A stretch of 64,000 bases of DNA, taken from assembly GCF_003854935.1 (NCBI RefSeq), contig NZ_CP033971.1, forward strand, positions 1 through 64,000. The letters run 5' to 3'. Below, in pieces: positions 1 through 64,000 of this stretch. Source of the DNA: Cupriavidus pauculus. GTDB taxonomy: Bacteria; Pseudomonadota; Gammaproteobacteria; Burkholderiales; Burkholderiaceae. The notes beneath the pieces are model-generated. The model made no database searches. It was not told where the DNA came from and saw only the letters and a program-made list of their open reading frames with translations. Position 1 is the first letter of the stretch, and each line of letters begins with the position of its first letter. Both the position numbers and the translations under genes were made by a program.

Positions 1-27
1 ATGTTGCCCCGTCATTAAAGGAGAGTG

Positions 28-222
28 ATGCGGACCCGTTTGCGCCGCAAATCCTTCAACCTACCACTCGAAAATCAATGTCAAGTGAGACGAGAAACAG
101 ATGCAGCGACCAGGCAGAAGCTTATGGCTTTGTCGAGGTCCTGTGAGGGTCGAAAGCGAGGCAAAACCATATCGCTTTCAACATTCATGCTCGAATCAGC
201 AGTGCTTCAGTGCTTCTTTTAA
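28..222 (+). CDS. Possible small basic hypothetical protein (64 aa)
   Basis: An ATG follows a strong Shine-Dalgarno sequence (AAAGGAG) and opens a short frame rich in Arg and Lys. I recognise no domain. The first 18 bases of the window could be the tail of an upstream gene ending in TAA. The good ribosome site is the only argument for this gene; the residue pattern is not convincing, and the frame could be chance. Confidence 0.22.
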   Translation: MRTRLRRKSFNLPLENQCQVRRETDAATRQKLMALSRSCEGRKRGKTISLSTFMLESAVLQCFF

Positions 223-319
223 CGACTTGGGTTTAAGCATTTGAAGGTTAGTGCCCCTTCAGTGGGGCCGGCCTGTCTATACAGGTTAGATAGTTGGGGT
301 GCGTCGTCTGAGTGGAAAA

Positions 320-351
320 AAAGAACATGTTCCTTTCAAAAAAGGCGAAAG
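320..351 (-). repeat. Copy 1 of the GAACATGTTC palindromic repeat
   Basis: On the minus strand this reads CTTTCGCC, a T-run, GAAAGGAACATGTTC and another T-run. The same arrangement occurs at 12881-12909 and 44035-44063 on the plus strand. This copy is imperfect on one arm (GAACATGTTC core kept). No gene uses it obviously. Confidence 0.6.
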
Positions 352-444
352 CTCAGTGCACAGGGGTCTGATTCGCAGTCAAGACGGGCGAGGACGCGAT
401 CCTTGTCAGGCAATCGAATCGCGTGTAGAGTTTCCCTACCTTCA

Positions 445-463
445 GCGTCCTAGACGCATCGAT
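445..463 (+). promoter_or_regulatory. Conserved leader motif, copy a
   Basis: GCGTC (445-449), loop CTA, GACGC (453-457), then ATCGAT. This matches nine other plus-strand copies except for the final base (T for C). It lies about 230 bases before the start chosen for the membrane protein gene at 690, in a region with no other gene, so it is probably part of that gene's 5' leader. Confidence 0.6.
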
Positions 464-551
464 ATCGCGGTGGCTACACAGCCTCCACGTTGCGCGGTAG
501 ATTCCGCGCCGCGTACCGCCCATTCCCCCTGATTTTCTGCCGAGCTACCTA

Positions 552-586
552 GCGCCTTTAAGACATGTCATGCATGTCTTAAGCGC
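552..586 (+). promoter_or_regulatory. Inverted repeat upstream of the 690 gene
   Basis: TTAAGACATG (558-567) and CATGTCTTAA (573-582) form a perfect 10-base inverted repeat around a 5-base spacer. GCGC on each side extends it past a 2-base bulge. It could be an operator or an RNA hairpin. There is no T-run, so it is unlikely to be a terminator. Confidence 0.5.
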
Positions 587-689
587 GTTGTGGTGCGTGC
601 GCGCGTCTCTGGATTCCTTGCTCGTCCGAGCATCGAAAAATCGCCTGGCATCCGCCAGGAAATCCCTGCAACGTTTCTCGAGAGAAACC

Positions 690-998
690 ATGGAATCCTT
701 TGCCAACAACCTCATCAAACGCCCGCTCAAGCTTCTCGCATGGTCCCTGGCCCTGTTCGCAGCTTCGCAGTCGTTCATCGTTGCGATGTTTGTGTCCGCT
801 GTCGTCTTCTTCTACCTGAAAGAGAAGGCTGTCCAGTGGAGCAAGGTCGTACCGGCAGCGCCGAAAGTGGCGACGCCGGAGAAGCCGGTCGACAATCGCG
901 AGTCGACCGCTGATACCGCGCAACCCCCCGTGAAGCAGTACGAACGCTCGGCTGTGGTTACGCCCATCCGTCGCACCGGAACGCACGATCGTTCCTAA
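690..998 (+). CDS. Small membrane protein with Pro-rich tail, unknown function
   Basis: 102 residues. After a short basic start there is a hydrophobic stretch of about 25 residues (roughly 15-40), then a polar Pro/Ala/Thr-rich tail, so it is probably a single- or double-pass inner-membrane protein. I chose ATG 690, preceded by GAGAGAAACC, over the in-frame ATG at 570, which sits inside the inverted repeat at 552-586 and lacks a ribosome site. No family recognised. Confidence 0.5.
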   Translation: MESFANNLIKRPLKLLAWSLALFAASQSFIVAMFVSAVVFFYLKEKAVQWSKVVPAAPKVATPEKPVDNRESTADTAQPPVKQYERSAVVTPIRRTGTHDRS

Positions 999-1031
999 TC
1001 GCTGGCCGCCCGCAGTGTGGGGCGGCCTCAT

Positions 1032-1069
1032 CCACCTGTCTCGGGTATCCGTTACCCGCCGACAGGTGG
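1032..1069 (+). promoter_or_regulatory. Leader hairpin before the 1098 gene
   Basis: CCACCTGTC (1032-1040) pairs with GACAGGTGG (1061-1069). Inside it GGGTA (1043-1047) pairs with TACCC (1053-1057). It ends 28 bases before the GTG start and resembles the gene-proximal hairpins of many other genes in this element. Confidence 0.55.
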
Positions 1070-1097
1070 GTCTTCGGACGCCCGTCCGGAGACCATT

Positions 1098-1529
1098 GTG
1101 GAAACTGTGGCTGCTGGATGGCAGCTCGACTTCTTCGGTGAGGCAACTGCGATCGTTGTTCCCCCTCCGAAAGTCGACCCGCTGCCGGACCCCTCGCTTT
1201 GGAGCGACGCGGTCCGAGAAAAGATGGTCGACGCTCTCATTAGCCTGGCGTGCGACAGCCGCCGCGGCGACAACATGCCAGAGTCGTTGATCGACTGCGC
1301 CGACCTGCTCCGTGACCGTATTCGCAACAAGCCATCGCTAGACCTGGAGGAGTACTCCATGACGCTAGGGTGGATCTTCGGGTACTGGGATGGCGCGCTT
1401 CCCTACGCTTACGTCTGCGCGTTATGCGGGATCAGTCCCGAGGTGCTGCAGGACGTCGTACTCAACCATGCCCGCCTGAAAGCGGACCTCGAAGAGGTGC
1501 GCAGACAGTGCTGCGGCTCACTCCTATAG
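1098..1529 (+). CDS. Hypothetical protein (143 aa)
   Basis: I chose a GTG start because GGAGACC lies directly upstream and the region before it folds into a leader hairpin rather than coding well. The protein is soluble and acidic, with an ordinary globular composition and a C-terminal helical stretch containing two adjacent Cys. No domain recognised. It sits between the small membrane protein and the gene before ssb, on the same strand, 6 bases before the next gene. Confidence 0.55.
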   Translation: METVAAGWQLDFFGEATAIVVPPPKVDPLPDPSLWSDAVREKMVDALISLACDSRRGDNMPESLIDCADLLRDRIRNKPSLDLEEYSMTLGWIFGYWDGALPYAYVCALCGISPEVLQDVVLNHARLKADLEEVRRQCCGSLL

Positions 1530-1535
1530 ATTCCG

Positions 1536-2306
1536 ATGAAACTCATTCGCCTGATCAGGCGCGTCGCCGCGGCTGTACTGATGTCACCGTCGCCCAAACC
1601 AGCGGGCGAGGATGCATTGGTCAGCGTGGGCGCCGGCGCTGCCAACGAATACCAGATCGATATTGATGGAGTTCCCCATCTATTCCGAGATGAAGGCGAT
1701 CACGTCGTTCATTTCGTCGCGGTGTTCGATCGCGGCATCCAACACACGGCCTTCGGCCACAAGGTGCTTCCTGATGTTGTCCCGCGATGGGAGAACGTCG
1801 GCGTCGAACGAGGTCGCAACGTGACACCGCAGTCTGTGGCCGAGGCCACCATCCAAAGCAGCAAGGCAAAGCGAATAGCGAGTGGCGAAGAGGCGCGGTC
1901 CCGTACGGACCACGCAAGTGCCCCGACAAAGCGACGCGTTCCAGATGCCGAGGCATCGCTACCGCGTGATGCGACCGTTTCGGACGCCGGGTACACCGTT
2001 GGCCGGCTGATCGAGTGGGGAGAGATGGAGTTTCCCAATCGCAAGCCGGGCGGCAAGCCCACGTACACATCTTTTGCAGTTCGGCTCGATACCGCCAAGG
2101 GGGAGAAGACCCTCCAGGGCGAGGGCCTGAAGGAACCCCTTGCAAAGCTCGGCTGCCAGATCGGCGACGAGGTTGGCATCAAGCGCCTGCATAAGGAGAA
2201 GGTGCCGGCCTTCGATCATACGACCGGCCGCCCGATTATCGACCGTACAACCCGGAAGCAACTGCTCTATGACCGCTGGGTCTGGCAGATGCACCGCATT
2301 CATTGA
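1536..2306 (+). CDS. Hypothetical protein with relaxase/primase-type C-terminal domain, upstream of ssb
   Basis: 256 residues. The N-terminal third is unremarkable and the middle is polar and probably disordered. The last 110 residues (GYTVGRLIEWGE onward, with a GDEVGIKRL segment) resemble the short beta-rich domain found at the C-termini of some plasmid relaxases and primases (LPD7/KfrB-type neighbourhood). That likeness is from memory and weak. Only 12 bases separate it from ssb, so the two are probably co-transcribed and it may act on single-stranded DNA. Confidence 0.5.
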   Translation: MKLIRLIRRVAAAVLMSPSPKPAGEDALVSVGAGAANEYQIDIDGVPHLFRDEGDHVVHFVAVFDRGIQHTAFGHKVLPDVVPRWENVGVERGRNVTPQSVAEATIQSSKAKRIASGEEARSRTDHASAPTKRRVPDAEASLPRDATVSDAGYTVGRLIEWGEMEFPNRKPGGKPTYTSFAVRLDTAKGEKTLQGEGLKEPLAKLGCQIGDEVGIKRLHKEKVPAFDHTTGRPIIDRTTRKQLLYDRWVWQMHRIH

Positions 2307-2318
2307 CAGGAAACACAC

Positions 2319-2873
2319 ATGGCATCCGTGAACAAAGTGATTCTGGTAGGCAATCTCGGCGCTGATCCCGAGGTGCGTTACTTGCCCAGTGGCGACGCTG
2401 TGGCCAACATCCGCATTGCCACCACCGACCGCTACAAGGACAAGCAGTCCGGCGAGTTCAAGGAGGCGACGGAATGGCACCGTATCGCATTCTTCGGGAA
2501 GCTCGCCGAGATCGTGGGGCAGTATTTGAAGAAGGGCGCTTCGGTCTATATCGAAGGTCGCATCCGCACGCGTAAGTGGCAGGACCAGTCCGGCCAGGAC
2601 CGCTATAGCACCGAGATTGTTGCCGACCAGATGCAGATGCTGGGCGGTCGCCCGGGCGGACATGCCGACGGCGACGACAACGGGGCGGACGATGGTCGCA
2701 GCTCAGGCCAGCGAACGCGCGGGAGTGCCCAACGCCAGTCGCAAGGTCAGGATAGCTCGCAGCAAGCTGCAAGCTATGGCGGCGGAGGGGCCCAGCGCGG
2801 CGCCTTCGAAGACTTCGACGACATCCCCTTCGGCGTCCCGATGGCGCTCGATGGCATTCCGTTCCGCCGCTGA
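2319..2873 (+). CDS. ssb: Single-stranded DNA-binding protein
   Basis: 184 residues. The N-terminal 110 residues are a classic SSB OB fold ([14 protein letters not shown] start, later [12 protein letters not shown] and [15 protein letters not shown]). A Gly/Gln/Ser-rich linker follows, then an acidic tip. The tip DFDDIPF lies at about 165-171 and is followed by 13 more residues ending DGIPFRR, whereas the usual SSB ends at the Phe. Ribosome site AGGAAA. A terminator follows the gene. It would coat single-stranded DNA during replication or transfer of the element. Confidence 0.95.
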
Positions 2874-2912
2874 CGCGGTCGCTTCGGGCTAGCCAGGCGT
2901 CTACGGCAATTT

Positions 2913-2955
2913 ACAACTGCTACCGGATCTCCGGTAGCAGTTGTCCTCTCTTTTC
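2913..2955 (+). terminator. Intrinsic terminator after ssb
   Basis: A perfect 14-base stem, ACAACTGCTACCGG (2913-2926) with CCGGTAGCAGTTGT (2931-2944), loop ATCT, then CCTCTCTTTTC. Confidence 0.8.
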
Positions 2956-3063
2956 ATCGGCCGGCGTTACGCCGCGTCATCCGCAGCTTTCTCCCCTCGA
3001 ATCGCCATGCTGAAAAGACGTTCTGGCCGCCGGCCGGGATGTCTTTTGAGCAAGCGTTCCTTC

Positions 3064-3102
3064 GCCTGTCTCAGGCATCGACCAACCCACTCCATTTGGA
3101 GT
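3064..3102 (+). promoter_or_regulatory. Leader motif copy b (altered stem) plus Shine-Dalgarno hairpin of the primase gene
   Basis: GCCTG (3064-3068), loop TCT, CAGGC (3072-3076), then ATCGAC. The stem sequence differs from the usual GCGTC/GACGC but still pairs. Next, ACTCC (3089-3093) pairs with GGAGT (3098-3102), which contains the ribosome site 8 bases before ATG 3110. Confidence 0.65.
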
Positions 3103-3109
3103 CCATCCC

Positions 3110-4186
3110 ATGAAACTGAAAGATCTGAGCGTGATTGTTGCGAGTTGGGAATCCCGTCAGTGGGATGCCTTCATCGCGGAGTATCTGGCTGCTGGCGTGC
3201 TGACCGATGCATTCTGGAGCGGCCGTCCTTGTCCCTGCCCCATATGCGGAGGCAAGGATCGGTTTACCTATACCCGTAACCGTCACCGCGGCGATTGGGT
3301 GTGTCGCAAATGCAATAACGGTAGCCCTGCAGGTGGCGACGGCCTGGAACTGGTCCGCCGCTATACCAACATGTCCTACTCTGAGCTGAAGCGTCGGCTC
3401 AACGGCGCCGGATCTCCGGAGCCGCTGCCTTTGGACGTTCGACCTGCGCCGACGCGAAAGCCACTGGACTCGGTGGCCAAGCTGCGACGCATCGAGAAGC
3501 AGTGGGCCAAGGCGGCGACCCTGTCACCGGGTGATCACGCGATGCGATATCTGGCCGCCCGCGTCCCGGGGCTGCGCGCTCCGAGGCCACAGTCGTTGCG
3601 GCTTGCCGTGCAGGAGTACTGGCACGACAAGCAATTGATCGGACGGTATCCAACGATCGTCGCGCAGTTCACGCTGCCGGACGGTCGGATGGCCACCTTG
3701 CATCGGACATCTTTGGATCCCGAGCGGCCAGAGAAAGCGACTGTGATCAGCCAAGACGGCGAAATTCTGCCTTCGAAGCGCAACGACGTTTCGGCGCGAC
3801 CGCCAGCCGGCGGCGCAGTGCGCTTGATGGCACCGCGCAATGGCGAGCTGGGCATAGCCGAAGGGCTGGAAACGGCCTATGCGGCCTACATGCAGTTTGG
3901 CGTGCCGACCTGGTACTGCTTGAACCGGGTGTTGTTGAGCCAGTTCGTTGTTCCGGCCGGCCTTGGCATCGAGACGGTCCACATCTTCGCGGACTTCGAT
4001 GCCGTCGACGTCAAGACGGGGAAGTCTCCCGGAGTGGCTGACGCGCTGATGCTCCAGAAGCGCCTGCGTCAGGCTGGCTACAAGGTGGTGCTGCATCGGC
4101 CCAAGGTCCGTGGCACCGACTTTTGCGATGAGTGGCGCACGACGTATCAGTTGCGCCAGTTGTATGCCCAGGCGATCCCCGCCTGA
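3110..4186 (+). CDS. Plasmid/phage-type DNA primase, CHC2 zinc finger plus Toprim
   Basis: 358 residues. Residues about 40-75 form a zinc finger (CPCPICGGKDRF ... WVCRKC) as in phage Gp4-type and integrated-element primases. A linker of about 150 residues follows. A Toprim-like domain covers about 240-340: GIAEGLETA supplies the acidic residue and FADFDAVD the DxD-like metal site. It would make RNA primers on the element's single-stranded DNA, in line with the adjacent ssb. Start chosen by the GGAG at 3098-3101. Confidence 0.88.
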   Translation: MKLKDLSVIVASWESRQWDAFIAEYLAAGVLTDAFWSGRPCPCPICGGKDRFTYTRNRHRGDWVCRKCNNGSPAGGDGLELVRRYTNMSYSELKRRLNGAGSPEPLPLDVRPAPTRKPLDSVAKLRRIEKQWAKAATLSPGDHAMRYLAARVPGLRAPRPQSLRLAVQEYWHDKQLIGRYPTIVAQFTLPDGRMATLHRTSLDPERPEKATVISQDGEILPSKRNDVSARPPAGGAVRLMAPRNGELGIAEGLETAYAAYMQFGVPTWYCLNRVLLSQFVVPAGLGIETVHIFADFDAVDVKTGKSPGVADALMLQKRLRQAGYKVVLHRPKVRGTDFCDEWRTTYQLRQLYAQAIPA

Positions 4187-4220
4187 TTCATTGCCGCATC
4201 CGCGGCGTCCTTCAACTTTT

Positions 4221-4282
4221 GCCCGGTGGGTCCGTCCCACTGGGCGGCCATCCCTTTGGGCAGCGTCTCTCAGGAGAAACGC
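4221..4282 (+). promoter_or_regulatory. Leader hairpins of the 4284 gene
   Basis: GCCCGGTGGG (4221-4230) pairs with CCCACTGGGC (4236-4245). A second, weaker hairpin, GCGT (4263-4266) with ACGC (4279-4282), encloses the ribosome site CAGGAG. This is the hairpin-then-hidden-ribosome-site layout seen across the element. Confidence 0.5.
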
Positions 4283-4283
4283 A

Positions 4284-4496
4284 ATGCCACAGAAAGGCTT
4301 TACCGCAATCGTGAATGGGCTGCACATCCATGCAATGCGCCGCACGTCGACGCATGACGTGCAGGCGTTGCAGTCGGAGGCTCAGTTCTACCATGTCTAC
4401 CGTCGGGACGGCCGCGACGGTCTGACCCTGCTGGAGAAGAGCCTGTCGTTCGATTCGGCGATGGACTATTGCCTTGCCCCCCGGACGCTGCATTGA
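4284..4496 (+). CDS. Small hypothetical protein (70 aa)
   Basis: Start ATG follows CAGGAGAAACGC, an excellent ribosome site. The protein is soluble with a central YHVYRRDGRDG segment and no recognised domain. It lies between the primase gene and a strong terminator and is probably co-regulated through its own leader. The ribosome site, leader and terminator make it credible despite its size. Confidence 0.6.
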   Translation: MPQKGFTAIVNGLHIHAMRRTSTHDVQALQSEAQFYHVYRRDGRDGLTLLEKSLSFDSAMDYCLAPRTLH

Positions 4497-4520
4497 GTGT
4501 CCCCAACCCATAAAACACAA

Positions 4521-4546
4521 AGCCCAGCGATCGCTGGGCTTTTTTC
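4521..4546. terminator. Bidirectional intrinsic terminator
   Basis: AGCCCAGCGA (4521-4530) pairs directly with TCGCTGGGCT (4531-4540), followed by six Ts on the plus strand. It separates the convergent 4284 (+) and 4567-4698 (-) genes. Confidence 0.85.
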
Positions 4547-4566
4547 ATTTCGGGGCTTCGTTCTCG

Positions 4567-4698
4567 CTACACCGGCTTCCGAGCCTTCATCCCACGGTAG
4601 AAGGCGACGCCGGCTTCCAGGACGCAGTAGCAGATCACCGTCGCAAACACGAAGCGGTTGATGTCGTGGTTGGTGGAAAGGAACTCAAAGAAGTGCAT
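4567..4698 (-). CDS. Small membrane protein (43 aa) at the end of the partition operon
   Basis: Read on the minus strand, ATG 4698 follows GGAGAAACTGTC. The 43-residue product has a polar start, one transmembrane segment (FVFATVICYCVLEAGVAFY) and a basic end, so N-out/C-in topology is likely. It lies downstream of the actin-like and partner genes and just before the terminator at 4521. No family recognised. Confidence rests on the ribosome site, membrane profile and placement. Confidence 0.55.
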   Translation of the reverse strand: MHFFEFLSTNHDINRFVFATVICYCVLEAGVAFYRGMKARKPV

Positions 4699-4760
4699 GA
4701 CAGTTTCTCCGCAGATAGTTGAACCAGATTGCCACAAGGAATAGCCGTGTCAACCCTCCT

Positions 4761-5159
4761 CTAATACCGGGCAAGCGCGTGATTGAGCGCGGCGATATCG
4801 ATGCCGGCCAAGGGATCCACCGGCGTGCCATCGCCTCCTGAAGACTCCGTAGGGGGTTGCATGGGTTGCGCAGCAACGGGCGGCCCTGATGACACGGCCG
4901 GTGGGGATACTGCTGTCACCCCGGACGCCGGTTGAGAAGGCGCCCATGCGCTCTCGATTTGCACGGGCGGTAGCTTCACGCCGAGTCCTGGTATCACAGG
5001 GTAGGGCTGACCGGCCACTACCGAAGCGCCCATTGCCTGCAATCCCTGGCGCGCCAGCATGCGCAAGATGAACGAGCGTTCACGAGCGGAGTGGAACTGC
5101 CGCAGGTAGGTGAGGAGATCGGCCTCGACCAGCGTCACGGTCATCTGGAGCTTGTCCAT
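4761..5159 (-). CDS. Partner protein of the actin-like partition ATPase (StbB/ParR position)
   Basis: 132 residues. The N-terminal 45 residues (MDKLQMTVTLVEADLLTYLR ... ERSFILRMLARQGL) could form a beta-strand plus helices of a ribbon-helix-helix DNA-binding fold. The rest is Pro/Ala-rich and probably disordered. The start is 8 bases after the stop of the actin-like gene. In ParM-type systems the gene after the ATPase encodes the centromere-binding adaptor, so that role is inferred from position and the possible fold, not from a clear family match. Confidence 0.6.
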   Translation of the reverse strand: MDKLQMTVTLVEADLLTYLRQFHSARERSFILRMLARQGLQAMGASVVAGQPYPVIPGLGVKLPPVQIESAWAPSQPASGVTAVSPPAVSSGPPVAAQPMQPPTESSGGDGTPVDPLAGIDIAALNHALARY

Positions 5160-5167
5160 GTGCGTCC

Positions 5168-6193
5168 TTACGCGGCCCGCTGTGCCTGCCGCGTAGCGGC
5201 GCCGATGGTGTAGAACCCGCGGACGTTGGCAAAGCACGGCGATTCCATCATGTGAATGGGGTTGAGCGGAAAGGCCGCGCGGATCGCCGGCGCATAGAGC
5301 TGGGCGCCGCCACCGGTCAGGATGATCGCCCGCAAGTCGTCGGTACGCCCGACGCGAGTCTGCACCTCCTTGACGGGCTGCTGGGTGAGCGCCATGGCTT
5401 CGGAAAGATAGGGGCTGAGATCGAGGTCCTCGCCGAAATAGACCAGGTGCTTCGATTCTCGAATGGCCTTGTCGATGCGCTCGATGCCGGCGTCTGGCTG
5501 GCCGCGATCGGCCGTGATCAGGCTGGCGACCTGCTGGTAGACGCGCGCGGCGCCGCCGGGAACGCCGCCGCTTCGAGTGTCATCCACGGTGTAGCCGCGG
5601 GCCACCACCCAGTCAGTAGTGAAGTAGCCGACATCGATGACGAGATACGCGTTGTCGGGATCGTACTGCTTGCCGCTCTGCTGAATGTAGTGGATGAGAG
5701 TGCCGAGCGGCTGGGGCAGCGGGAGAACGCTGCCGACATGGATGTCGCCCCACCCGAAATCGTGCGTGCCGGCAAACCGGTCCTTCAGATGGGCCGCGTA
5801 CTTCTGAGTATTGTGTACCGGCAGCCCCAGCACCAGGCGATCAACTTCCCGCGCGCCGGCATAGTGCAGGGCTCCGGCGAGGAGGGCGGCGTAACCCGGG
5901 GTTGCCGCAAAATCCTCCGACAACGACCGGCCAGTATGCACGTGCGCGCCGCTGATCGATACGTCCGGTCCCACCTCATACCGCGCGCCCTCCACTTCGA
6001 CGGTCAGGACATTGCGGCCCTTGAAGACACCGCCGCCGAAGGAATTCAGGGAACCGTTCGCCGCGAGAGGGGCGAGCGACGGAAACATGTTCGTCGCGAT
6101 GTCGGAGCCCATAGCCCACGCGGTCTTTGTGTTGCCGTAGCCAACGTCGATGGCGATCGTGGGGTGCTTGATATGGTCGAGATGTTGTTTCAT
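5168..6193 (-). CDS. Actin-like ATPase, PRTRC system protein D / ParM-StbA type
   Basis: 341 residues. Phosphate-binding motifs are visible: IDVGYGNTKTAW at 15-26, a second IDVGYFTTDW near 200, and an adenosine-type GGGAQLY near 300. The family polymerises to push plasmid copies apart. From memory, PRTRC system protein D is this kind of protein; the rest of the PRTRC cassette lies 25 kb away at 31627-37456. Ribosome site AAAGG. Phased repeats lie directly upstream, as a centromere and operator would. Confidence 0.85.
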   Translation of the reverse strand: MKQHLDHIKHPTIAIDVGYGNTKTAWAMGSDIATNMFPSLAPLAANGSLNSFGGGVFKGRNVLTVEVEGARYEVGPDVSISGAHVHTGRSLSEDFAATPGYAALLAGALHYAGAREVDRLVLGLPVHNTQKYAAHLKDRFAGTHDFGWGDIHVGSVLPLPQPLGTLIHYIQQSGKQYDPDNAYLVIDVGYFTTDWVVARGYTVDDTRSGGVPGGAARVYQQVASLITADRGQPDAGIERIDKAIRESKHLVYFGEDLDLSPYLSEAMALTQQPVKEVQTRVGRTDDLRAIILTGGGAQLYAPAIRAAFPLNPIHMMESPCFANVRGFYTIGAATRQAQRAA

Positions 6194-6265
6194 TGACAGC
6201 TACCTTTTGGATGGAGTGGTTCGATCTCGCCGATGTGTCGTGGTCGGAGCAGGTCATTGCATGGT

Positions 6266-6359
6266 CCCACTTGATGGCACTTGAGCCTGACTAAGTGGCA
6301 CTTGATGGCATCAAGTCCTTTAGGCGCCAAGCCATTCGTGGCACTTGATAGGACTTGGT
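6266..6359. repeat. Phased CACTTGAT repeats, candidate centromere/operator of the actin-like operon
   Basis: CACTTGA(T/G) or close variants start at 6268, 6278, 6299, 6342 and (GACTTGGT) 6352, with an inverted ATCAAGT at 6310-6316. Spacings are 10, 21, 43 and 10 bases, close to whole helical turns. They lie about 75-160 bases upstream of the actin-like gene start, where ParR-type proteins bind parC sites. Confidence 0.7.
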
Positions 6360-6511
6360 GGGACATGCTCTGGCGTGGACCGACTTCGTGGCACATCGCT
6401 CTCAGCCACTCTACCGTCGGAAAAACGAAGTCAAGCGCCGAAAGCTGTGGGATTTCGCGTGCGAAACGTTGCCGGTGATTCGTATCCTGGTTTATCCTTT
6501 GCACACCTACC

Positions 6512-6548
6512 GCGTCCCCGACGCATCGACTCCGCCGCCATTGGGCGG
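6512..6548 (+). promoter_or_regulatory. Leader motif copy c, with no coding gene after it
   Basis: GCGTC (6512-6516), loop CCC, GACGC (6520-6524), ATCGAC, then a GC-rich hairpin ending GGGCGGC. A terminator follows at 6606-6631 and I see no convincing gene between, so this leader appears orphaned or makes a short RNA. Confidence 0.6.
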
Positions 6549-6605
6549 CACAAAACGGCCTTCGATCCTTCCTCACCGAGGGGTGCTGCAGGGCTCACTG
6601 TTCAT

Positions 6606-6631
6606 GCCGGAAATTGCACCGGCTTTTTTTT
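6606..6631 (+). terminator. Intrinsic terminator downstream of the orphan leader
   Basis: GCCGG (6606-6610) pairs with CCGGC (6619-6623), followed by eight Ts. It would end any transcript starting at the leader at about 120 bases. Confidence 0.7.
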
Positions 6632-6662
6632 CAATCAAATCAAGTGGACCGTGTCGGATAGT

Positions 6663-6832
6663 GAGGACACCGGACACCGCGATACCAAGCCGATTGGCGG
6701 TCTGTTTGTGAAAATAGACCGTAGTGCGGACAATTCCGAAGCCGGACACCGGACAGGTGCTCTGTGGAAATTCCGCGTATGCCCGACACCCTTACAGCCG
6801 CGTGGCTGGGTGCGGATCACGAAGCCCGACAC
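6663..6832. repeat. Direct repeats of a CC(G/C)GACAC core next to the recombinase gene
   Basis: ACACCGGACACC occurs near 6668, GCCGGACACCGGACA at 6741-6755, and GCCCGACAC at 6781-6789 and 6824-6832. Spacings between the last three are about 40 and 43 bases. They could be recombinase arm sites or replication iterons. No gene is clear in the surrounding 6632-6790. Confidence 0.4.
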
Positions 6833-7142
6833 ACTGCGGCGGGGATGATCTGACTTTGGGGTGGGGAGCTGCTTTGCGTGCCGGGAAACGGTGAACGCAG
6901 GCTTCTGAGCAGATATCGATCCGGGGGGCGCCACCGGTACCAGAACGGCGCAACAGGTAATCACCCATCACGGCATAGGCGGCAGGCGTGTGGACGCAAT
7001 CCACGCGGGGCAGGCCGGCATCCAGAGATGCACCGGATAGGGTGGCCGCGCAAGCGGCGCGTGAGGCGAGAGCCTTGCGTGTTCGCGTAAGCGGACGGTC
7101 ACGACGCATTGCTTCCATGCTCAGGGCCGATCGGTTTGGCAT
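6792..7142 (-). CDS. Possible hypothetical protein (116 aa) downstream of a small lipoprotein gene
   Basis: An ATG lies two bases after the stop codon of the lipoprotein gene, which would allow coupled translation. The frame is Arg/Ala/Pro-rich with a Cys pair (IDICSEACVHRF) and no recognised domain. It covers the repeats at 6663-6832 in part. With high GC, long open frames occur by chance, so this is weakly supported. Confidence 0.25.
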   Translation of the reverse strand: MPNRSALSMEAMRRDRPLTRTRKALASRAACAATLSGASLDAGLPRVDCVHTPAAYAVMGDYLLRRSGTGGAPRIDICSEACVHRFPARKAAPHPKVRSSPPQCVGLRDPHPATRL

Positions 7143-7144
7143 CG

Positions 7145-7336
7145 CTAAAGGACCGGGAGAGTGGTGGTAGGACCGGCTGGGTGGGCCGGAGAGCTGGGGG
7201 TGGTACCCCGGCGCACCGAATGGGACGGATCCGAATCGGGGTCGGTGCTGTCCTGACGTGGGTAGTGCGAGCGGGCACAGCCCTGCAGCGATACTGCGAG
7301 AGCAAGCATGAGCAAGACGATCAACCTCCGCCCCAT
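7145..7336 (-). CDS. Possible small lipoprotein (63 aa)
   Basis: On the minus strand an ATG gives a basic start, a hydrophobic stretch (LIVLLMLALAVS) and a lipobox LQGC, then a short Pro/Ser/Thr-rich tail: the layout of a small outer-membrane lipoprotein such as those found beside conjugation genes. It overlaps the first 29 bases of the recombinase gene on the opposite strand, which lowers confidence. Only the signal is supportable. Confidence 0.4.
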   Translation of the reverse strand: MGRRLIVLLMLALAVSLQGCARSHYPRQDSTDPDSDPSHSVRRGTTPSSPAHPAGPTTTLPVL

Positions 7337-8459
7337 CCTGGAGCAGTACAACCTCCCCGAGCGGTTCAAGGCGGAGTTCGCCGTCCTGGCGGCCGAGCAT
7401 CTTCACCTTCCCCATAGCGGCACGCGAGTCAGCGGCCGGTCGCTGTCGCAGATGTCTCAGCGCCAGAGGGTGCAGGCGCTCCTTGCGATGATGGTGGAGT
7501 TGCGGCGCATCGGTGGCATGGCGGTAACATCGCCGTATGCAATTCGGCAGAAGCACGTTCGATGGCTTGTCCGCTACTGGGTAGAAGATCGCAAGCTGAA
7601 TGTCGGCACGGTAGAGTTGCGGCTGACGCATCTGCGTGCCTTCATGTCATGGATGGGCAAGGACAACATGGTGGGGCGGATCGAAGACTACACGGTGCGC
7701 CCGGAGGGTTATGTTCGCGGCTACGTCGCCAAAGAAGATCGTTCCTGGGAAGGCAAGGGGATCGACGCTCTAGCGAAAATTGCTGAGATCGAGGTGACGG
7801 ATCGTCACGTCGCGCTGCAGCTGAAACTTGAGGCCGGATTTGGCCTGCGTGCGAAGGAAAGCTGGCGGCTGCGTCCTGCTCTAGACATCCTTCCATCGGG
7901 CATGTTGCATGTTCATGATGGCACCAAGGGCGGGCGGCCGAGACGCGTGCCTATCGAATTCGACTGGCAGTACGATCTGCTAGGGCAGGCGGCTCGCTTG
8001 GCGCAAGCGACCAATCCGGGGAGGGAGTCGCTCATCCCGGCGACCTATACGCAGAAGCAATGGCGCCGGCGTTTCTATACGGTGCTGGAGAAGCATGGCG
8101 TGACAAAGAACGGCGATGGTGTGACCGCGCACGGCTTGCGGCATCAGTTCCTGCAGCAGATGTACAAGCGACACAGCGGTCAGGATGCTGCAGTGAAGGG
8201 AGGCGGGAAGATCACGGACATCGAGGCGCACCGCGAAGCGATGCAGAAGGTCGTCGAGGCGGCAGGGCACAGCCGGGCCACGAAGGCGAACGCCTATCTA
8301 TCGACGTACGCGACACAGCAGATGATGGGCAAGCCCGAGCCGACGCTTGCAGAGGTCAATGAGGCGATTGCGCTCAAGGACGGTAACCGAGCGGCAGCCG
8401 CGCGCCGGCTTGGCATTTCGCGGGCCAAACTGTATCGGCTGCTTGCCGCGGCGGAGTGA
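7308..8459 (+). CDS. Tyrosine recombinase (integrase) with C-terminal helix-turn-helix
   Basis: 383 residues. An N-terminal SAM-like core-binding region is followed by a catalytic domain with the Arg in GFGLRAKES, the HGLRH box, the second His in AAGHSRATKA and a Tyr in AYLSTYAT. The last 40 residues (DGNRAAAARRLGISRAKLYRLL) are a Fis-type helix-turn-helix, an unusual addition. It probably integrates, excises or resolves the element. Repeats at 6663-6832 upstream may be its binding sites. Confidence 0.85.
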   Translation: MSKTINLRPILEQYNLPERFKAEFAVLAAEHLHLPHSGTRVSGRSLSQMSQRQRVQALLAMMVELRRIGGMAVTSPYAIRQKHVRWLVRYWVEDRKLNVGTVELRLTHLRAFMSWMGKDNMVGRIEDYTVRPEGYVRGYVAKEDRSWEGKGIDALAKIAEIEVTDRHVALQLKLEAGFGLRAKESWRLRPALDILPSGMLHVHDGTKGGRPRRVPIEFDWQYDLLGQAARLAQATNPGRESLIPATYTQKQWRRRFYTVLEKHGVTKNGDGVTAHGLRHQFLQQMYKRHSGQDAAVKGGGKITDIEAHREAMQKVVEAAGHSRATKANAYLSTYATQQMMGKPEPTLAEVNEAIALKDGNRAAAARRLGISRAKLYRLLAAAE

Positions 8460-8898
8460 GGTGGATTCGCTCCATCTACTTGCCACATGCTAAAAGTTTC
8501 AACGCTTTTTTTTGGGACGGCCGCGCGGGCGGAGTCGTCTTTGAATCGAAGCCTTATCAATCAGGCAAGGCCTGTGAGAGGACTAGATCCCAATTTATTG
8601 ACGTGATCGCCCTCGGAGCAAGGTGCTGCCAAGCACCCCACCGGACCCTCGCGCGGCCCCATCATTGTGGGACGATCCCGCCTCCATCGGTGTCGTGTCT
8701 TCCGCCTAGCAACAACGCGTCCAAGGAACACGTATAAGGGCTTATACTTTTTTGCAGATCTCATGTAAAAGTCGCTGCTGTCGCCTTCAACCTTATGGAG
8801 GGTGGCGACGCCTATGACGATTTCCTACGCTGCAAGGCACTGTGCGCGTGCGTGAATACGTCACCGAAGAGTGTTCTGGGACTGTTGTGGAGACATTA
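8460..8898. other. Non-coding gap between recombinase and DUF2235 gene
   Basis: No gene is supported here. GTATAAG (8732-8738) and CTTATAC (8741-8747) form a short inverted repeat followed by six Ts, which could be a weak terminator or an operator for the following gene. Confidence 0.4.
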
Positions 8899-9963
8899 AT
8901 GGCGCGAAATCTAGCAGTCTTCTTTGACGGTACATGGAACGAGCCAAATGACAGGACCAACGTCTATGAACTCTACAAATCGGCACTTGAGTGTGACGAT
9001 CAAGAGGTCAGGTACATAGAGGGTGTGGGATCACAAGGCGGGGGCATTTGGGCGGCGATGGACAAGTTTGCCGGCGGCGCCTTTGGGGCTGGGCTCTCAG
9101 CCAACATCCGCGAAGGGTATAGGTGGCTTAGTCAGCGGTTCAGGCCGGGCGATAAAATTTTTTTGTTCGGATTTAGCCGCGGAGCATATGGGGCGCGAAG
9201 CCTGTCGGGGATGATCAGGAATTGCGGCTTGCTTATGGACCCAAATGAAGATCGAGTCGGAGAAGCATACTCTCTATACAGGGACGAAGGGACGCCGGAA
9301 TCGGAACATGCGCAGTCCTTTAGGACGAAATTCTCGTTCGAGACTGACATCCACTTCCTTGGTGTCTGGGACACCGTTGGAAGCTTAGGAATCCCGGTGG
9401 GCACACTGAAGATCCCCGGGTTCTCCAATTACTATCAGTTTCATGATACGGAGCTCAGTAACTATGTCAGAAACGCCTTCCATGCGTTAGCGACTAATGA
9501 ATTTCGGGCACCATATGCACCGACGTATTGGACGAGAAGACCCGAATCGGGAGGCCGTCCTAGTCACTTGTCGGTCGAGCAACGGTGGTTCATCGGCGCA
9601 CATGCCGATGTCGGGGGAGGGTATATCGACGGCTGTCTGCAGACGCTCCCGGCTGCTTGGCTGCAATGGAAGGCGTGGAACTGCGGTCTCCATTTTAACC
9701 CCGCAGTAGAAGTCGCACGCGACTACGATGCCGCTTCTCCGCACGATTCGTACACCGAGTTCTCTAAGAAGGTCCCTTTCCACATCGACAAGGCTGCCAG
9801 GGCTTGGGAACCGGGCATGCCTTTGAATTTGACGTGCGACCGAAGACTTCACCAAAAACTGGTCGACTCGGAATTTCTGAAAGAGTATCCCGAGTTAAGA
9901 GCACGCCTCCTCGAGCTACCATTGGCGGAAGCGATTCCCGAGCAGCTACATAAAAGCGGCTGA
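8899..9963 (+). CDS. DUF2235 alpha/beta hydrolase (Tle1-like phospholipase family)
   Basis: 355 residues. It starts with the family hallmark NLAVFFDGTWN and carries the nucleophile elbow GFSRGAYGAR near residue 95, plus a conserved HADVGGGY segment near 230. DUF2235 proteins include type VI secretion phospholipase effectors (Tle1) and related lipases. No secretion genes or VgrG adapter are next to it, so it is an orphan effector or an enzyme of another use. Start chosen at ATG 8899 after GGAGACATTA. This stretch is less GC-rich than the backbone, as imported cargo often is. Confidence 0.85.
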   Translation: MARNLAVFFDGTWNEPNDRTNVYELYKSALECDDQEVRYIEGVGSQGGGIWAAMDKFAGGAFGAGLSANIREGYRWLSQRFRPGDKIFLFGFSRGAYGARSLSGMIRNCGLLMDPNEDRVGEAYSLYRDEGTPESEHAQSFRTKFSFETDIHFLGVWDTVGSLGIPVGTLKIPGFSNYYQFHDTELSNYVRNAFHALATNEFRAPYAPTYWTRRPESGGRPSHLSVEQRWFIGAHADVGGGYIDGCLQTLPAAWLQWKAWNCGLHFNPAVEVARDYDAASPHDSYTEFSKKVPFHIDKAARAWEPGMPLNLTCDRRLHQKLVDSEFLKEYPELRARLLELPLAEAIPEQLHKSG

Positions 9964-10042
9964 TCATTGTGCGAGGGCGCGACAAAAAAGGCCGCGTCCA
10001 ATGGCCGGACCGCGTAATAACATGCGGTAGGTTGCGCGTGCG

Positions 10043-10246
10043 CTACGACACTCCAGACACTTTCACCGCCTCGCGAAATTTCCGCTTAGCGTATGCCTTG
10101 CTATCGATGCCGTTGGCATTCAAGGGGTCGTGGATAATCGCCGCCTTGGTCCAGCGGCCGTGCGGCGGGAACAGCGCCCACAGCAGGCACGGGATGCTGG
10201 TCAGGTTCCTGCGCCGCCGTGCGTGATACCGGCGACGCGAAGGCAA
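10043..10246 (-). pseudogene. Remnant of a DUF1353 protein
   Basis: On the minus strand the segment with GRWTKAAIIHD and KAYAKRKFREAV resembles the core of DUF1353 proteins, in which a ...AAxxHD motif follows an SIP box (here SIPCLLWALFP). The N-terminal part is missing and the frame lacks a plausible start, so this is probably a fragment. An intact DUF1353 gene lies 1 kb away at 11291-12040. Confidence 0.5.
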
Positions 10247-10331
10247 CGGATTTTTTGAGTAACGCGAACAGTAGCTGAAGAACGCCAGCTCAGCATGTTG
10301 CCGTCGGCCGGCGGTAGTGGCGTGTTGAGGT

Positions 10332-11243
10332 TCAACGCCACCGGATTGGGTCTAGGGGGATCCAAGCAGTGGGAGGCGTCGAGGATCCGCCTTGGTTCCA
10401 ACTACCCTCGGCAAACTGACCCCGGCCGAGCGTTTCAATACGTAGCCACATCGGAATCGAACGGCTTCCGTCAAACAGAAATATCTCTCCATTTCTGCGG
10501 AACTTTTCCTCAAAGGCTGCAAATTTTCGACCATGTTGATATTCGGTCCATTTTCCGCCTGCATTAACGAACTCGACAACAACACGAGCATAGGTGCCAT
10601 CTGACTGCTTGTTGTGGGTTACCAGATTTATTCGTTCAATATTCGATCTGATTTTCTCATTGGCTTTTTTCCATCCCGCGGTAAGGGCAGAAGACCGTTC
10701 TCCGCCAGGGGGGTGTGTAGCATCTCCACTTTGGGGGTGCCCGGAATACGCCGCTAACGAATCCTCCTCCGATGCCCCCAGGGAACCCAATATGAAGCCA
10801 GCGAAATGATCGGCCTCCAGCTCCCGAGTTGGCCTAGATCCTGTGGAGTCGAGCGAGTGACCGCAGAGGTGATGCCCGATCTCGTGTGCAAGTACAGAGA
10901 TACTTCGCCAACGGGTGGTAAAGTTGTCTGAAAGTTCCCTGTGTAAATTGGAGTTGTAGACTATGTATCTATCTGTGTTGTCTATTTTTGCGTAAGCTAT
11001 AACGTCTTTGTTATTGATAACCTGAAGTCTGAAATTCGGTGGAAGAGCTACCGCTGCACAGATTTTCACGATGGCGTCGAGATTTTCGCCGGGTATTCCT
11101 TTGGCGCCTGAAGGTTCTGCGGAGAATGATCGCCCACCATTGCAACCGTTCACAGCCTTGTCTGCGGCTGATAGCCTAGGATGTGGAACTGCAAGAACTA
11201 GCAGTGCGACCACTTGAAGAGTGGTACGGCGGTCAAGATTCAT
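10332..11243 (-). CDS. Exported M48-like zinc metalloprotease
   Basis: 303 residues. A signal peptide (RRTTLQVVALLVLAVPHPRLSAA) is followed by the zinc motif HEIGHH at 120-125 and ELEADHFAG at 141-149, which supplies the third ligand. This is the M48/gluzincin pattern, but here in a soluble, exported protein. I chose ATG 11243 because GAGG lies 7 bases upstream. It follows the DUF1353 gene by 47 bases in the same direction, so the two likely form an operon. Substrate unknown. Confidence 0.8.
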   Translation of the reverse strand: MNLDRRTTLQVVALLVLAVPHPRLSAADKAVNGCNGGRSFSAEPSGAKGIPGENLDAIVKICAAVALPPNFRLQVINNKDVIAYAKIDNTDRYIVYNSNLHRELSDNFTTRWRSISVLAHEIGHHLCGHSLDSTGSRPTRELEADHFAGFILGSLGASEEDSLAAYSGHPQSGDATHPPGGERSSALTAGWKKANEKIRSNIERINLVTHNKQSDGTYARVVVEFVNAGGKWTEYQHGRKFAAFEEKFRRNGEIFLFDGSRSIPMWLRIETLGRGQFAEGSWNQGGSSTPPTAWIPLDPIRWR

Positions 11244-11290
11244 ATCTAACCTCATGCTCGTATGACTTATTCCGGCCGGCGAGAAGCGCA

Positions 11291-12040
11291 TCATAGTCGA
11301 CGAATATCGTCTAACGACATCGGCCTGCTACTGGACTGTTCACGCTGAAGCAATTCACGCTTCATTGATTCGAAATCCCTTTCCTGCCTTTTGGCCGAAA
11401 GAGGTGTAATGGTGAGGTCAATTTCTTCCACCTTACCCGAAAAAGAAGGCATCTCGCGTGTGGCAACAACCTTCACTTCGCTGTTTGGAGAAGATTTCTT
11501 GATTTCCTTAATTACTTGTGTGGATCGACCTTTTGTCACAATCTCAGTGACGGTGGTTTTCCAGCGAGGGCCGAAATGATAGACCGCCATGTACATAATC
11601 TTGGCTGTCAACTGGTCAACGCCGTTGGCGAGCATCGATAGATAAAAAATCTCATGAACTCTTTCCCATGGCTGATTTTTCGCATTGCAGGCGGCATCGT
11701 GTATTACTGCGGCGTCTCTGTATCTACCCTCGAATGGGCCGCCAATTACTGACCAAGCCACCTTCGGGATTGATGCGCCATCTGTGCGCATGGCCTCGGG
11801 CGCAACCCATTCGGCGCCCGTCGGATCAAAATAGGAGAGTTGCCGCTGGAGCGTCATAGTGGTGCCTGTGGCATCCCACTCAACTAGTACCGGTTGACCT
11901 ACAAAGTAACCATATTTCTTATCTTGTGCATTTCCCCAGCAGGAAACGAACGAAAGCGCTACTGCAAGGAAAAATAGCAATCTTTTGTTTGGATGAACTG
12001 CGACTAGGGAGAGACCCCGCCCTCTTCTGATAGATTCCAT
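11291..12040 (-). CDS. DUF1353 protein with signal peptide
   Basis: 249 residues. A signal or anchor sequence (LLFFLAVALSFVSC) is followed by DUF1353 features: TDGASIPKVAW, RYRDAAVIHDAACN and a downstream FYLSMLANGV helix. DUF1353 is common on phages and mobile elements and may be a peptidase-like or cell-wall-associated fold; its function is not settled. ATG 12040 was chosen for its GAGAGG ribosome site. First gene of a pair with the metalloprotease. Confidence 0.75.
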   Translation of the reverse strand: MESIRRGRGLSLVAVHPNKRLLFFLAVALSFVSCWGNAQDKKYGYFVGQPVLVEWDATGTTMTLQRQLSYFDPTGAEWVAPEAMRTDGASIPKVAWSVIGGPFEGRYRDAAVIHDAACNAKNQPWERVHEIFYLSMLANGVDQLTAKIMYMAVYHFGPRWKTTVTEIVTKGRSTQVIKEIKKSSPNSEVKVVATREMPSFSGKVEEIDLTITPLSAKRQERDFESMKRELLQREQSSSRPMSLDDIRRL

Positions 12041-12849
12041 GTCGCCTCTCGTTGGACTGATGACCATGCAAGCAACATAGAACGCTCTGTCAGTTTTGCT
12101 ATCAGCCATAAGGTTGATGTTTTTGGTAGGTGAGCCAATAGTTCCGATGGTTGCTGGTTTGGGACGTACGTATGCGGGAGATCCTTTGAATAATCCAAGG
12201 CAGTCTGGGGACCGTTCCGCGCATACACACGACGACCCTCGTATAACTACCATCGCTTCCGGCTATCCTGAGCGGCTCTTTAGTAGACTTGGCCGGTTTG
12301 CGTATGGCGGGAGCGGCGGACGGTCAAAGACAGATTCGGAGAGGGCAGGACGCGGCGGCTGCAGGACATCGGCGGCTCCGCAGCCTTCCATGGCTGTCGC
12401 AACTGGGGCGGCGCAGGCTTGCCGGCTTTCCAGCGCCGCATGAGTATCTCGTGCAAAACCGCCGTCGCCGGGCGGCTACGGGTGATAGCCGCGGGCCTGT
12501 ATTCCCGGACCCGGATTGGCATTGGCTCGCGATGTTCGAGCCGGAGATCAATATCCCGCTGCGGAGCGTTTTTATGCTGGAATTCGCGGTGGAGCGGGCG
12601 AGGTGCTCGGAGCCAGTGAGATCTCGATTTCGTGGGCGACATTCACAGTTCGGACATGGAATGGCTGGCGGGCTTCGACGAGACGCTGGGTCACGCGTAA
12701 TGGCGCTTGCGCGGGCACGCGTGCGTCCGTCCCGCTTTCGCTTCGCGCTGGCTTCGCTGGCCCGGGGCGTTCATCCCATTGTCGCTCTATGTCGGCCCCT
12801 CAGGGCTTGGCTGTTGCGCTGATTCCGGCCTAAACCGACCGCTATCTTG
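12041..12849. other. Region without a convincing gene
   Basis: Several frames stay open because of high GC, but none has a ribosome site, a recognisable domain or natural composition. The plus strand ends in the strong terminator at 12850-12887, which implies a plus-strand transcript that once or still ends here; the gene is probably decayed. Confidence 0.4.
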
Positions 12850-12887
12850 CGAAAGGCGCGTCTTTTGACGCGCCTTTCGTCTTTTTT
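12850..12887 (+). terminator. Strong intrinsic terminator
   Basis: CGAAAGGCGCGTC (12850-12862) pairs perfectly with GACGCGCCTTTCG (12867-12879), loop TTTT, then TCTTTTTT. It faces plus-strand transcription. The minus-strand gene at 12917-13186 runs towards it. Confidence 0.85.
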
Positions 12888-12909
12888 GAAAGGAACATGT
12901 TCCTTCCTT
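12881..12909 (+). repeat. Copy 2 of the AAGGAACATGTTCCTT palindromic repeat
   Basis: A T-run, GA and the perfect 16-base palindrome at 12890-12905, then CCTT. Near-identical to 44035-44063 and to the minus strand of 320-351. Here and at 44035 it lies just past the stop codon of a minus-strand gene. Confidence 0.7.
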
Positions 12910-12916
12910 CGTGAGG

Positions 12917-13186
12917 CTACCGCGCGTAGGCCAGCATGAGTGTGGCCAGCGCACCGGCATGCTGAACCAGCCCACCGAGGGATTCGAGGGCAGTCGCATC
13001 GCCGGCATTCTCGCTTCCAACAAGCCAGGCGAACGCGACGCGGCGAGCTGCCTTTTCCCCCGGATGCGGAGTTGGGGGTGGCAGATCCAGCGCGGCCCCC
13101 CGCTTTGCCGGCGCCAGAGCCGGGAACGGGTCGATGCCGGTGAAGTGCGACAGTTCGCTGATGCTGATGACACTGTGGGCTTGCAT
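12917..13186 (-). CDS. Small hypothetical protein (89 aa)
   Basis: On the minus strand the frame has natural composition: a polar start (QAHSVISISELSHFTGIDPF), a Pro-rich middle, and a hydrophobic Ala/Leu-rich end (VQHAGALATLMLAYAR). It could be membrane-associated at the C-terminus. No family recognised and no strong ribosome site seen. It ends just before the palindromic repeat and terminator. Confidence 0.4.
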   Translation of the reverse strand: MQAHSVISISELSHFTGIDPFPALAPAKRGAALDLPPPTPHPGEKAARRVAFAWLVGSENAGDATALESLGGLVQHAGALATLMLAYAR

Positions 13187-13470
13187 CGCATCGGAGCTTG
13201 CGGGTCAGTGTTTCGATGCGCCTCCAGGTCAGCCGGTTCGACGTGCTGTTTTGCGGCACGGCATCGGCAGGACTGAAGTTTTCGATCTGAGACGCCTTGT
13301 CTGGGAGTTCACCGCTTGGTGCAAGGTGCGATACCGGCGGCAGGATAGACTCGAGGTGGCGGGTTCAGCGGAGGACTGCCGAGGGGAGGTCGGCCAGATT
13401 GCGTCAATCGAACAGTGTGCTGCGAATGACAATGCCGGAGTTTCGGACCAGTCATTGATTGAGCTGTTCT

Positions 13471-13512
13471 CGCAAGCAAGAAGCCACGTCCTTTAGGACG
13501 TGGCTAATTTTA
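13471..13512 (+). mobile_element. Possible IS200/IS605-type right-end hairpin remnant
   Basis: AGCCACGTCC (13482-13491), loop TTTA, GGACGTGGCT (13496-13505), then AATTTTAT. An open frame ends within it with the residues ARSHVL. This is the layout of the 3' ends of TnpB-bearing IS605-family elements, where the gene end overlaps a terminal hairpin. No TnpB domain remains upstream, so it would be a scar. A plain terminator is an alternative. Confidence 0.35.
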
Positions 13513-13616
13513 TAAGTAACGCCTTCGTCATAGCATCGGCACCGAATACGTCGAACGTAGGACGGCTCCTAGGCCTAGAGTTACCCCGTCAGATGTGGGG
13601 TGCGTAGCTGAAGCGG

Positions 13617-14621
13617 TCAAGCTTTGATAAAGGCCAGAAGGTCGGCGTTGATAACCTCTGCGTGCGTCGTGGGCATACCATGCGGGAAGCCCTTATAGGT
13701 TTTGAGCGTGCCCTTTTTGAGCAACTTGGCAGTCAGGGGCCCCGAATCGGCATAGGGAACGATCTGATCGTCATCGCCATGCATTACGAGCACGGGCATG
13801 TTGATTTTCTTCAGGTCCTCGGTAAAGTCGGTCTGCGAAAACGCCACGATGCCGTCGTAGTGCGCCTTTGCACTGCCCATCATGCCTTGCCGCCACCAGT
13901 TCTGGATAGTGCCTTCTTGGGGTTTGGCGCCCGGCCGGTTGTAGCCGTAGAACGGCCCAGCGGGGAGGTCGCGGAAAAACTGCGCGCGATTGGTGGCCGT
14001 CTGCACTTGCAGACTGTCGAATACATCCTTCGGCAGACCTTCCGGATTGGACGCAGTCTTGACCATCAGCGGCGGCACTGCCGCGATCAGGCAGGCCTTC
14101 GAAGCCCGCTTCTCGCCGTGGCGTGCCAGGTAACGTACGACTTCACCGCCGCCGGTGGAGTGGCCCACGTGGATCGCGCCCTTGAGATCGAGATGAGTGA
14201 CCACGGCAGCCAGATCATCGGCATAGTGGTCCATGTCGTGTCCATCCCAGACCTGCGACGAGCGGCCATGGCCCCGGCGGTCGTGAGCAACGACGCGATA
14301 GCCCTTGGACAGGAAGAACATCATCTGTGCGTCCCAGTCGTCCGAGCTTAGCGGCCATCCGTGCGAGAAGACGATGGGCGTCGCATTGGCGGGGCCCCAG
14401 TCCTTGTAGAAGATCTGAACACCGTCCTTGGTAGTAACGAAGTTCGTGGCGGAATGCCCGTGCGAGGCGGTCGCGCTCTGCGATGCTTTGGGTGTCGCAG
14501 CAGTGGCTGACGTTGCGAGCGGCAAAGCCGCTGTCACCGCAGCACCCGTTCCGAGCACAAGCAGTTGGCGACGGGAAACTTCAGTAGCGGTCGACGACTG
14601 CGGCGTAAGAGAGAGTTTCAT
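13617..14621 (-). CDS. Tat-exported alpha/beta hydrolase, non-heme chloroperoxidase-like
   Basis: 334 residues. A twin-arginine signal (SRRQLLVLGTGAAV) and Ala-rich spacer are followed by an alpha/beta-hydrolase fold: oxyanion HGWP, AHDRRGHGRS, nucleophile GHSTGGG, the acid in GDDDQIVPY, and the base His in GFPHGMPTTH. This motif set is typical of cofactor-free haloperoxidases and related esterases. The gene is 57 bases downstream of the isochorismatase-like gene on the same strand, suggesting an exported two-enzyme operon. Confidence 0.85.
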   Translation of the reverse strand: MKLSLTPQSSTATEVSRRQLLVLGTGAAVTAALPLATSATAATPKASQSATASHGHSATNFVTTKDGVQIFYKDWGPANATPIVFSHGWPLSSDDWDAQMMFFLSKGYRVVAHDRRGHGRSSQVWDGHDMDHYADDLAAVVTHLDLKGAIHVGHSTGGGEVVRYLARHGEKRASKACLIAAVPPLMVKTASNPEGLPKDVFDSLQVQTATNRAQFFRDLPAGPFYGYNRPGAKPQEGTIQNWWRQGMMGSAKAHYDGIVAFSQTDFTEDLKKINMPVLVMHGDDDQIVPYADSGPLTAKLLKKGTLKTYKGFPHGMPTTHAEVINADLLAFIKA

Positions 14622-14678
14622 GGCATCAAGGTTATCTAAGGGTGGTACAGCGGAACTGGCGACCCGAGTAGTGACGTG

Positions 14679-15530
14679 TCAGCGCTTGTCAGTCTTCCCA
14701 AGTCGGGCGAGTACGTCGTCGGTGGTCCACAACGCGTTGGCCATGTAGCGAAAGTTGATCAGCGCGCTCAGATTGCCATCCCCTTCGGGAAGCTTCGGGC
14801 CCGCAACGGCGTCCCGCACGATGGCCACTTCAAAGCCGTCCTCCAGGAACTCGCGCAGGTGTGACTCGACGCACAGATTCGCCAGCATCCCCGCCAGGAT
14901 GATCTTCGTTACGCCCTGTTTGCGAAGCTGCAGCGAGAGATCATTGGCCTGCGGGCCATAAAGCTTGTGGGGGGAGGCGATGATGGTCTGTCCATCCTCG
15001 ATATAGGGCTTGAACTCCGGCATGAAGTCGGCTCCCGAGCCACGGAAGCCATCCAGACTCAATGCACTGGGTCGGTCGAAGATCTTGATCTTGTGCTGGA
15101 AGAGTTCGGCAGGACCCTGGAACTTCCAGCGGTGATCCTGCGGATAGTAGTAATGAGGCGAAATCGCGACGACGATACCGGCCTTTCTCGAGGCATCGAA
15201 CAGACGTAGCAAATTCGGCACGATCCGAGTCTCCGTGACGGATTCACCTACGGCGGACCAGGCGGCACCCTTCGGGCTCATGAAGTCGATCTGGGGATCG
15301 ATCACGACCAGCGCAGTGCGCTCCATGTCGAGCGTCATCTTGGGCACGGGCATCGCGCGCTGTGCCGGATCGGTGTACTGCGCGGGCGTGGTCGGATCCG
15401 GGTGCGCGGTAGCGGTGCCAATACTTGCCATCGCCACCGCGAGTGTAGCTGCCCAACGAAAGGCGGAGTGTCGGTGCTTGCCGCGCCTCGACTGCACCGC
15501 CTTTTCCATATAGTTACTACGCTCGGTCAT
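14679..15530 (-). CDS. Exported isochorismatase-family cysteine hydrolase
   Basis: 283 residues. A signal peptide (FRWAATLAVAMASIGTATA) precedes an isochorismatase-like fold with the triad visible: Asp in VVIDPQIDF, Lys in SPHKLYGP and Cys in MLANLCVESH. Such enzymes hydrolyse amides or vinyl ethers; an exported form is less common. ATG 15530 was chosen for the AAGAGGAAG upstream. Divergent from the AraC gene at 16048, which may control it. Substrate unknown. Confidence 0.82.
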   Translation of the reverse strand: MTERSNYMEKAVQSRRGKHRHSAFRWAATLAVAMASIGTATAHPDPTTPAQYTDPAQRAMPVPKMTLDMERTALVVIDPQIDFMSPKGAAWSAVGESVTETRIVPNLLRLFDASRKAGIVVAISPHYYYPQDHRWKFQGPAELFQHKIKIFDRPSALSLDGFRGSGADFMPEFKPYIEDGQTIIASPHKLYGPQANDLSLQLRKQGVTKIILAGMLANLCVESHLREFLEDGFEVAIVRDAVAGPKLPEGDGNLSALINFRYMANALWTTDDVLARLGKTDKR

Positions 15531-15831
15531 TTCTTCCTCTTGAATGAGATTTGACAACGTCCACTTCGATGTGGTGCCTGATTCGAATCATTTCGATGTA
15601 TCGATACGCCACGATCAATACTCAACGAGCTACTTGGAAGCTTACTCGTCAGGTTCCACAGGCACTAGACACGGCAGGGAACCAGGTTGTTGTTCTCAAT
15701 GCACCAATCAATCGCCCCTCGGGTCGGGGAGTCCGGGCAAGCGCCTAAAATGGACCCATGTCTCATCTACCATCCACGTGGTCACATCCCGACGAAGGTC
15801 ATTGGGGCCAACTTCGTATCGATTGGTGTCT

Positions 15832-15868
15832 CCCTGCCGATTGGCTCAGATAGAGCCGGTCGGCAGGG
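15832..15868. promoter_or_regulatory. Long hairpin in the 15531-16047 intergenic region
   Basis: CCCTGCCGA (15832-15840) pairs with TCGGCAGGG (15860-15868), and GGCTC with GAGCC inside it. No T-run follows. A candidate regulatory structure in the divergent promoter region. Confidence 0.5.
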
Positions 15869-15938
15869 TGGGATTCTTTGGTTAGAATCGCAAAGGTATT
15901 TTTTTGGCGGGGCGTGATTAAGCCTGGAGCTTGGCGCG

Positions 15939-15953
15939 GCCCGATTATCGGGC
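15939..15953. promoter_or_regulatory. Small inverted repeat before the AraC gene
   Basis: GCCCGAT, one T, ATCGGGC. It lies about 95 bases upstream of the chosen AraC start and could be an operator for this regulator. Confidence 0.4.
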
Positions 15954-16047
15954 GGTAATGTCCATACGTTTGCGCGGAATTTCGTGCGCTGCCGGTCTGG
16001 GTCGGCAGGCGGGAATCGCCGGTGCATCGGCAATTCCTGGTCGAATC

Positions 16048-16953
16048 ATGCGCAATCCATCGCCTTTCCAGTTCCGCGAGAAATACAACGACGCTACGTT
16101 GGTGATGTCATCGGCCAGCCGGGCTTGGTCCGGACTGTTTGCCGAGGTGCGTGACCATAGCGGTGGCATCATTACGCGCAATGCCGGATTGCCGTTCAAC
16201 GAGCTGGTCATCGATCCGCACGGCAACACGTCCGCCGTCGTCACCCGTACCGGTTATGGACTGGTGGATCGCACGCCGGCCAAGCGCGGTACAGTGTGGC
16301 TGTGTCCCAAGGGTATTCAGGAGGACGAGGTCTCCATCTCGACCGTGCTACCGGGTATGCTGCATCTCTATCTCGACCCGGCGCTATTCACGCCCGAATC
16401 GCTTGGAGAGAGTGCCACCGGCGCTGAGGCCAATACGTTCTATTTCGACTGCGGCTTCGAGGATCCATTGATCGCGCAGATCGGATTGACCATTCTTGCG
16501 GAACTGCGCGAGGAAACGCCCACCGGCAATCTGTTGGTGGAAAGTCTGGCCGGTACGCTAGCGGTGCGCATGCTGCATCGCCGGGCCAATGTGGCAGCGC
16601 TGCGCATGCGCGGACTTGAAGCCGAAGCAGATCTTGCACAGCATCGCATGCGGCGCGTGGTGGACTATATTCGAGCGAATCTCGAGAGCGATATCCGACT
16701 AGACGACCTCGCGAGTATCGCTTGCCTGAGCCGTTTTCATTTTGTGCGCGCTTTCAAGGCGGCCACGGGAAGAACCCCTTACCGCTTTGTCACCGATTTG
16801 CGCATCGAACGCGCCAAAATGCTGCTCCGTCTTGGTCAGCTATCGTTGATGGAAATTGCGCTTGAACTCAATTTCTCGTCGCAAGCTACCTTCACCCGCG
16901 CTTTCCGTTTGGCCACGGGTTATACGCCTGGCCGATACCCGGGCCGGAAGTAG
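16048..16953 (+). CDS. AraC-family transcriptional regulator
   Basis: About 301 residues from ATG 16048; an in-frame upstream extension to 15931 is possible, and neither start has a strong ribosome site. The N-terminal 190 residues are a ligand- or partner-binding region. The last 100 hold two helix-turn-helix units (LDDLASIACLSRFHFVRAFKAATG and LMEIALELNFSSQATFTRAF) and the family end GYTPGRYP. Probably controls the divergent isochorismatase/hydrolase pair. Confidence 0.85.
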   Translation: MRNPSPFQFREKYNDATLVMSSASRAWSGLFAEVRDHSGGIITRNAGLPFNELVIDPHGNTSAVVTRTGYGLVDRTPAKRGTVWLCPKGIQEDEVSISTVLPGMLHLYLDPALFTPESLGESATGAEANTFYFDCGFEDPLIAQIGLTILAELREETPTGNLLVESLAGTLAVRMLHRRANVAALRMRGLEAEADLAQHRMRRVVDYIRANLESDIRLDDLASIACLSRFHFVRAFKAATGRTPYRFVTDLRIERAKMLLRLGQLSLMEIALELNFSSQATFTRAFRLATGYTPGRYPGRK

Positions 16954-17134
16954 CGCGCCACGCTGCCATTGCGATGCGAGACCACAGCAACATTGGCATA
17001 CGGATGCGCAAGGACGGCAAATCCCGCGGATGTCCATCGTGGAAGAATACACGCATGCCATAAGATACCGGCCTCGGACAGCGGCTCGTACCTGACCGAC
17101 ATGACAACGTGCCTTGGCGCGCGGAGAATATACG

Positions 17135-18145
17135 ATGGGCCTGGCAATGGAATCGTCGCTGGTAGTGACACACAGCAATCGTGCGGCGCCGCTGCATCGC
17201 GCCGACGCGCGTTCGGCGGCTTTCGGCACGAGTTACACCGGCATCATGGCTTTCATGGCCGTGGCGACCGAAGGTAGCTTCGTCAAGGCAGGTGAACGGC
17301 TTGGCATCAGCCGCTCGGCTATCAGTCGCAACGTACAAAAGCTCGAATCTCAACTCAGCACACGGTTGTTCGTCCGCACCACGCGCAACACACAATTGAC
17401 ACACGAGGGACGCCGCTTTTTCGATAATTGCCACCAGGGCATCGCACGGATGGAGGAGGCGATGAACGACATGCTGGAACTGCGCCAAGGACCGCCGAGC
17501 GGCCTGATCAAGATCGGAACCCCAATCAGCTTTGGCCGCAAGGTGCTGGCGCCACTGCTGGAACGGTTTTCCAACGCCTATCCGGACATCTCGCTCGATC
17601 TGCACCTCGATGACGGATTGCTCGATCATGCTTTGGACGAGATCGACGTGGTTTTCCGCAGCGGACGTATCGAAGATTCCAGCATCATCGCGCGCCGCCT
17701 GGGTCCGATGCGCCGCGCGGTTTGTGCCGCGCCATCGTACGTCGCCGCGCATGGATTGCCGGCGACGCTCGAAGAACTGGCGCACCATCAATGCATCAGC
17801 CATCGCATCGTAACCGGCCGCGTGCAGGAATGGGAGTTTCATCGCGAAGGCCGCGTCCGCAAACTCGCGCCAACGTCGCGATTCACGGTCAACAATTCCG
17901 ATCTAGTGCTCCACACCGTTCTGCACGGCTGGGGCGTAGCACAGATGGCCGACTTCCAGATCGCCGAGCACGTTAGTGCCAATGAGCTGGTGGTGACACT
18001 GGCCGACGAACTGCCGAACGACCTCGGCCACTACATCTGTTATCAGAGCCGCCGCCACCTCCCGGCGCGCACGCGTGTGTTCATTGACTTCATGGTGGCC
18101 GAATTTCCGCGATTTTCGTTCGGCGGGGCGGGATTGGACGCTTGA
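17135..18145 (+). CDS. LysR-family transcriptional regulator
   Basis: 336 residues. A 35-residue lead-in is followed by the winged helix-turn-helix (FMAVATEGSFVKAGERLGISRSAISRNVQKLE) and a periplasmic-binding-type effector domain to the end. It is of the CrgA/GstR-like subgroup by feel (IKIGTPISFGRKVLAPLL). ATG 17135 chosen because GGAG lies 8 bases upstream. Same strand as the AraC gene, 180 bases later; its target is unknown and may be the exported hydrolases. Confidence 0.85.
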   Translation: MGLAMESSLVVTHSNRAAPLHRADARSAAFGTSYTGIMAFMAVATEGSFVKAGERLGISRSAISRNVQKLESQLSTRLFVRTTRNTQLTHEGRRFFDNCHQGIARMEEAMNDMLELRQGPPSGLIKIGTPISFGRKVLAPLLERFSNAYPDISLDLHLDDGLLDHALDEIDVVFRSGRIEDSSIIARRLGPMRRAVCAAPSYVAAHGLPATLEELAHHQCISHRIVTGRVQEWEFHREGRVRKLAPTSRFTVNNSDLVLHTVLHGWGVAQMADFQIAEHVSANELVVTLADELPNDLGHYICYQSRRHLPARTRVFIDFMVAEFPRFSFGGAGLDA

Positions 18146-18156
18146 GTGTTGATGTT

Positions 18157-18191
18157 CACCCGATACTGACCCACTAGGTCAGTATCGGGTG
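18157..18191. terminator. Long hairpin after the LysR gene
   Basis: CACCCGATACTGACC (18157-18171) pairs perfectly with GGTCAGTATCGGGTG (18177-18191). No T-run follows on the plus strand, so termination is likely but not certain. The next 240 bases to the Lar-like gene's end hold nothing I can support. Confidence 0.55.
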
Positions 18192-18429
18192 CATTTCAAC
18201 AACATGCCTTTCAGTTCCGAGGAACGTCAGACCTCAAGCGGGGCATTGTGGTAGCACAGGTCCAGATCTGGCGCGCGCTATTGGGTTGAGTACGCATACT
18301 CAACGTTTGGCCGCATCACGACTAGATGAGTATGCATTTCGCCGGGTTTGGGGTGGCCTCGGTCGCATCCGGTGTGCGAAGTTCCGCAGCTCCGCACGAT
18401 CGCCAGCCGGAAGGCAATCTGGGCCCAAG

Positions 18430-19050
18430 TCAAGGCTGCCAGTGATCGGGAAGGCCATCGATAGCCTTACCGATGAACTCGTGCAAATCCAGGAGCGGCC
18501 AGTCCTTGTCGGCGAGGGATTCTTCGGCAATCTCAGCGCTGAGCGCCGGCACATGGTCGAAGCGGATCATGGGCGCGCCATCGATGTAGATGATCTTCGC
18601 GCGCTTCAACAGTTTTTGGTATCTCGCCGCCTGAGAGACTACGGTCTCTGGCGGATCCACGTGCTTGAACTCGTATCCGGGCTGGGCGAGCGCCGCGGCC
18701 ATGGCGGCGAACTTCGGACCGGCTGTCTCCCAGTCGGAGGTCGTTGCCGCCAGCAAGTTCAGGAAGTAGGGGATGTCCGAGGCGGTGAGCGCGCGCCGCG
18801 CCATCATTGAGACGGCGTCCTGGTCCGCCGGTCGGTGCTCGACGCGACTATTCCAGATGGCGCTCAGGGTCGAGAACGCCGTGTCCTTGTTCGCGGCGTC
18901 CATGCGCACAGGCGGCGTGGAAATGCCGCATTCTTCACAAACGATAACTGCCTGGAGGCGGCCAGAGATGTAGGTCGGGGCGCCGTCGCAGTGGGCGCAT
19001 TGGAGGAGGCCGCTGGGCATGGGGAAATCAGGATCGGGAAATGCCGGCAT
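18430..19050 (-). CDS. Lar-like zinc-ribbon protein (restriction alleviation type)
   Basis: 206 residues. The N-terminal 60 residues have the Lar pattern: CAHCDGAP, then CEECGISTPP, then an AIWNSR box. In Lar proteins this ribbon helps relieve host type I restriction. The following 145 residues are not part of classical Lar and have no recognised domain. ATG 19050 has a GGAAGG ribosome site. It is the last gene of the minus-strand operon that starts at 24194. Confidence 0.6.
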   Translation of the reverse strand: MPAFPDPDFPMPSGLLQCAHCDGAPTYISGRLQAVIVCEECGISTPPVRMDAANKDTAFSTLSAIWNSRVEHRPADQDAVSMMARRALTASDIPYFLNLLAATTSDWETAGPKFAAMAAALAQPGYEFKHVDPPETVVSQAARYQKLLKRAKIIYIDGAPMIRFDHVPALSAEIAEESLADKDWPLLDLHEFIGKAIDGLPDHWQP

Positions 19051-19115
19051 TATGCCTTCCCGGAACCTGCGCCCAGCGGCTGGCGCTACGGAGTGTTCGA
19101 AAGGCGGCCGCCCGG

Positions 19116-19370
19116 CTACGTGGCGTCAATGGCCAGATAGTCGGCAGTTGTATTCAGCAGTTCCTGGAGCGCGGTGTCCTCGAATGCCTGCAGGATTTCG
19201 GCATGGTCGCGAAGCGCGGCGCCAATCTGCCAGAATTCGTTGAGCCAGTGGCCAGGCGGACCCATGGGCCCGCCCATCTGGCCGGTGGCGATGGCCCCCC
19301 GGATGGCGAGGACGGTTACCGGTTCGGGGTATTCGCTTTCGTTGTCGTCGTACGGCGTCAGTTGCGTCAT
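19116..19370 (-). CDS. Small hypothetical protein (84 aa)
   Basis: Its ATG overlaps the stop of the DUF5131 gene (ATGA), so translation is probably coupled. Acidic, with a central hydrophobic/Gly segment (AIRGAIATGQMGGPMGPPGHW) and no known domain. The operon position and overlap support it as a real gene. Confidence 0.6.
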   Translation of the reverse strand: MTQLTPYDDNESEYPEPVTVLAIRGAIATGQMGGPMGPPGHWLNEFWQIGAALRDHAEILQAFEDTALQELLNTTADYLAIDAT

Positions 19371-20326
19371 TGCATCGTCCTCTGAGCCAGTGCGCGTCCG
19401 CAGGCAGCGCCGACGTCGAGCGACGTCACAGGGAAGGCGTCATGGACCACGCCGTCCAGAAAGCGACCGGCGGCCTTCTTGCCGACAGCGTGCATCCCCG
19501 TTGACCCATCCACGACGTGCCAGTGCCCCCATTGCTTGAAGAGGAACGGTACGCCAGCCGATGCGCATTGGTCGCGCAGAGAACGTGGCCATGCCGGGTG
19601 CATGGGGCGGGCGCCGGTACCGCTTTCCCCTCCCACGATGATCCAGTCGAGCGCGCCTGGCTCGTAGTCGTTGCCGGACGTGTGCAACAGTTCGCCGGTT
19701 GCAACGGAGAACAGGTCAACATGTCCGAGCAGCGGCTCCATCGAAAGGAACCGCGTCTTGGCCGGCGTGCGCAGCAGCTTGGTGATATCGCGGTCGGCTT
19801 CAGCCTGGTTCACGATCGTGGCACCGAGCCAGATATCAGCGGGCGCATTGCCGGCGATCCACGTGGCCAGCCATGGTACGAGCGGATTGTCTGCACAATC
19901 GTCGCGCAGCATCAGCGTGTTGAACGCCTCGCCGAGCCGCTTCGTAGCATTGCCGATGCGCTTGGTCAGCACGAGCTTGTCCAGGCACGGCGTTTGGCGC
20001 CAGACGTCCAGCATGTCGATGAACCAGTCAATGGGGACTTCGGTGTCGAACACATCGGCCAGACTCGCGCAGAACACGCGCTGCCGGCGGCCGTGGACAG
20101 CGGCGAAGGCAGCGTGCGCCGCGTTCCAGCGGACCATCTTGCGCCAGTTGGCGGTTGAGGTGCGGCGGCGCGGCGCGCCGGGGCCCCAGTTCGGCGCAAT
20201 TCCGCCACCGAACCGCACGTTGCGGGCTTCGGCATAGCAATGGTCGCAGCCTGGGCCGACCTTTTGGCAGCCTTCCCAGGGATTCCAGCTATGGTCGGTC
20301 CACTCGATTTTCGTGTTTTCGCTCAT
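19367..20326 (-). CDS. Gp37/Gp68-type phage protein (DUF5131)
   Basis: 319 residues. The start is the family signature TKIEWTDHSWNPWEGC, followed by Cys in KVGPGCDHCYAE, a three-Cys cluster that may bind an Fe-S cluster or metal; the family has been compared with radical-SAM enzymes. Later blocks (LTKRIGN, FLSMEPLLG, VGGESG) match the family. Found on phages and plasmids; role unknown. ATG chosen at the signature; it overlaps the preceding gene's stop by ATGA. Confidence 0.88.
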   Translation of the reverse strand: MSENTKIEWTDHSWNPWEGCQKVGPGCDHCYAEARNVRFGGGIAPNWGPGAPRRRTSTANWRKMVRWNAAHAAFAAVHGRRQRVFCASLADVFDTEVPIDWFIDMLDVWRQTPCLDKLVLTKRIGNATKRLGEAFNTLMLRDDCADNPLVPWLATWIAGNAPADIWLGATIVNQAEADRDITKLLRTPAKTRFLSMEPLLGHVDLFSVATGELLHTSGNDYEPGALDWIIVGGESGTGARPMHPAWPRSLRDQCASAGVPFLFKQWGHWHVVDGSTGMHAVGKKAAGRFLDGVVHDAFPVTSLDVGAACGRALAQRTMQ

Positions 20327-20640
20327 GCGTGCGTATCCTCGAACATGTCGATCGTCAGGGGGTCGCGCTCGGGTGCGACGGACATAGGCGGTTGGGCAGC
20401 CTTGCATTTGACGCAGGTAGGCGGGACGGCGCCATACGGTAGCCACCCACCCCGGCGCTTCATGCGTGTGGCCGTGTGGCGTGGCCTGTGTCCGCAGAGT
20501 GCCAGACCTTCGGTTAGATCCACCAAATGCACCAGGTAGCCGCCTTTCGCTCGCGCGGCGACGAGCCGGCTGCCGGTCACGGTAAGGATGGGACGCTCGG
20601 CTGCGGATGGCATGTTTTCTTGTACGGTATGGTTTTCCAT
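20323..20640 (-). CDS. Small putative zinc-binding protein (105 aa)
   Basis: Basic protein with HxxR-rich centre and a Cys set (LALCGHRP ... PPTCVKCKAA) that could bind one zinc. Its stop overlaps the ATG of the DUF5131 gene. No family recognised. A gap of 76 bases separates it from the preceding gene of the operon. Confidence 0.55.
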   Translation of the reverse strand: MENHTVQENMPSAAERPILTVTGSRLVAARAKGGYLVHLVDLTEGLALCGHRPRHTATRMKRRGGWLPYGAVPPTCVKCKAAQPPMSVAPERDPLTIDMFEDTHA

Positions 20641-20716
20641 AGGGGTGGCTGCGTATGGAGGCGCGGATGGTCCTCGCGCCAGTTGACCAAGTCAGCCTAT
20701 CAAGGCGACAACGATG

Positions 20717-21064
20717 TCAAGGTTGCGGGGTAATGCCGTAGCGGTCGGCCGCAGCGCGGAGCTGCTCGGCGTCGATGCACCCGGCATTGAGGGCCGCCAA
20801 GACCTCGCGGGCGAATCCGTGCAAAGCCTGGAGTTCATTGCCGATGGCTTCCCCGACGAAGAGGTACAGTCCATTGGGCATCCTGCGCACCAGGGTTGTC
20901 TCGCGCGACATGCGCAACAGCAACGACTCTGCGACATCAGGCCCGACAGGCAGATTCCGCTGCAGCAGCGTTACGGACGCGGCACGAAAGCGCTGAACGA
21001 GATCAAGCGCGCTGGCGTATTCGCGGTCTGCTCGTGCCGCCAGCGCAATGTCAGGCGCTGTCAT
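20717..21064 (-). CDS. Small hypothetical protein, possible winged helix (115 aa)
   Basis: The middle (VTLLQRNLPVGPDVAESLLLRM ... LVRRMPNGLYLF) has the helix-turn-helix-wing rhythm of small winged-helix domains such as FtsK gamma, with helices before and after. DNA binding is a guess from that pattern. Start overlaps the DUF1173 stop by ATGA. Confidence 0.5.
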   Translation of the reverse strand: MTAPDIALAARADREYASALDLVQRFRAASVTLLQRNLPVGPDVAESLLLRMSRETTLVRRMPNGLYLFVGEAIGNELQALHGFAREVLAALNAGCIDAEQLRAAADRYGITPQP

Positions 21065-22278
21065 TTGGTGTGAAGAGGCGGCGGGAGCAGCACGCTGTCA
21101 ATCGGGCCCGATGTGGCGTCCCATTCGACGAACGGGATGCCGGCGGCACGGTAGTGCGCCCGCTTCTCGGCGATGCGGGCGTCATAGTCGGCATTTCCGG
21201 TCATCCCGAGTACTTCGACAACTACCTCGGGCGTCACGTCGGTCAAGACAAAGTCCGGGTGGGTGGCGGCCTGGCCGATATGGCGCAGCGGTTTGCGGAA
21301 CGCGCGTCGTTCCGCGATCAGGCGATCGGCCATGGCGACTTCATGCGATGAGTCGCAGGGCAGGAACTGACTGTTGGACAGCATCGCGCCCACGTCGACT
21401 ACCCGCAAATAGCCGCCCTTGGACATCTCTACCAGTAGGATTGCAACGCAGCGCTGGTCATCTTTGCCCACAGCGGACAAGGCGCCGCCAAACGAACTCT
21501 GCAACCGCGCGTAAAGGTCCGCACTCAGGAAATAGCGTTGCCGGCTCTGTCGCAACACGAGTTTGCCGCCGTACTGCGAGGGTTCGTGGGATTCAAGCTG
21601 GCCGATCACGATGCCCCGCGGGCTGCCGGCGGCCGTCGGTGTGAGCCGGGCTTGCCAAGCGTCGAACTCGGCAAGGATCTCCGTCTTACGACTGGGGTCC
21701 CATCGCTGCACAATGTGAAGCAAGCCTTCGGCAGGCCTGCCGTTGATTCGGCATTCCGCAAGTTCAGTCGTCAGTTGCGACCAGCAAGCCGTCCAACCGC
21801 GATAGCCAGTTCCGGGCCAAGCGTTCAGCCCGGCCTGCTCCCAGGCATACTCGAGGAACGCCAGTAGACCGGCTGAGCGCCGTTGCGTTTGGCTGCTCTG
21901 GCCCTGCTGAGCGCGCTGGACCGCCGACGCCGGCGTGTGCGTGCTGACGGTGAGTGTTACCCCGAGCCGGATGTCATGATGGCCGTCCTTGAGCCGGAAA
22001 GCATCGAGGTTATCGCTTGGCCCCGACTTGGCCGGCGTCTGCCGGTTGAACGGGCAGGCCGCCGCATGTTGGTGCGCCTGTTCCGGCCATCGGGCGAGCA
22101 GGAAAATGTCCCGATGGCGGCGGATCACGAGCTTGGGCCTGGGCCGTTGCGTGCCGCACCCGCATTCAGCAAAGCCTTGGATTTTCTTGGCGCGCTCGAG
22201 GTGGCGCGCATAGCGGCCAGGGTCGTCCAGTACATCGTCCAGCGGGAACTCGTTCCCGCCAATCCGCACGGTGATCAT
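21061..22278 (-). CDS. DUF1173 protein with nuclease-like C-terminus
   Basis: 405 residues. The N-terminus (FAECGCGTQRPRPKLVIRRH ... HAAACPF) carries a Cys/His set like a zinc ribbon and matches my memory of DUF1173, found on plasmids and integrative elements. The C-terminal 80 residues (HPDFVLTDVTPEVVVEVLG ... RAHYRAAG) have the order of acidic and basic residues of PD-(D/E)xK nucleases, but I cannot confirm the fold. It sits 9 bases after the helicase gene. Confidence 0.7.
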   Translation of the reverse strand: MITVRIGGNEFPLDDVLDDPGRYARHLERAKKIQGFAECGCGTQRPRPKLVIRRHRDIFLLARWPEQAHQHAAACPFNRQTPAKSGPSDNLDAFRLKDGHHDIRLGVTLTVSTHTPASAVQRAQQGQSSQTQRRSAGLLAFLEYAWEQAGLNAWPGTGYRGWTACWSQLTTELAECRINGRPAEGLLHIVQRWDPSRKTEILAEFDAWQARLTPTAAGSPRGIVIGQLESHEPSQYGGKLVLRQSRQRYFLSADLYARLQSSFGGALSAVGKDDQRCVAILLVEMSKGGYLRVVDVGAMLSNSQFLPCDSSHEVAMADRLIAERRAFRKPLRHIGQAATHPDFVLTDVTPEVVVEVLGMTGNADYDARIAEKRAHYRAAGIPFVEWDATSGPIDSVLLPPPLHTK

Positions 22279-22287
22279 ATTTCCTCT

Positions 22288-23748
22288 CTAAACGCCGGCT
22301 TCCCGGAACATGGTGTAGAGATCGCGGCGGATCTCGCTCACATCCAGTACGTGCTTGGCGCGCGTCATGGCGACATAGAGCAGCCGCATTTCCTCGGGCG
22401 CCATCGTCAGCTTGCCGTCGTCACCGTTCTTGAACTTGAAGTCACCGGCGAGCTGGACGCGGTCCCACTCGAGGCCCTTGGCGCGGTGAACGGTCGAGAC
22501 GATGTAGTCGGCCTCGTCCTCTGGGGCGACGCGCGTCAGGATCAGTCGGAGGTAGTCGACCCCTTCGTTGTCGATCAGCTTCACAAGGGGCTTCAGGTCA
22601 CGGCCGGCGAACGATTCGGCGTAGTCCTGCACCTCGTCCCAGGTCTCGAAGAGCGCCAGTGCGGCGGGATAGCCGATACGCTGGCCGCGCATCAGTTGCT
22701 CGGCGCCGTCTGCAAAGGCGCGTAGTTCCTCCACGTTGGCGCGCACCGCCACCCGATCACCGCGGCCGATGCCCTGGGCAAGGTGGGTCAGCACCGTGGC
22801 GTTCTTGCGACAGAGAATGGCGTCGAAGCGATCCTGGCCCGGGGCTGACTCGTGCAGGATGCGCGAGGCGACCTGCTCCTGACCGCGCACGGGTGTGTCC
22901 TCGTCCATCAGCGAAAGGACACGGCTGGCCAGTTGGGCAATGGCGGGCCCGAACCTGAAGGACTCGGTCAGCGCGCATTCCGGCGCCCGGATATGGTCCA
23001 TGGCGTTGACCGCGCCGCGCCACTCGTAGATCTGCTGATAGGGGTCACCCACATAGATGACCTGGCACTGTTGGGCGCGCAGCACCGAAAGCATGAGCCC
23101 GTCGGCGTCCTGGGCTTCATCGAACAGGATGAAATCTGCGCCGATGCGGGGCCGGCTTCGTTCCCAGAGCTTTACGTAGACGTCGTGACCAATGGCCGAG
23201 GGCGCGGCAGGATCCAGGTATTCCGACCAGAGACGTTTGACCGAAGGCAGAAGTGATTCGCGCAGATGCTCGGCCTCCTCGTCCTTCACGATTGCCTCGA
23301 CGGGGATATGCCATGCCAGTGGCTCGGCCTGGGCGGAGCGGCAGAAGCGGGCGGCACCATCCATCACCATCCGGGCAACCGTGCTCGGACTGAGTTCCAG
23401 ATCCTTGCCAATCGTCGTGGGCAGGCGCAGTTTCCCGAAACCATAGCGCAAAGCCAACTGGTGGGGCGGCTCGACCGGATTTCTCAGCTTGCGGGTGATC
23501 TCGGGCCGCGTGCCGCTGTAGGCCAGGGAGTGCACCGTGCGGCAGCGAGTATTCTGCGGAAACTTGCGCGCCGCTTCATTGGCGATCTCTTTGTTGAAGG
23601 CGAGATAGAGACCGCGTGCGCGGCCGCGCGCTTCGGCCGCCATGCGCAAGGTGGACGTCTTGCCGGCGCCGGCGTACGCCTTGACCTTCACCGCGCCGCC
23701 GGCGCGTACCGCTTCGACCACCTGGTCTTGTTCGGCGGTAGGCTTCAT
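22288..23748 (-). CDS. UvrD/Rep-like superfamily 1 DNA helicase
   Basis: 486 residues. Motifs in order: Walker A AYAGAGKTSTL (about 22-32), LAFNKEIA, Walker B ILFDEAQDAD, motif III VGDPYQQIYEWRGA, motif V VSTVHRAKGLEWDRV and motif VI LLYVAMTRAK. Shorter than full UvrD (about 720), without the 1B/2B insertions. ATG 23748 overlaps the preceding stop by ATGA. Would unwind DNA during repair or replication of the element. Confidence 0.9.
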   Translation of the reverse strand: MKPTAEQDQVVEAVRAGGAVKVKAYAGAGKTSTLRMAAEARGRARGLYLAFNKEIANEAARKFPQNTRCRTVHSLAYSGTRPEITRKLRNPVEPPHQLALRYGFGKLRLPTTIGKDLELSPSTVARMVMDGAARFCRSAQAEPLAWHIPVEAIVKDEEAEHLRESLLPSVKRLWSEYLDPAAPSAIGHDVYVKLWERSRPRIGADFILFDEAQDADGLMLSVLRAQQCQVIYVGDPYQQIYEWRGAVNAMDHIRAPECALTESFRFGPAIAQLASRVLSLMDEDTPVRGQEQVASRILHESAPGQDRFDAILCRKNATVLTHLAQGIGRGDRVAVRANVEELRAFADGAEQLMRGQRIGYPAALALFETWDEVQDYAESFAGRDLKPLVKLIDNEGVDYLRLILTRVAPEDEADYIVSTVHRAKGLEWDRVQLAGDFKFKNGDDGKLTMAPEEMRLLYVAMTRAKHVLDVSEIRRDLYTMFREAGV

Positions 23749-24194
23749 GCGATCTCCAGGGCGGCTTGTTCGGGCATGTTCGCAAGGACGCGGCGCCGGA
23801 CTTCCAGTGTGTGGGCGCGAGAGACCTCGTCGCGTCGCGCGGCCTCTCCACTGACGTTGTCGACGATGTAGGCGAAGTAGAACGCGGTAGTCGGCCCGGT
23901 CCATGCCAGCCACTTGGCGCGGATTTCCGCTTGCTGCACTGCCGACAGGGAAAAGTAGACGGCGCGCTTTTCGCGCCAGACACGTGCCTGTAGATCTCGC
24001 GTCGTTGCTTCGAGGCGATCGGAGCGACGCTGGCGGCGCGTCAGCTCCTCGTCTGCGGAGTGCTGTTCACCGGCAACATGTTCCGCAAAGAGAGGGTACC
24101 TATCGCGCTCACGCTGCTGCTTCCGGGCGAAGGCGGCCTGGCGGCGGGCGTTGAAGTCGATGGGTTCGTGGCGTCCGAATCGGGTGAATCGCAT
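23745..24194 (-). CDS. Hypothetical protein (149 aa), first gene of the helicase operon
   Basis: Highly charged, Arg/Glu-rich, probably mostly helical or coiled coil, with a more hydrophobic centre (VYFSLSAVQQAEIRAKWLAW ... AFYFAYIVD). A TTG at 24224 would add 10 residues; I prefer the ATG. No ribosome site is clear for either. It overlaps the helicase start by four bases and probably shares its transcript. Confidence 0.6.
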   Translation of the reverse strand: MRFTRFGRHEPIDFNARRQAAFARKQQRERDRYPLFAEHVAGEQHSADEELTRRQRRSDRLEATTRDLQARVWREKRAVYFSLSAVQQAEIRAKWLAWTGPTTAFYFAYIVDNVSGEAARRDEVSRAHTLEVRRRVLANMPEQAALEIA

Positions 24195-24351
24195 GGCGGC
24201 AAAGGTAAATGGGTCTAGGACCAAGATACCGGGGCCACATAGAAGTCAAGGCCGCCGGCGGGCGAAGTTCGCCGCCAACCATTTTGGCTGCAGGATTTCG
24301 GGCGTTGACCCCGAAAGAGATAGAATTTCAGGCGCCTTTCACCGGATTCCC

Positions 24352-24879
24352 ATGTCCCAAGCCCCTTCACCCACCGCCCGCGAAGTCTCGTTGGGCAACC
24401 GCCCGAAACATGAACCGCAGTTCATTGGCCCCGGCGAGCCGCAGTATGGCGAGATCGCGAGGATGGATGCGTTCATCTTCAAGCGCTACCTGGACCGGGT
24501 TTTCTGGCATCCCCGGCCAGAAGTGCTGCGATTTGAAGTGCGCGCGAACCCCTCTCCCGTGGGGAGCGTCTATGACGTCGTCGCGATCGTTGGGAAGGGC
24601 GAAGGTGAAGTCTGGTTCGCCGAGGAGGCTGTCCCCGCCAGGTGGGATTTCGTTGCCATCACGGAAAGCAGCGATCTACTCGGGCGTCTGCAGCGGGACA
24701 AGGCGAAAGCGGAAGGCAGGCTACCCCAGGACTACGCGCCGTTTATTGGCGATGGTCCGGTGCAGGACTATTCGAATCTCGAGAACCCGGAGGAGGTCGA
24801 GCAGCGCCGTTGGGCGGTGGTCAACCGGATCCGTGAGGCAAACCGCCGGGCGCGCGAAGCTGCAGCGAAGCTGCGCTAA
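24352..24879 (+). CDS. Hypothetical protein (175 aa)
   Basis: Divergent from the helicase operon. Natural composition with an aromatic-rich N-terminal half (FIFKRYLDRVFWHPRPEVLRF) and a charged helical C-terminus. No domain recognised. Start set at the ATG where family-like residues begin; the ribosome site is weak. Confidence 0.55.
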   Translation: MSQAPSPTAREVSLGNRPKHEPQFIGPGEPQYGEIARMDAFIFKRYLDRVFWHPRPEVLRFEVRANPSPVGSVYDVVAIVGKGEGEVWFAEEAVPARWDFVAITESSDLLGRLQRDKAKAEGRLPQDYAPFIGDGPVQDYSNLENPEEVEQRRWAVVNRIREANRRAREAAAKLR

Positions 24880-24933
24880 GCGTCGACGTGTTGTACGGCG
24901 CCGGCAGGCGCGGTAAGATTCGCCCGATTCTCC

Positions 24934-25033
24934 GCGCTACGCGCATCGACACCGCCGTTACCGGCCATCTATTTTTCTTCCACCCATTGGGGCTATGTCC
25001 CCAAGGGTCATGGCTCCATTTCCTTGGAGCCAT
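24934..25033 (+). promoter_or_regulatory. Leader motif copy d (altered stem) and ribosome-site hairpins of the 25035 gene
   Basis: GCGC, loop TAC, GCGC, then ATCGAC (24934-24950): the stem differs from the usual sequence but pairs. Then a TTGGGG/CCCCAA hairpin, then ATGGCTCC (25010-25017) with GGAGCCAT (25026-25033), which buries the ribosome site 5 bases before ATG 25035. Confidence 0.65.
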
Positions 25034-25034
25034 C

Positions 25035-25238
25035 ATGTCCACTATTGACGCCCCTGAAACGGCCGCTGCGATCCTTGCGCTGGTCGTGATCCTGCTCACG
25101 GCGCTCTTGTTTATCGTTACGACGGTAAGCATTGCGCTGCTGTACATGCAACTGTCCATGCTGATGGTCGTCGCCTTGGCGGTCGCCGCGCTGTGGGTTT
25201 TTGCAAGGTTCTCTCATCTGTCTGGCCAATCGGCCTGA
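25035..25238 (+). CDS. Small two-helix membrane protein (67 aa)
   Basis: Two strongly hydrophobic stretches (about 11-34 and 38-56) with a short polar link, so an inner-membrane hairpin protein. No known family. The ribosome site GGAG sits in the hairpin at 25010-25033. Confidence 0.6.
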   Translation: MSTIDAPETAAAILALVVILLTALLFIVTTVSIALLYMQLSMLMVVALAVAALWVFARFSHLSGQSA

Positions 25239-25285
25239 CCATCGCCGCGCGCAGCCCCGAGGGGCCGGCGCGGTCCTCCAGACCC

Positions 25286-25337
25286 ATCGGGGAAGCGTCC
25301 CGATAGGGCGTTTCCCCTTGTCACGTAAGGAAACGCC
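25286..25337 (+). promoter_or_regulatory. Alternative hairpins before the 25338 gene
   Basis: ATCGGG (25286-25291) can pair with CCCGAT (25299-25304). Downstream, GGCGTTTCC (25307-25315) pairs perfectly with GGAAACGCC (25329-25337), which covers the AAGGA ribosome site and abuts the ATG. GGGGAAGCG could instead pair with CGTTTCCCC, giving mutually exclusive folds. Confidence 0.6.
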
Positions 25338-25823
25338 ATGCTTAAACCCAAAACCATCGACATCGAAGTTGGACCGGTACCCGCTGAAGAGTCCAGTGCG
25401 CAGGTGGGCCAGGATGACTATAGCGAGCGCTCGCGCCGCGAGTGCGCCGTCTACATCCGCCAGCTGCAACGAACCTTCGGCAACCCGGACCCCGCGATCC
25501 TTCGCTTTGTCCGCCGCGGCTTCCCGCACGAGTTGGGTCGCTACCACGAGGTGGTGGCCGTCATGACTGCGGAGGGTGCGGAGTTGTTCGACGAGTCCAA
25601 GCTGCCCGCCGAATGGGACCACATCGCTCGCGCGGAACTCACCTGGCTGCGCCTGCAGCGTCAATGGTGGGAGACCGTCCAGGCTCGGCCGTCGGCGATT
25701 TCGCTGGTGCCGGACATCTTCCAGCGCACGGAGATCCCGGAGTTCCCCAACCATCCGGCTGCAATCTGGTGGGCCATGGGGTTCATGCCCCTGCCTTCTG
25801 GCCGCGCGCTATCGATTCACTAG
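25338..25823 (+). CDS. Hypothetical protein (161 aa)
   Basis: Soluble protein with a conserved-looking core (VYIRQLQRTFGNPDPAILRF, YHEVVAVM, EWDHIARAEL) and Trp-rich C-terminal half. It shares a general feel with the 24352 protein (both have a short aromatic PAEWD/PARWDF block), so the two may be distant paralogues. No domain recognised. Start fixed by the AAGGA and leader hairpin. Confidence 0.6.
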   Translation: MLKPKTIDIEVGPVPAEESSAQVGQDDYSERSRRECAVYIRQLQRTFGNPDPAILRFVRRGFPHELGRYHEVVAVMTAEGAELFDESKLPAEWDHIARAELTWLRLQRQWWETVQARPSAISLVPDIFQRTEIPEFPNHPAAIWWAMGFMPLPSGRALSIH

Positions 25824-25854
25824 GAAATTTCACAGGCGCTGTCCTTTCCATCCC

Positions 25855-25901
25855 TCGGGAGACCTTCCCGACGGGGCGGTCTCCCCATCTTCTTGAGACC
25901 G
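25855..25901 (+). promoter_or_regulatory. Leader hairpins of the 25904 gene
   Basis: TCGGG (25855-25859) with CCCGA (25867-25871), then CGGTCTC (25877-25883) with GAGACCG (25895-25901), ending two bases before the ATG. Confidence 0.55.
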
Positions 25902-25903
25902 TC

Positions 25904-26695
25904 ATGTACAACCAAATCATCGAGAAATTCATCGCCGCCCAACAAGCAGCACGTCAGGCCTATCAGGATGCCGCAAACTTCGAGCGCGACATGCTCGCCG
26001 GCACCGGCACCGAAGAACCATTCTTCGCCGTTGGCGTCCGGTCGGCGTACCGGCAAGAGGACGAACTGAAGAAGTTCTGCCAATCTTTGGCCGGTAACGT
26101 CGTCAGTCGGGCTCGCAAGGAGTTTGCGCCCCCGGGCGCGCGGCTCGACATCGACAATAGCGCCGAGTACGAGCGTGCGGGCCTGGAGATCCACGAAGCG
26201 CTGAGGAAGGGAGAAATCCCCGATCTGGACAGGCTTTGGGCCTCGCTGACCGCCTGTTACAAGGGCGATGGCGGGGCGGCGACGGCTTACCGTCAGGCCG
26301 CGGCGCGGATCGTGCGCAACTTTGGCCTGCATCGCAATGCCGAGGTAAAGCGTACGGCGGCCGGTGTGGTGCTGAAGAAGCCGGTCTATACCGAGACGTC
26401 CTACAGGTCCAGCCGGCGCAGGGTGGGGTATCACAGCACCCAGCCGACGGCAGACTGTCTGATGGGTCTCGCCACTTTCGCGGGCAAAGCTGGCAATGCA
26501 CTGCTGGCAAAGCAGCTTGGGGGCATCAACCTTCACGAGCTGGAGTACGTCTCGCGCGAAAAGATCGCGATGCCGGGACTGGACATCACCTTGTTCAACG
26601 ACAAGTGGGAGTTCAAGTTTTGCAACGAACTGGCAGAGGCGCTGATGCTCTTCATTGGCGAGTACGGCCAGGAAGCCATGCAGGAGCGGCACTGA
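25904..26695 (+). CDS. Hypothetical protein, first of a tandem paralogue pair (263 aa)
   Basis: Starts MYNQIIEKFIAAQQA and ends with a PGLDITLFNDKWEFKF block. The next gene has the same start (MYNALVEAFRAAQEA), a matching GEIPDLDRLW / GETPDLDRYW block and PGLDVVQFNEYWELRF near its end. So the two arose by duplication. No known domain. The stop overlaps the next ATG (TGATG), so they are translated together. Confidence 0.65.
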   Translation: MYNQIIEKFIAAQQAARQAYQDAANFERDMLAGTGTEEPFFAVGVRSAYRQEDELKKFCQSLAGNVVSRARKEFAPPGARLDIDNSAEYERAGLEIHEALRKGEIPDLDRLWASLTACYKGDGGAATAYRQAAARIVRNFGLHRNAEVKRTAAGVVLKKPVYTETSYRSSRRRVGYHSTQPTADCLMGLATFAGKAGNALLAKQLGGINLHELEYVSREKIAMPGLDITLFNDKWEFKFCNELAEALMLFIGEYGQEAMQERH

Positions 26696-27468
26696 TGTAC
26701 AACGCGCTTGTCGAGGCGTTCCGCGCGGCGCAGGAGGCCTCGGCCGAAGCGTTTGCGCGGGTCAGTATGCTGGCGACGCAGGCGGGTGCCGAGGCGGTGG
26801 TCGGCGTGCCGTTGCATGTCGATCACGCCGGTGAATACCGTCGGTTCCTGCGCCGCCTTGTGGCAAGCCTGATCGAACGGGCGAGCAACGAGTTTGGCAT
26901 CGCTGGGGCTCCGGTCAGCATCGACGAGACTCGCATCCCGGTAAACGGCCACCCGAACATCTGGGAAGCCATTCGTGCCGGAGAGACGCCGGACTTGGAC
27001 CGGTACTGGCGCGTGCTCACCCATCGGTATGAGCATCGTGGCCGCGCGCTGGCGTACCGTCAGGTCGCCCAGACGCTGGCCGCAGCGCTGGAGCTGGACG
27101 CTCCGAACGCAGTGCGCCGGTTTGCCACTGTCGTGCGCCTGCGCCTCAATGCGTCGTCCGAGCCGTCTGCCGTGCGCCCGTCGAAAAGGCGGGTAATGGC
27201 AGACGCGCATGCCAAAGTGCGCGCGGCCTTGTTGGCGTTGGCAGCCTTTGCCCAGGACGCGGGCGAGCCCGCATTGGCCGGCTGCCTGCGCCAGTTCGAT
27301 CACGGCGAGCCGTTCGCGCCGCAACAGCGGCGGACGTTCCCGGGTCTCGATGTCGTGCAATTCAACGAGTACTGGGAGTTGCGGTTCGCCCTACCGCTTG
27401 GTGAGCGCCTCCTGGCGTTCATCAGCCAGCACCTATCCGAGCCAGCATCCGAGCCAGTCTCGGCGTAA
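26695..27468 (+). CDS. Hypothetical protein, second of the tandem paralogue pair (257 aa)
   Basis: Paralogue of the preceding gene, with which it shares the N-terminal, PDLDR and C-terminal blocks, and an AYRQ..A motif in the middle. The pair sits directly before the methyltransferase-helicase gene, separated by a terminator-like hairpin. A helper role for that enzyme is possible but only from position. Confidence 0.65.
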   Translation: MYNALVEAFRAAQEASAEAFARVSMLATQAGAEAVVGVPLHVDHAGEYRRFLRRLVASLIERASNEFGIAGAPVSIDETRIPVNGHPNIWEAIRAGETPDLDRYWRVLTHRYEHRGRALAYRQVAQTLAAALELDAPNAVRRFATVVRLRLNASSEPSAVRPSKRRVMADAHAKVRAALLALAAFAQDAGEPALAGCLRQFDHGEPFAPQQRRTFPGLDVVQFNEYWELRFALPLGERLLAFISQHLSEPASEPVSA

Positions 27469-27489
27469 GCAGCCTGGCGCTTATCCCTT

Positions 27490-27517
27490 GCCCCGTTTCG
27501 ACGGGGCATTTTCTTTT
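27490..27517 (+). terminator. Intrinsic terminator between the paralogue pair and the methyltransferase-helicase gene
   Basis: GCCCCGT (27490-27496), loop TTCG, ACGGGGC (27501-27507), then ATTTTCTTTT. It ends only 12 bases before the next start, so it may also act as that gene's leader hairpin. Confidence 0.7.
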
Positions 27518-27528
27518 CTGGAATCCCT

Positions 27529-30500
27529 ATGACTCATTGGTACGAGCCCTTGCGGGCCATTGTTAGCCTCGGCTCACAAGCCGAGAAGATCGCCCACATG
27601 GGCGAGCTGCACGCCGCGCGGCAGAAGCATCTGTCGCAGTTCTTCACGCCGGACGCGATTGCGCGGCTCATGTGGGGCGTCGTCGAGACCTGGCGTCCTG
27701 ACCGGAAGCTCTCGGTTCTGGACAATTCGGTTGGATCGGCCCGGCTGATGCAGTTCGCAGATCCGGCGCTGCACAGCCTGTACGGTGTTGATGTGCACGA
27801 ACCTGCGATCGCGGCAGTGCAGCAGTGCATCGAAGCCGCCGGCTTCGAAGGCAGCTTCCGCATGGCCGGCATGGAGGAGATCCACCCACGGCATTTCGAT
27901 GTGGCGATCATCAATCCGCCGTTCTCCATTCATCTGGAATCCCCCCATCTGAAGCCGTTCGGCTGCACGACCTGGGGCAGATTCGGGCCAAACAGCAGCG
28001 CACTGAGCCATGAGTATGCGCTGACCCAGGCGCTGGAGGCGGCACAGCTGGTTGTGGCGCTCTTGCCCACGAGCTTTGTTGACCGTTTCGTTAACGTTCT
28101 GGATCACCGGGACGCGCACGTTACTGCGGCCCGCCGCGTGGTCGGCGTTTTCGACCTGCCGGCATCGGCCTTCCGGGAGGAAGGCGCGACGGTGCACACC
28201 TCCATTGCGGTCTTTGGCCGGTATCGGATGGGCCGGGTTGTGCGACAGCCGCACAGCGATTTCCAGACGCCCTTGTCCAAACTGGAGCTGAATCTGGACG
28301 ATCGGGTTTTCGGCGAGGCACGGCTTGGCCACCAACTGCTGGACGACACTGGCCCGGCCATTACGCGCCCCGTGACCTCGCAGAAACGGGTACGCATTGC
28401 CCATGATGGACGCCGCATCGTCCTGGGATTTGAGTGCGGCTTCGTCGAAGCAATGGTGCTCAACCGCGTCCTCGACAGCCGGATCCGGCCGTTGGATGGC
28501 CAGCGCTTGCCGCAAGGCATGCACTACGCCGGCAGCGGTCGCCTCGATCTGGAGGCCTACCTGGTGCAGGATGACCCGATGGTGGCGCTGGATGGATTGC
28601 TGCGGCTGATTCGCGATGCCGGCGGCGTACCGCAGCTGGCCCGGGGGTTCCTCGAGCATTTCGGCAAACGGGTACGGCGCAGCGCGCGTCAGGCTACGCC
28701 GCTGCGGCACACGGTCTGGACTACTGGCGTCAATGCGGCGGAAGCGATCTCCGGCGTGGCCCTCAAAAGCCATGTTGCGGACCGGCTGAAATGGGGCAGC
28801 CCCGTGATCAAGGCCGGCGAGACCATGGCGTTTGTGCGGCAGCCGGACGGCCGCTATGCCTACCACGCCGGCGGCAGTCAGTTCGTGCTAACGCTGGACG
28901 AGCTGATGGGGCGTTTTGCGGTTAGCCGGTCGGAGCAGACCTGGGAAACCGTGCACGAAGGCTTGTCGGTGAAGTATCCAGCCCAAGCCCTGGCGCTGCG
29001 ACGGCGCATGCAGGTGCTCGGTATCGACCGCTGGCTAAACTGGGAATTCCAGCAGGATGACCTGGTGGAGTTGCTCCAAAAGCCGTCTGGTGCCGTGGCT
29101 GCGTGGGAGCAGGGTTGCGGCAAATCGCGGCTGGCCGCGGGCCTGATCCTACTGTCAGGGGTCAAGCACGGCCTGATCGTGGTTGAGTCGCGGCTGGTGC
29201 CCGAGATGCGTGCCGAACTGGCGCAGATCCTGCCGCCGTCATCGGTGCATGTCATCGACTCGCCGGAAGCACTCGGGAAGCTCGGTCAGATCAATCTCAT
29301 TGCCTACGAGCGGTTGCGCATGCCGGTGTGTCGGGAGGCATCGCGGCGGGTCACATACGCACACCGTCTGCGACGCCGTATCGGCCTGCTGGTGGCCGAC
29401 GAAGGGGAGCGGCTGTCCAATCCGAACAGCGACCAGAGCCGCGCGCTCTGGCAGTTGTCAGCGCGGCGCCGGTACATCCTGACGGGGAGCCCGATTGCGA
29501 ACTACCCCCGTGACGTCTTTGGTCTGATCGCCTTTACGGGCGGTGACGGTACGGCGGCTCAGCCCTACGGTTACCGCCGCGGGTACCTGGATCGCCATTT
29601 GCTGGCCACCGCGCAGCAAGCTCAACGCGGCGTGGATCGCTTCCGGGACGACTTCGTCGTTCTGGAATGGGTGACATGGGAGTTTGCGGAGAGCCTGCAG
29701 GATGGTGCCAAGCGGGAAGTGCCCAAAATCGGGAATCTGCCGCTCTACCGGCAGATGCTGGCGCCGCACATCAAGCGGCGGCTAGTCTGCGAGCCGGACG
29801 TGGCCCGTTACATCCAGATCGATCCGCCGGCAGTCGAGGTGGTCGAGACGGATTGGGACCCCAACCACCTGTCGCTGTATCTTCGCACGGCCGACGAGTT
29901 TGCGGACTGGTACCGGGATATCCGTCGTACCGACGGGCGCTCGAACAACCTAGTTGCAATCCTCGCCCGCATCCGCGCCGTGCACTTCGCCGCTAACTAC
30001 CCGCAGCATGGGGTGGACGGCGTTGGGGCGCTGGGGCAGTTGACCAGCAAACAGCGCGCCGTGATTGAGCGCCTGGATGCCATCGCGGGTGAAGGAAAGC
30101 AGGCCATCCTGTTTGCCGAGAACCCGGGAGTGATCGACCTGATCGCCAGCCAACTGAAGGCGCGCGGCGTGGAGACAGTACCGTTCCACGGCGGCATTCC
30201 GATCGCGAAGCGCGTGGCCGACAAGGACAAGCGGTTCGTGAACGGGGCGGCCACCGGATTGCTCTGCACCAAAGGATCGGGCAGGGCGGGGTACAACCTG
30301 CCGAACGCGGACTATGTCCTCTTCTACGACCGATCGTGGACGTGGCGCATCGAGTATCAGGCGATGCGGCGCGCGCTGCGGTGGAACCGGAAGGGGCAGT
30401 TGAAGGTGGTGTACTTCCATCTGCCTGGCAGCATCGATGTCTACCAGGACCAAATGGTGGCGCACAAGCGCGACGCCATGGAAGCCGGGTTGGACTGGGC

Positions 30501-30630
30501 AACGCCGGAGCTCGAAGACGAGGCGTTCCTCCACATGGACACGCTACTCGACGCCTTTGTCGAGGACCTGGCGGGGCTACATGGCCGCAAGACCCGCGAT
30601 CAACGACAACTGCTTAAGGAGGCAGCATGA
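27529..30630 (+). CDS. DNA methyltransferase fused to an SNF2-type helicase (1033 aa)
   Basis: The N-terminal third is an adenine-type methyltransferase: QFFTPDAIARLM (as in type I HsdM), VLDNSVGSARLM and catalytic NPPF near 128. A middle of about 250 residues has no known domain. The C-terminal half is a superfamily 2 helicase: Walker A EQGCGKSRLA near 530, ADEGERLSN (DEGE in place of DEAH) near 623, LTGSPIANYPRD, then FHGGIPIAKR and QAMRRALRWNRKGQ as motifs V-VI. Methyltransferase-helicase fusions occur in phage antirestriction proteins (P1 DarB) and in DISARM-like systems. It could modify or protect the element's DNA. Confidence 0.85.
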   Translation: MTHWYEPLRAIVSLGSQAEKIAHMGELHAARQKHLSQFFTPDAIARLMWGVVETWRPDRKLSVLDNSVGSARLMQFADPALHSLYGVDVHEPAIAAVQQCIEAAGFEGSFRMAGMEEIHPRHFDVAIINPPFSIHLESPHLKPFGCTTWGRFGPNSSALSHEYALTQALEAAQLVVALLPTSFVDRFVNVLDHRDAHVTAARRVVGVFDLPASAFREEGATVHTSIAVFGRYRMGRVVRQPHSDFQTPLSKLELNLDDRVFGEARLGHQLLDDTGPAITRPVTSQKRVRIAHDGRRIVLGFECGFVEAMVLNRVLDSRIRPLDGQRLPQGMHYAGSGRLDLEAYLVQDDPMVALDGLLRLIRDAGGVPQLARGFLEHFGKRVRRSARQATPLRHTVWTTGVNAAEAISGVALKSHVADRLKWGSPVIKAGETMAFVRQPDGRYAYHAGGSQFVLTLDELMGRFAVSRSEQTWETVHEGLSVKYPAQALALRRRMQVLGIDRWLNWEFQQDDLVELLQKPSGAVAAWEQGCGKSRLAAGLILLSGVKHGLIVVESRLVPEMRAELAQILPPSSVHVIDSPEALGKLGQINLIAYERLRMPVCREASRRVTYAHRLRRRIGLLVADEGERLSNPNSDQSRALWQLSARRRYILTGSPIANYPRDVFGLIAFTGGDGTAAQPYGYRRGYLDRHLLATAQQAQRGVDRFRDDFVVLEWVTWEFAESLQDGAKREVPKIGNLPLYRQMLAPHIKRRLVCEPDVARYIQIDPPAVEVVETDWDPNHLSLYLRTADEFADWYRDIRRTDGRSNNLVAILARIRAVHFAANYPQHGVDGVGALGQLTSKQRAVIERLDAIAGEGKQAILFAENPGVIDLIASQLKARGVETVPFHGGIPIAKRVADKDKRFVNGAATGLLCTKGSGRAGYNLPNADYVLFYDRSWTWRIEYQAMRRALRWNRKGQLKVVYFHLPGSIDVYQDQMVAHKRDAMEAGLDWATPELEDEAFLHMDTLLDAFVEDLAGLHGRKTRDQRQLLKEAA

Positions 30631-30878
30631 AAGCCAATGAATGCACCGTGACGTTGGGAGATGGGCTGGCAACGATCAAGCGGCGCGGTACGCGTGGCAC
30701 CAGCGTTGCTAAGATCCTCGGCACCGTAGAAGCGGACGGCATTGAGGTCTTCTGTCTGGATCGCCTCGTTCACGGGATTTTTGAGACGGAGATGGACGGT
30801 TGGCAGGTCAGCGGGGCGGTTACCACCTTGCTGGCCCGGGCTGCCGGACCATTTCCGGCGAAAAGCGAGCGAAATTGA
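30627..30878 (+). CDS. Small hypothetical protein (83 aa)
   Basis: ATG overlaps the methyltransferase-helicase stop (ATGA) after AAGGAGG, so it is tightly coupled to that gene. Beta-rich pattern (CTVTLGDGLATIKRRG ... IEVFCLDRLVH). No family recognised. The coupling suggests a partner protein. Confidence 0.65.
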   Translation: MKANECTVTLGDGLATIKRRGTRGTSVAKILGTVEADGIEVFCLDRLVHGIFETEMDGWQVSGAVTTLLARAAGPFPAKSERN

Positions 30879-30924
30879 CGAGCTTTCAGGGTCAGCCGAC
30901 CCTGGCATTCCCCATATGATGATT

Positions 30925-30948
30925 CCTGTAGCGGGACCCCGCTACAGG
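30925..30948 (+). promoter_or_regulatory. Hairpin ahead of the 30976 terminator
   Basis: CCTGTAGCGGG (30925-30935) pairs with CCCGCTACAGG (30938-30948) around two bases. It resembles the gene-proximal leader hairpins but is followed by a terminator, not a gene. Confidence 0.5.
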
Positions 30949-30975
30949 CTCTCTCAGATGGACCCGTTCCTACCG

Positions 30976-31002
30976 CCCCCACTGTTGTGGGGGTTTTTTT
31001 TT
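30976..31002 (+). terminator. Intrinsic terminator
   Basis: CCCCCAC (30976-30982), loop TGTT, GTGGGGG (30987-30993), then nine Ts. Ends the methyltransferase-helicase unit. Confidence 0.9.
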
Positions 31003-31053
31003 GCCCAAAGATTGCGGGATAGTTGTTCGCAGTAAAACAAAAGGAGAAAAGTT

Positions 31054-31416
31054 ATGGCGTTTGACGCCACTAGCATTGAATACGCCTTTGCCAAGCTTCT
31101 CGGCAACGATATCGGAGCTAGAGGAACCGTCTATGACGCGGATATCTTCAGGGCCGGTCGAGAAAAAGACTTGGCCAGACTCTTGGGCGAGGCCGCTGAC
31201 GCTCTGGAGGCCCGTGTTAATCGGCTCACATTTCCTGAACCCGCCATGCTGGCTGGCGGCAGCAAAGCAAGAATCGATGTAGCAGTTGCCAGACTGAGGC
31301 GCATTGCCGGCGTGCTTTCAACTTCGACAAAAGTGGCGGCAGTTGGGTACTCGTGGGAGGTGATTGGTTGCCTCGTGTCCACGATTGCTGCGCTTCTTGA
31401 AGAAATGGAGCGGTAG
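31054..31416 (+). CDS. Hypothetical helical protein (120 aa)
   Basis: Start follows AAAAGGAGAAAAGTT, a strong ribosome site without a hairpin, unlike its neighbours. All-helical pattern (KDLARLLGEAADALEARVNRL, IDVAVARLRRIAGVL, VSTIAALLEEMER). No domain recognised. Confidence 0.65.
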   Translation: MAFDATSIEYAFAKLLGNDIGARGTVYDADIFRAGREKDLARLLGEAADALEARVNRLTFPEPAMLAGGSKARIDVAVARLRRIAGVLSTSTKVAAVGYSWEVIGCLVSTIAALLEEMER

Positions 31417-31477
31417 GCTGGTTCTTCGTCGGTATTGCAGGGGAGGACAGTTATGCGCTATCCTCGCCGCACCTACC

Positions 31478-31623
31478 GCGTCCCAGACGCATCGACTCCG
31501 CGCCTCCGGGTGCCAGCTTCTGCAGTACGGTGGCCGCCAGCACAGCCTGGTAGTCCATCCTTCCATCCCACCGGGAACCACGTTCCCGGTGCGGCAACGG
31601 GTTCCCGATTTCCGCGAGAACCC
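31478..31623 (+). promoter_or_regulatory. Leader motif copy e and hairpins of the parB gene
   Basis: GCGTC (31478-31482), loop CCA, GACGC (31486-31490), ATCGAC. Then CACCGGGAAC (31569-31578) with GTTCCCGGTG (31582-31591). Then GGGTTC (31599-31604) with GAACCC (31618-31623), which encloses the ribosome region just before ATG 31627. Confidence 0.7.
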
Positions 31624-31626
31624 ACA

Positions 31627-33300
31627 ATGCAAAACCCCACTGTCGTTATTGGCAAGATCCGTCCTGGCTGCAACCCGCGCAAGTACTTCGACCCTGCGGA
31701 GATGGCTGAACTGACCGAATCCATTCGCGTGGACGGTGTCATCCAGCCAATCCTCATCCGCCCCATCGAGGACGGAGAGCATGGCCACGAGTACGAGGTG
31801 GTAGCCGGCGAACGCCGCTACCGCGCCGCGCTTGCCGCCCACGGCGACGGGTACGAAATGCCCGTCAACATCAAGGTCCTGACGGACGCCGAAGCTCGCC
31901 GCTACGCGCTCATCGAGAACGTGCAGCGCGCCGACATGGCGCCGTCGGAGGAGGCTGCGTCCGCCGCTGAAATCGTCGGCCAGCTCAAAGGCGACCGTGA
32001 TGAAGCGGCCCGCCAGCTTGGCTGGTCGCGCTCGACGCTCGACAAGCGCCTGGCACTGATGAACTGCAGCGCGTCCGTTCTGGAGGCGCTCAACACCCGT
32101 ATCATCCAGCTCGGCCACGCCGAACTGCTGGCCACGCTCGCCAAGGACAAGCAGGACAAGCTCCTGCCGGTCATCGTGAGCGAGAAGAAGCCCGTCGCCG
32201 AGTTGAGGAAGACGATCGAGGCCGCTGCGTGCAGCCTCGAAGCCGCGATCTTCGACAAGACCGAATGCGCGGCCTGTCCGCACAATTCGTCGTTGCAGAC
32301 GGAGATGTTCGGCGAAGCGATCGCCACCGGTAACTGTACCAACCGCGCGTGTTATGACGGCAAGCTCACCAGCAAGCTCGAAGGCATTGCCTATGGGCTC
32401 AAGGACGAGTATCCGATCGTGCGCATTATCCGCTCGGGTGACAACCACACGCGGATCCAGCTGAAGGTCGAAGGCCCCACGGGCGTCGGCGAAGAACAGG
32501 CGAAGGCCTGCCACGCCTGCCAGAACTTCGGTGCTGCCGTGAGCGGCCTCCCTGATTCCATGGGGAAGGTCTACGGCGGCCAGTGTTTCGATACGGTGTG
32601 CAACCAGCAGAAGGTCGCGGCTCGCATCAAGGCCGAGAAGGAAGCGGCCAAGCCCACCACAGCCAAGCCGGCTGCGGGCGGCAAGGCGGCTCCGGCCAAG
32701 AAGGGCGACTCGTCGGCGTCGGCCGCCGAGAAGCCGGTGACGTCGATCAGCGAGTCCGACAAGGTGAAAACCTACCGAACTGCGCTGTGGCGCAAGGCGC
32801 TGCGCAAGGAAGTCGTGCAGAACCCTGACCAGGCGAACGCCTACCTGCTGGCAGTTGCCCTGAACGGGCTGGCACGCAACATCGCCGGCGACGTGATGGG
32901 CAAGGTCTTCGAGAAGCTCACCGAGCAGAAGTCGTCGTCGACGCTGCCGGGCTGCCTCACGGCCATCCAGGCGCTGGATGACCAGAAGCGACAGCAGCTG
33001 ACAATCGGCATGACCATCGCGGCAATCGAGGGCGTGGACGTCAGCAATCTCCGCGAACTCTGCCGGCATCACAAGCTCGACCTGCGGCCGCACTGGAATC
33101 TCCAGAACGCGCAGGATTTTCTGGAAATGCTCACCAAGTCGGAGATGAAGGTTCTCGCTGACGAAATGGGCATCCGCAAGGCCCTGGGCGACCAGTTCGC
33201 CAAGCTCTTCAACAAGCCCAAGCCGGAAGTCGTTGCCGGCCTGTTGGCGGTGAAGGACTTCGACTACACCGGCAAGGTGCCGAAGGTCCTGCACTACTAG
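31627..33300 (+). CDS. PRTRC system ParB-family protein
   Basis: 557 residues. An N-terminal ParB/sulfiredoxin-type nuclease-like domain (IGKIRPGCNPRKYFDPAEMAEL, VVAGERRYRAAL) is followed by the helix-turn-helix (DEAARQLGWSRSTLDKRLALM). The long C-terminal half is specific to the PRTRC type, with CAACPHN and CHACQNFG Cys pairs that may bind metal and an Ala/Lys-rich linker near 345-375. Would bind a centromere-like site or act as a nuclease. First gene of the PRTRC cassette. Confidence 0.92.
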   Translation: MQNPTVVIGKIRPGCNPRKYFDPAEMAELTESIRVDGVIQPILIRPIEDGEHGHEYEVVAGERRYRAALAAHGDGYEMPVNIKVLTDAEARRYALIENVQRADMAPSEEAASAAEIVGQLKGDRDEAARQLGWSRSTLDKRLALMNCSASVLEALNTRIIQLGHAELLATLAKDKQDKLLPVIVSEKKPVAELRKTIEAAACSLEAAIFDKTECAACPHNSSLQTEMFGEAIATGNCTNRACYDGKLTSKLEGIAYGLKDEYPIVRIIRSGDNHTRIQLKVEGPTGVGEEQAKACHACQNFGAAVSGLPDSMGKVYGGQCFDTVCNQQKVAARIKAEKEAAKPTTAKPAAGGKAAPAKKGDSSASAAEKPVTSISESDKVKTYRTALWRKALRKEVVQNPDQANAYLLAVALNGLARNIAGDVMGKVFEKLTEQKSSSTLPGCLTAIQALDDQKRQQLTIGMTIAAIEGVDVSNLRELCRHHKLDLRPHWNLQNAQDFLEMLTKSEMKVLADEMGIRKALGDQFAKLFNKPKPEVVAGLLAVKDFDYTGKVPKVLHY

Positions 33301-33316
33301 TTGTTCACCCATCCGG

Positions 33317-33346
33317 AGGGCGCCTCAGGCGCCTTCTAGTCTTTTC
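33317..33346 (+). terminator. Weak terminator-like hairpin between parB and PRTRC E
   Basis: GGCGCC (33319-33324), loop TCA, GGCGCC (33328-33333), then TTCTAGTCTTTTC. Could attenuate transcription into the rest of the cassette. Confidence 0.45.
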
Positions 33347-33371
33347 AGACACTCCCCATTCCATTTCACCT

Positions 33372-33824
33372 ATGTTCACTGAACTTGCACCCCTCGTGCG
33401 TGCGGCCGACAAGGTCGTCCTCACCCTGACCATGACTGGCGACGCGATGACCGTAGTCGTCATGCCCGTTATCAAGAACGCCGCTGACGCGGCACTGACC
33501 ACGCCGCTGTCGCTCACCGCGACGCCAGCGGAACTGGATGCCGAGTTCGCCGCGACCCTCACGGGCGTGACGGACTCGCACCGGTCGCTCGCTGAACAGG
33601 CCGAAGCGACGAAGTCGATCCTGGACGCCGCGAAGTCGACCCAGTCTTCCAAGGCAACGAAGGCGCTGGCCAAGGCGGCCGCGCCCTCGGACGACGCTGC
33701 TGCAGCCGGGGACGACGACGATGACGAAGCGGACGGCGCCCCGGCGGCCGAAACGAAGGTGGACGCGAAAGCCGACACTACCGCTGCCGCCAATCCCGGT
33801 ACCGACCTCGCATCGCTGCTGTAA
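33372..33824 (+). CDS. PRTRC system protein E
   Basis: 150 residues. The N-terminal 60 match the PRTRC E pattern (LVLTLTMTG-like core: ADKVVLTLTMTGDAMTVVVMP). The C-terminal half is low-complexity, Ala/Asp/Lys-rich with an acidic run, and probably disordered. Position between ParB and protein C fits the cassette. Molecular role unknown. Confidence 0.75.
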   Translation: MFTELAPLVRAADKVVLTLTMTGDAMTVVVMPVIKNAADAALTTPLSLTATPAELDAEFAATLTGVTDSHRSLAEQAEATKSILDAAKSTQSSKATKALAKAAAPSDDAAAAGDDDDDEADGAPAAETKVDAKADTTAAANPGTDLASLL

Positions 33825-33837
33825 GGAGAGATTCGCC

Positions 33838-34071
33838 ATGGCACTCGAAGTTACGAAGCTCAAGCGCGAGTTTTCCTACAACGGCATGACGCTGCCGGAC
33901 GTGAGTCCGCAGTTCTCGCCCGATCAGGTGCGCGATGTGTATGCCGCCCAGTATCCCGAGCTGACCACCGCTGCGGTGGACGGACCGGAGGTAAAGGACG
34001 GAGTTGCTCGCTTCACGTTCGTGCGCGCCGCCGGCGCCAAGGGCGCGGCATGCGTAAATCTGACCTCATGA
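33838..34071 (+). CDS. PRTRC system protein C (ubiquitin-like)
   Basis: 77 residues with the family pattern REFSYNGMTLPDVSP, YAAQYPELTTA and GVARFTFVRA. I recall this family being grouped with prokaryotic ubiquitin-like proteins (Prok_Ub). The conserved end is ...GAKG; here eight more residues follow, so a peptidase would have to trim it to expose the Gly. Ribosome site AAGGAGAG, 13 bases after the E gene. Confidence 0.82.
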   Translation: MALEVTKLKREFSYNGMTLPDVSPQFSPDQVRDVYAAQYPELTTAAVDGPEVKDGVARFTFVRAAGAKGAACVNLTS

Positions 34072-34108
34072 AGGCACTGGCCGCTGGCCAGTTCCCCACA
34101 ACCACGGA

Positions 34109-34132
34109 GCCGCCCGAAAGGGCGGTTTTTTT
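34109..34132 (+). terminator. Intrinsic terminator inside the PRTRC cassette
   Basis: CCGCCC (34110-34115), GAAA tetraloop, GGGCGG (34120-34125), seven Ts. It separates ParB-E-C from F-B-A-ThiF, so the second half is partly terminated or has its own promoter. Confidence 0.8.
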
Positions 34133-34153
34133 ACATTCTGAGGAGACTCAACA

Positions 34154-35293
34154 ATGCTGTTCGACCCTCGGTCGTTTGTTCCATCGGTCGATGCAGGGCA
34201 GCCCGGCTGGTCGCCTGAGCGACAGCCTCCCGTTGCCGAACGTCGACCTGCCCATGATTTTCTAACACTGCCATCTCTTGCAGATGGGATCCCTCACCGC
34301 GCGCTTGTGACGTTCGGGGATGAAGCAGACGTGCTGGATCTGGTCCGCACCCAGTTTGCTACTGGCGTGCTTCGCGCAAGCGATGTGACCAATCCTGCGA
34401 GCGCCGGCGACGCTTTCGCCCAAGCCATGTTCGCATGGCTGGCAAAGCGGATGCCGACGTGCCGGCGTTTGAACTTCAGTTTTTCGCTCATCGATACGGG
34501 AGCCGCACGGGAGCAGCTCATGCAGTTTGGCTGGGATGACCAGGTGGACGCACCCCTGTTCCTTGCCATCGACATGCCGGGAGACGACGTGTACTTCATC
34601 GGGGATGCCCGTGCGAACGCGCTTCGCGCGGTCCATCCGCATCTCCTGTATACCGCTATGTCGCTCATCAACTCTGCGAGCGCCAAGTCGGTCTTCCTCC
34701 GAACCCCTGATGTGCTGCTCGACTTGTTCGCGCGGTGGTATTGGGAGTACGACCCCACGATTTCAGATGACGACGAAGCACGCGCCTTTCTGACCGAACA
34801 CTGCGGGATGGATGCGGAAGACGTGACGCGATATCTCCCGTCCACGGTTCGCCCCGAACTGGCGCCCGACGATGTACTGCCGGCGTACTGCCACGCCAAC
34901 CCGGAGTCTCGAAAACTGCGCGTCTTTGGGAGCCGAACGCTTCGCGAGCTGGCGCGCGGTCAGCGTGGCTGGATCAAGGATCTGTGCGTCGCGTTGGCTG
35001 AGCTGAATCTGGCCATCAAACGTCAGGGCTCACGCTCCGCGATCGCCGGTTCGCAGTGGGCAGAGCCGGCCTATGCTGCTGCCACGCTGGCATACACGCG
35101 GTCGGACTATGTCACCCAAGTTCTGGACGACTTGTACGACGGCTACAACTGCAATGGCGATGCCACGATGTTCCAGTGCTTTATCCCGATCGCTGGCGAA
35201 CCAAAAGCGATACGAGAGCAGTTCGAGGATCTGAGCAGCATGCTTCAAATCGTCGATGCGCTTGATCGCGTCATCACACTTATCTCTGACTAG
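34154..35293 (+). CDS. PRTRC system protein F
   Basis: 379 residues, soluble, mainly helical by eye. Order in the cassette and blocks such as FLTLPSLADGIPHRALV and ARWYWEYDPTI fit PRTRC F as I remember it. No catalytic motif is visible. Ribosome site GAGGAG. It is followed 9 bases later by protein B. Confidence 0.78.
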   Translation: MLFDPRSFVPSVDAGQPGWSPERQPPVAERRPAHDFLTLPSLADGIPHRALVTFGDEADVLDLVRTQFATGVLRASDVTNPASAGDAFAQAMFAWLAKRMPTCRRLNFSFSLIDTGAAREQLMQFGWDDQVDAPLFLAIDMPGDDVYFIGDARANALRAVHPHLLYTAMSLINSASAKSVFLRTPDVLLDLFARWYWEYDPTISDDDEARAFLTEHCGMDAEDVTRYLPSTVRPELAPDDVLPAYCHANPESRKLRVFGSRTLRELARGQRGWIKDLCVALAELNLAIKRQGSRSAIAGSQWAEPAYAAATLAYTRSDYVTQVLDDLYDGYNCNGDATMFQCFIPIAGEPKAIREQFEDLSSMLQIVDALDRVITLISD

Positions 35294-35302
35294 GAGGGCC
35301 AT

Positions 35303-36022
35303 ATGGCCGAAATCCTGACCGCGTCGCGGTCTCAAGACGTGGCCATCCAGGGGGCCATTTTGCTTTATGGGCAGGGGCCGGGGCAGTTCTCCTACGCCAC
35401 CGCGCATCGCATTGAAACCGACGCGTCCTCGCGTCCGGTGATCGGTGCGGGCGTGCCGCTCAACCGCATGGCGCTTATCCACGCCGTCCGCGAGGTCGCG
35501 GCACATGCGCTGCCGAAGGGAGAGTTCCTGACGCCAAACGTGCTGTCGATCAGCCCGAGTGCCATCACATGGTGGTGCCCGCCTGCGATGCGCCGCGTCT
35601 TCTTCTCTTGCAAGGAGCTGGGCCAGCGCAGCGCGATCGTGCCCCATCCGGGCCTTGTCTTCCAGGCGTCTCAGGCCGGCTTCGCAGTCTTCGCGGTCCA
35701 GGGCGACGAACGTCCTGTGCCGGACACCCCATTGTTCGAGCCCCCGTACTTCAACACGTGGGACTACGGGAAGATCTGCATCGGCTCGGCGCACGTGCCC
35801 AAGCAGATCGACGTCGCCTCGATTGACGGATGGGAGGCTGGGTTCTTCAACTCTGCATTCACCCATCCCAATCACGGTGGCAAGCGGGTCGCCTACGAGA
35901 AGGGCGAGTACGCGTTCTGGAAGGACATGCTCGATGGTCAGTTCACCGACTATCCGAAACAGGTCCTCATTCCCATGCAAAACACGCTGGCTGATCTGAT
36001 CGCCGGCAAACTGGAGCAATAG
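35303..36022 (+). CDS. PRTRC system protein B (E2-like)
   Basis: 239 residues. I recall the family as Prok-E2_D, a ubiquitin-conjugating-enzyme-like fold. The Cys in the block YGKICIGS (residue 159) is the candidate active site, preceded by PPYFNTWD. C-terminal part has SAFTHPNHGG. Would carry the activated ubiquitin-like protein from the ThiF enzyme. One base separates its stop from protein A. Confidence 0.82.
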   Translation: MAEILTASRSQDVAIQGAILLYGQGPGQFSYATAHRIETDASSRPVIGAGVPLNRMALIHAVREVAAHALPKGEFLTPNVLSISPSAITWWCPPAMRRVFFSCKELGQRSAIVPHPGLVFQASQAGFAVFAVQGDERPVPDTPLFEPPYFNTWDYGKICIGSAHVPKQIDVASIDGWEAGFFNSAFTHPNHGGKRVAYEKGEYAFWKDMLDGQFTDYPKQVLIPMQNTLADLIAGKLEQ

Positions 36023-36023
36023 C

Positions 36024-36665
36024 ATGCATCCTGCAGACAATGCTTTGCAGCAGTCCTTCCCATCCGTCATGGTGCCGCGCTTTGGGCAGCTTGCGGCGAT
36101 GGACCGGCCCGGTGAGCGCTTGCTCATCGCTTCGAACGGTGTTTTCCTCGAGATCGCTAGACCCTGGATTCGCGTGGTGCGCCGGCTTGGCGCCTTCAGT
36201 CATCGCACTGCCATTCCCTATGGCGAGGTGGCGGAAGCGACCGATCTGCGTTGCGGCCGCGTGCCGGCTGCGCTGATCGGTGAATTTGCTGCCATGGCAC
36301 GGGCTGCGCATCCGAAGGAAACCGGTGCGTGGATCGTCTGGAATGCCGCCAGTGCGACGTTCCGGCTGGTCCCGGTTGGCATCCTCGAGCACAGCGGCGG
36401 GCACTTGAAGTATGAGCGCCCCGCACTGGCCGCGGATGATGTGCTGGTGGTCGACTGCCATTCCCATGGCAGCCATCCCGCATTCTTTTCGGATACCGAC
36501 GACGAAGACGACCGGCACGACGTGAAGTTCGCGTTTGTGATGGGTAATTGTGGAGCCTATACGCCGTCCATGGCGCTGCGGCTCTGCGCCAAGGGCCTCT
36601 TCGAGAGGGTGGAGCGGGTACCGGGCGACTGGTACGCTGCCGCGCGCGAGGAGGTGCTGGCATGA
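36024..36665 (+). CDS. PRTRC system protein A (JAB/MPN-type metalloprotease)
   Basis: 213 residues. The JAMM zinc motif is visible: HSHG at 146-149 and SDTD at 156-159 (HxH ... SxxD). JAB peptidases remove ubiquitin-like proteins or trim their tails. The N-terminal half has no known domain. Its stop overlaps the ThiF start (ATGA), so the pair are coupled. Confidence 0.85.
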   Translation: MHPADNALQQSFPSVMVPRFGQLAAMDRPGERLLIASNGVFLEIARPWIRVVRRLGAFSHRTAIPYGEVAEATDLRCGRVPAALIGEFAAMARAAHPKETGAWIVWNAASATFRLVPVGILEHSGGHLKYERPALAADDVLVVDCHSHGSHPAFFSDTDDEDDRHDVKFAFVMGNCGAYTPSMALRLCAKGLFERVERVPGDWYAAAREEVLA

Positions 36666-37456
36666 CCTTCGAGCATCGAATCCCTGCGGGCATGACCACG
36701 CACGCCTGGAAGGTGGCGGTGGTCGGCGCCGGTGGCACCGGCAGTGCACTGTTGCCGAATCTTGCGCGGTTGCATCACGCCATGCTGGAGCTGGGGCATC
36801 CCGGCGGTATCGAGTGCACGGTCTACGACGACGATACTGTCAGCGAGACGAACGTCGGGCGGCAGGGGTTTTACCCGGTAGATGTTGGCCAGCACAAGGC
36901 CACGCTGATCGTGAACCGCCTAAACAATCTGATGGGTACGCGCTGGGAAGCGCGAACTCGCAGAATTGCAAGCGACGACCGCTTTGTGTGCGACCTGGTG
37001 GTCGGCTGCGTGGATACACGAGGGGCTCGCAAGGCTATCCTTGGGGCCATGCAACGCGGCACCGGTGGCTACTATCTCGACTGCGGCAACGAATCGGACA
37101 GTGGCCAGGTGATCCTGGGTCAGGTACGCGGCAAAGCGGCGGAGCGGCTTCCCCACGTGGGAGATCTGTTTCCGGAGCTGCTGGACCCGAAAGGGGACAA
37201 GGCCGACACGGCGCCGTCCTGCTCGATGGCCGACGCGTTGCAAAAGCAGTCGTTGGTGATCAACCAGGCGATCGCAGTGCAGGCGTACAACTTGTTGTGG
37301 ACGCTATTCCGAACCGGGACGCTGCAGTATCACGGTGCCTTCGTCAATCTCACGACAGGGCGCACGAGTACGCTGCCGATCGACCCGCCAGCATGGGAGC
37401 GCTTCAGCTACAAGCCTGGCGCAGCCAAGGCTAAGCGCAAGCGTCAATCCGTTTGA
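36662..37456 (+). CDS. PRTRC system ThiF-family protein (E1-like)
   Basis: 264 residues. Nucleotide-binding VVGAGGTGSALLPNLAR at 20-36, then DDDTVSETNVGRQGF (the acidic, Asn, Arg and Gln residues of the adenylation site) and GCVDTRGAR. This would adenylate the C-terminal Gly of a ubiquitin-like protein, probably PRTRC C. It ends with a Lys/Arg-rich tail. Last gene of the cassette, before a strong terminator. Confidence 0.9.
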   Translation: MTFEHRIPAGMTTHAWKVAVVGAGGTGSALLPNLARLHHAMLELGHPGGIECTVYDDDTVSETNVGRQGFYPVDVGQHKATLIVNRLNNLMGTRWEARTRRIASDDRFVCDLVVGCVDTRGARKAILGAMQRGTGGYYLDCGNESDSGQVILGQVRGKAAERLPHVGDLFPELLDPKGDKADTAPSCSMADALQKQSLVINQAIAVQAYNLLWTLFRTGTLQYHGAFVNLTTGRTSTLPIDPPAWERFSYKPGAAKAKRKRQSV

Positions 37457-37459
37457 ACT

Positions 37460-37488
37460 GCCACTTCCATTGCGGGAGTGGCTTTTTT
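37460..37488 (+). terminator. Intrinsic terminator ending the PRTRC cassette
   Basis: GCCACTTCC (37460-37468) pairs with GGGAGTGGC (37474-37482), one G-U pair, then six Ts. Confidence 0.85.
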
Positions 37489-37564
37489 CTTTGGAGCGTT
37501 CGTTGCGGGATGCCGCTGACGGTTGCTGCCGGGCAAAGTCGCTGTTAATATTTCCGCACCTACC

Positions 37565-37676
37565 GCGTCTCAGACGCATCGACACTTCCGGTTGTATAGC
37601 CGGACAGCTTTTTTTCTCCCACCTACGGGCCTTCCTGCCCGTAGGCATGTTGGCCCGTTTTTTCCATTCGAGGCCA
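37565..37676 (+). promoter_or_regulatory. Leader motif copy f and hairpins of the 37679 gene
   Basis: GCGTC (37565-37569), loop TCA, GACGC (37573-37577), ATCGAC, then a TCCGG/CCGGA hairpin. CCTACGGGC (37622-37630) pairs with GCCCGTAGG (37637-37645). TGGCC (37651-37655) pairs with GGCCA (37672-37676), covering the GAGG ribosome site before ATG 37679. Confidence 0.7.
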
Positions 37677-37678
37677 TC

Positions 37679-38152
37679 ATGTTCAAGCGTTTTGTCGCAC
37701 TTTTCCTTTGCTCCGCCATGTTCACCGGCTGCGCTGTCCAGCAGACGTCGCCGAACTCGTATCGCAGTTCGGAAGCGTTGCGTACGGGCACTGTGGAAGT
37801 CGTTACCGTCGTCCGTGTCCGCCAGGTCACGATCGTCGACAGCGATGGCTACACGTCGGCCAATAGCGGCGTCCCCGGTATCGTTGGGGCGGTCGTGGGC
37901 GGTCTGCTCGGCGCCCGGGTCATCGGCGGAGGCAATGGTCGTTACGTTGCCGGTGCGCTGTCCGGCACGGTGTCGTCCGTGGCGGCACAGGCGGTTGCAA
38001 GTCGTATGAACCGGCGCAACGGTGTGGAGGTCATCGTCCGCAAGGAAGACGGCCGCCAGATCGTAGTGACCCAGGACGCTGACCAGCAGTTCACCACGGG
38101 TGAGCAGCTGTACCTGGTCGCCGCAGCGGGCAACTATCGTCTCTCGCGCTAA
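37679..38152 (+). CDS. Outer-membrane lipoprotein, glycine-zipper (17 kDa antigen/SlyB-like)
   Basis: 157 residues. A lipobox signal (FVALFLCSAMFTGC) places the mature Cys at 18. A glycine-zipper hairpin (GIVGAVVGGLLGARVIGGGNGRYVAGALSG) follows near 65-95, then a C-terminal beta-type domain. Proteins of this class stabilise the outer membrane. A chromosomal-type gene on the element with its own conserved leader. Confidence 0.82.
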   Translation: MFKRFVALFLCSAMFTGCAVQQTSPNSYRSSEALRTGTVEVVTVVRVRQVTIVDSDGYTSANSGVPGIVGAVVGGLLGARVIGGGNGRYVAGALSGTVSSVAAQAVASRMNRRNGVEVIVRKEDGRQIVVTQDADQQFTTGEQLYLVAAAGNYRLSR

Positions 38153-38265
38153 CGGGGTTCGGACGGATCCCCATTTCCTTTCACCATTCCCCCGCGGGGG
38201 ACATCTTCTAGCAAGCCCGAGAGGGCTTGCCCAAGCCCCGAGGCTTCGGCAAGTCGCTTTCACCC

Positions 38266-38368
38266 GCGTCATCGACGCATCGACCCCGTCCGGCATCGCC
38301 GGACCACCAACCCAGCTGGGACAACCGTCCCGTTGGGGAAGGATGTCCCGTCCTTATCGAGGATATCC
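38266..38368 (+). promoter_or_regulatory. Leader motif copy g and hairpins of the 38369 gene
   Basis: GCGTC (38266-38270), loop ATC, GACGC (38274-38278), ATCGAC; then GTCCGGC (38288-38294) with GCCGGAC (38298-38304), perfect. Near the start TCCT (38351-38354) pairs with AGGA (38360-38363) inside a GGAT/ATCC stem; AGGA is the ribosome site. Confidence 0.7.
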
Positions 38369-38752
38369 ATGAAAATCCCCAAATCCTTTACCCGTCGACA
38401 TCCGTCGACCAACACCGCGGCATGCCAGGCGATCCGTCGTGATGCTTGCCGCGTTCTGCGCCGCGTCGCCGGAGACATGGCGTTGCGCCCGCGTGATTTC
38501 ACGATCCGGGAGCATCGTCAGCGTCGCCGCGAGGTAGACGTGTTCGCGCTGCATACCGATTCGTTGCTCGTCGAGATCAAGCATCCCGCCGGCGCCGAAG
38601 GCGGTGTGCTCATGTCCTACCGGACTTGCCGGAGCCGTGACGATCTGACCGGTGGCCGCGAAAACGCAGTCACCGTCGAGTCGTTGGGCAGCGATCAGGG
38701 CTACGCAAACCTCGTCGCCACGCTTCGCGTGGTGGCGGGCCGACGCAGTTGA
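38369..38752 (+). CDS. Hypothetical basic protein (127 aa)
   Basis: Arg-rich N-terminal 60 residues, then a small globular end with LLVEIKHPAGAEGGVLMSYR. Could bind nucleic acid on charge alone. No domain recognised. Start fixed by AGGA and the leader. Confidence 0.55.
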   Translation: MKIPKSFTRRHPSTNTAACQAIRRDACRVLRRVAGDMALRPRDFTIREHRQRRREVDVFALHTDSLLVEIKHPAGAEGGVLMSYRTCRSRDDLTGGRENAVTVESLGSDQGYANLVATLRVVAGRRS

Positions 38753-38763
38753 TCGGGGGAGCC

Positions 38764-39234
38764 ATGAGCCGACTTATCAAAGTGACGTTCACCTCCACCT
38801 CGGGGGAGGAAACCACGGGCTTTGCTACCCTGCACAAGGATGAAGTGGTGGAATTGCCCAAGCGGATGTCGTTGCGCGTGTCGGCTGCAGCTGATGCGGG
38901 TGAAGGCTATGCGCTGCTTGCGCAGTACAAGGGCGAATCGATCCCCATGCTTCATGTCTCAGACGCCAGCTATCGCCTGGACAAGCAACACGCAATACGA
39001 GAGCCGTGGTCCAAGCGCATCGCTGAAGCGTTCCGTGACCCCAGTAAAGAGCAATTGCAAGCCTACGGCCGCTACTGCCATACGCTTTCGGCTGCAGCGG
39101 TCGTGGGTGTCGTCGGTTACGCAGCTGGTCGGCCAGGCTGGACCGCTACTGTCTTGTTGAACGGAGCATGCCTTGTTGTGTTGGCTGGGGTACTATTGGC
39201 CATCGGATCGGCCTTTCTGAAAGGAGAGAAGTGA
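38764..39234 (+). CDS. Membrane protein with N-terminal soluble domain (156 aa)
   Basis: About 100 soluble residues, then two transmembrane helices (AAAVVGVVGYAAG and VLLNGACLVVLAGVLLAIG) and a basic end. ATG follows GGGGGAGCC. Its stop overlaps the start of the next small gene (TGATG). No family recognised. Confidence 0.6.
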   Translation: MSRLIKVTFTSTSGEETTGFATLHKDEVVELPKRMSLRVSAAADAGEGYALLAQYKGESIPMLHVSDASYRLDKQHAIREPWSKRIAEAFRDPSKEQLQAYGRYCHTLSAAAVVGVVGYAAGRPGWTATVLLNGACLVVLAGVLLAIGSAFLKGEK

Positions 39235-39347
39235 TGTTTGGTCCATTTGTACTGATGTTTGGATTGGGCATTGCGGGCTTTTTCCTCTGGGTGCTGCGCA
39301 ACGCTGATCGTTCGCGCCGTCTCCGGGATTTGGACCGCAACGGCTAG
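39234..39347 (+). CDS. Very small membrane protein (37 aa)
   Basis: Overlaps the preceding stop codon (TGATG) after AAGGAGAAG. One transmembrane segment (FVLMFGLGIAGFFLWVL), then a strongly basic tail of Arg and Asp. Coupled translation and membrane profile make it a likely real gene and a partner of the preceding protein. Confidence 0.6.
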   Translation: MFGPFVLMFGLGIAGFFLWVLRNADRSRRLRDLDRNG

Positions 39348-39402
39348 TTTCCAGCCGTCCGCGCCGGTTCATTTTTTGGCCGGTCTCTCGGCTCACTGCT
39401 AA

Positions 39403-39430
39403 ACGCACCCACGGGTGCGTTTTTTCTTTT
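39403..39430 (+). terminator. Intrinsic terminator
   Basis: ACGCACCC (39403-39410), AC loop, GGGTGCGT (39413-39420), then TTTTTCTTTT. Confidence 0.85.
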
Positions 39431-39437
39431 TCCCCAC

Positions 39438-39477
39438 ACGGGCGTCGTCCCGTCGGGACGTCTCCCCACCAAAGGAG
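39438..39477 (+). promoter_or_regulatory. Leader hairpins of the 39485 gene
   Basis: ACGGG (39438-39442) with CCCGT (39449-39453), then CTCC (39462-39465) with GGAG (39474-39477), the ribosome site 7 bases before the ATG. Confidence 0.55.
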
Positions 39478-39484
39478 TATCCCG

Positions 39485-39877
39485 ATGGACCGTACCGTCT
39501 ACGGTGCTGGCTTGGCCAGCCATCCGGCTGGCGTTCTTCTGCGCGTCAGCGTCTATTCCACCAATCTTCGCCCCGCGATTTCGCTGGCCTGCGCCGCCGA
39601 CCAAATGCCGTACGGCGTGCTGTCGGTGAACCTTCCCGATGCCGATCTGGCCGACGACGAGATCCTCGTTACCGGCGATTGGAATCTGCCGACCGATCTC
39701 AAGGCTGCCTTGCTTGAGACCGGCAAATTCGTGCAAACCGGCCGTTGGAACCACGTCGGCTTTGACCAGGGTCAAGTCTGGCGCATTGTCGACGCGGAAA
39801 TCCTCACGGAGGTCGCGGCGGCACGCGTCGTGGCTGGTCGCAGCAGATCCGCGCGGTGCACGGCTGCTGTCGCCTGA
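39485..39877 (+). CDS. DUF4313-like protein, first of a pair (130 aa)
   Basis: Beta-rich pattern (LLRVSVYSTNLRPAISLAC, YGVLSVNLPDADLADDEILV, FVQTG) that fits DUF4313 of mobile elements as I remember it. The next gene shows the same succession of blocks with about a quarter of residues kept, so they are diverged duplicates. Function unknown. Confidence 0.6.
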   Translation: MDRTVYGAGLASHPAGVLLRVSVYSTNLRPAISLACAADQMPYGVLSVNLPDADLADDEILVTGDWNLPTDLKAALLETGKFVQTGRWNHVGFDQGQVWRIVDAEILTEVAAARVVAGRSRSARCTAAVA

Positions 39878-39889
39878 CCCATTCCTTGC

Positions 39890-39930
39890 CCTTGCGGGCC
39901 CATCCCGCAAGGCGGTGGGCCTGGGAGACC
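39890..39930 (+). promoter_or_regulatory. Leader hairpin of the 39934 gene
   Basis: CCTTGCGGG (39890-39898) pairs perfectly with CCCGCAAGG (39904-39912). The ribosome site GGGAGA follows before ATG 39934. Confidence 0.55.
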
Positions 39931-39933
39931 CCT

Positions 39934-40287
39934 ATGCCTATCACCATCGACGGGGCCGGCCTGGCCGGATCGCCTGGTCCATTGCGCATCGCAGTGGAAC
40001 TCTATGCGGTCAACGACCGCGCTGCACTGTCCCTGGTCGACACGAAGACCGGCGACTTCTACGAGACGTTCACGAGCAATGTCCCCAGCGAACTGCTTGC
40101 GGACAATGAGGTGATCGTCTGCCTGTGGCGTTTGCCTATGTCCACGGTGGTCGCGCTGCTCGATTCGGATGGCTTTGAACCGGTTCGCACGCTTGCCGTA
40201 GGAACCGCTCGAGGCGTCGTCTGGCGCATCACTTCTACAGACCTTCTGCAGGCAATCCACGACGCGAAAGCGTCGGTGCCTGCATAG
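39934..40287 (+). CDS. DUF4313-like protein, second of a pair (117 aa)
   Basis: Paralogue of the 39485 gene: LRIAVELYAVNDRAALSLV, SNVPSELLADNEVIV and GVVWRITSTDLL align block by block with it. Soluble, beta-rich. Role unknown. Confidence 0.6.
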   Translation: MPITIDGAGLAGSPGPLRIAVELYAVNDRAALSLVDTKTGDFYETFTSNVPSELLADNEVIVCLWRLPMSTVVALLDSDGFEPVRTLAVGTARGVVWRITSTDLLQAIHDAKASVPA

Positions 40288-40303
40288 ACCTCTATCTTCC
40301 AAC

Positions 40304-40352
40304 CCTTTCGGGGCATGTCCCCGAAGGGGCATGCTCCGTCCTGGAGCTCCCC
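40304..40352 (+). promoter_or_regulatory. Leader hairpins of the 40353 gene
   Basis: TTCGGGG with CCCCGAA (within 40304-40327), then GCTCC (40333-40337) with GGAGC (40343-40347); GGAG is the ribosome site, 6 bases before ATG 40353. GGGG and CCCC extend the second stem. Confidence 0.6.
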
Positions 40353-41903
40353 ATGTACGTGATTCATATCGGCCAACGCGCCGAGCATCGCACCACGCTC
40401 GCCGGCGTGCTGCAGTACCTGAACGACGATCGCGACGGCAAGGCGGCGCCGCGCGTCGAAGATATCGCAGTGCGCCACGTCGAACGCGGTGCAATTCCTG
40501 TGGTTCGACTGACCGGCGGAAAGTTTGCCGTGCGACCCGTTGGCACCCGACGAGCCATCCTTTCGATGATCCTCGACGAGGTGGATCGCTTCATCGTTCG
40601 TGTCGGCGGCAAGATATTGCGGCCGCATGAAATGAGCCGCGCCGCGTGGGGCGCCGTGGTGGCCGCTGGCCGTCTGGCGTACTTTCCGGAAGAAGCCATC
40701 GACATGTCCCAGGACGTGGCAGGTCCGCTGTTCCACACGGTAGATCTGTTTGAGGATCAGGGACCGCTCGATATCACCGGCTTCGTTTGCGGTGAATTCG
40801 TCCGCCGGTTCGGCTACGGCACGAACGGACCACTGTACCACCCGGCCTCGAGCCCCAACTGCCGGCACGAGGTACATGTCGGCTACGCGCTGATGCGCGG
40901 GGAGAAGGTGCGGGATTGCATCATCAACACCTATCGCGAGAATCCCCACTACACGCGTTCCGAGCCCTGGATGCGATCGCTGATCGAGGTGCCCGCCCTG
41001 CGAGGAGCCCTGTCGCCGAGCGTACTGCAAGCGGTCTGCCAAATTATGCGCGGGGAGAAGATGGAGATCACGCCCCTCAACGCTCCCAGGCTGCTCGCTG
41101 CAGTGCGTAGTGTGCCGAGTGACGGTGGCTACGTGGAGGTCGATGACGCCCTTTTCGCGGCGGGAATTGTTCCTCCGCGGACGATGCCCACACCCAAGCC
41201 CCTCGAAGGTGAGAATGCACGGCCCGCCACCAAACTGGCGGCGCGAATCCACGGTCTGATCAGCGAGCGGCAGTACCAGGAAGCCTTGAGAAAGGCGACC
41301 GAGGAACGCGAAGCGCAGAAGATCAGCCAGCGCGAGTTTGATCGCCAGACCAAAGCGGCAGCAGTTTACCGGGCCGGTTATGGATACGATTGGGCCAACC
41401 GGGTGGCGCTCGCGGTCATGGAGCGTAATGTTGCGGCAGTACTCCACATCTTCGACGGCCCCAAGGACTGGAATACCGACTCCAAACGCGCGCTGCGTGA
41501 CGAACTCGGTGTCGATGTCTTGCAATGCAGCGCGGCAGAGCGCCGGCGTCGGCTTTTCGAGCTGTGTGGGTTCTCAGAACCCGAACAGGCGCAATGGGAA
41601 GCGCAGGAAGCCATCGAGAAGGCGCGCAAGCGTGCTGAACGCTCGATGGCCGATGCAATATCGCTGGCCGAAGGCACGACCTACAGGCTCGAGACCGGTC
41701 AGCGAATGAACGGACGCGAGTACGTAGACTTTTGCATCGAGGCCGGCTTTACCCAGCTCGTCGACGAGCGTCGGGGCAACGTCACGCGCTACCGTATCTA
41801 TGATCCGGTGAAGCGCATGTCGCGGCCATTGCGTGCAAAGGACGGCACGCTCGACTATGCGCGGGCCCGCCTTGCACAAATCGTCCCCGAGGTGACTGCT
41901 TGA
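40353..41903 (+). CDS. Large hypothetical protein (516 aa)
   Basis: Soluble throughout. The first 120 residues are globular; residues about 130-175 hold a GFVCGEFVRRFGYGTNGPLYHP block; 300-345 and 425-450 are charged helices. No catalytic motif or domain recognised. Typical of unexplained genes carried with PRTRC elements. Ends just before a terminator. Confidence 0.6.
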   Translation: MYVIHIGQRAEHRTTLAGVLQYLNDDRDGKAAPRVEDIAVRHVERGAIPVVRLTGGKFAVRPVGTRRAILSMILDEVDRFIVRVGGKILRPHEMSRAAWGAVVAAGRLAYFPEEAIDMSQDVAGPLFHTVDLFEDQGPLDITGFVCGEFVRRFGYGTNGPLYHPASSPNCRHEVHVGYALMRGEKVRDCIINTYRENPHYTRSEPWMRSLIEVPALRGALSPSVLQAVCQIMRGEKMEITPLNAPRLLAAVRSVPSDGGYVEVDDALFAAGIVPPRTMPTPKPLEGENARPATKLAARIHGLISERQYQEALRKATEEREAQKISQREFDRQTKAAAVYRAGYGYDWANRVALAVMERNVAAVLHIFDGPKDWNTDSKRALRDELGVDVLQCSAAERRRRLFELCGFSEPEQAQWEAQEAIEKARKRAERSMADAISLAEGTTYRLETGQRMNGREYVDFCIEAGFTQLVDERRGNVTRYRIYDPVKRMSRPLRAKDGTLDYARARLAQIVPEVTA

Positions 41904-41911
41904 TTGTTTTC

Positions 41912-41941
41912 CCCAGCTGAATCCGGCTGGGGGATATTTTC
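41912..41941 (+). terminator. Intrinsic terminator
   Basis: CCCCAGC (41912-41918) pairs with GCTGGGG (41927-41933), then ATATTTTC. Confidence 0.7.
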
Positions 41942-42063
41942 GATTCGGCTATCAAAAATCCGTAGCTTTCGCAGGCTCGGATAATGATTCTTGCGATAGG
42001 CTTTCCCGTACCACCAGAGCTTTGTTTGCAGTGAATACGTTCAGTCCAGACAGAGTTTTACCC

Positions 42064-42340
42064 GCGTCTCCGACGCATCGACCCTATGCCGGCAACGCCG
42101 GCCATCTCTTGAAACCGCCCACAGGAAGCATTCCCTGTCGGGACGGCTCCGTGGGCTTCTTTCCGATCCCCATGCAATCCACCTTGCTGTAGCCACACGG
42201 CGCGTTGTCATTTGTCGCCGTAGGCGGTTCATGGCGAGCGTCGCCTCCCCGACCGCGCACAAGCACGGTCTCCATTCCTTTCTCCCTTCGTTTCCACCTT
42301 CGAGCGTCAGCACAGCCTGTCGCTCGCATTCCCATTTTTA
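42064..42340 (+). promoter_or_regulatory. Leader motif copy h and long 5' leader of the DUF932 gene
   Basis: GCGTC (42064-42068), loop TCC, GACGC (42072-42076), ATCGAC, then GCCGGC (42088-42093) with GCCGGC (42097-42102). GCCCAC (42117-42122) pairs with GTGGGC (42151-42156). A 6-codon frame starts at ATG 42171 and ends before a further 160 bases of leader without a gene. Confidence 0.65.
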
Positions 42341-42351
42341 GGAGCAATCTC

Positions 42352-43323
42352 ATGTCCCATCTGGTTCAAACCATGGCGTACGCCGGCGCAACCCCTTGGC
42401 ACGGTCTAGGCAACCGCCTGGCCGAGCATCAGCCCCTTGAAGTCTGGGCCGAAGCCGCCGGCATGAACTGGCGCATCGAGGAGACCAACGTCATGTACCG
42501 CGTTGGCTCCCATGACCTGGATCCCATTAAGTCGTTTCCCGAGCAGAAGGTGCTGTACCGCTCGGACAACGGCAAGCCGCTGTCGACGGTATCTCAGCGG
42601 TACCAGGTTGTTCAGCCTGCAGAGATCCTGGAGTTTTATCGCGACCTCGTGCAGGTGGGCGGCTACCAGCTCGAGACCGCAGGTGTGCTGAAAGAGGGTC
42701 GCAAGCTCTGGGCGCTCGCCCGTACCGGTCAGTCGGCGCTGCTCAAGGGTGGTGACGAGGTCCGTGGTTACCTGCTGCTGGCCACGGCCTGCGATGGCAC
42801 GCTGGCGACCACGGCGCAGTTCACCTCGGTTCGCGTGGTCTGCAACAACACCCTGCAGATCGCCCTGGGTCGTAATCGCGGTGCGGTGAAGGTTCCGCAT
42901 CGCAGCCAGTTCGATCCGCGCGCGGTCAAGGAAGAGCTCGGCATTGCGATCTCCTCGTGGGATGGCTTCATGGCCAATATGCACGGTCTGGCGGATCGCA
43001 AAGTCAGCCAGGCCGAGTCCGAGCGGTTCTTCCAGCGCCTCTTTGCCTACTCCTGGGCGGAGGATGCTGAAACGCCTGTGAGGATGAACGAGCGTGGGTT
43101 GAAGTCGGTACTCAATCTCTTCGATGGGGCTGGCCGCGGCGCCGGGCTGGAGTCGGCATCCGGCACCGCCTGGGGGCTGGTCAACAGCGTGACCGAGTAC
43201 GTAGACCATCAGCAGCGTGCACGCTCTCCGGGCAACAGGCTCGATTCCGCATGGTTCGGCGCCGGCGCGATTCTCAAGCAGCGTGCGTGGGACGCGGCCC
43301 TCGAACTAGCGGGGTTTGCATAA
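42352..43323 (+). CDS. DUF932 phage/plasmid-like protein
   Basis: 323 residues matching the phage/plasmid-like family: ATPWHGLGNRL, YRSDNGKPLSTVSQRYQVVQPAEILEF, a TSVRVVCNNTLQIAL core and C-terminal NSVTEYVDHQQRAR. Common on plasmids and phages; function not settled, possibly DNA metabolism or protection. Ribosome site AGGAGCAAT. Confidence 0.9.
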   Translation: MSHLVQTMAYAGATPWHGLGNRLAEHQPLEVWAEAAGMNWRIEETNVMYRVGSHDLDPIKSFPEQKVLYRSDNGKPLSTVSQRYQVVQPAEILEFYRDLVQVGGYQLETAGVLKEGRKLWALARTGQSALLKGGDEVRGYLLLATACDGTLATTAQFTSVRVVCNNTLQIALGRNRGAVKVPHRSQFDPRAVKEELGIAISSWDGFMANMHGLADRKVSQAESERFFQRLFAYSWAEDAETPVRMNERGLKSVLNLFDGAGRGAGLESASGTAWGLVNSVTEYVDHQQRARSPGNRLDSAWFGAGAILKQRAWDAALELAGFA

Positions 43324-43410
43324 GCACTTCGAGCGTTTCTTCTATCCGCCCTTAAGCGAGCCGCTCCGTTGCCGTTGTTTGGTAATGGAGTAGTCGTTTC
43401 AGGTCTTAAA

Positions 43411-43440
43411 GCCCCGGCGCAGCCCGGGGCTTTTTTCTTT
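43411..43440 (+). terminator. Intrinsic terminator after the DUF932 gene
   Basis: GCCCCGG (43411-43417) pairs with CCGGGGC (43424-43430), then TTTTTTCTTT. Confidence 0.85.
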
Positions 43441-43451
43441 TGTTCTTTGAC

Positions 43452-43961
43452 ATGTTCAACTTTGATTTCTATTCACGATATCCGCGATGGCTATTTCGCG
43501 CAGGCGATGCCGCGATATCCAGGCTACGGGGCGAGTACGTTTGCCGTAGCACGGCAGGAAACAGGGTGCAGCGAGTGCAGGATCGACTCATGCACCAAAC
43601 TGTTGAATTATCCAGCCTGCATAAGACGCGGTTCACCGGGCTATATGCCTCCTGGCTCGTCCAGACACGAGATCGGGTGACGGCCTCCACTTACGATACG
43701 TGGATGGACCTACGCTACCAACAGAATCAGGGCGCATCTGCGAGTTTCAGTCAAGGTTCGGTTGTCTTCGATCTAATACATGGCGTGCTGTATGAAGTAA
43801 ACGGTAAGGATCGCCTTCGCCGGATTTTCCGCATACAACTGGACAGCGAATTTCCCTATATGTCCTTCAGGGATCCCGCAAATGCAATTGACTTCCCGTG
43901 GATCACGTTCCCGAGCGTCTTCACGCAAGCGGAGCTGATGACGCTGCGGCGTGTTTATTAA
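43452..43961 (+). CDS. Hypothetical protein (169 aa)
   Basis: Aromatic- and Arg-rich soluble protein with FDFYSRYPRWLFRAGDAAISR at the start and a DSEFPYMSFRD block near the end. Less GC-rich than its neighbours. A TTG at 43440 would add four residues; no clear ribosome site for either. No domain recognised. Confidence 0.5.
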   Translation: MFNFDFYSRYPRWLFRAGDAAISRLRGEYVCRSTAGNRVQRVQDRLMHQTVELSSLHKTRFTGLYASWLVQTRDRVTASTYDTWMDLRYQQNQGASASFSQGSVVFDLIHGVLYEVNGKDRLRRIFRIQLDSEFPYMSFRDPANAIDFPWITFPSVFTQAELMTLRRVY

Positions 43962-43966
43962 ACAAG

Positions 43967-44002
43967 AAGGCCCGGCAACTAACGTTGCCGGGCCTTTTGT
44001 CT
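43967..44002. terminator. Intrinsic terminator
   Basis: AAGGCCCGGCAAC (43967-43979) pairs with GTTGCCGGGCCTT (43984-43996), then TTGTCTTT. Separates convergent genes. Confidence 0.8.
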
Positions 44003-44034
44003 TTGAAAGAGTGGTTTCAGGCGGTCGCTTTCGC

Positions 44035-44063
44035 GTTTTTTGAAAGGAACATGTTCCTTCCTT
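44035..44063 (+). repeat. Copy 3 of the AAGGAACATGTTCCTT palindromic repeat
   Basis: T-run, GA, the 16-base palindrome at 44044-44059, then CCTTA. It reaches into the stop codon of the bactofilin gene on the other strand. Confidence 0.7.
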
Positions 44064-44481
44064 ACACCGCAGTGCCGGGGACTTCCGCGTCATCGATGTG
44101 GATAGGGGGCGTATCCTCCTTTTGGGGGGACGCCACGTAGCCAACAGCGGGCACCCGCGTGATGGAGCTGCCTTCAAGTGTCACGTTCTCTCCCAGCCGG
44201 ATGGTACCTGCGTAGAAGATGCGGCCGATCACGCGACCGTTGATCTTGAGGGAGACCCGGCTCTTGACGTCGCCTTCCACGGTACCGTCGATGATGATGT
44301 GCTCGCCTTCCACGTCGCCATGGACAACTCCGCCACGACCGATATGCAACAGGCCGTGGCTGGCCCTGACGTTGCCGGTAACGAGGGCGAGGCAGGTGAA
44401 GCCGTCCTCCGAAACGAGATCGCCGTGAATGCTCATGCCGGCGCGCAGGACGCTGAAGGTTGGAGTGCTTGGCATCGTCAT
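44062..44481 (-). CDS. Bactofilin-family protein
   Basis: 139 residues. The central 85 residues have the bactofilin repeat rhythm (GMSIHGDLVSEDG, GNVRASHGLLHIGRGGVVHGDVEGEHIIIDGTVEGDV), which forms a right-handed beta helix that polymerises. Short disordered ends. First known as a cytoskeletal scaffold; on a mobile element its role is unclear. Downstream of two membrane/accessory genes on the same strand. Confidence 0.85.
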   Translation of the reverse strand: MTMPSTPTFSVLRAGMSIHGDLVSEDGFTCLALVTGNVRASHGLLHIGRGGVVHGDVEGEHIIIDGTVEGDVKSRVSLKINGRVIGRIFYAGTIRLGENVTLEGSSITRVPAVGYVASPQKEDTPPIHIDDAEVPGTAV

Positions 44482-44492
44482 GGGGCGCTCTC

Positions 44493-45131
44493 TTAGAACA
44501 GTTTGATTTCGCGGTTGGGGGCGGCTTGCGGCGATACGGCAGGACGGGCGATCTGCGCAGGTGCGACGGGTGCCGCGGCTTTCGCCGGCGCGGAGGCCGC
44601 CGCTGCCGGCACTGCAGGCGCGGGGGCGGGCTTCGGGGCGGGCGTAGTCGGTTTGACAGGTCCCTGCGAAGGCAGGGCGATTCTCGGGGTGTCAACTGTT
44701 GCCGCCAGTGGCGCCGCGCCAGATGCCGGCGTTGGGCCCGTGACATTGTTAGCATCGCTGCGCACGGGCCATTCGTGCGAATGCGGTTCGGGCTCTGCCG
44801 GGGATGCCGCAGACGGCCTTGCTTCCGACGCGCTGATGGCTGCGGCGGGCCCGTCCGATCCATGGGTACGGGCGTCGCGCTTGCCCATGGAACTGCCAAT
44901 GAGGAACATTGCGGCGGCGACCACGACGAAGACGGCTGCCCACAGCGCACGCGGAGGCACGGACAAGCTTCCAACGGCGGGCGCCGACGTATCCTTACCG
45001 AAGCTGCCACTATTATCGTTGCCGAGCCACAACGGCGGCGTCGACGAACGTGCCGGTGAGGGCGAGATGTCGATGGTCAGGGCGGGTTGGGCGTACTGAG
45101 CATGCAGCTGCTCGATCTCACGCATGTCCAT
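44493..45131 (-). CDS. Single-pass membrane protein with Ala/Pro-rich periplasmic tail (212 aa)
   Basis: Cytoplasmic N-terminal 60 residues, one transmembrane helix (ALWAAVFVVVAAAMFLIG), then a long Ala/Pro-rich low-complexity tail. It resembles cell-envelope spacer proteins. Its stop is 11 bases before the bactofilin start, so it may anchor or position the bactofilin polymer; this is inferred from neighbourhood. Confidence 0.65.
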   Translation of the reverse strand: MDMREIEQLHAQYAQPALTIDISPSPARSSTPPLWLGNDNSGSFGKDTSAPAVGSLSVPPRALWAAVFVVVAAAMFLIGSSMGKRDARTHGSDGPAAAISASEARPSAASPAEPEPHSHEWPVRSDANNVTGPTPASGAAPLAATVDTPRIALPSQGPVKPTTPAPKPAPAPAVPAAAASAPAKAAAPVAPAQIARPAVSPQAAPNREIKLF

Positions 45132-45684
45132 GGTTCTGGCTCCGGGAAGAGTTGAGAAGGATGCCGTCCGGACTAAACTTGTCGGTATCCGGGATGCAGA
45201 GTTGCTGGATGGCTTTGATACGCTTGGCCGCGACTGCTGTCGTGTTCTCCCGCGCCTCGGCAGAGATGGAGTCGCAGTTCAAGCCGTAGAGCGTTTCGGC
45301 GAAGAGCCTGTCGTATTGCATGAGCAGGCGAAGTAGGCGGCCGGCGAAGGAATGGGAAACCTGTACTTCGCGCTGCTCATAGAACAACGGAATCTCGATC
45401 TGGTCCCTGCTGCCGATCCAGTCCAAGGCCTTGGCGTACCACGCCTCCGCCTCTCGAAACGCCTCGTCAAGCGCCTTGACCTTGCCGCCGCGCGCGACAA
45501 CAAACTTCGACGAGCAGTAGTAAAAGTGCGCGTCCAGAAAGTCGCGAGCGAACTTCGAGCAGTATTCGTGGTGGGTAGCGGATGCCGTTGCCGGTGTCAG
45601 CCGGCTAAGGCGTTCCTCGCTGTTCAGGCGCTCGATGGGCCTGAGCCCGCTGGCGGGCTTTTTGGGTGGATCCTGTTCGGCCAT
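45118..45684 (-). CDS. DUF1845/AcaB- or PFL_4669-like protein (188 aa)
   Basis: The C-terminal 120 residues (FYYCSSKFVVARGGKVKALDEAF ... VSHSFAGRLLRLLMQYDRLFAETL) resemble the family of integrative-element proteins that includes PFL_4669 and AcaB-like regulators, mainly through the S..A..LL..YDRL pattern. From memory and moderate. It overlaps the next gene's start by 14 bases. Confidence 0.5.
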   Translation of the reverse strand: MAEQDPPKKPASGLRPIERLNSEERLSRLTPATASATHHEYCSKFARDFLDAHFYYCSSKFVVARGGKVKALDEAFREAEAWYAKALDWIGSRDQIEIPLFYEQREVQVSHSFAGRLLRLLMQYDRLFAETLYGLNCDSISAEARENTTAVAAKRIKAIQQLCIPDTDKFSPDGILLNSSRSQNHGHA

Positions 45685-45755
45685 TTGTCCATGTATTCGG
45701 ATGCTCTCTCACTTGGAATTGTCGGACAAGAACGGACATCACATGACTTCGAAAG

Positions 45756-46148
45756 CTACGCGAAATAGCAGAGCATTCGCCTGTTTTGAAAGAAAGTCCT
45801 GTGCCACAATGCTTTCACACCTAGCGTCATCGACGCATCGACTCTGACTCCTGGCGAGTCCATCTCTTTGTTCAAGTCGTGCATTTGCGCACGCGCCGAC
45901 TGGTTGGCTACCAGTGTGGATATCTCTTGTGCTAAGTGTTTTCGCCGAACACTTCCCCTCATCAGCTCGTAATACGCGTTCCAAAGCTGTGCCTCGACAT
46001 GAGCGCACGCGGGACACCGTTCGAGCCTGGGACCATGTGGAGCTCTCTCAAGGCCCCTCCTAGGCAGAACGGCAGACGTCGAGCCGATCCGTGAACCTGC
46101 GGCCGAACCTGTGGGTTCGCGAAAAGGGTTGTTGTGCAGCGTGACCAT
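45756..46148 (-). CDS. Possible hypothetical protein (130 aa) running into a leader motif
   Basis: On the minus strand a frame opens after a GAGGAC/GTCCTC hairpin and has natural composition for 90 residues: LERCPACAHVEAQLWNAYYELMRG, with a CxxC and a helical coiled-coil stretch. The last 30 residues are the antisense of leader motif copy i (45824-45860), so its native C-terminus was probably replaced. No domain recognised. Confidence 0.4.
   Translation of the reverse strand: MVTLHNNPFREPTGSAAGSRIGSTSAVLPRRGLERAPHGPRLERCPACAHVEAQLWNAYYELMRGSVRRKHLAQEISTLVANQSARAQMHDLNKEMDSPGVRVDASMTLGVKALWHRTFFQNRRMLCYFA
45824..45860 (+). promoter_or_regulatory. Leader motif copy i
   Basis: GCGTC (45824-45828), loop ATC, GACGC (45832-45836), ATCGAC, then GACTC (45846-45850) with GAGTC (45856-45860). 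The nearest plus-strand gene starts only at 46335, with a minus-strand frame in between. Confidence 0.65.
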
Positions 46149-46214
46149 GCTGCACGAGGACGACTTTACGTCCTCAACATAGAGCCGCGCGCATGAGTGC
46201 GCCGCTCCCTGAGT

Positions 46215-46297
46215 GCCACGCCCCCGGAAGGGGCGTGGCAGTTCGGGTTCCTGACATCCAAGCTCGCTGCCGGCGCAAACCGGGGCGAGCTTTTTTT
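46215..46297 (+). terminator. Hairpin and terminator in the leader of the 46335 gene
   Basis: GCCACGCCCC (46215-46224) pairs with GGGGCGTGGC (46230-46239). Then GCTCGC (46262-46267) pairs with GCGAGC (46285-46290), followed by seven Ts. As it lies 40 bases before the start it could act as an attenuator. Confidence 0.65.
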
Positions 46298-46334
46298 GTT
46301 TCTGGTGAGAGACCTCGATCTTCAGGAGACGCTC

Positions 46335-46643
46335 ATGCACCAGGACACCGAGATTTCCGCCGCGATCGCGGCAACGCTGAACCTGCGCCGTCCCGAGTAC
46401 AAGGACATGCCGCAGGCCTGGCGGTCCCTTTGTGAGGCGGCATACGTCGCCAGTCTTCCGGAAGTCGCCCGAAACGACTTCCTCAATCGCGTAACGACCC
46501 AGCGCGGGGCCGACACAGCCCTGCGCCTTCGGGAGCATGCTGCGTCCCTCCGGGCACGAGTCGTTCTTTTCCTGGAACGGAGGAACTACCCATGCATGCA
46601 CCCATCACCTACAGCGAGCCCGGCGGACGCCGAAGCCTGCTAG
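46335..46643 (+). CDS. Hypothetical protein (102 aa)
   Basis: ATG follows CAGGAGACGCTC. Helical, soluble (ISAAIAATLNLRRPEYKDMPQAW). No domain recognised. Its 3' end overlaps the next gene by 52 bases in another frame, so the two are likely co-transcribed. Confidence 0.55.
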   Translation: MHQDTEISAAIAATLNLRRPEYKDMPQAWRSLCEAAYVASLPEVARNDFLNRVTTQRGADTALRLREHAASLRARVVLFLERRNYPCMHPSPTASPADAEAC

Positions 46644-47908
46644 AAGAGCGGCCCATGCGGCCGCCCATCATTGGCAAGATCCGACCCGGCATCAAGGTCC
46701 TCACCAAGGCTGCGCGCGACAAGCCCGAGGCCGTGAAGATCCACGATGCTGGCCTCGCGCGGGGCGATAGCTTCGAGCGCATCGAAGGCGATATTGCGCG
46801 GGCGACAGGCATCAAGACGCCGCTCGTGCCGAAAAACGTCCCCTGGTTCACCTGCCGTGCTTCTGACTTCGCCAATCCTGCGTTGGCCGAAGACATCGTC
46901 CAACGCTACGGCGAAGATCGCAACGACGGCAACGGGCTTCGTCTCTGGCGGTTTCCCGTGGTCTTCGCTTTCGACGACTGGCTGAGCAACATGCCCAACC
47001 AGCTTGTCGCATGGACGAAGAGCGGCCGGCAGTACTTCTCGGAGTATGGCTCCGACGGCCGGCGCTACTGCAAGATGTACGCACCTGCGGTGCGCGACGA
47101 GCGCGCCAATCGTGCCAAGCGCAACTGGGGCGGTCGCACCGTCATCCTGAGGCAGGACAACGATATGCGGGACGGATTGTGCGATCCGCAGGAATGCCCG
47201 CAGTACCAAGGCGGCCATTGCAACCTGTCAGCGAGCTTCTTCTTCGCGATTCCGCATGTCTCCGGACTCGGGCTTATTGAAATGCCCACCACCTCGATCT
47301 ACGTCCTGCAAAAAGCCCACGCGGCCATGCAGACCGTGGCGATGGCGCGAGGGCGGCTCGTTGGGGTCAAGTTCTGGATGTCGAAGCAAGAGCTGGAGAT
47401 CAGCCGCATCGATGACACCGGCAAGCCTGTGCGCCAGATGCAGTGGCTGATTACGCTGGACGCAGAAATCGATATCGCAGCATTGCTTGATGGCTCGGAC
47501 CGGCGCCCGCCGGCATTGGAAATGGCAGAACAGACCGTTTCCATGCTGGAAGGGGGCAGGGAGGTCCCACTCGAGCACCGCTCGGCAGATGAAGGCATCA
47601 TCGAGGCGCCGCAGACCGGTACGTCGGAAAGCGGCGTAGTTCAGTCCGCGAGTTCGATACCTCCGTCCGACACGGCGGGTACTGAGGACCTGGAGAGCGA
47701 GTATCTCGATCTCGTGAAGCGCCTTGGGCTCAATAGCGAGGACGGCGCCCGCCAGTTGAGAGCCTATGCAGCGGCGACCTTCGGGCGCGGCTGGTCCAAG
47801 CGGGAACAGGATGTGCGTGGGTTCTTGGCTCAACTTCGCACGGCGCTGACCAATCCAGCTGCCTTCCGTGAACAGGTGGCGGGTATCGCCGCTGACGTCG
47901 CTACATAA
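46592..47908 (+). CDS. Gp3-like protein (recombination directionality factor family / 'hydrolase or metal-binding')
   Basis: 438 residues. IIGKIRPGIKVLTKAARDK start, a metal-type Cys cluster (LCDPQECPQYQGGHCNLSASFFFAIP) near 193-220 and a YVLQKAHAAMQTV block, matching a plasmid family I remember annotated as hydrolase/metal-binding and related to Gp3-like directionality factors. In phages such proteins steer integrase direction. ATG 46592 has GGAGGA 8 bases upstream; a later in-frame ATG at 46655 is possible. Confidence 0.65.
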   Translation: MHAPITYSEPGGRRSLLEERPMRPPIIGKIRPGIKVLTKAARDKPEAVKIHDAGLARGDSFERIEGDIARATGIKTPLVPKNVPWFTCRASDFANPALAEDIVQRYGEDRNDGNGLRLWRFPVVFAFDDWLSNMPNQLVAWTKSGRQYFSEYGSDGRRYCKMYAPAVRDERANRAKRNWGGRTVILRQDNDMRDGLCDPQECPQYQGGHCNLSASFFFAIPHVSGLGLIEMPTTSIYVLQKAHAAMQTVAMARGRLVGVKFWMSKQELEISRIDDTGKPVRQMQWLITLDAEIDIAALLDGSDRRPPALEMAEQTVSMLEGGREVPLEHRSADEGIIEAPQTGTSESGVVQSASSIPPSDTAGTEDLESEYLDLVKRLGLNSEDGARQLRAYAAATFGRGWSKREQDVRGFLAQLRTALTNPAAFREQVAGIAADVAT

Positions 47909-47936
47909 CTATCGCCAGCCTTGTGCCGGCAGTTGA

Positions 47937-47966
47937 GGGAAGCCCATGGGCTTCCCTTTCTTTTTC
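47937..47966 (+). terminator. Intrinsic terminator
   Basis: GGGAAGCCC (47937-47945), AT, GGGCTTCCC (47948-47956), then TTTCTTTTT. Confidence 0.85.
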
Positions 47967-48004
47967 CTTGCCGCATGCCGGCACATTTCCTTGGAGGTAT
48001 CACT

Positions 48005-49456
48005 ATGCTCAACCATGGCGAGAGCCTGTTGGCTGCGCATTTCTCTGATTTGCACTACTCCCCTGGCCATCTGGCCGAGGCGGACCGTTGCTTTGGCTTT
48101 GCGGTGGAGGACGCGATCGCAGATCGCTGCCGGGTTGCCGTGGTGTCGGGCGACTCGACCGACCACCGACTCGATGCCCACACGCCGGCGTTATCCGCGC
48201 TGGCACGGCGGATCCACCAGTTGTCGTCCCACATGCCGGTCATCATGCTGCAGGGTACGTTCAGTCACGAACCGCCCGGCACGCTGGATCTGTTCCGATT
48301 GATCGGCGCAAGCTTCCCGGTATACGTTGCAGACCGGATTCACCAGGTCGCGCTTGTTGGCGGGGCATTCATTCCGAGCGATGGCGCGATCTTCAGCCAG
48401 GCGGAAATGGACGAGCTGCTCACCCGGCAAGGGCTGCCAGACGTCGTCTTCACCTGCGTGCCCACGGTCAACAAGGCGGTGCTGGCGGCCGCGGCCGGCG
48501 TGGCCAACGCCGCGACGGCGGTTGGCGACCACCTGGCTGACTATCTGGCGGCCGCTGGCGCTGTGAATCGTCAATGGCGCTCACAGGGCGTCCGTACCAT
48601 CGGCATTTCCCACGGCACCGTCAACGGTTGCCAGACGGAGCACGGCGTGCCGATGGCCGGACTCGACCACGAGTTCACCATCGGGGCACTGTTTGATGCC
48701 CACTGCGACGCGTTCATGCTTGGCCACATACACCGGGCCCAGCAGTGGGAACGTGAGGGCAGGGTGGTGGCCTATCCGGGCTCAATCGGACGGTTCCATT
48801 ACGGCGAAATCGGCGCGAAAGGCTATCTTCAGTGGCAGGTATCTCCGGGGGAGGCAGTAGCTACCCAGGTGAAGACACCCGCGAGCGAGACCGTCTGCAT
48901 CGACTTCGACGGGCCGCCGGACATGGCAAAGCTTGCCGAGATGGCTGCCGATGCTGCACACAAGTTCGTGCGTGTCCGCTGGACGGTCAACGAGGAGCAT
49001 CGTCAACTCGTGGACCGGGAGGCCATTCAGGCCCTCTTTGGTGCCAGTGCGGACGTGAAGCTCGAAGCCCGAGTTCTACCGGCTGTTCGCAGCCGCGCTG
49101 AAGGCATCAGCCGAGCCGCCACCTTGTCCGCGAAGCTGGGACGTTGGTGCGAACTGACCGGCGTCGACGCGAATCCGTTACTGGACAGTCTGTCGATGCT
49201 CCAGAACCTCGATGCCCAGGCGATTGCCGAGCAGGTGCTGGCTGACCTTGATGAAATGTCCGTGCCTGTCACGGAGAATGTCGGCGCCGTAGAAGCTGTT
49301 GCACCACCGTTCATTGCGAAGCTGATGGACATGGAGCTCGAGGATCCGACTGCCGCGCCTGGGTCATTCCCGGTCGTGGCGGTAACGGAGCCCGTAGCGC
49401 CCATTGCCACGGCGTCAGCGCCGATGAACTGGCTGACCGACGATCTTTTTGCGTAG
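48005..49456 (+). CDS. SbcD-like calcineurin-type phosphoesterase
   Basis: 483 residues. Metallophosphoesterase motifs: HFSDLHY (DxH) near 13, VVSGDSTDH (GDxxxH-like), then LQGTFSHE where SbcD/Mre11 usually has GNHD, ISHG near 200 and MLGHIHRA. The C-terminal 150 residues are helical. With the SbcC-like ATPase 700 bases downstream it would form a nuclease complex acting on DNA ends or hairpins. Ribosome site GGAGGT. Not translationally coupled to SbcC as usual; a small gene intervenes. Confidence 0.8.
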   Translation: MLNHGESLLAAHFSDLHYSPGHLAEADRCFGFAVEDAIADRCRVAVVSGDSTDHRLDAHTPALSALARRIHQLSSHMPVIMLQGTFSHEPPGTLDLFRLIGASFPVYVADRIHQVALVGGAFIPSDGAIFSQAEMDELLTRQGLPDVVFTCVPTVNKAVLAAAAGVANAATAVGDHLADYLAAAGAVNRQWRSQGVRTIGISHGTVNGCQTEHGVPMAGLDHEFTIGALFDAHCDAFMLGHIHRAQQWEREGRVVAYPGSIGRFHYGEIGAKGYLQWQVSPGEAVATQVKTPASETVCIDFDGPPDMAKLAEMAADAAHKFVRVRWTVNEEHRQLVDREAIQALFGASADVKLEARVLPAVRSRAEGISRAATLSAKLGRWCELTGVDANPLLDSLSMLQNLDAQAIAEQVLADLDEMSVPVTENVGAVEAVAPPFIAKLMDMELEDPTAAPGSFPVVAVTEPVAPIATASAPMNWLTDDLFA

Positions 49457-49531
49457 CACTACGCCAATCCCTAGAACATGCGAAAGCCATGTTCCGACAG
49501 CCCGCGAGGCTGTCGAAATCTGGTTTCACCC

Positions 49532-49630
49532 GCGTCCCTGACGCATCGACCCAGCAGTATCCATTTCCTTTCTATCTACCCCGACGGGTGCTTCCCGTCC
49601 GGGGCGCACTCCGTCATATTTCTGGAGTGC
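49532..49630 (+). promoter_or_regulatory. Leader motif copy j and hairpins of the 49634 gene
   Basis: GCGTC (49532-49536), loop CCT, GACGC (49540-49544), ATCGAC. Then CCCCGACGGG with CCCGTCCGGGG (49579-49604, one bulge). Then GCACTCC (49606-49612) with GGAGTGC (49624-49630), hiding the ribosome site up to the base before ATG. Confidence 0.7.
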
Positions 49631-49633
49631 ATG

Positions 49634-50149
49634 ATGATTCTCTATCACGCGGGCCCCGAGTGGCTCTTTGTCGAGGAAACCTGCATCAATCGTTCGGACA
49701 TGGCCAAGCGCCTGGCCGCACAGCATGGTTTCACGCAGTGCATGATGTACGAGCCGTTCGGCCCTGGCCGCGGCGCTGTGATCGCCAAGCGCGACCACAT
49801 GCTGGTGATGGCCCTGGGTGAGGCTGGCGGCAACACCTTCTTTGCCGTGGCGCCGTCCAAGGAACTGCAGGACTTGATCTGGTCGTTCTCCAACGGCCTG
49901 GCCTCGCAGTGGAGTGAACTCGAACTTCGCGCTCTCACCGGGGCGAAGGACTGGGACGCCGTGATGAAGCTTGCGGCCAAGCAGTTTTCTGCCGCGCGCC
50001 GCTCCGTCGAACGTGCGATCGCCAACAAGCCCGAGCAAGTCGCGCCTTCGCTGCCCGATTTTCCGCAATGGGACGACAGTGCGATGGAAGTGCCTTCGGA
50101 CTATCTCCACTCCTTCAACGGCGCGGAGGTGTTTGAATGCGCCCACTGA
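49634..50149 (+). CDS. Hypothetical protein between sbcD-like and sbcC-like genes (171 aa)
   Basis: Two adjacent ATGs; I chose the second because GGAG is then 6 bases away. Soluble, mixed alpha/beta (ILYHAGPEWLFVEETCINRSDMAKRLAAQHGF). Its end overlaps the start of the SbcC-like gene by 13 bases, so translation is coupled and it may be part of that complex. No domain recognised. Confidence 0.65.
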   Translation: MILYHAGPEWLFVEETCINRSDMAKRLAAQHGFTQCMMYEPFGPGRGAVIAKRDHMLVMALGEAGGNTFFAVAPSKELQDLIWSFSNGLASQWSELELRALTGAKDWDAVMKLAAKQFSAARRSVERAIANKPEQVAPSLPDFPQWDDSAMEVPSDYLHSFNGAEVFECAH

Positions 50150-52461
50150 AGTTGTCGCTCTCCGGATTCCACGGGATCCGCGACGGTATGCATCGGGATA
50201 GCGTCACAGTCGACCTGTCGACGTTGCCGGGCGGCCTGATCGCCCTTGTCGGCCCCAATGGGGCAGGGAAGACGACGATCATGGACAACCTGCATCCGTT
50301 TCCCATCATGCCAAGCCACGCGAGCAAGATGTCGGCCGACGCATTCTCATACTGGGACCATCTCTGCGCCCCGCGCGCGGAGAAAGACCTGGAATGGGAG
50401 CATGGCGGGAAGACATATCGTTCCGCGTTCGCCTTTCGCAACCCTGGCAAGAGCCGCAAGGCCGAGTACTACCTGTTTGAGAAAGACGGCGCGGATGGCT
50501 GGAAGCCTGTGCAGTTGGCAGACGGCACGCTCTCGGACGGCAAGGCGGATACCTATAACCGGTGTCTCGAAGCCGTCCTAGGGTCACCCGAGGCGTTCTT
50601 CACCAGCGTGTTTTCTGCTCAGAACAGGCGGCCCCTCGCCAGCTATCAGCCCGGCGAGATAAAGAAGCTGCTGGCCGAGCTGCTTGGGATCGATCACTTG
50701 CGTGACTTGTCTGCGAAGGCAGGCGAGGTCGCCAAGCTGCTTACCCGCTCGCTCGACACCCTGCAGCGCGACGTGCTGACCCTCACGGGCAAGCGCGATC
50801 GGGCGACTGTGGTGGCTCGCGAGATCTGGCAAATTGGCGAGAGCCTGGATGCGGAGCGCAATGCTCGTGACGGTGAAACTGCCAACGGCGCCAAGCTGGT
50901 GCAGGAGCGCGCGACGCTGGCGGCGAAGCAAGCCGCCAATGCCGGTACCGAAGCGCGGATGCGGGAACTGAACCAGCGCAAGGGCGAATTGGATCAGCGT
51001 GCGGCATCGCTGGCCAGCGACGAGCAGGCCGCGGCTGGACGTGTCCTGACCCGCTGGCGCGATCTGGATCGGCAGGCGGCAGGCCATCGCGCCGTACTGG
51101 CGGAGGCCATTGACATTGAGGCGGCGTCTGGCCAGCGTGACGTTCTGCAGATGGCTATTGGCCGGAGGCAGGAGGAAATTGTCAGCCAGCGCGCTATCGT
51201 GGAGAAGCTCGATGCCGTTCAGGTCGAGCATGCAGCGCTAAGTACCGAGTTGAAGGGCCTGGAACAGCAAGGCATTGCCGGCGCGAAGTTGGCCGATTCG
51301 TTGAAGCTGCAGGCCGAGGTGATTGAAACGGTGCCATGCCGTGATGATCCCATGCACGCGAGCTGTCCGTTGCTGGCACAGGCTCGCACAGCAAAGGCGA
51401 GGCTCGGCGAGCAGGTGGTGTCGGTAAAAGCACTGCGCGAAAGCTATCGAAAGAAGCAGGAGCACATGCAGTCGATGCAAAGCGCAATGTCTGAACGCGC
51501 TACGGCCCGGGCTGCACTATCCGCCTTGGAGGCACACCTGGTGCGTGATCAGCAGCTCTTGCAACGCCTCACGGCGATGGCTGCGAAGAAGCCGTTGCTG
51601 GAGGCTGCGCGGGAAGGCTTGGCGCAGGCCGAACGGGACCTGACAGCGCTGGCCGAGGAGGATGCATCGCGCCTAGCGCGCCACAAGCGCGATATCGCGG
51701 ACGTGCAATCGCAGCTCGAAGCGGTGCGTCGGGAGCTAGCGACGCTGACCACGGAGGACGTGACCGGCATGCTGGCTAAGTTGGACCGCCAGATCGCAGC
51801 CAGCCGAGAGGCTGTCGCGGCGTTTTCCGGCCGGATCGAAGCACTGATTCGGCAGGAGAGCATGTTGGTGGCGGAGCGTGAGCGTCTGGAGGGTGAGCTT
51901 GCCGGCATGCCGGCGCTCGAGGCCAAGGCGCAGGCGCTGTCCGATCAGATTGCACAGTGGAAGCTGCTCGCGAAAGGCCTTGGCAACGATGGCGTGATTG
52001 CGTTGTCCATCGATGACGCGGGCCCCGCCATCACGCAGGTCGTCAATGACTTGCTGCTGGCTTGCTATGGACCGCGATTCACCATCGCGATTCAGACGCA
52101 GACAGCGCTGGCCAGCGGCGAGCTCCGCGAGGGCTTTTCCATCAACGTGATCGACGCTGACAACGACACTACAAAGGAGTTTGGTGTCATGTCAGGGGGA
52201 CAGAAAGTCTGGATCAACGAGTGCCTGACGCGCGGAATCGCCCTCTATCGGGCGCAGGACGCGCAGCAGCCTTTCCAGACGCTGTTCACCGATGAAGCGG
52301 ATGGCCCGCTGGACCCGGAGCGCAAGCGTGCCTTCATGAAGATGAAGCGCGAGGTGCTGCGGGTCGGTGGGTATGAGCGGGAGTTCTTCATCTCGCAAAC
52401 GCCTGACTTGGTGGACGACGCTGACGGTGTCATTGATGTCGTTGCGCTGGCGCTCCAGTAG
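50137..52461 (+). CDS. SbcC/Rad50-like ATPase
   Basis: 774 residues. Walker A LVGPNGAGKTTIMDNL near 42-57, long coiled-coil arms from about 190 to 600, a central hook CRDDPMHASC near 401 (C-x8-C instead of the usual CPxC), ABC signature FGVMSGGQKVWINECL and Walker B LFTDEADGPLD. Shorter than E. coli SbcC (about 1050). Would work with the SbcD-like protein on DNA ends. Confidence 0.88.
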   Translation: MRPLKLSLSGFHGIRDGMHRDSVTVDLSTLPGGLIALVGPNGAGKTTIMDNLHPFPIMPSHASKMSADAFSYWDHLCAPRAEKDLEWEHGGKTYRSAFAFRNPGKSRKAEYYLFEKDGADGWKPVQLADGTLSDGKADTYNRCLEAVLGSPEAFFTSVFSAQNRRPLASYQPGEIKKLLAELLGIDHLRDLSAKAGEVAKLLTRSLDTLQRDVLTLTGKRDRATVVAREIWQIGESLDAERNARDGETANGAKLVQERATLAAKQAANAGTEARMRELNQRKGELDQRAASLASDEQAAAGRVLTRWRDLDRQAAGHRAVLAEAIDIEAASGQRDVLQMAIGRRQEEIVSQRAIVEKLDAVQVEHAALSTELKGLEQQGIAGAKLADSLKLQAEVIETVPCRDDPMHASCPLLAQARTAKARLGEQVVSVKALRESYRKKQEHMQSMQSAMSERATARAALSALEAHLVRDQQLLQRLTAMAAKKPLLEAAREGLAQAERDLTALAEEDASRLARHKRDIADVQSQLEAVRRELATLTTEDVTGMLAKLDRQIAASREAVAAFSGRIEALIRQESMLVAERERLEGELAGMPALEAKAQALSDQIAQWKLLAKGLGNDGVIALSIDDAGPAITQVVNDLLLACYGPRFTIAIQTQTALASGELREGFSINVIDADNDTTKEFGVMSGGQKVWINECLTRGIALYRAQDAQQPFQTLFTDEADGPLDPERKRAFMKMKREVLRVGGYEREFFISQTPDLVDDADGVIDVVALALQ

Positions 52462-52485
52462 ACCGGCGCCATTCACTAACCGTAT

Positions 52486-52520
52486 GCCCGCTTCCCGAAA
52501 GGGAGCGGGCTTTTCTTTCA
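52486..52520 (+). terminator. Intrinsic terminator after the SbcC-like gene
   Basis: GCCCGC (52486-52491) with GCGGGC (52505-52510) and CCC with GGG around GAAA, then TTTTCTTTC. A similar sequence recurs at 59974-59998. Confidence 0.75.
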
Positions 52521-52549
52521 AGCACACAGGCGTAGCCCTGTTACTAGTC

Positions 52550-52834
52550 ATGTCAAAAGTATTCGTCACGGCCGAAGAGGCCGAAAAATTGTTGCCGAGG
52601 CGCCGCAAGGTTCACACGTTCATCCGCATCTTCGGATGGCAGGGGGCCGACGTGGATCGCGAGAAGCTGCTCGAGGTGTTTCACGCTGCGAAAAGCGTGG
52701 AGGTGTCGCAAGACGCCGCGTGCTTTGACCACTATCTCGCCGTCACGATCGACGGCATGGTGACGTACGTCGAGACCAATTTGAAGGCGCTCGCGAAGTT
52801 CGGTTTGCTTCCTCCTAACCGCAAGCTGGTTTGA
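52550..52834 (+). CDS. Small hypothetical protein (94 aa)
   Basis: Soluble, with LLPRRRKVHTFIRIFGWQGADVDREKLLEV, then a DHYLAVTIDGMVTYVETN block. No ribosome site is strong (start ATG after TTACTAGTC). No domain recognised. Confidence 0.55.
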   Translation: MSKVFVTAEEAEKLLPRRRKVHTFIRIFGWQGADVDREKLLEVFHAAKSVEVSQDAACFDHYLAVTIDGMVTYVETNLKALAKFGLLPPNRKLV

Positions 52835-52862
52835 GCGAAATCGCTCCGGCACATCTCATAAC

Positions 52863-52935
52863 GCCTGCGTCATCGCAGGCTTCTTTCCTTCCACCCCAAC
52901 GGGTCCAGCGCCCGTTGGGCGTTGATCCATTCAGG
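52863..52935 (+). promoter_or_regulatory. Leader hairpins of the DndC-like gene
   Basis: GCCTGCG (52863-52869) with CGCAGGC (52874-52880), then CCCAACGGG (52895-52903) with CCCGTTGGG (52911-52919), and a weak TCC/GGA pair near the start. No ATCGAC box here. Confidence 0.5.
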
Positions 52936-52941
52936 ACCATC

Positions 52942-54705
52942 ATGGAAACAATCTCACTATTTCCCCAAGGTGCTTTCGAGCCGATCGAGAAGAAAATCGA
53001 CAACGCCCTCGCGATAGTTACCGCTCTGTTGCAAGCACGGCATCCCCTTGTCGTTGCATTCAGCGGCGGCAAAGATAGCAGTGTCGTGGCGGCATTGGTG
53101 TTGCACGCGGCGATGCTTCATCGCGCGGCAGGGGGCACGCCGATCATCGTTGCGACGACGGGCGACACCCTCGTGGAGTCGCCAGAGGTTTCGCATCATT
53201 ACCGGGCGGAGTTGCGCCGCATGCATCAGTACGGCAAGGATCACGACTTCAAGGTTATCGTCAAGGTGGTTCAACCGTCCATGGCAGCAACCTTTCAGTT
53301 GAAAGTGTTATCCGGCCGGGCCTTGCCAAGCTTTCCTGGGACGCACGGCGATTGCAGTACCGACTTGAAGATCAGTCCGCAACGGGCGTTCCGACGAAAG
53401 CTATTCCGAGACCTTGCGGCGAAAGGTCTACCACCTCCGGTAACTTGCCTGGGCACGCGGTATGACGAGAGCACCAGGCGGGCGGCGGCAATGCGTTCTC
53501 GAGGGGAGTCGGAGCATGCGGCCATGCAGAACAAGGATGGCGACTGGGTAGTCAGCCCGATCGCGCGGTGGTCCGACGACGATGTCTGGGAGGCGGTCGC
53601 TCTCTATGGGTCCGGTGCTTTGCCGGGCTTTTCGGATTTCGAAGAGATGCGCCGGATTTATGCTCATTCGGTTGGCACCAGCTGCGCAGTAGTGGCCGAC
53701 GCGATCCTTGATGGAGCGGCAAGAAAGCAGGGCAAGTGCGGCGCCCGTCTCGGATGTCACGTGTGCCAAATGGCGGAGGACAAGAGCCTCGCCAACATGA
53801 TCGCATTCGACGAGCGCTATGCCTATGCTCGTGGCCTGCATCGGCTCAACCGCTTCATCAGGGCTACGCGCCATGATTGGGAGCGTCGGCACTGGATTGG
53901 CCGGACAATTCGAGGTGGTTATATCAAAATCCAGCCTGACACGTATCATCCGGCGATGCTGCGGCAGTTGACTCGTTTCATGCTGCAGCTGGACTTCGAT
54001 GAAGAGCGACGAGCGGCAGCTGCGGGTGAGGCGCCAAAGTTCCGGCTACTACCAGTGGACCTGATGATAGCCGTCGATGCGATGCAGTCTCTGAACGGCG
54101 TGGCAAGGCCCTTTGCGGCTTGGGCCGATCTGCGTGACATTCGTGCCAGAGGGATACGATACGACATCCCGGATGTGCCTGAAGTCGCGCCGACGCCTAT
54201 TCCGACGGCTCGATTCCTTCACGTAGGCGACGGTTGGGACGAGTCGGCACCGTGCGCGGATTGGAATGGTCTGCGTGACCCGATGCGAGAAGCTCTCACC
54301 GAGGGAAGTTGTTGTGCGCCAGCGATCGTCACGACGGCCGACGGTCGTGCGGTACTGGATCTCCCAACAGAGCAGCAATTCGATGTCGAATCGGCTGCGT
54401 TCATTGTGGAGTTCGAAGTCGAGCGCCTGCTGGCGATGCATGACGCGGGCAACCGACCTGGGTCTATCACGGCGGGGTACCGCTGGTACCTGCATTATGG
54501 ATGTCTCACGCTATCTCATTCGCAGAAGGTGGAGCACGATGACATTGCGAGGCGCACCGCTTTCAAGGACCGATTGGGATTGACGGACGCTTATGATGTC
54601 CGTGACGTACTGGCCCGCTCTGTGCCCGCCGAGGCCTTGCCGGGCAGTGCGCGAGAAGCGTGGGGAACCCACGCGATCAAGCAGGCCCAGTTGGCCCTGT
54701 GTTGA
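52942..54705 (+). CDS. PAPS-reductase/DndC-like PP-loop protein
   Basis: 587 residues. PP-loop SGGKDSS at 41-47, then GDTLVESPEV and a SPIARWSDDDVWEAVALYG block typical of PAPS reductases and DndC. A Cys cluster (CGARLGCHVCQMAEDKS) near 270-285 could bind an Fe-S cluster. DndC inserts sulfur in DNA backbone modification, but DndA, B, D, E are not here, so this is an orphan. A fragment of a relative lies at 62323-62484. Confidence 0.8.
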   Translation: METISLFPQGAFEPIEKKIDNALAIVTALLQARHPLVVAFSGGKDSSVVAALVLHAAMLHRAAGGTPIIVATTGDTLVESPEVSHHYRAELRRMHQYGKDHDFKVIVKVVQPSMAATFQLKVLSGRALPSFPGTHGDCSTDLKISPQRAFRRKLFRDLAAKGLPPPVTCLGTRYDESTRRAAAMRSRGESEHAAMQNKDGDWVVSPIARWSDDDVWEAVALYGSGALPGFSDFEEMRRIYAHSVGTSCAVVADAILDGAARKQGKCGARLGCHVCQMAEDKSLANMIAFDERYAYARGLHRLNRFIRATRHDWERRHWIGRTIRGGYIKIQPDTYHPAMLRQLTRFMLQLDFDEERRAAAAGEAPKFRLLPVDLMIAVDAMQSLNGVARPFAAWADLRDIRARGIRYDIPDVPEVAPTPIPTARFLHVGDGWDESAPCADWNGLRDPMREALTEGSCCAPAIVTTADGRAVLDLPTEQQFDVESAAFIVEFEVERLLAMHDAGNRPGSITAGYRWYLHYGCLTLSHSQKVEHDDIARRTAFKDRLGLTDAYDVRDVLARSVPAEALPGSAREAWGTHAIKQAQLALC

Positions 54706-54714
54706 TGTAACCGA

Positions 54715-54750
54715 AGCCCCGACTCACGTAGAGTCGGGGCTCTTTTTTTT
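54715..54750 (+). terminator. Intrinsic terminator
   Basis: AGCCCCGACTC (54715-54725), loop ACGTA, GAGTCGGGGCT (54731-54741), then CTTTTTTTT. Confidence 0.9.
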
Positions 54751-54839
54751 GGTGACATATCGTGCAAAGAACGTTGCTTCTCGCAGTTCCATAGCCACCG
54801 TGGATCTCGGCACAATACGTTATTCACCCCAAAAAGCTT

Positions 54840-55023
54840 ATGCATATTCCCGAGGTACTTTCCGTGGAGACGCAGGTCTTACGCGTGGCGGTCTCCACGC
54901 CGGTAGCTGTCGGCCGCCGTCTCGCTGACCCTGGGAGAGGCAGTCGATTTGCTGGGAGGCCGCTATCAGTTTTGGATGCTCGACTACGGGCGCTGTGAAG
55001 CCGATGGCAGATTGGCAGGATAG
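54840..55023 (+). pseudogene. Possible frameshifted small gene
   Basis: ATG 54840 opens a frame with natural residues (EVLSVETQVLRVAVSTPVAVGRRLA). Near 54926 a one-base shift continues it as LTLGEAVDLLGGRYQFWMLDYG to a TAG at 55021-55023. Each half alone is unconvincing after the junction. No family recognised. Confidence 0.3.
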
Positions 55024-55157
55024 AGGTGTGCGCAGGATTCGACTACCAAGGTGGGCCCATCACCGACATGCAAGCAAACATACTGTCGAGATAGTCCAAG
55101 GAAACCAGGACGAGGTGTGCCGGTCATACCGGCGCTTTCGAGATCGATCTTAGGTAG

Positions 55158-55406
55158 ATGTCAATGAGACATGGGAGCAGTGGTATTGGGCGGTTTGTGT
55201 CGTGGGAGCAGACGCTGGTCGACGTACTGATACTCGTCGGCATCGTGATCGCCTTGTTCGCGCTTGTGTGGTTGATCGACTACGGCTGGGGAATCTCCTC
55301 CCGGTTCGTCAAGAGCTTTTCGGTTTGGAGGAAAGGCAGTGCAATCCGACGAAGGAAAATCCGGCAAGCGAGAGAGGAGCGGGCGCGTAAGCGCTGGCAT
55401 CAGTAG
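55158..55406 (+). CDS. Small membrane protein with basic tail (82 aa)
   Basis: One strong transmembrane stretch (LVDVLILVGIVIALFALVWLI) and a highly basic C-terminus (Arg/Lys 17 of the last 30). Start by proximity to TTAGGTAG. No family recognised. Confidence 0.5.
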   Translation: MSMRHGSSGIGRFVSWEQTLVDVLILVGIVIALFALVWLIDYGWGISSRFVKSFSVWRKGSAIRRRKIRQAREERARKRWHQ

Positions 55407-55484
55407 AGCCCAGGTTAGGGTCATGTGCTATGCGTTGGCGGTCGCGGCCGCCGTGCGCGTCGAATAGATAGGAATTAATGGCTT

Positions 55485-56060
55485 ATGAAGTCGCCACGAG
55501 TTAGCGGATTTGCAAATTTCCTTGGAATCGTGCTGTGTGGGCTTCTGGTGTTGGCGAAATCGCTTGGCGCCGCGGCGGGCACGGTTCCGGGCATTGACCG
55601 GATGCCTCCGATTACCCCCCATAATCGCCTGCCGGGCAACATGAGGGGGCTGACCATCGTCGGCTACAACTACACGGATACTTACATAGGCAGTTTTACC
55701 GTCAACGGGGCCGGCGGAGGCAACATCGAGGTTTCGTCAAAGACATCTGGCGGTGGCGGTGGCGTGTGCTGTGCCGCCATCCCAGCCGGCGCTGCACTAC
55801 CGATTACGATCGATATCGCTTGGAAACGGGATGGGCGCGTGCCTTGGTGCAGGCAGAGCGCCGTTCTAGATGGCCCGGTGCCCGCCGATCCGCAGTATCT
55901 GGAGGTTCATTTCTTCCCGGACGGCAGCATCAAGGCAGCGCTGTCCGACTATCCGGCACCGCCCCGAATGCAGCTCGAGCGGGTCAGCTATGTGAAACGT
56001 CGGCCATCCGGAAATGTGGACAACGACGAGAGGTTCGGTAGCTGTGGCCATGACCACTAA
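55485..56060 (+). CDS. DUF3304 protein
   Basis: 191 residues. Signal or anchor (FLGIVLCGLLVLAKSLGAAAG), then family blocks: VGYNYTDTYIGSFTVNGAGGGN, GGVCCAAIP, IDIAWKRDG and EVHFFPDGSIKAALSDYP. DUF3304 genes commonly sit beside type VI secretion effector/immunity genes in Burkholderiales, in line with the Imm33 gene 300 bases later. Function unknown. Confidence 0.85.
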   Translation: MKSPRVSGFANFLGIVLCGLLVLAKSLGAAAGTVPGIDRMPPITPHNRLPGNMRGLTIVGYNYTDTYIGSFTVNGAGGGNIEVSSKTSGGGGGVCCAAIPAGAALPITIDIAWKRDGRVPWCRQSAVLDGPVPADPQYLEVHFFPDGSIKAALSDYPAPPRMQLERVSYVKRRPSGNVDNDERFGSCGHDH

Positions 56061-56121
56061 CTGTGCCTGTCTAATCCAACGAGTTAGGCTGTTGCGTCGA
56101 CGGACCCACAAGGCAACTCGG

Positions 56122-56355
56122 CCGCTTGAGTGGTATGACGCGTCGTCCGCCAGGAGAGTCGGCTGTCACAGAACGACCCAGGTGGCAGATCACAAAGACC
56201 CGTTGGTAGTACAGTACTATCGAGACGGTTCGGTGAATGTGCCTGCCCAAAGGGCTGTGGACGCTGTCCAGCCACATTGTCCGACTTGTTCAGCAACTCA
56301 AGGCGGCCAGCTTGGGGCATTTGGCAAGGCGATGAGAGAATTCTTCGGCTTCTGA
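56122..56355 (+). pseudogene. Fragment of a second DUF3304-like gene
   Basis: The frame with PLEWYDASS and DPLVVQYYRDGSVNVP resembles the end of a DUF3304 domain, with no start or N-terminal domain. It lies between the intact DUF3304 gene and Imm33, suggesting a tandem duplicate that has decayed. Confidence 0.4.
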
Positions 56356-56357
56356 AA

Positions 56358-56702
56358 ATGAAACAGGATCTTGTCAATAGTCAGAAAGAGATTTGCTCGC
56401 GATTCGGCGCGTCGTACTTTGGTTGTGATCTTGCTTTGAAAGTCGGCATATCACGTAACGTCAAGGATGGCGTGCGACCTCTTAATGGACTTAGGATCAA
56501 GCCGGAAGCTGATACATGCGGCTGGTACATTTGGGCCGGCGAGACCTTCTCTGAAGACCCAGACTTCTTCTTGCCATTACATGGCGTCCATCTTGCAGAA
56601 TGGGCTCCACTGGTGGTTCCTTATCTGGGACTACCTCCGGGATGGAGGTTCTTGGTAACGGAAGCTTATGAGGACGTTTGGGAGGATCCGAATCTTTCTT
56701 AG
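56358..56702 (+). CDS. Imm33-family immunity protein (DUF2185)
   Basis: 114 residues with the family pattern: ICSRFGASYFG, NGLRIKPEADTCGWYIWAGE, DPDFFLPLHGVHLAEW and YLGLPPGWRFLVTEAYEDVWED. Imm33 proteins protect against polymorphic or type VI toxins. No cognate toxin is adjacent; the DUF2235 gene is 46 kb away. Probably a cargo immunity gene left after toxin loss. Confidence 0.85.
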   Translation: MKQDLVNSQKEICSRFGASYFGCDLALKVGISRNVKDGVRPLNGLRIKPEADTCGWYIWAGETFSEDPDFFLPLHGVHLAEWAPLVVPYLGLPPGWRFLVTEAYEDVWEDPNLS

Positions 56703-56732
56703 TGTCAAGTTGCGATAGCGACATCCGTTCTC

Positions 56733-56758
56733 ATGAGCCCGGCCTTGGCCGGGCTCAT
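56733..56758. terminator. Strong hairpin between convergent genes
   Basis: ATGAGCCCGGCC (56733-56744), TT, GGCCGGGCTCAT (56747-56758). No T-run, but strong enough to stop transcripts from both sides. Confidence 0.55.
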
Positions 56759-56777
56759 CGCTTCTGCGGGCGTTGCT

Positions 56778-56924
56778 CTACAGCTCCTGTGATGGTCCGG
56801 ATACCGTTTGCACGTTGTCGACGACGACGTGCTCGCCATCCAGGTTGAAGCGCACAAACTGTCGCCTGCCGTCGGGGAAGCGCTTCTCGGCCGGGTGCCA
56901 ACGTCTGCCACAGAACAAAAGGTC
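56778..56924 (-). pseudogene. Truncated C-terminus of an unidentified gene
   Basis: On the minus strand a frame with natural composition (FCGRRWHPAEKRFPDGRRQF, FNLDGEHVVVDNVQ) ends at TAG 56778-56780 but is stopped upstream at 56925-56927, leaving 48 residues with no start. Probably the tail of a decayed gene. Confidence 0.4.
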
Positions 56925-57093
56925 TTATCGGGCAATATTCTCCGTTTTCTGAAGTGACCCCGTGACAGACGAAGCCTTGCAGTGTGGCGGAGGCGCGACG
57001 CCTGGTAAGGACGGCCGCCGCGCGCTGCTACGTTTTGGGACTGGCTTGTTTCACTGTGCGACGAGATCAATCGATACTCAGATCTTCGGAATC

Positions 57094-57528
57094 CTAGCAT
57101 CCCATCCGGTACTGTTGGTCGCGGATCCCGCGGTGCTGCTGGCGCAGGTTGTCTTGCCACGAGGATGGGTTGGGTCGCCGCATCGAAGCTTCAACGGCCC
57201 TGGCCTGCTCGGCGAGCGCATCGCATGCTGCGGCCTGTGGCTGGGCCTGTACGGACGTGGTTGCAGTGGCGTTCTGCGTCCCCGCGCGAGACGTGCTCGC
57301 GCGCGCCTCGAGATACTCCTGCTCTTGCCGGTGCACGCCTTCACTTTTGCCGATAGTAGAGACCGTCCCGACGGCGGTGCTGGCAATCGGAGAATAACCT
57401 GTTGGGCAGTACAGATCCTGCGTGTACAACACTCGGCTGGCGCGCTGGCATTTCGTAAAGGCATGGGCTGTGCCCAGCAAAGCGCCGATCATGGCCAAGG
57501 CGGCCAAGCAGATCGTTACTCGACCCAT
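57094..57528 (-). CDS. Exported hypothetical protein (144 aa)
   Basis: A signal peptide (ICLAALAMIGALLGTAHA) precedes a short Cys-containing domain (FTKCQRASRVLYTQDLYCPTGY) and a Gln/Arg/Ala-rich helical tail ending in Cys. The start resembles small DUF4124-type periplasmic proteins, but the match is weak. Its ATG overlaps the end of the preceding small membrane gene by 13 bases. Confidence 0.65.
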   Translation of the reverse strand: MGRVTICLAALAMIGALLGTAHAFTKCQRASRVLYTQDLYCPTGYSPIASTAVGTVSTIGKSEGVHRQEQEYLEARASTSRAGTQNATATTSVQAQPQAAACDALAEQARAVEASMRRPNPSSWQDNLRQQHRGIRDQQYRMGC

Positions 57529-57626
57529 GCGTAGCTCGGGTCGTTCGTGATAATCCAGCGCAGGCCCGCAAAAAGCGCGGCCAAGAGGGTGAGGGCGTAC
57601 AGGGCCCAGGCGAGGGTGGTGACCAT
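57516..57626 (-). CDS. Very small membrane protein (36 aa)
   Basis: ATG follows GGGAGAAGCAGC. One transmembrane helix (LAWALYALTLLAALFAGL) and a short polar end. Overlaps the start of the exported-protein gene, so the two are translated together. No family recognised. Confidence 0.55.
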   Translation of the reverse strand: MVTTLAWALYALTLLAALFAGLRWIITNDPSYAWVE

Positions 57627-57711
57627 GCTGCTTCTCCCGGTGTTGTTCAGTTCGTTTGTCCGGAAATTCGAGCTGCGAGTATGGCGTAGCAAGCCTGAGC
57701 CGGCCTCCCGG

Positions 57712-58641
57712 CTAAAGAGGGGGGCGATCCTGGCTCCCAGGCGCGTCGAGTGTCGCGGCGATTCGTGCAACCGTCCGGTTGCTCGCCAGGCCCAGCCGTT
57801 CCGTAACTGCGTCGGGCGCAACGCCACGAATCAATAGCCGCCGGCAGTAGGTGTTCCGCAGTATCCGCGGGCCCATGTCTTCGGCCTCGTGGCCAACAGC
57901 GGCGAATGCCTCACGAACGATCTTCCCAAGGCTCATGTCTGTGATCGGCGTGCCTGTGCGCTGAAGTGAGAACAGGAGATCGCCCTCGGCTGGCCAAGCG
58001 CGGCGATTACCGAGCCATGTGCTCAGTGTCGCGACCGCAAAGGGCTCCAGATGAATGGTTCGGGATAGCTTGGGTGGGCGCGCCGGTACGTGGAGATATG
58101 GCGGTGATGCGTGGGGGTTCAGGTCTTGGATGCGCGCCGCGCGGCCTTCGCTGGCCGTGACACCGGTGCCGAGGAACATCGCGATGATCGCCCGTTTCTG
58201 CAGGGTGGCCGGATCGTCGGAGGATTGCGGCCGTACGAATTCCTGCAGGTCTCGATCGACGTCCTCGGGCAGGAACAGGACATCGGGGTCGTCGACGGGC
58301 CAGTGCTGACCGAGTACGAGTTCGCTGGCAGGGTTGGCATCCCGTACGCCGATGGCCACAAGATGCCTGCAGAGGCGATCGACCAACTTGAGATAACGCA
58401 TGCGCGTCGCTGGCGAGTAGTTTGCGGCATCGCCGTCGCGCCAGAAGCCATCGAGGACATCGGCGCCGAAGCTGGCCAACGTCGCACCGCGGCCGACCAG
58501 GTATCGGTGGAACCTGTCGAACATCGCCCGATGCTGAACGATGGATTGCTGGGAGAACGGCCGCCGGTCAGCGCCAGCGGCTTCGCGGGCCTGCCAGTCG
58601 GCATACGCCCGTTGAGGATCGGAAAGCCACAGTTTATCCAT
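57712..58641 (-). CDS. Tyrosine-recombinase-like protein with degenerate active site
   Basis: 309 residues with the N-terminal core-binding and C-terminal catalytic fold of XerC/D-type recombinases. The catalytic positions look altered: GTGVTASEG where GxGLRxSE is usual, PRILRNTYC where HxLRHT is usual, and LGLASNRTV with no following Tyr. It is therefore probably inactive as a recombinase but may bind DNA. ATG 58641 is placed at the start of the MDKLW segment. Confidence 0.7.
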   Translation of the reverse strand: MDKLWLSDPQRAYADWQAREAAGADRRPFSQQSIVQHRAMFDRFHRYLVGRGATLASFGADVLDGFWRDGDAANYSPATRMRYLKLVDRLCRHLVAIGVRDANPASELVLGQHWPVDDPDVLFLPEDVDRDLQEFVRPQSSDDPATLQKRAIIAMFLGTGVTASEGRAARIQDLNPHASPPYLHVPARPPKLSRTIHLEPFAVATLSTWLGNRRAWPAEGDLLFSLQRTGTPITDMSLGKIVREAFAAVGHEAEDMGPRILRNTYCRRLLIRGVAPDAVTERLGLASNRTVARIAATLDAPGSQDRPPL

Positions 58642-58679
58642 GACTAATTTATATACTGAAAGTTGCCTGCCTAGCAAAC

Positions 58680-59039
58680 CTATCGTCGCTTCGCGACGCG
58701 ATCTGCTTGCAAGTGGAGGGGTGGCCTGCCCGAACGCGGCGCCCGCCGAAGGCGCGCGTAACGGGGGTAGTAAGCGTCCATCGCCTGTTCCACTGCTTCC
58801 ACGCGGCTCAGCTCAAGCGGCGGGCATTCGAGTAGATGCTCGTCTGCGCAGTAACGCAGTATTTCAAGCAAAAGGGTGTGCCGGCGACTCTCGGGAAAAT
58901 GGAGTCGACGATTCCTTGTCCAAGCGTGGTAGCCGGCAAAGGCGAGGGCGAGCAACTGCTCGGCCGTACCGTCCAGATGTTCCGCGAGGCGTTGGGCCTC
59001 CCCACTCAAGATGCGCTGGTTTTCGGCCTCGATGTTCAT
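58680..59039 (-). CDS. Hypothetical helical protein (119 aa)
   Basis: Overlaps the stop of the DUF6884 gene by ATGA. Helical with an aromatic/basic centre (FAGYHAWTRNRRLHFPE) and a very basic end. Between the DUF6884 and recombinase-like genes in one operon. No domain recognised. Confidence 0.55.
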   Translation of the reverse strand: MNIEAENQRILSGEAQRLAEHLDGTAEQLLALAFAGYHAWTRNRRLHFPESRRHTLLLEILRYCADEHLLECPPLELSRVEAVEQAMDAYYPRYARLRRAPRSGRPPLHLQADRVAKRR

Positions 59040-59779
59040 GACGGTAGCCCCAAGTCCGTTACGCTGACCCAGCGAGTACTCCCTCTCATGCGACCTTTCA
59101 CATCGCAAGCAATTTCTACCTCTGCGGTCGGCCCCATAGGCCCCGGAAAGAGCGAAAGAACGTGCGCAGGCGTGGTCGTCGAACCTGGAATCGCCCGGTA
59201 TTGGAGTTCGACCTCGGCGCCCACTTCGAATGGACCATATCGCCGAAACACCGGGTTGCCGTTTGGATGCGAGCCAATCTGCTCGACAAACTGCGGGGCC
59301 ATTCCAGCGAGGAAACGAGCAAGTTGAGAGCGCTGGTTGCGGATACCGCCGCCGACATCCTCGATGGGCAGGCGCTCCGCGCCGACCAGCTTAATCGCAG
59401 CGCGCATCACGCGCCGGTAGGTTTGGCCACCTCCGAGGAGCACTCTGCTGGCCAAGCGTGGCCAGGCCACCTGCACGACGGACTGGTGCAGCCTCGCCAA
59501 AAACTCGTCTGCGCGGGCAGATGTCATCTTCAAATCGTAAGGGTCCAGCGTGTCGTCCGGCGATACGAAGCCATATTTTGCAGAGAGGATCACCATCGCA
59601 GGCGTGGCGCCGCTGCATGGAGTGTGGGTGCGGTAAGTTTGATACATCACGCCCTGGTAGAGTTGTAGAGCAGGGGACCGGACCGCAGCCTTCTTCCCAG
59701 AACAGGCTAGAACCACTAGGGCGAGCGCCGCCGTATCAAATTCGACCCTTGTGTGGTGGGGGAAGAGGGCAAGTTGCAT
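59036..59779 (-). CDS. DUF6884-family protein
   Basis: 247 residues. LVVLACSGKKA, then PALQLYQGVMYQTYR and VILSAKYGFVSPDDTLDPYDLKM are the family hallmarks; the Cys and Lys near the start are probably catalytic or nucleotide-binding. Found on phages and mobile elements, sometimes near nucleotide-modifying genes. An alternative GTG at 59788 adds three residues. First gene of the minus-strand operon to 57094. Confidence 0.75.
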   Translation of the reverse strand: MQLALFPHHTRVEFDTAALALVVLACSGKKAAVRSPALQLYQGVMYQTYRTHTPCSGATPAMVILSAKYGFVSPDDTLDPYDLKMTSARADEFLARLHQSVVQVAWPRLASRVLLGGGQTYRRVMRAAIKLVGAERLPIEDVGGGIRNQRSQLARFLAGMAPQFVEQIGSHPNGNPVFRRYGPFEVGAEVELQYRAIPGSTTTPAHVLSLFPGPMGPTAEVEIACDVKGRMRGSTRWVSVTDLGLPS

Positions 59780-60030
59780 GGCGGGCACTCAAGCGATGTG
59801 GCGAAATTGCCCTTTGAGCGTACGCCACTGATCGGCATGTCAAGCATCCACCTTGCGGTCCCTCCGCCAATAATGCCCTCCGCGCCGCCGGCGTCAACGT
59901 CACGTCCGCGCAGTGCGAAAGGAGCTCGGTGACGTCGGCTCGCCGGCAACCATCATGCGCATGCGAGACGTCCGCTTCCCGAAAGGGTGCGGGCATTTCC
60001 TTTGTCTCCAATGCTATGGAATGCTATGAA
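59780..60030. other. Junction region at the element's right edge
   Basis: No gene supported. It contains a copy of the CGCTTCCCGAAAGGG terminator core (near 59974-59990, compare 52486-52520). The tandem repeat ATGCTATGGA / ATGCTATGAA (60011-60020, 60021-60030) lies directly before the decayed hydroxylase gene, so the element probably ends near here. Confidence 0.45.
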
Positions 60031-60386
60031 GGTGTCTTCCTTAAGCGCTGCACTACGACCCCGACGCCCAGAGCCGTCCCGCATTTCGACTTCGTGATGC
60101 CGGATCACTCGTCGAATCAGGTCAGCGCGTGAGCATGATGGTGATCTACCTGAACGACGTACCCGAAGGCGGCGAGGTCGTGTTTCCCGAGATCGGCCTG
60201 TCGGTGTTGCCGCGCAAGGGCAAAGCGCTCTATTTCGAGTATTGCGACGACGGCGGCCAGCTGGACGGCCGCACGCTGCATGCGGCGGCCGCAGTGGCAC
60301 GCGGCGAGAAACGGGTGGCGACCAAGTGGATGCGGCAGCGGCGCTTCGTGTCCGCCGCCTACGACGTGCGCGCCGCGTCGATGTAA
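60031..60386 (+). pseudogene. Remnant of a prolyl 4-hydroxylase-like 2OG-Fe(II) oxygenase
   Basis: The 3' half is well conserved: MVIYLNDVPEGGEVVFPEIGLSVLPRKGKALYFEY, LDGRTLHAAAAVARGEKRVATKWMR. The segment before it (HYDPDAQSRP, HFDFVMPDH, holding the HxD metal ligands) lies in other frames, so at least two frameshifts are present, and the N-terminal half is missing. Probably a chromosomal gene cut by the element. Confidence 0.75.
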
Positions 60387-60393
60387 GGGCCGG

Positions 60394-61128
60394 TTAGCGC
60401 GCCGGCGCCACCCGGCCCGCCATCAGCGGCTGGGCCAGCCGCGCGAAGATCAGTCCCAGCCCGCCCCAGAGCACGGCCTGTATGCCGAAGGTAGCTACCC
60501 GGTACTGCCAGAGCAGCGTAGCGGGAAAGCCGTTCGGCACCTCGTCGATGCCGGGCAGCCAGGCATGCGCCAGCCCGGCCAGCACCACGAACGCCGCGCT
60601 GGCACCTAGCCACGTCGTCCACGCATCGGCTCGCGCCAGCAGTCGGCGCGCCGCGACCACCGCCACGGTCATCGCCACCAGCGAAACGGCGATCATCGTG
60701 AAGAACAGCGCCGTGCGCAGGCCGATGGTGGAAGGGTCGCCCACGGCCGGCGGATTGGGCGGGTACTTCAGGAACGGCACGACCACGATGGCCACGTAGC
60801 CCAGCAGCGACAGCAGCACCGACGTGGCGCGCGCATCGAGCCGCCCGATGCGGCCGTAGACGTAGGCAAACACCAGCGCGAACAGCCCGCCCAGCGCGCT
60901 GCCGAATACGGCCACGCCGACGAACAGGCCCGCGCCGGACTGCACCTCGCGGCTCACCAGTTCCGGCACCTCGTGCGCGTGGCTGCCGCCCATCTCATGG
61001 GCGGCCTGTTCCTCGACGGCGATGGCACGCGCCACCTGCGGCTCGCCCACCACGCGCGCAAAGCCAAAGGCCAGCAGGCTGGCCAGGAAGCCCGCGACCA
61101 TGCCGCGGACCAGCAGACGTCTCACCAT
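60394..61128 (-). CDS. cbtA: Cobalt transporter subunit CbtA
   Basis: 244 residues, five predicted membrane segments, with family features: early LLVRGMVAGFLASLLAFGFARVVGEP, a His-rich loop (AAHEMGGSHAHEVPE) and KYPPNPPAVGD. It pairs with the small His-rich CbtB upstream, both under a cobalamin riboswitch, fitting cobalt uptake for B12. Confidence 0.92.
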   Translation of the reverse strand: MVRRLLVRGMVAGFLASLLAFGFARVVGEPQVARAIAVEEQAAHEMGGSHAHEVPELVSREVQSGAGLFVGVAVFGSALGGLFALVFAYVYGRIGRLDARATSVLLSLLGYVAIVVVPFLKYPPNPPAVGDPSTIGLRTALFFTMIAVSLVAMTVAVVAARRLLARADAWTTWLGASAAFVVLAGLAHAWLPGIDEVPNGFPATLLWQYRVATFGIQAVLWGGLGLIFARLAQPLMAGRVAPAR

Positions 61129-61140
61129 GGGGCGACTTCC

Positions 61141-61368
61141 TCAGTGGCAAGGAAAGCCAAGCAGGTGGCGGCCGTCGTGCACGAATTCATGCACGTACAT
61201 GGTGTTGAAGACCGCCATGGCGCCCGCTTCGACACCCACGAAATAGATAGCCAGGAGCAGCAGCATGCCGCCGAACACGGCCCATGGCAGCAGTTCGCGG
61301 ACGGGGATGGAAACAGGCAGGGATACCGGCGCGATGGCGGCCGGCGTGGCGATGGCACTTGCGTGCAT
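61141..61368 (-). CDS. cbtB: Cobalt transporter subunit CbtB
   Basis: 75 residues: one transmembrane helix (WAVFGGMLLLLAIYFVGVE) and the His-rich end YVHEFVHDGRHLLGFPCH, the CbtB hallmark for metal handling. Ribosome site AAGGAGAAA. 12 bases before cbtA. Confidence 0.92.
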   Translation of the reverse strand: MHASAIATPAAIAPVSLPVSIPVRELLPWAVFGGMLLLLAIYFVGVEAGAMAVFNTMYVHEFVHDGRHLLGFPCH

Positions 61369-61384
61369 GGGATTTCTCCTTGAG

Positions 61385-61495
61385 GATGGCGCGTCCTGTC
61401 ACGGATCGTTGCCCGCAGGGAAGGTCTGACTCTACAGTGGCGCGACCGTGCCGGAATTCCACCGGCTTCCTCCCTTCGGAATCCGTGCATTCTAA
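61385..61495 (-). promoter_or_regulatory. Cobalamin riboswitch upstream of cbtB
   Basis: On the minus strand the leader has GAAGCCGGTG (around 61461-61470) and the B12 box GCCACTG (61435-61441), flanked by helices with GGAATTCCGGCAC and the closing stem, as in adenosylcobalamin riboswitches. It would turn off cbtBA when cobalamin is plentiful. Confidence 0.85.
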
Positions 61496-61515
61496 TCGAC
61501 TCCCGGACCCGCCGC

Positions 61516-62112
61516 ATGACTTCCCGCATCGCCCTGCTTTGCGTCCCCGCCACCGCCGCGCTGCGCACCGGCCGCTTTCCGGCCAACACGGCGCTAGACC
61601 TGCCAGATCCGGCCGATCTGGCAGGTCTGCCGACGCTGCGTGATCCGCTGCTGGCGATGATCGGCGGGGACTCGCCCCGCGTCTCACGCAGTCCGGCCCC
61701 CGTGGCGCGCGCCACGGCCGAGGCGCTGGGGCTGGAGGCCGCCGCCGACGCCGAGTTGCGCGAGGTGGACTACGGCAAGTGGACAGGCCAGTCGCTCAAG
61801 GACGTGGCCGCATCGGCGCCGGACGCGCTGGCCGCATGGCTGGCCGATCCGGCGATGGCCGGGCACGGCGGTGAATCGCTGCTGGCCGTGGCGTCGCGCG
61901 CGGCGCGCTGGATCGATGCCTGCGCGCCGGGACCGACGCTGGCCGTGACCCATGCGAGCGTGATCTGCGCGCTGGTGGTGCATGCGCGGGGCGCGCCGGC
62001 GCGGGCTGCCACGCGGCTGGACATCGCGCCGCTGACACTGACCACGCTGACCGGCCAGCCTGGCGGCTGGCGCGTGTCGACCGTGGCCGTCCCTATTCAG
62101 CCGGGCGGCTGA
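61516..62112 (+). CDS. Histidine-phosphatase-family protein (CobC-like position)
   Basis: 198 residues. Family blocks ELREVDYGKWTGQSL and AVTHASVICALV (second His) are kept, but the N-terminal RHG(x)T motif is replaced by VPATAALRTG, so the catalytic His is apparently lost. Divergent from cbtBA. In cobalamin genes this family includes alpha-ribazole phosphatase. Activity is doubtful here. Confidence 0.75.
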   Translation: MTSRIALLCVPATAALRTGRFPANTALDLPDPADLAGLPTLRDPLLAMIGGDSPRVSRSPAPVARATAEALGLEAAADAELREVDYGKWTGQSLKDVAASAPDALAAWLADPAMAGHGGESLLAVASRAARWIDACAPGPTLAVTHASVICALVVHARGAPARAATRLDIAPLTLTTLTGQPGGWRVSTVAVPIQPGG

Positions 62113-62322
62113 GGCGCTGGGGCGCCAGGCTGCTGCGGCGCGCGAGCGGAAAGGTCCGTAGACGTCCTGCCCCGTGTTCCAGAACGTGACCACAAGCCCA
62201 CTGTCCTAGCCATCATCAGCGTGTTGCCGTAGGGCACGGTCGGTATGAACGCGATATCGGGCGCCACAGCCACGGGCGGCTCCGGGGCCGCTTCCACGGT
62301 CAGCACCAGTTCGACAGTTTAA

Positions 62323-62484
62323 GCAATCGACCGGGCAATCGCGGCAATCATCGCGCTGTTGCGGGCTCGGCACCCCGCCGTCGTCGCCTTCAGCGGCGGC
62401 AAAGACAATAGTGCTGAGGCGGCCCTCGTGCTGCACGTGGCAGTACTTCATCGCGCTGCGGAAGGCTCGCCGATTGTCATTTCG
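62323..62484 (+). pseudogene. Fragment of a DndC/PAPS-reductase-like gene
   Basis: 54 residues with PP-loop AFSGGKDNS and ALVLHVAVLHRAA align block by block with residues 20-70 of the 52942-54705 protein (AFSGGKDSS, ALVLHAAMLHRAA). No start and the rest of the gene is missing. It sits beyond the element's right edge, suggesting an earlier insertion and loss. The rest of 62113-62534 holds nothing I can support. Confidence 0.65.
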
Positions 62485-62534
62485 TTCATGGTGCGCCACC
62501 CGGAACGCCCGGTCGGATGTCACGGGCCACGCGC

Positions 62535-63974
62535 TCAGTCCAGCGCGCGATTCCTCGATTCAACGTTGACGGCCGCGATGGCGAACGCGCCGACGAGCAG
62601 CATCGTCGAGATCATCACCAGTGCAAGCGTGAAGTGCGAGGCCATGACCGGCGCGATGATGGCCGGCGCGAACAGGCCGCCGAAGCGTGCCACGGCGCCT
62701 GCGGTGCCCATGCCGGTGGCACGCAGGTCCGTGGGGTAGACCTCGGGCGTGAACGCGTACAGCGCCCCCCAAGTGCCCAGCAACGAAAAACTCATCAGCA
62801 GCGTCGAGCCGATAACCACGGTCGGGGAGGTGCCCAGGCTGTACAGCATGCAACCCACCGCGCTGAGCAGCAGGAATCCGATCAGCGTCGGCTTCCGACC
62901 CCAGCGCTCCACGCCATAGGCCGATAGCGCGAAGCCGGGCAATTGCACGATCGCTAGCACCACCAGGAACACCTGGCCGCGCATGAACGCAAAGCCTTCC
63001 GCGCTCAGCTTGATCGGCAGGTAGACAAACACGCCGTAGTACGCGATCGAAATCAGCGCCCAGGCGGCCAGCAGGGCGATGCTGCGGCGCCGGAAGCTGG
63101 TGGAAAACAGCGCGAAGACCGACTTCGGGGCAACCGGCTCGGACTTGAGCGGCGGGATGTCGACGTCGCGGCCATTCACCTTGGCCACGCGCTGCAGCAC
63201 CTTGCGGGCCTCGTCGGACCTGCCGCTGCGGTTCAGGAACATTGGCGACTCGGGGATGTAAAAGCGTAGCACCACGCCGATCAATGCCGGAATGCCGGTG
63301 ACCAGGAAGATCACGCGCCATGCCTGATCGCCATACGAAAGCGCCGCCAGCGCCAGCAGCGCCAGGCAGATGGTGCCGACGGCCCAGAACGATTCCAGCA
63401 GCACCAGCCATCGGCCACGTCGGTCGCTGGGCAGGAACTCGGCCATCATCGTGTAGTCGACGGGCAGCGTGCCACCTACGCCGATGCCGGTGAGGAAGCG
63501 CAGGGCCAGCAGCCAGGTCAGTTCCGGGGCAAACGCCGATGCCACACCGCACACGGCATCGATGACCACGGCCATCATCAGAACGGGCCGGCGGCCGATG
63601 CGATCGGCCAGGCGTCCGAAGAAGAACGCGCCGATCAGCATGCCCACGAAGAAGAACGTGCCGGTCTGCAGCGCCTGGGGCACGGTGATGCCGAACGTCT
63701 TGGCAATGGACGGTGCGCTGAAGCCGATCGACAGGACCTGCATCGCGTCGGCCAGCCATACCAAGCCGAAGATCACGAAGAGCCGATACTGGAACTTGCC
63801 CACGCCTGCGGCCTGGATGCCGCTTTCCAGCGATGCTTGGCCTGCCGTGCCGGCGGCGCCATGGCGGGCGCTCAGGCCGAGGCGGTCAACGCGCACGTCC
63901 TCGCGGTAAATGTCAGGCGTTGCGGCCGCCACGGGGGGCAGGGCAGCCGCAGAGTCTTGATACGGGGATTGCAT
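62535..63974 (-). CDS. Major facilitator superfamily transporter
   Basis: 479 residues, 12 predicted membrane helices. Family motifs GRLADRIGRRPVLM (loop 2-3), RFLTGIGVGGTLP and YGVERWGRKPTLIG (loop 8-9), of the aromatic-acid/sugar-porter type; PESPMFL and EVYPTDLRATGMG fit the metabolite:H+ symporter group. Long Ala-rich cytoplasmic N-terminus (65 residues). Ribosome site GGAGCGACA. Substrate unknown. Confidence 0.85.
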   Translation of the reverse strand: MQSPYQDSAAALPPVAAATPDIYREDVRVDRLGLSARHGAAGTAGQASLESGIQAAGVGKFQYRLFVIFGLVWLADAMQVLSIGFSAPSIAKTFGITVPQALQTGTFFFVGMLIGAFFFGRLADRIGRRPVLMMAVVIDAVCGVASAFAPELTWLLALRFLTGIGVGGTLPVDYTMMAEFLPSDRRGRWLVLLESFWAVGTICLALLALAALSYGDQAWRVIFLVTGIPALIGVVLRFYIPESPMFLNRSGRSDEARKVLQRVAKVNGRDVDIPPLKSEPVAPKSVFALFSTSFRRRSIALLAAWALISIAYYGVFVYLPIKLSAEGFAFMRGQVFLVVLAIVQLPGFALSAYGVERWGRKPTLIGFLLLSAVGCMLYSLGTSPTVVIGSTLLMSFSLLGTWGALYAFTPEVYPTDLRATGMGTAGAVARFGGLFAPAIIAPVMASHFTLALVMISTMLLVGAFAIAAVNVESRNRALD

Positions 63975-64000
63975 TGTCGCTCCTTATGGCGTGTTCGCCG

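Follow-up and report, generated by a model that had tools for sequence, protein, structure and literature searches.

About ten operons in the window (the whole stretch of Cupriavidus pauculus DNA analysed here, 64,000 nucleotides) carry a shared hairpin tag in their leaders, often with a gene-specific fold behind it that could hide or free the ribosome-binding site. This arrangement suggests joint control of these genes by the plasmid via RNA. Computation establishes a tag family, a promoter geometry, hairpins behind the tag and a leader-specific complementarity between two of these hairpins, H3 and H4. The H3/H4 part, with its mutually exclusive pairing at the ribosome-binding site, is a new finding beyond the preliminary description of this DNA. 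The window belongs to a 334-kb contig that is a conjugative plasmid, since genes for a Rep3 initiator, TraG/TraD, TraI_2 and TrbI are present on it. That the tagged leaders put about ten plasmid operons into one post-transcriptional regulon, H3/H4 switches included, is in our judgment an evenly balanced proposition.

The tag is composed of a stem, usually GCGTC/GACGC, a loop usually of 3 nt, and the tail AUCGA followed by C, U or A. The ten plus-strand copies listed previously were all found in place: the stem is GCGTC/GACGC in eight of them, GCCTG/CAGGC at 3064 and a 4-bp GCGC/GCGC at 24934; the loop is 3 nt in all ten; and the tail is ATCGAC in nine copies and ATCGAT at 445. The minus strand of the window holds no perfect tag copy, and an order-3 Markov model predicts 0.1 perfect 5-3-5+ATCGAC elements per strand per 64 kb by chance. 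The pattern GCGTCNNNGACGCATCGAC occurs exactly seven times in the 6.18-Mb genome, every time inside the window; allowing up to two mismatches raises the number to 22, of which 8 fall in the window and 14 are scattered on contigs C2 and C3, compared to 10 for a reversed control pattern. On the 334-kb contig, inspection by eye revealed no extra copy beyond 1–50 kb in which a pyrimidine run precedes a GC-start stem. In the proposed architecture, the 5' end of a leader would bear the fixed tag (hairpin H1 + AUCGA) some 7 nt downstream of the predicted transcription start, with H2, a pyrimidine-rich stretch and then, in many leaders, H3 and H4 beside the AUG placed behind it. The leader features of the window are as follows, where SD denotes Shine-Dalgarno.

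445..463, plus strand: tag (H1 hairpin + ATCGAT), -10-like TAGAGT at 426-431
690, plus strand: probable start of the gene behind the 445 tag, by analogy with pMOL28 (annotated start 243 nt behind the tag)
620..637, plus strand: second tag-like element in the 445 leader (GCTCG..CGAGC + ATCGAA); pMOL28, B. vietnamiensis and Robbsia have similar elements in the corresponding position
3064..3082, plus strand: tag, stem GCCTG/CAGGC (pMOL28 counterpart: stem kept, loop 5 nt); the leader is short, has an ACTCC/GGAGT hairpin and precedes a primase-like gene at 3110
6512..6530, plus strand: tag, -10-like TATCCT at 6493-6498; integrase-like gene at 7308
6606..6631, plus strand: terminator-like hairpin GCCGG/CCGGC then T8, behind the 6512 tag
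24934..24950, plus strand: tag, 4-bp stem
24984..25007, plus strand: H3 of the 24934 leader, 5' arm and loop 24984-24998, 3' arm 24999-25007
25010..25033, plus strand: H4 of the 24934 leader, anti-SD arm 25010-25018 (ATGGCTCCA), SD arm 25025-25033; ATG 25035
31478..31496, plus strand: tag of the parB leader, -10-like TATCCT at 31459-31464
31567..31594, plus strand: H3 of the parB leader, GGGAACC within 5' arm and loop
31599..31623, plus strand: H4 of the parB leader, GGGTTCCC 31599-31606 with GAACCC 31618-31623; ATG 31627
37565..37583, plus strand: tag of the lipoprotein leader, -10-like TAATAT at 37546-37551
37622..37676, plus strand: H3 (37622-37645) and H4 (37651-37676) of the lipoprotein leader; ATG 37679
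38266..38284, plus strand: intercistronic-class tag lacking a canonical -10, its stem preceded by TTTCACCC
38311..38368, plus strand: H3 (38311-38337) and H4 (38341-38368); ATG 38369
42064..42082, plus strand: tag of the DUF932 leader; ATG 42352; a six-codon ORF in this leader was noticed by eye
45824..45842, plus strand: tag upstream of an sbcD RNA and a recombination-directionality-factor-like gene at 46592
46096..46250, plus strand: sbcD RNA (RF01757, 155.4 bits), a separate RNA, presumably on the same transcript as the 45824 tag
49532..49550, plus strand: tag, leader before the 49631 gene and an SbcC-like ATPase
49579..49630, plus strand: H3 (49579-49603) and H4 of the 49532 leader, GCACTCCG 49606-49613 with TGGAGTGC 49623-49630; ATG 49631

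All copies had been described as facing downstream genes, which calls for correction at two of them: at 6512 the terminator-like hairpin comes first, with 796 nt to the nearest conserved gene behind it, and at 45824 the sbcD RNA intervenes. Related contigs with the tag were found in Cupriavidus, Paraburkholderia, Caballeronia, Burkholderia and Robbsia, with 11 tags in the ~140 kb read of pMOL28 (C. metallidurans) and 8 in 42 kb of pHG1 (C. necator), both of them plasmids of familiar laboratory strains. Over 54 sequences, consisting of the window, 44 of 45 ParB loci and nine loci brought in by the pattern itself, there are 164 distinct plus-strand matches versus 7 on the minus strand. Pairs 1–3 of the H1 stem are fixed by the search pattern; pair 4 is TA in 102 copies, CG in 49 and GC, TG and GT in one each, and pair 5 is a standard pair in 126/135. 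H1 covers 13 nt in 122/154 copies and 11–17 nt in the remaining 32. A TANNNT box begins at -21 to -18 in 110/154 copies (shuffles: mean 7.4, maximum 13) and is missing in the other 44. The constant box, the free loops and the compensating changes support the earlier view of a shared 5' leader family on unrelated operons of one mobile element. Pairing of the tag with downstream parts of the leader was in no case leader-specific, three pairs of very short segments having given unusable mean energies.

The second hairpin of the preliminary description is confirmed: over 154 distinct copies, the 30 nt immediately behind the tail have a folding energy of -9.2 kcal/mol compared to -4.9 in shuffles (mean z -2.07). 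The following interval, 30–90 nt after the tail, has a mean z of -2.56, and the upstream control region from -60 to -20, evaluated with RNA energies, shows no more folding than its shuffles do (z -0.38). Covariation, named earlier as a check on the family, is present in an alignment of 19 parB leaders, where four helices contain 27 cells changed on both sides versus 10.5 in shuffles (0/500), all of them within H2 and H3. H3 and H4 were parsed together in 100 of 183 leaders, 83 sites remaining unparsed; in the window both were placed in five of ten leaders (24934, 31478, 37565, 38266 and 49532). H4 pairs the SD strand near the AUG. A helix of at least 6 bp against the AUG is predicted in 12/20 leader genes compared to 8/198 other genes, and start regions fold more tightly in leader genes (-28.4 versus -22.0 kcal/mol). 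The SD window of leader genes is not predicted to be less open (mean 0.448, n = 25) than that of other genes (0.476, n = 193; p 0.40).

The loop side of H3 is complementary, leader by leader, to the H4 arm opposite the SD arm. With a denoting the H3 5' arm plus loop and c the H4 5' arm, a:c pairing within a leader averages -9.47 kcal/mol, a value reached in 0/5000 mispaired draws; these average -6.06 (sd 0.71) and combine leaders across 11 gene groups that were merged by hand and include some parses that look wrong (short arms in the 42064, Cab3060 and L022 38266 rows). When the H3 loop alone was paired with c, 34/5000 mispaired draws were as good; the corresponding counts for the controls were 3644/5000 (H3 3' arm) and 1581/5000 (basal H3 5' half). 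The own a:c pairing beats the foreign one in 18 of 20 protein families and is no better in the other two; in the lipoprotein family it is only slightly better (-8.2 versus -7.5). Among 28 segment pairs, only H3, H4 and a:c had no mispaired draw as good in 1500 each, H3 and H4 having been chosen for pairing and a:c not; the next best, the H3 3' arm with the SD arm, had 92/1500. An alternative partner of 25010-25018 in the 24934 leader is TGGGGCTAT (24988-24996), with which it can form nine pairs, G-U in two cases. In the same group, the H4-arm GGCCCC of pHG1 and of locus L059 pairs fully with GGGGC in H3 while a C.A mismatch remains in H4, and locus L022 has GGAGC with GGCTCC. H3 and H4 occur in two of the four leaders of genome G918, one being the 49532 orthologue, and both fit (-12.5 and -9.5, arms hand-picked). 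In the parB alignment a:c is 97.7% paired and invariant, and therefore contributes no covariation there. Computed as group means and with no pseudoknot, the alternative state costs 6–19 kcal/mol and leaves the SD arm unpaired at 0.26–0.62, versus 0–0.30 in the default state.

With moderate confidence, H3/H4 may be read as a translational switch with two states, tailored to the individual gene, beneath a common 5' tag. In the default state H3 and H4 would both be formed and H4 would hold the SD strand, and translation would therefore be low. In the alternative state the H3 loop side would capture the anti-SD arm of H4, as a pseudoknot or anti-sequestor, and free the ribosome-binding site. We infer that RNA is the acting molecule, that both states exist in vivo, and that the tag is recognised by a factor from the plasmid itself, which would flip all the switches at once, for instance upon entry into a new host.

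No plasmid factor reading the tag was found. PRTRC proteins are unlikely to be a necessary factor because G918, with no PRTRC-F match, still has four tagged leaders belonging to this backbone. The protein P0002, for which no known fold was found, is likewise an unlikely candidate, having no match in G918, although an empty answer from one genome is weak proof. The preliminary description had pointed to PRTRC-bearing plasmids as places where the leader might recur, and other PRTRC plasmids were rejected as tag bearers: among six records from other genera, the tag is absent from 25–42-kb stretches of Aromatoleum, Polaromonas, Pelobacter, Rhodoferax and Undibacterium and not convincing in Hydrogenophaga, and no alternative hairpin+6-mer repeat is prominent in any of the six. 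A phage origin was also rejected, the 23 viral contigs with the exact pattern being at about chance level by our own rough estimate; the contexts listed for them lack the pyrimidine run with a -10 box. Three related 4.7–4.9-kb contigs from one sample (L087, L088 and L099) have a hairpin behind the pattern.

An alternative reading is attenuation, in which the helix between H3 and the H4 arm, together with a U tract, would be an intrinsic terminator, H3 the antiterminator and the tag a read-through site resembling nut or put. The lambda nut and HK022 put sites are short hairpins that recur at the 5' end of the early transcripts made by one element, put sites lying near the transcript 5' end, and the tags share this repetition and their position near the extreme 5' end. 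At least five T occur in the 8 nt directly after the H4 5' arm in 45 of 96 distinct parsed leaders, including 21/22 of the lipoprotein group, where the alternative pairing of the 37565 leader, CGGGCC/GGCCCG, is followed by T6. In the 6512 leader, and likewise in pHG1, G918 and pMOL28, a terminator-like hairpin precedes any conserved gene, in the window with T8, and one such hairpin was found in that stretch where shuffles predict 1.0. However, the U tract is missing in 51/96 leaders, including 16/21 of the parB group, helices are enriched right at the AUG, where many leaders end in hairpins, H3 would be expected to form ahead of the terminator, and no boxA was noticed. Antitermination here is only putative, and we consider attenuation unlikely as a whole. 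A DNA operator, in which a repressor or activator from the plasmid would bind GCGTCnnnGACGC as a palindrome located around +8 of each promoter, is doubtful to the same degree: the constant distance to the -10 box in 110/154 copies and the 13-nt span in 122/154 speak for it, and the symmetric stem changes would suit a palindrome too, but the conserved AUCGA is one-sided, 32 copies have other spans (11 to 17 nt), 44/154 lack the box, the strand bias is 164 to 7, and the hairpins behind the tag are left unexplained.

Two further alternatives are considerably less probable. The placement of H1 about 7 nt from the predicted 5' end would suit a stabiliser that shields messages from 5'-dependent decay, with H3/H4 as ordinary leader structure; this is very improbable, as a fixed AUCGA would be needless and leader-specific H3-H4 complementarity would not be expected. 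Frpo elements are single-strand promoters of plasmid leading regions, with the -10 and -35 inside a single-strand hairpin. A signal of this type, for transcription or priming on the entering plasmid strand, would agree with the accepted tags being on one strand near ssb, primase and parB while minus-strand operons of the same blocks lack tags. It too has very little probability, and the Frpo-type promoter was rejected: the promoter fold is missing (-60 to -20, z -0.38), the structure begins downstream of the predicted start point, and, with the relaxase gene as the reference point, the tagged block of Robbsia lies on a different side from that of the window contig, provided the latter is circular.

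The preliminary description had also considered membership in the radC or sbcD RNA families, and neither is borne out. radC RNAs are associated with genes of proteobacterial mobile elements. The best score for radC RNA (RF01754, listed in PMC2864571) in the genome is 21.4 bits versus a cut-off of 40, with 150 of 912 first-look candidates scored; none lies on plasmid contig C4, and no window match appears at E up to 10. The likeness is confined to both being leaders in proteobacterial mobile elements. The sole sbcD RNA match in the window, 254 nt downstream of the 45824 tag, has another fold and covers none of the ten tags. An Rfam 15 scan of the window returned two matches, neither on a tag, and a 921-base stretch with two tags gave seven matches at E up to 10, all under their cut-offs. 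No paper describing this leader was found in the literature searched.

The two-state reading resembles known controls of single genes. In phage Mu, the folded translation start of the mom mRNA is opened by the small element-encoded protein Com (PMC6483171). A mobile-element message with a folded translation start region would be common to both, the leaders here having the terminal helix in 12/20 genes but an SD window no less open than elsewhere; Mu differs in having one target, no shared tag and another sequence, and no Com-like factor was found here. In IncI/IncB repZ, a hairpin loop pairs with the arm hiding the ribosome-binding site and a pseudoknot frees the site, a leader peptide and antisense RNA driving the control of this single replication gene. 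The leaders described here likewise have a loop complementary to the strand hiding the ribosome-binding site (0/5000 for arm plus loop, 34/5000 for loop alone), but many genes are involved, with a common 5' tag. Tentatively, one plasmid factor might read H1-AUCGA on many messages and flip the gene-specific pseudoknot switches, so that replication, partition and DNA-processing genes would start together after transfer without a transcriptional regulator. RNA switches at the ribosome-binding site are already known for single genes of mobile elements; if the reading is true, this would be an RNA regulon of a conjugative plasmid, with one 5' tag and, for each gene, its own complementary hairpin pair.

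All ten copies of the tag, a hairpin (H1) with a loop of usually 3 nt followed by ATCGAC, ATCGAT or ATCGAA, were recovered on the plus strand where the preliminary description had placed them, with stems starting at 445, 3064, 6512, 24934, 31478, 37565, 38266, 42064, 45824 and 49532; leaders are named here by these positions. The tail and stem also proved to be as described: ATCGAC in nine copies and ATCGAT in copy 445, with the usual GCGTC/GACGC stem in eight copies and GCCTG/CAGGC (3064) and GCGC/GCGC (24934) as the exceptions. The minus strand of the window holds no perfect copy, and the chance expectation under an order-3 Markov model is 0.1 per strand. The exact pattern has seven matches in the 6.18-Mb genome, every one inside the window; allowing two mismatches added 14 matches, dispersed over other contigs, versus 10 with a reversed control. 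Real-looking copies on the 334-kb contig are confined to 1-50 kb. This contig encodes a Rep3 initiator, TraG/TraD, TraI_2, TrbI and a pilus ATPase, which identify it, by gene content, as a conjugative plasmid. Within the tagged block (445-49550) the accepted tags share one direction, despite several minus-strand operons.

Related plasmids were gathered independently of the tag by a search with ParB of the PRTRC gene set, yielding 45 loci, mainly from Cupriavidus, Paraburkholderia and Caballeronia. A perfect stem of 4-7 bp with a loop of 3-5 and then ATCGAC occurs in these loci 152 times on the plus strand versus 16 on the minus, chance matches counted, and a tag lies near parB in 45 of 49 examined loci. 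The pattern GCGN5-12CGCATCGAY, run on 54 sequences (the window, all ParB loci except the Armatimonadetes one, which makes 44, and 9 loci recruited by this pattern itself), gave 164 distinct plus-strand versus 7 minus-strand matches; removal of 10 plus-strand matches with a G among the three bases 5' of the stem left the 154 copies analysed. Of the 171 kb of C. metallidurans plasmid pMOL28, about 140 were read and contain 11 copies: 8 fall within 42 kb, and the other 3, from a separate stretch, are orthologues of 445, 3064 and 6512. Plasmid pHG1 of C. necator H16 carries 8 in 42 kb. Tags are also found on Burkholderia and Robbsia plasmids, in some with the tail ATCGAA, and stretches of six PRTRC plasmid records from other families hold no real-looking tag. 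The exact pattern occurs in 3 of 399 genomes of the order and in 46 of 250 genomes of the family, where the reversed pattern has one match. PF14456 (PRTRC-F) was detected in 31 of the 250, and by hand count at least two tag copies are present in 25 of these 31 versus 7 of the other 219. One of those seven genomes (G918) has four tagged leaders on a related backbone but no PF14456 match, so the tag is apparently independent of the PRTRC genes. Three related viral contigs of 4.7-4.9 kb from one sample (L087, L088, L099) contain the exact pattern followed by a hairpin, likely by chance.

Alignment of the copies on the stem reveals conspicuous T at -19 and -14 and conspicuous A at -18 and -7. TANNNT starts at -21 to -18 in 110 of the 154 copies (shuffles: mean 7.4, maximum 13), and from this placement transcription is predicted to start ~7 nt 5' of H1. 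The box is absent in 44 copies, including 3064, 38266, 42064, 45824 and 49532 in the window. PMC7563307 reports that a TAnAAT motif was not found for pMOL28, which lends the overall promoter reading no support. Stem pairs 1-3 were preset by the search pattern; pair 4 is TA in 102 copies, CG in 49, and GC, TG and GT in one each, and standard pairing holds at position 5 in 126 of 135. Such symmetric changes would also be expected of a DNA palindrome. H1 spans 13 nt in 122 of the 154 copies and 11-17 nt in the remainder, and the GCCTG/CAGGC stem encloses a 3-nt loop at 3064 and a 5-nt loop in pMOL28. That the span varies, that AUCGA stands on one side only and that the sequence downstream is structured all favour RNA rather than DNA as the acting element, short of proof.

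The second hairpin reported behind the tag was found as H2 in the first 30 nt 3' of the tail (mean z -2.07); structure continues over the following 60 nt (z -2.56; upstream control z -0.38). Helix pairs changed on both sides are likewise present: 19 aligned parB leaders share four helices with 27 two-sided-change cells versus 10.5 in shuffles, the changed pairs being three in H2, three in H3 and none in H1 or H4. The last of these hairpins, H4, pairs the Shine-Dalgarno (SD) strand near the AUG. Perfect helices of 6 bp or more whose end lies no further than 8 nt from the start codon occur in 12 of 20 leader genes versus 8 of 198 other genes, both sets drawn from the same five plasmid stretches and containing non-independent orthologues. 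Start regions of leader genes fold more tightly than those of other genes; predicted openness of the SD window is no different (0.448 in 25 leader genes, 0.476 in 193 others, p 0.40).

H3 and H4 were parsed, without recourse to pairing between them, in 100 of 183 sites. Within a leader, the 5' arm and loop of H3 (a) pair with the 5', anti-SD arm of H4 (c) at a mean of -9.47 kcal/mol; swapping c between 11 manually merged gene groups weakens the mean to -6.06 (sd 0.71), and the own value was reached in 0 of 5000 draws. The H3 loop alone was matched by 34 of 5000 mispaired draws. No signal came from two controls: 3644 of 5000 draws were as good for the H3 3' arm, and 1581 of 5000 for the basal H3 5' half. 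Own pairing beats foreign in 18 of 20 protein families. Among 28 segment pairs compared, no mispaired draw of 1500 was as good for only three: a with the H3 3' arm and c with the SD arm, both chosen for pairing, and a with c, which was not chosen. The runner-up, pairing between the H3 3' arm and the SD arm, had 92 of 1500. Examples of the a/c complementarity are as follows.

parB: GGGAACC/GGUUCCC
Robbsia parB: GGGACC/GGUCCC
24934: UGGGGCUAU/AUGGCUCCA
pMOL28 26030: GGGGCAC/GUGCUCC

The H4 arm of pHG1 and of a related locus (L059), GGCCCC, is a perfect match to H3, yet forms a C.A mismatch inside H4. In G918, H3 and H4 occur in two of four leaders, with good complementarity in both (arms hand-picked). 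The parB group is 97.7% paired in a:c, yet invariant, and so adds no covariation there. Because c cannot pair simultaneously with a and the SD strand, the two pairings are mutually exclusive. In models lacking a pseudoknot, adopting the a:c state costs 6-19 kcal/mol, and the SD arm's unpaired share, 0-0.30 otherwise, rises to 0.26-0.62 (group means); the switch would therefore need a factor, or a pseudoknot retaining the base of H3.

The suggestion that the tags belong to the radC or sbcD RNAs was not borne out, and at the places tested they match no Rfam family. Individual leaders and neighbouring elements exhibit further features.

620-637: another tag-like hairpin, its tail ATCGAA, in the ssb operon leader, 175 nt 3' of the 445 tag; counterparts hold the same position in pMOL28, B. 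vietnamiensis and Robbsia.
6512-6631: tag followed after about 75 nt by a terminator-like hairpin (GCCGG/CCGGC, then T8), which lies some 680 nt 5' of the integrase-like gene; the arrangement recurs in pHG1, pMOL28 and G918, and the unit may be a short RNA, about 125 nt in length.
6632-7307: terminator to integrase-like gene, lacking any ORF present beyond a few relatives, with recurring words that resemble CCGGACACC; it may be a recombination site.
42064-42352: DUF932 leader of about 290 nt containing a six-codon ORF (MQSTLL), with MHLQFLL at its place in pHG1.
46096-46250: sbcD RNA downstream of the 45824 tag; by eye, pMOL28 and pHG1 likewise have an sbcD-like sequence behind the tag, so sbcD RNA may be a component of these plasmids.
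61371-61527, minus strand: Cobalamin riboswitch (32.9 bits).

The common tag, its position, the hairpins and the leader-specific exclusive pairing were shown computationally, and the most probable way in which the leaders work is as follows. The default would be OFF, with the SD strand locked in H4; in the ON state the H4 arm would be captured by the loop side of H3; and the tag would be the docking site for a plasmid-encoded factor working on every leader. Neither H1 nor the tag-to-H3 stretch has leader-specific complementarity with the remaining leader, consistent with a recognition module of its own. Transcription attenuation is the chief rival, because a U-rich tract directly follows the H4 5' arm in 45 of 96 distinct leaders. 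In a screen for the proposed factor, the ORFs that have relatives in each of the five tagged plasmid records but in none of six untagged PRTRC records (stretches only) included 18430-19050 (minus), 38333-38752, 40353-41903 and the integrase-like gene at 7308. A basic 127-aa protein downstream of the 38266 leader has a fair-confidence model (mean pLDDT 86.1) with no match among solved folds (best E 0.49), and was not found in G918. A literature search, with subscription journals mostly outside its coverage, found no description of the tagged leader. In its working the proposed switch most resembles two systems, the pseudoknot that controls repZ in IncI-type plasmids and Com/mom of phage Mu (PMC6483171), but here a single tag would cover many operons.
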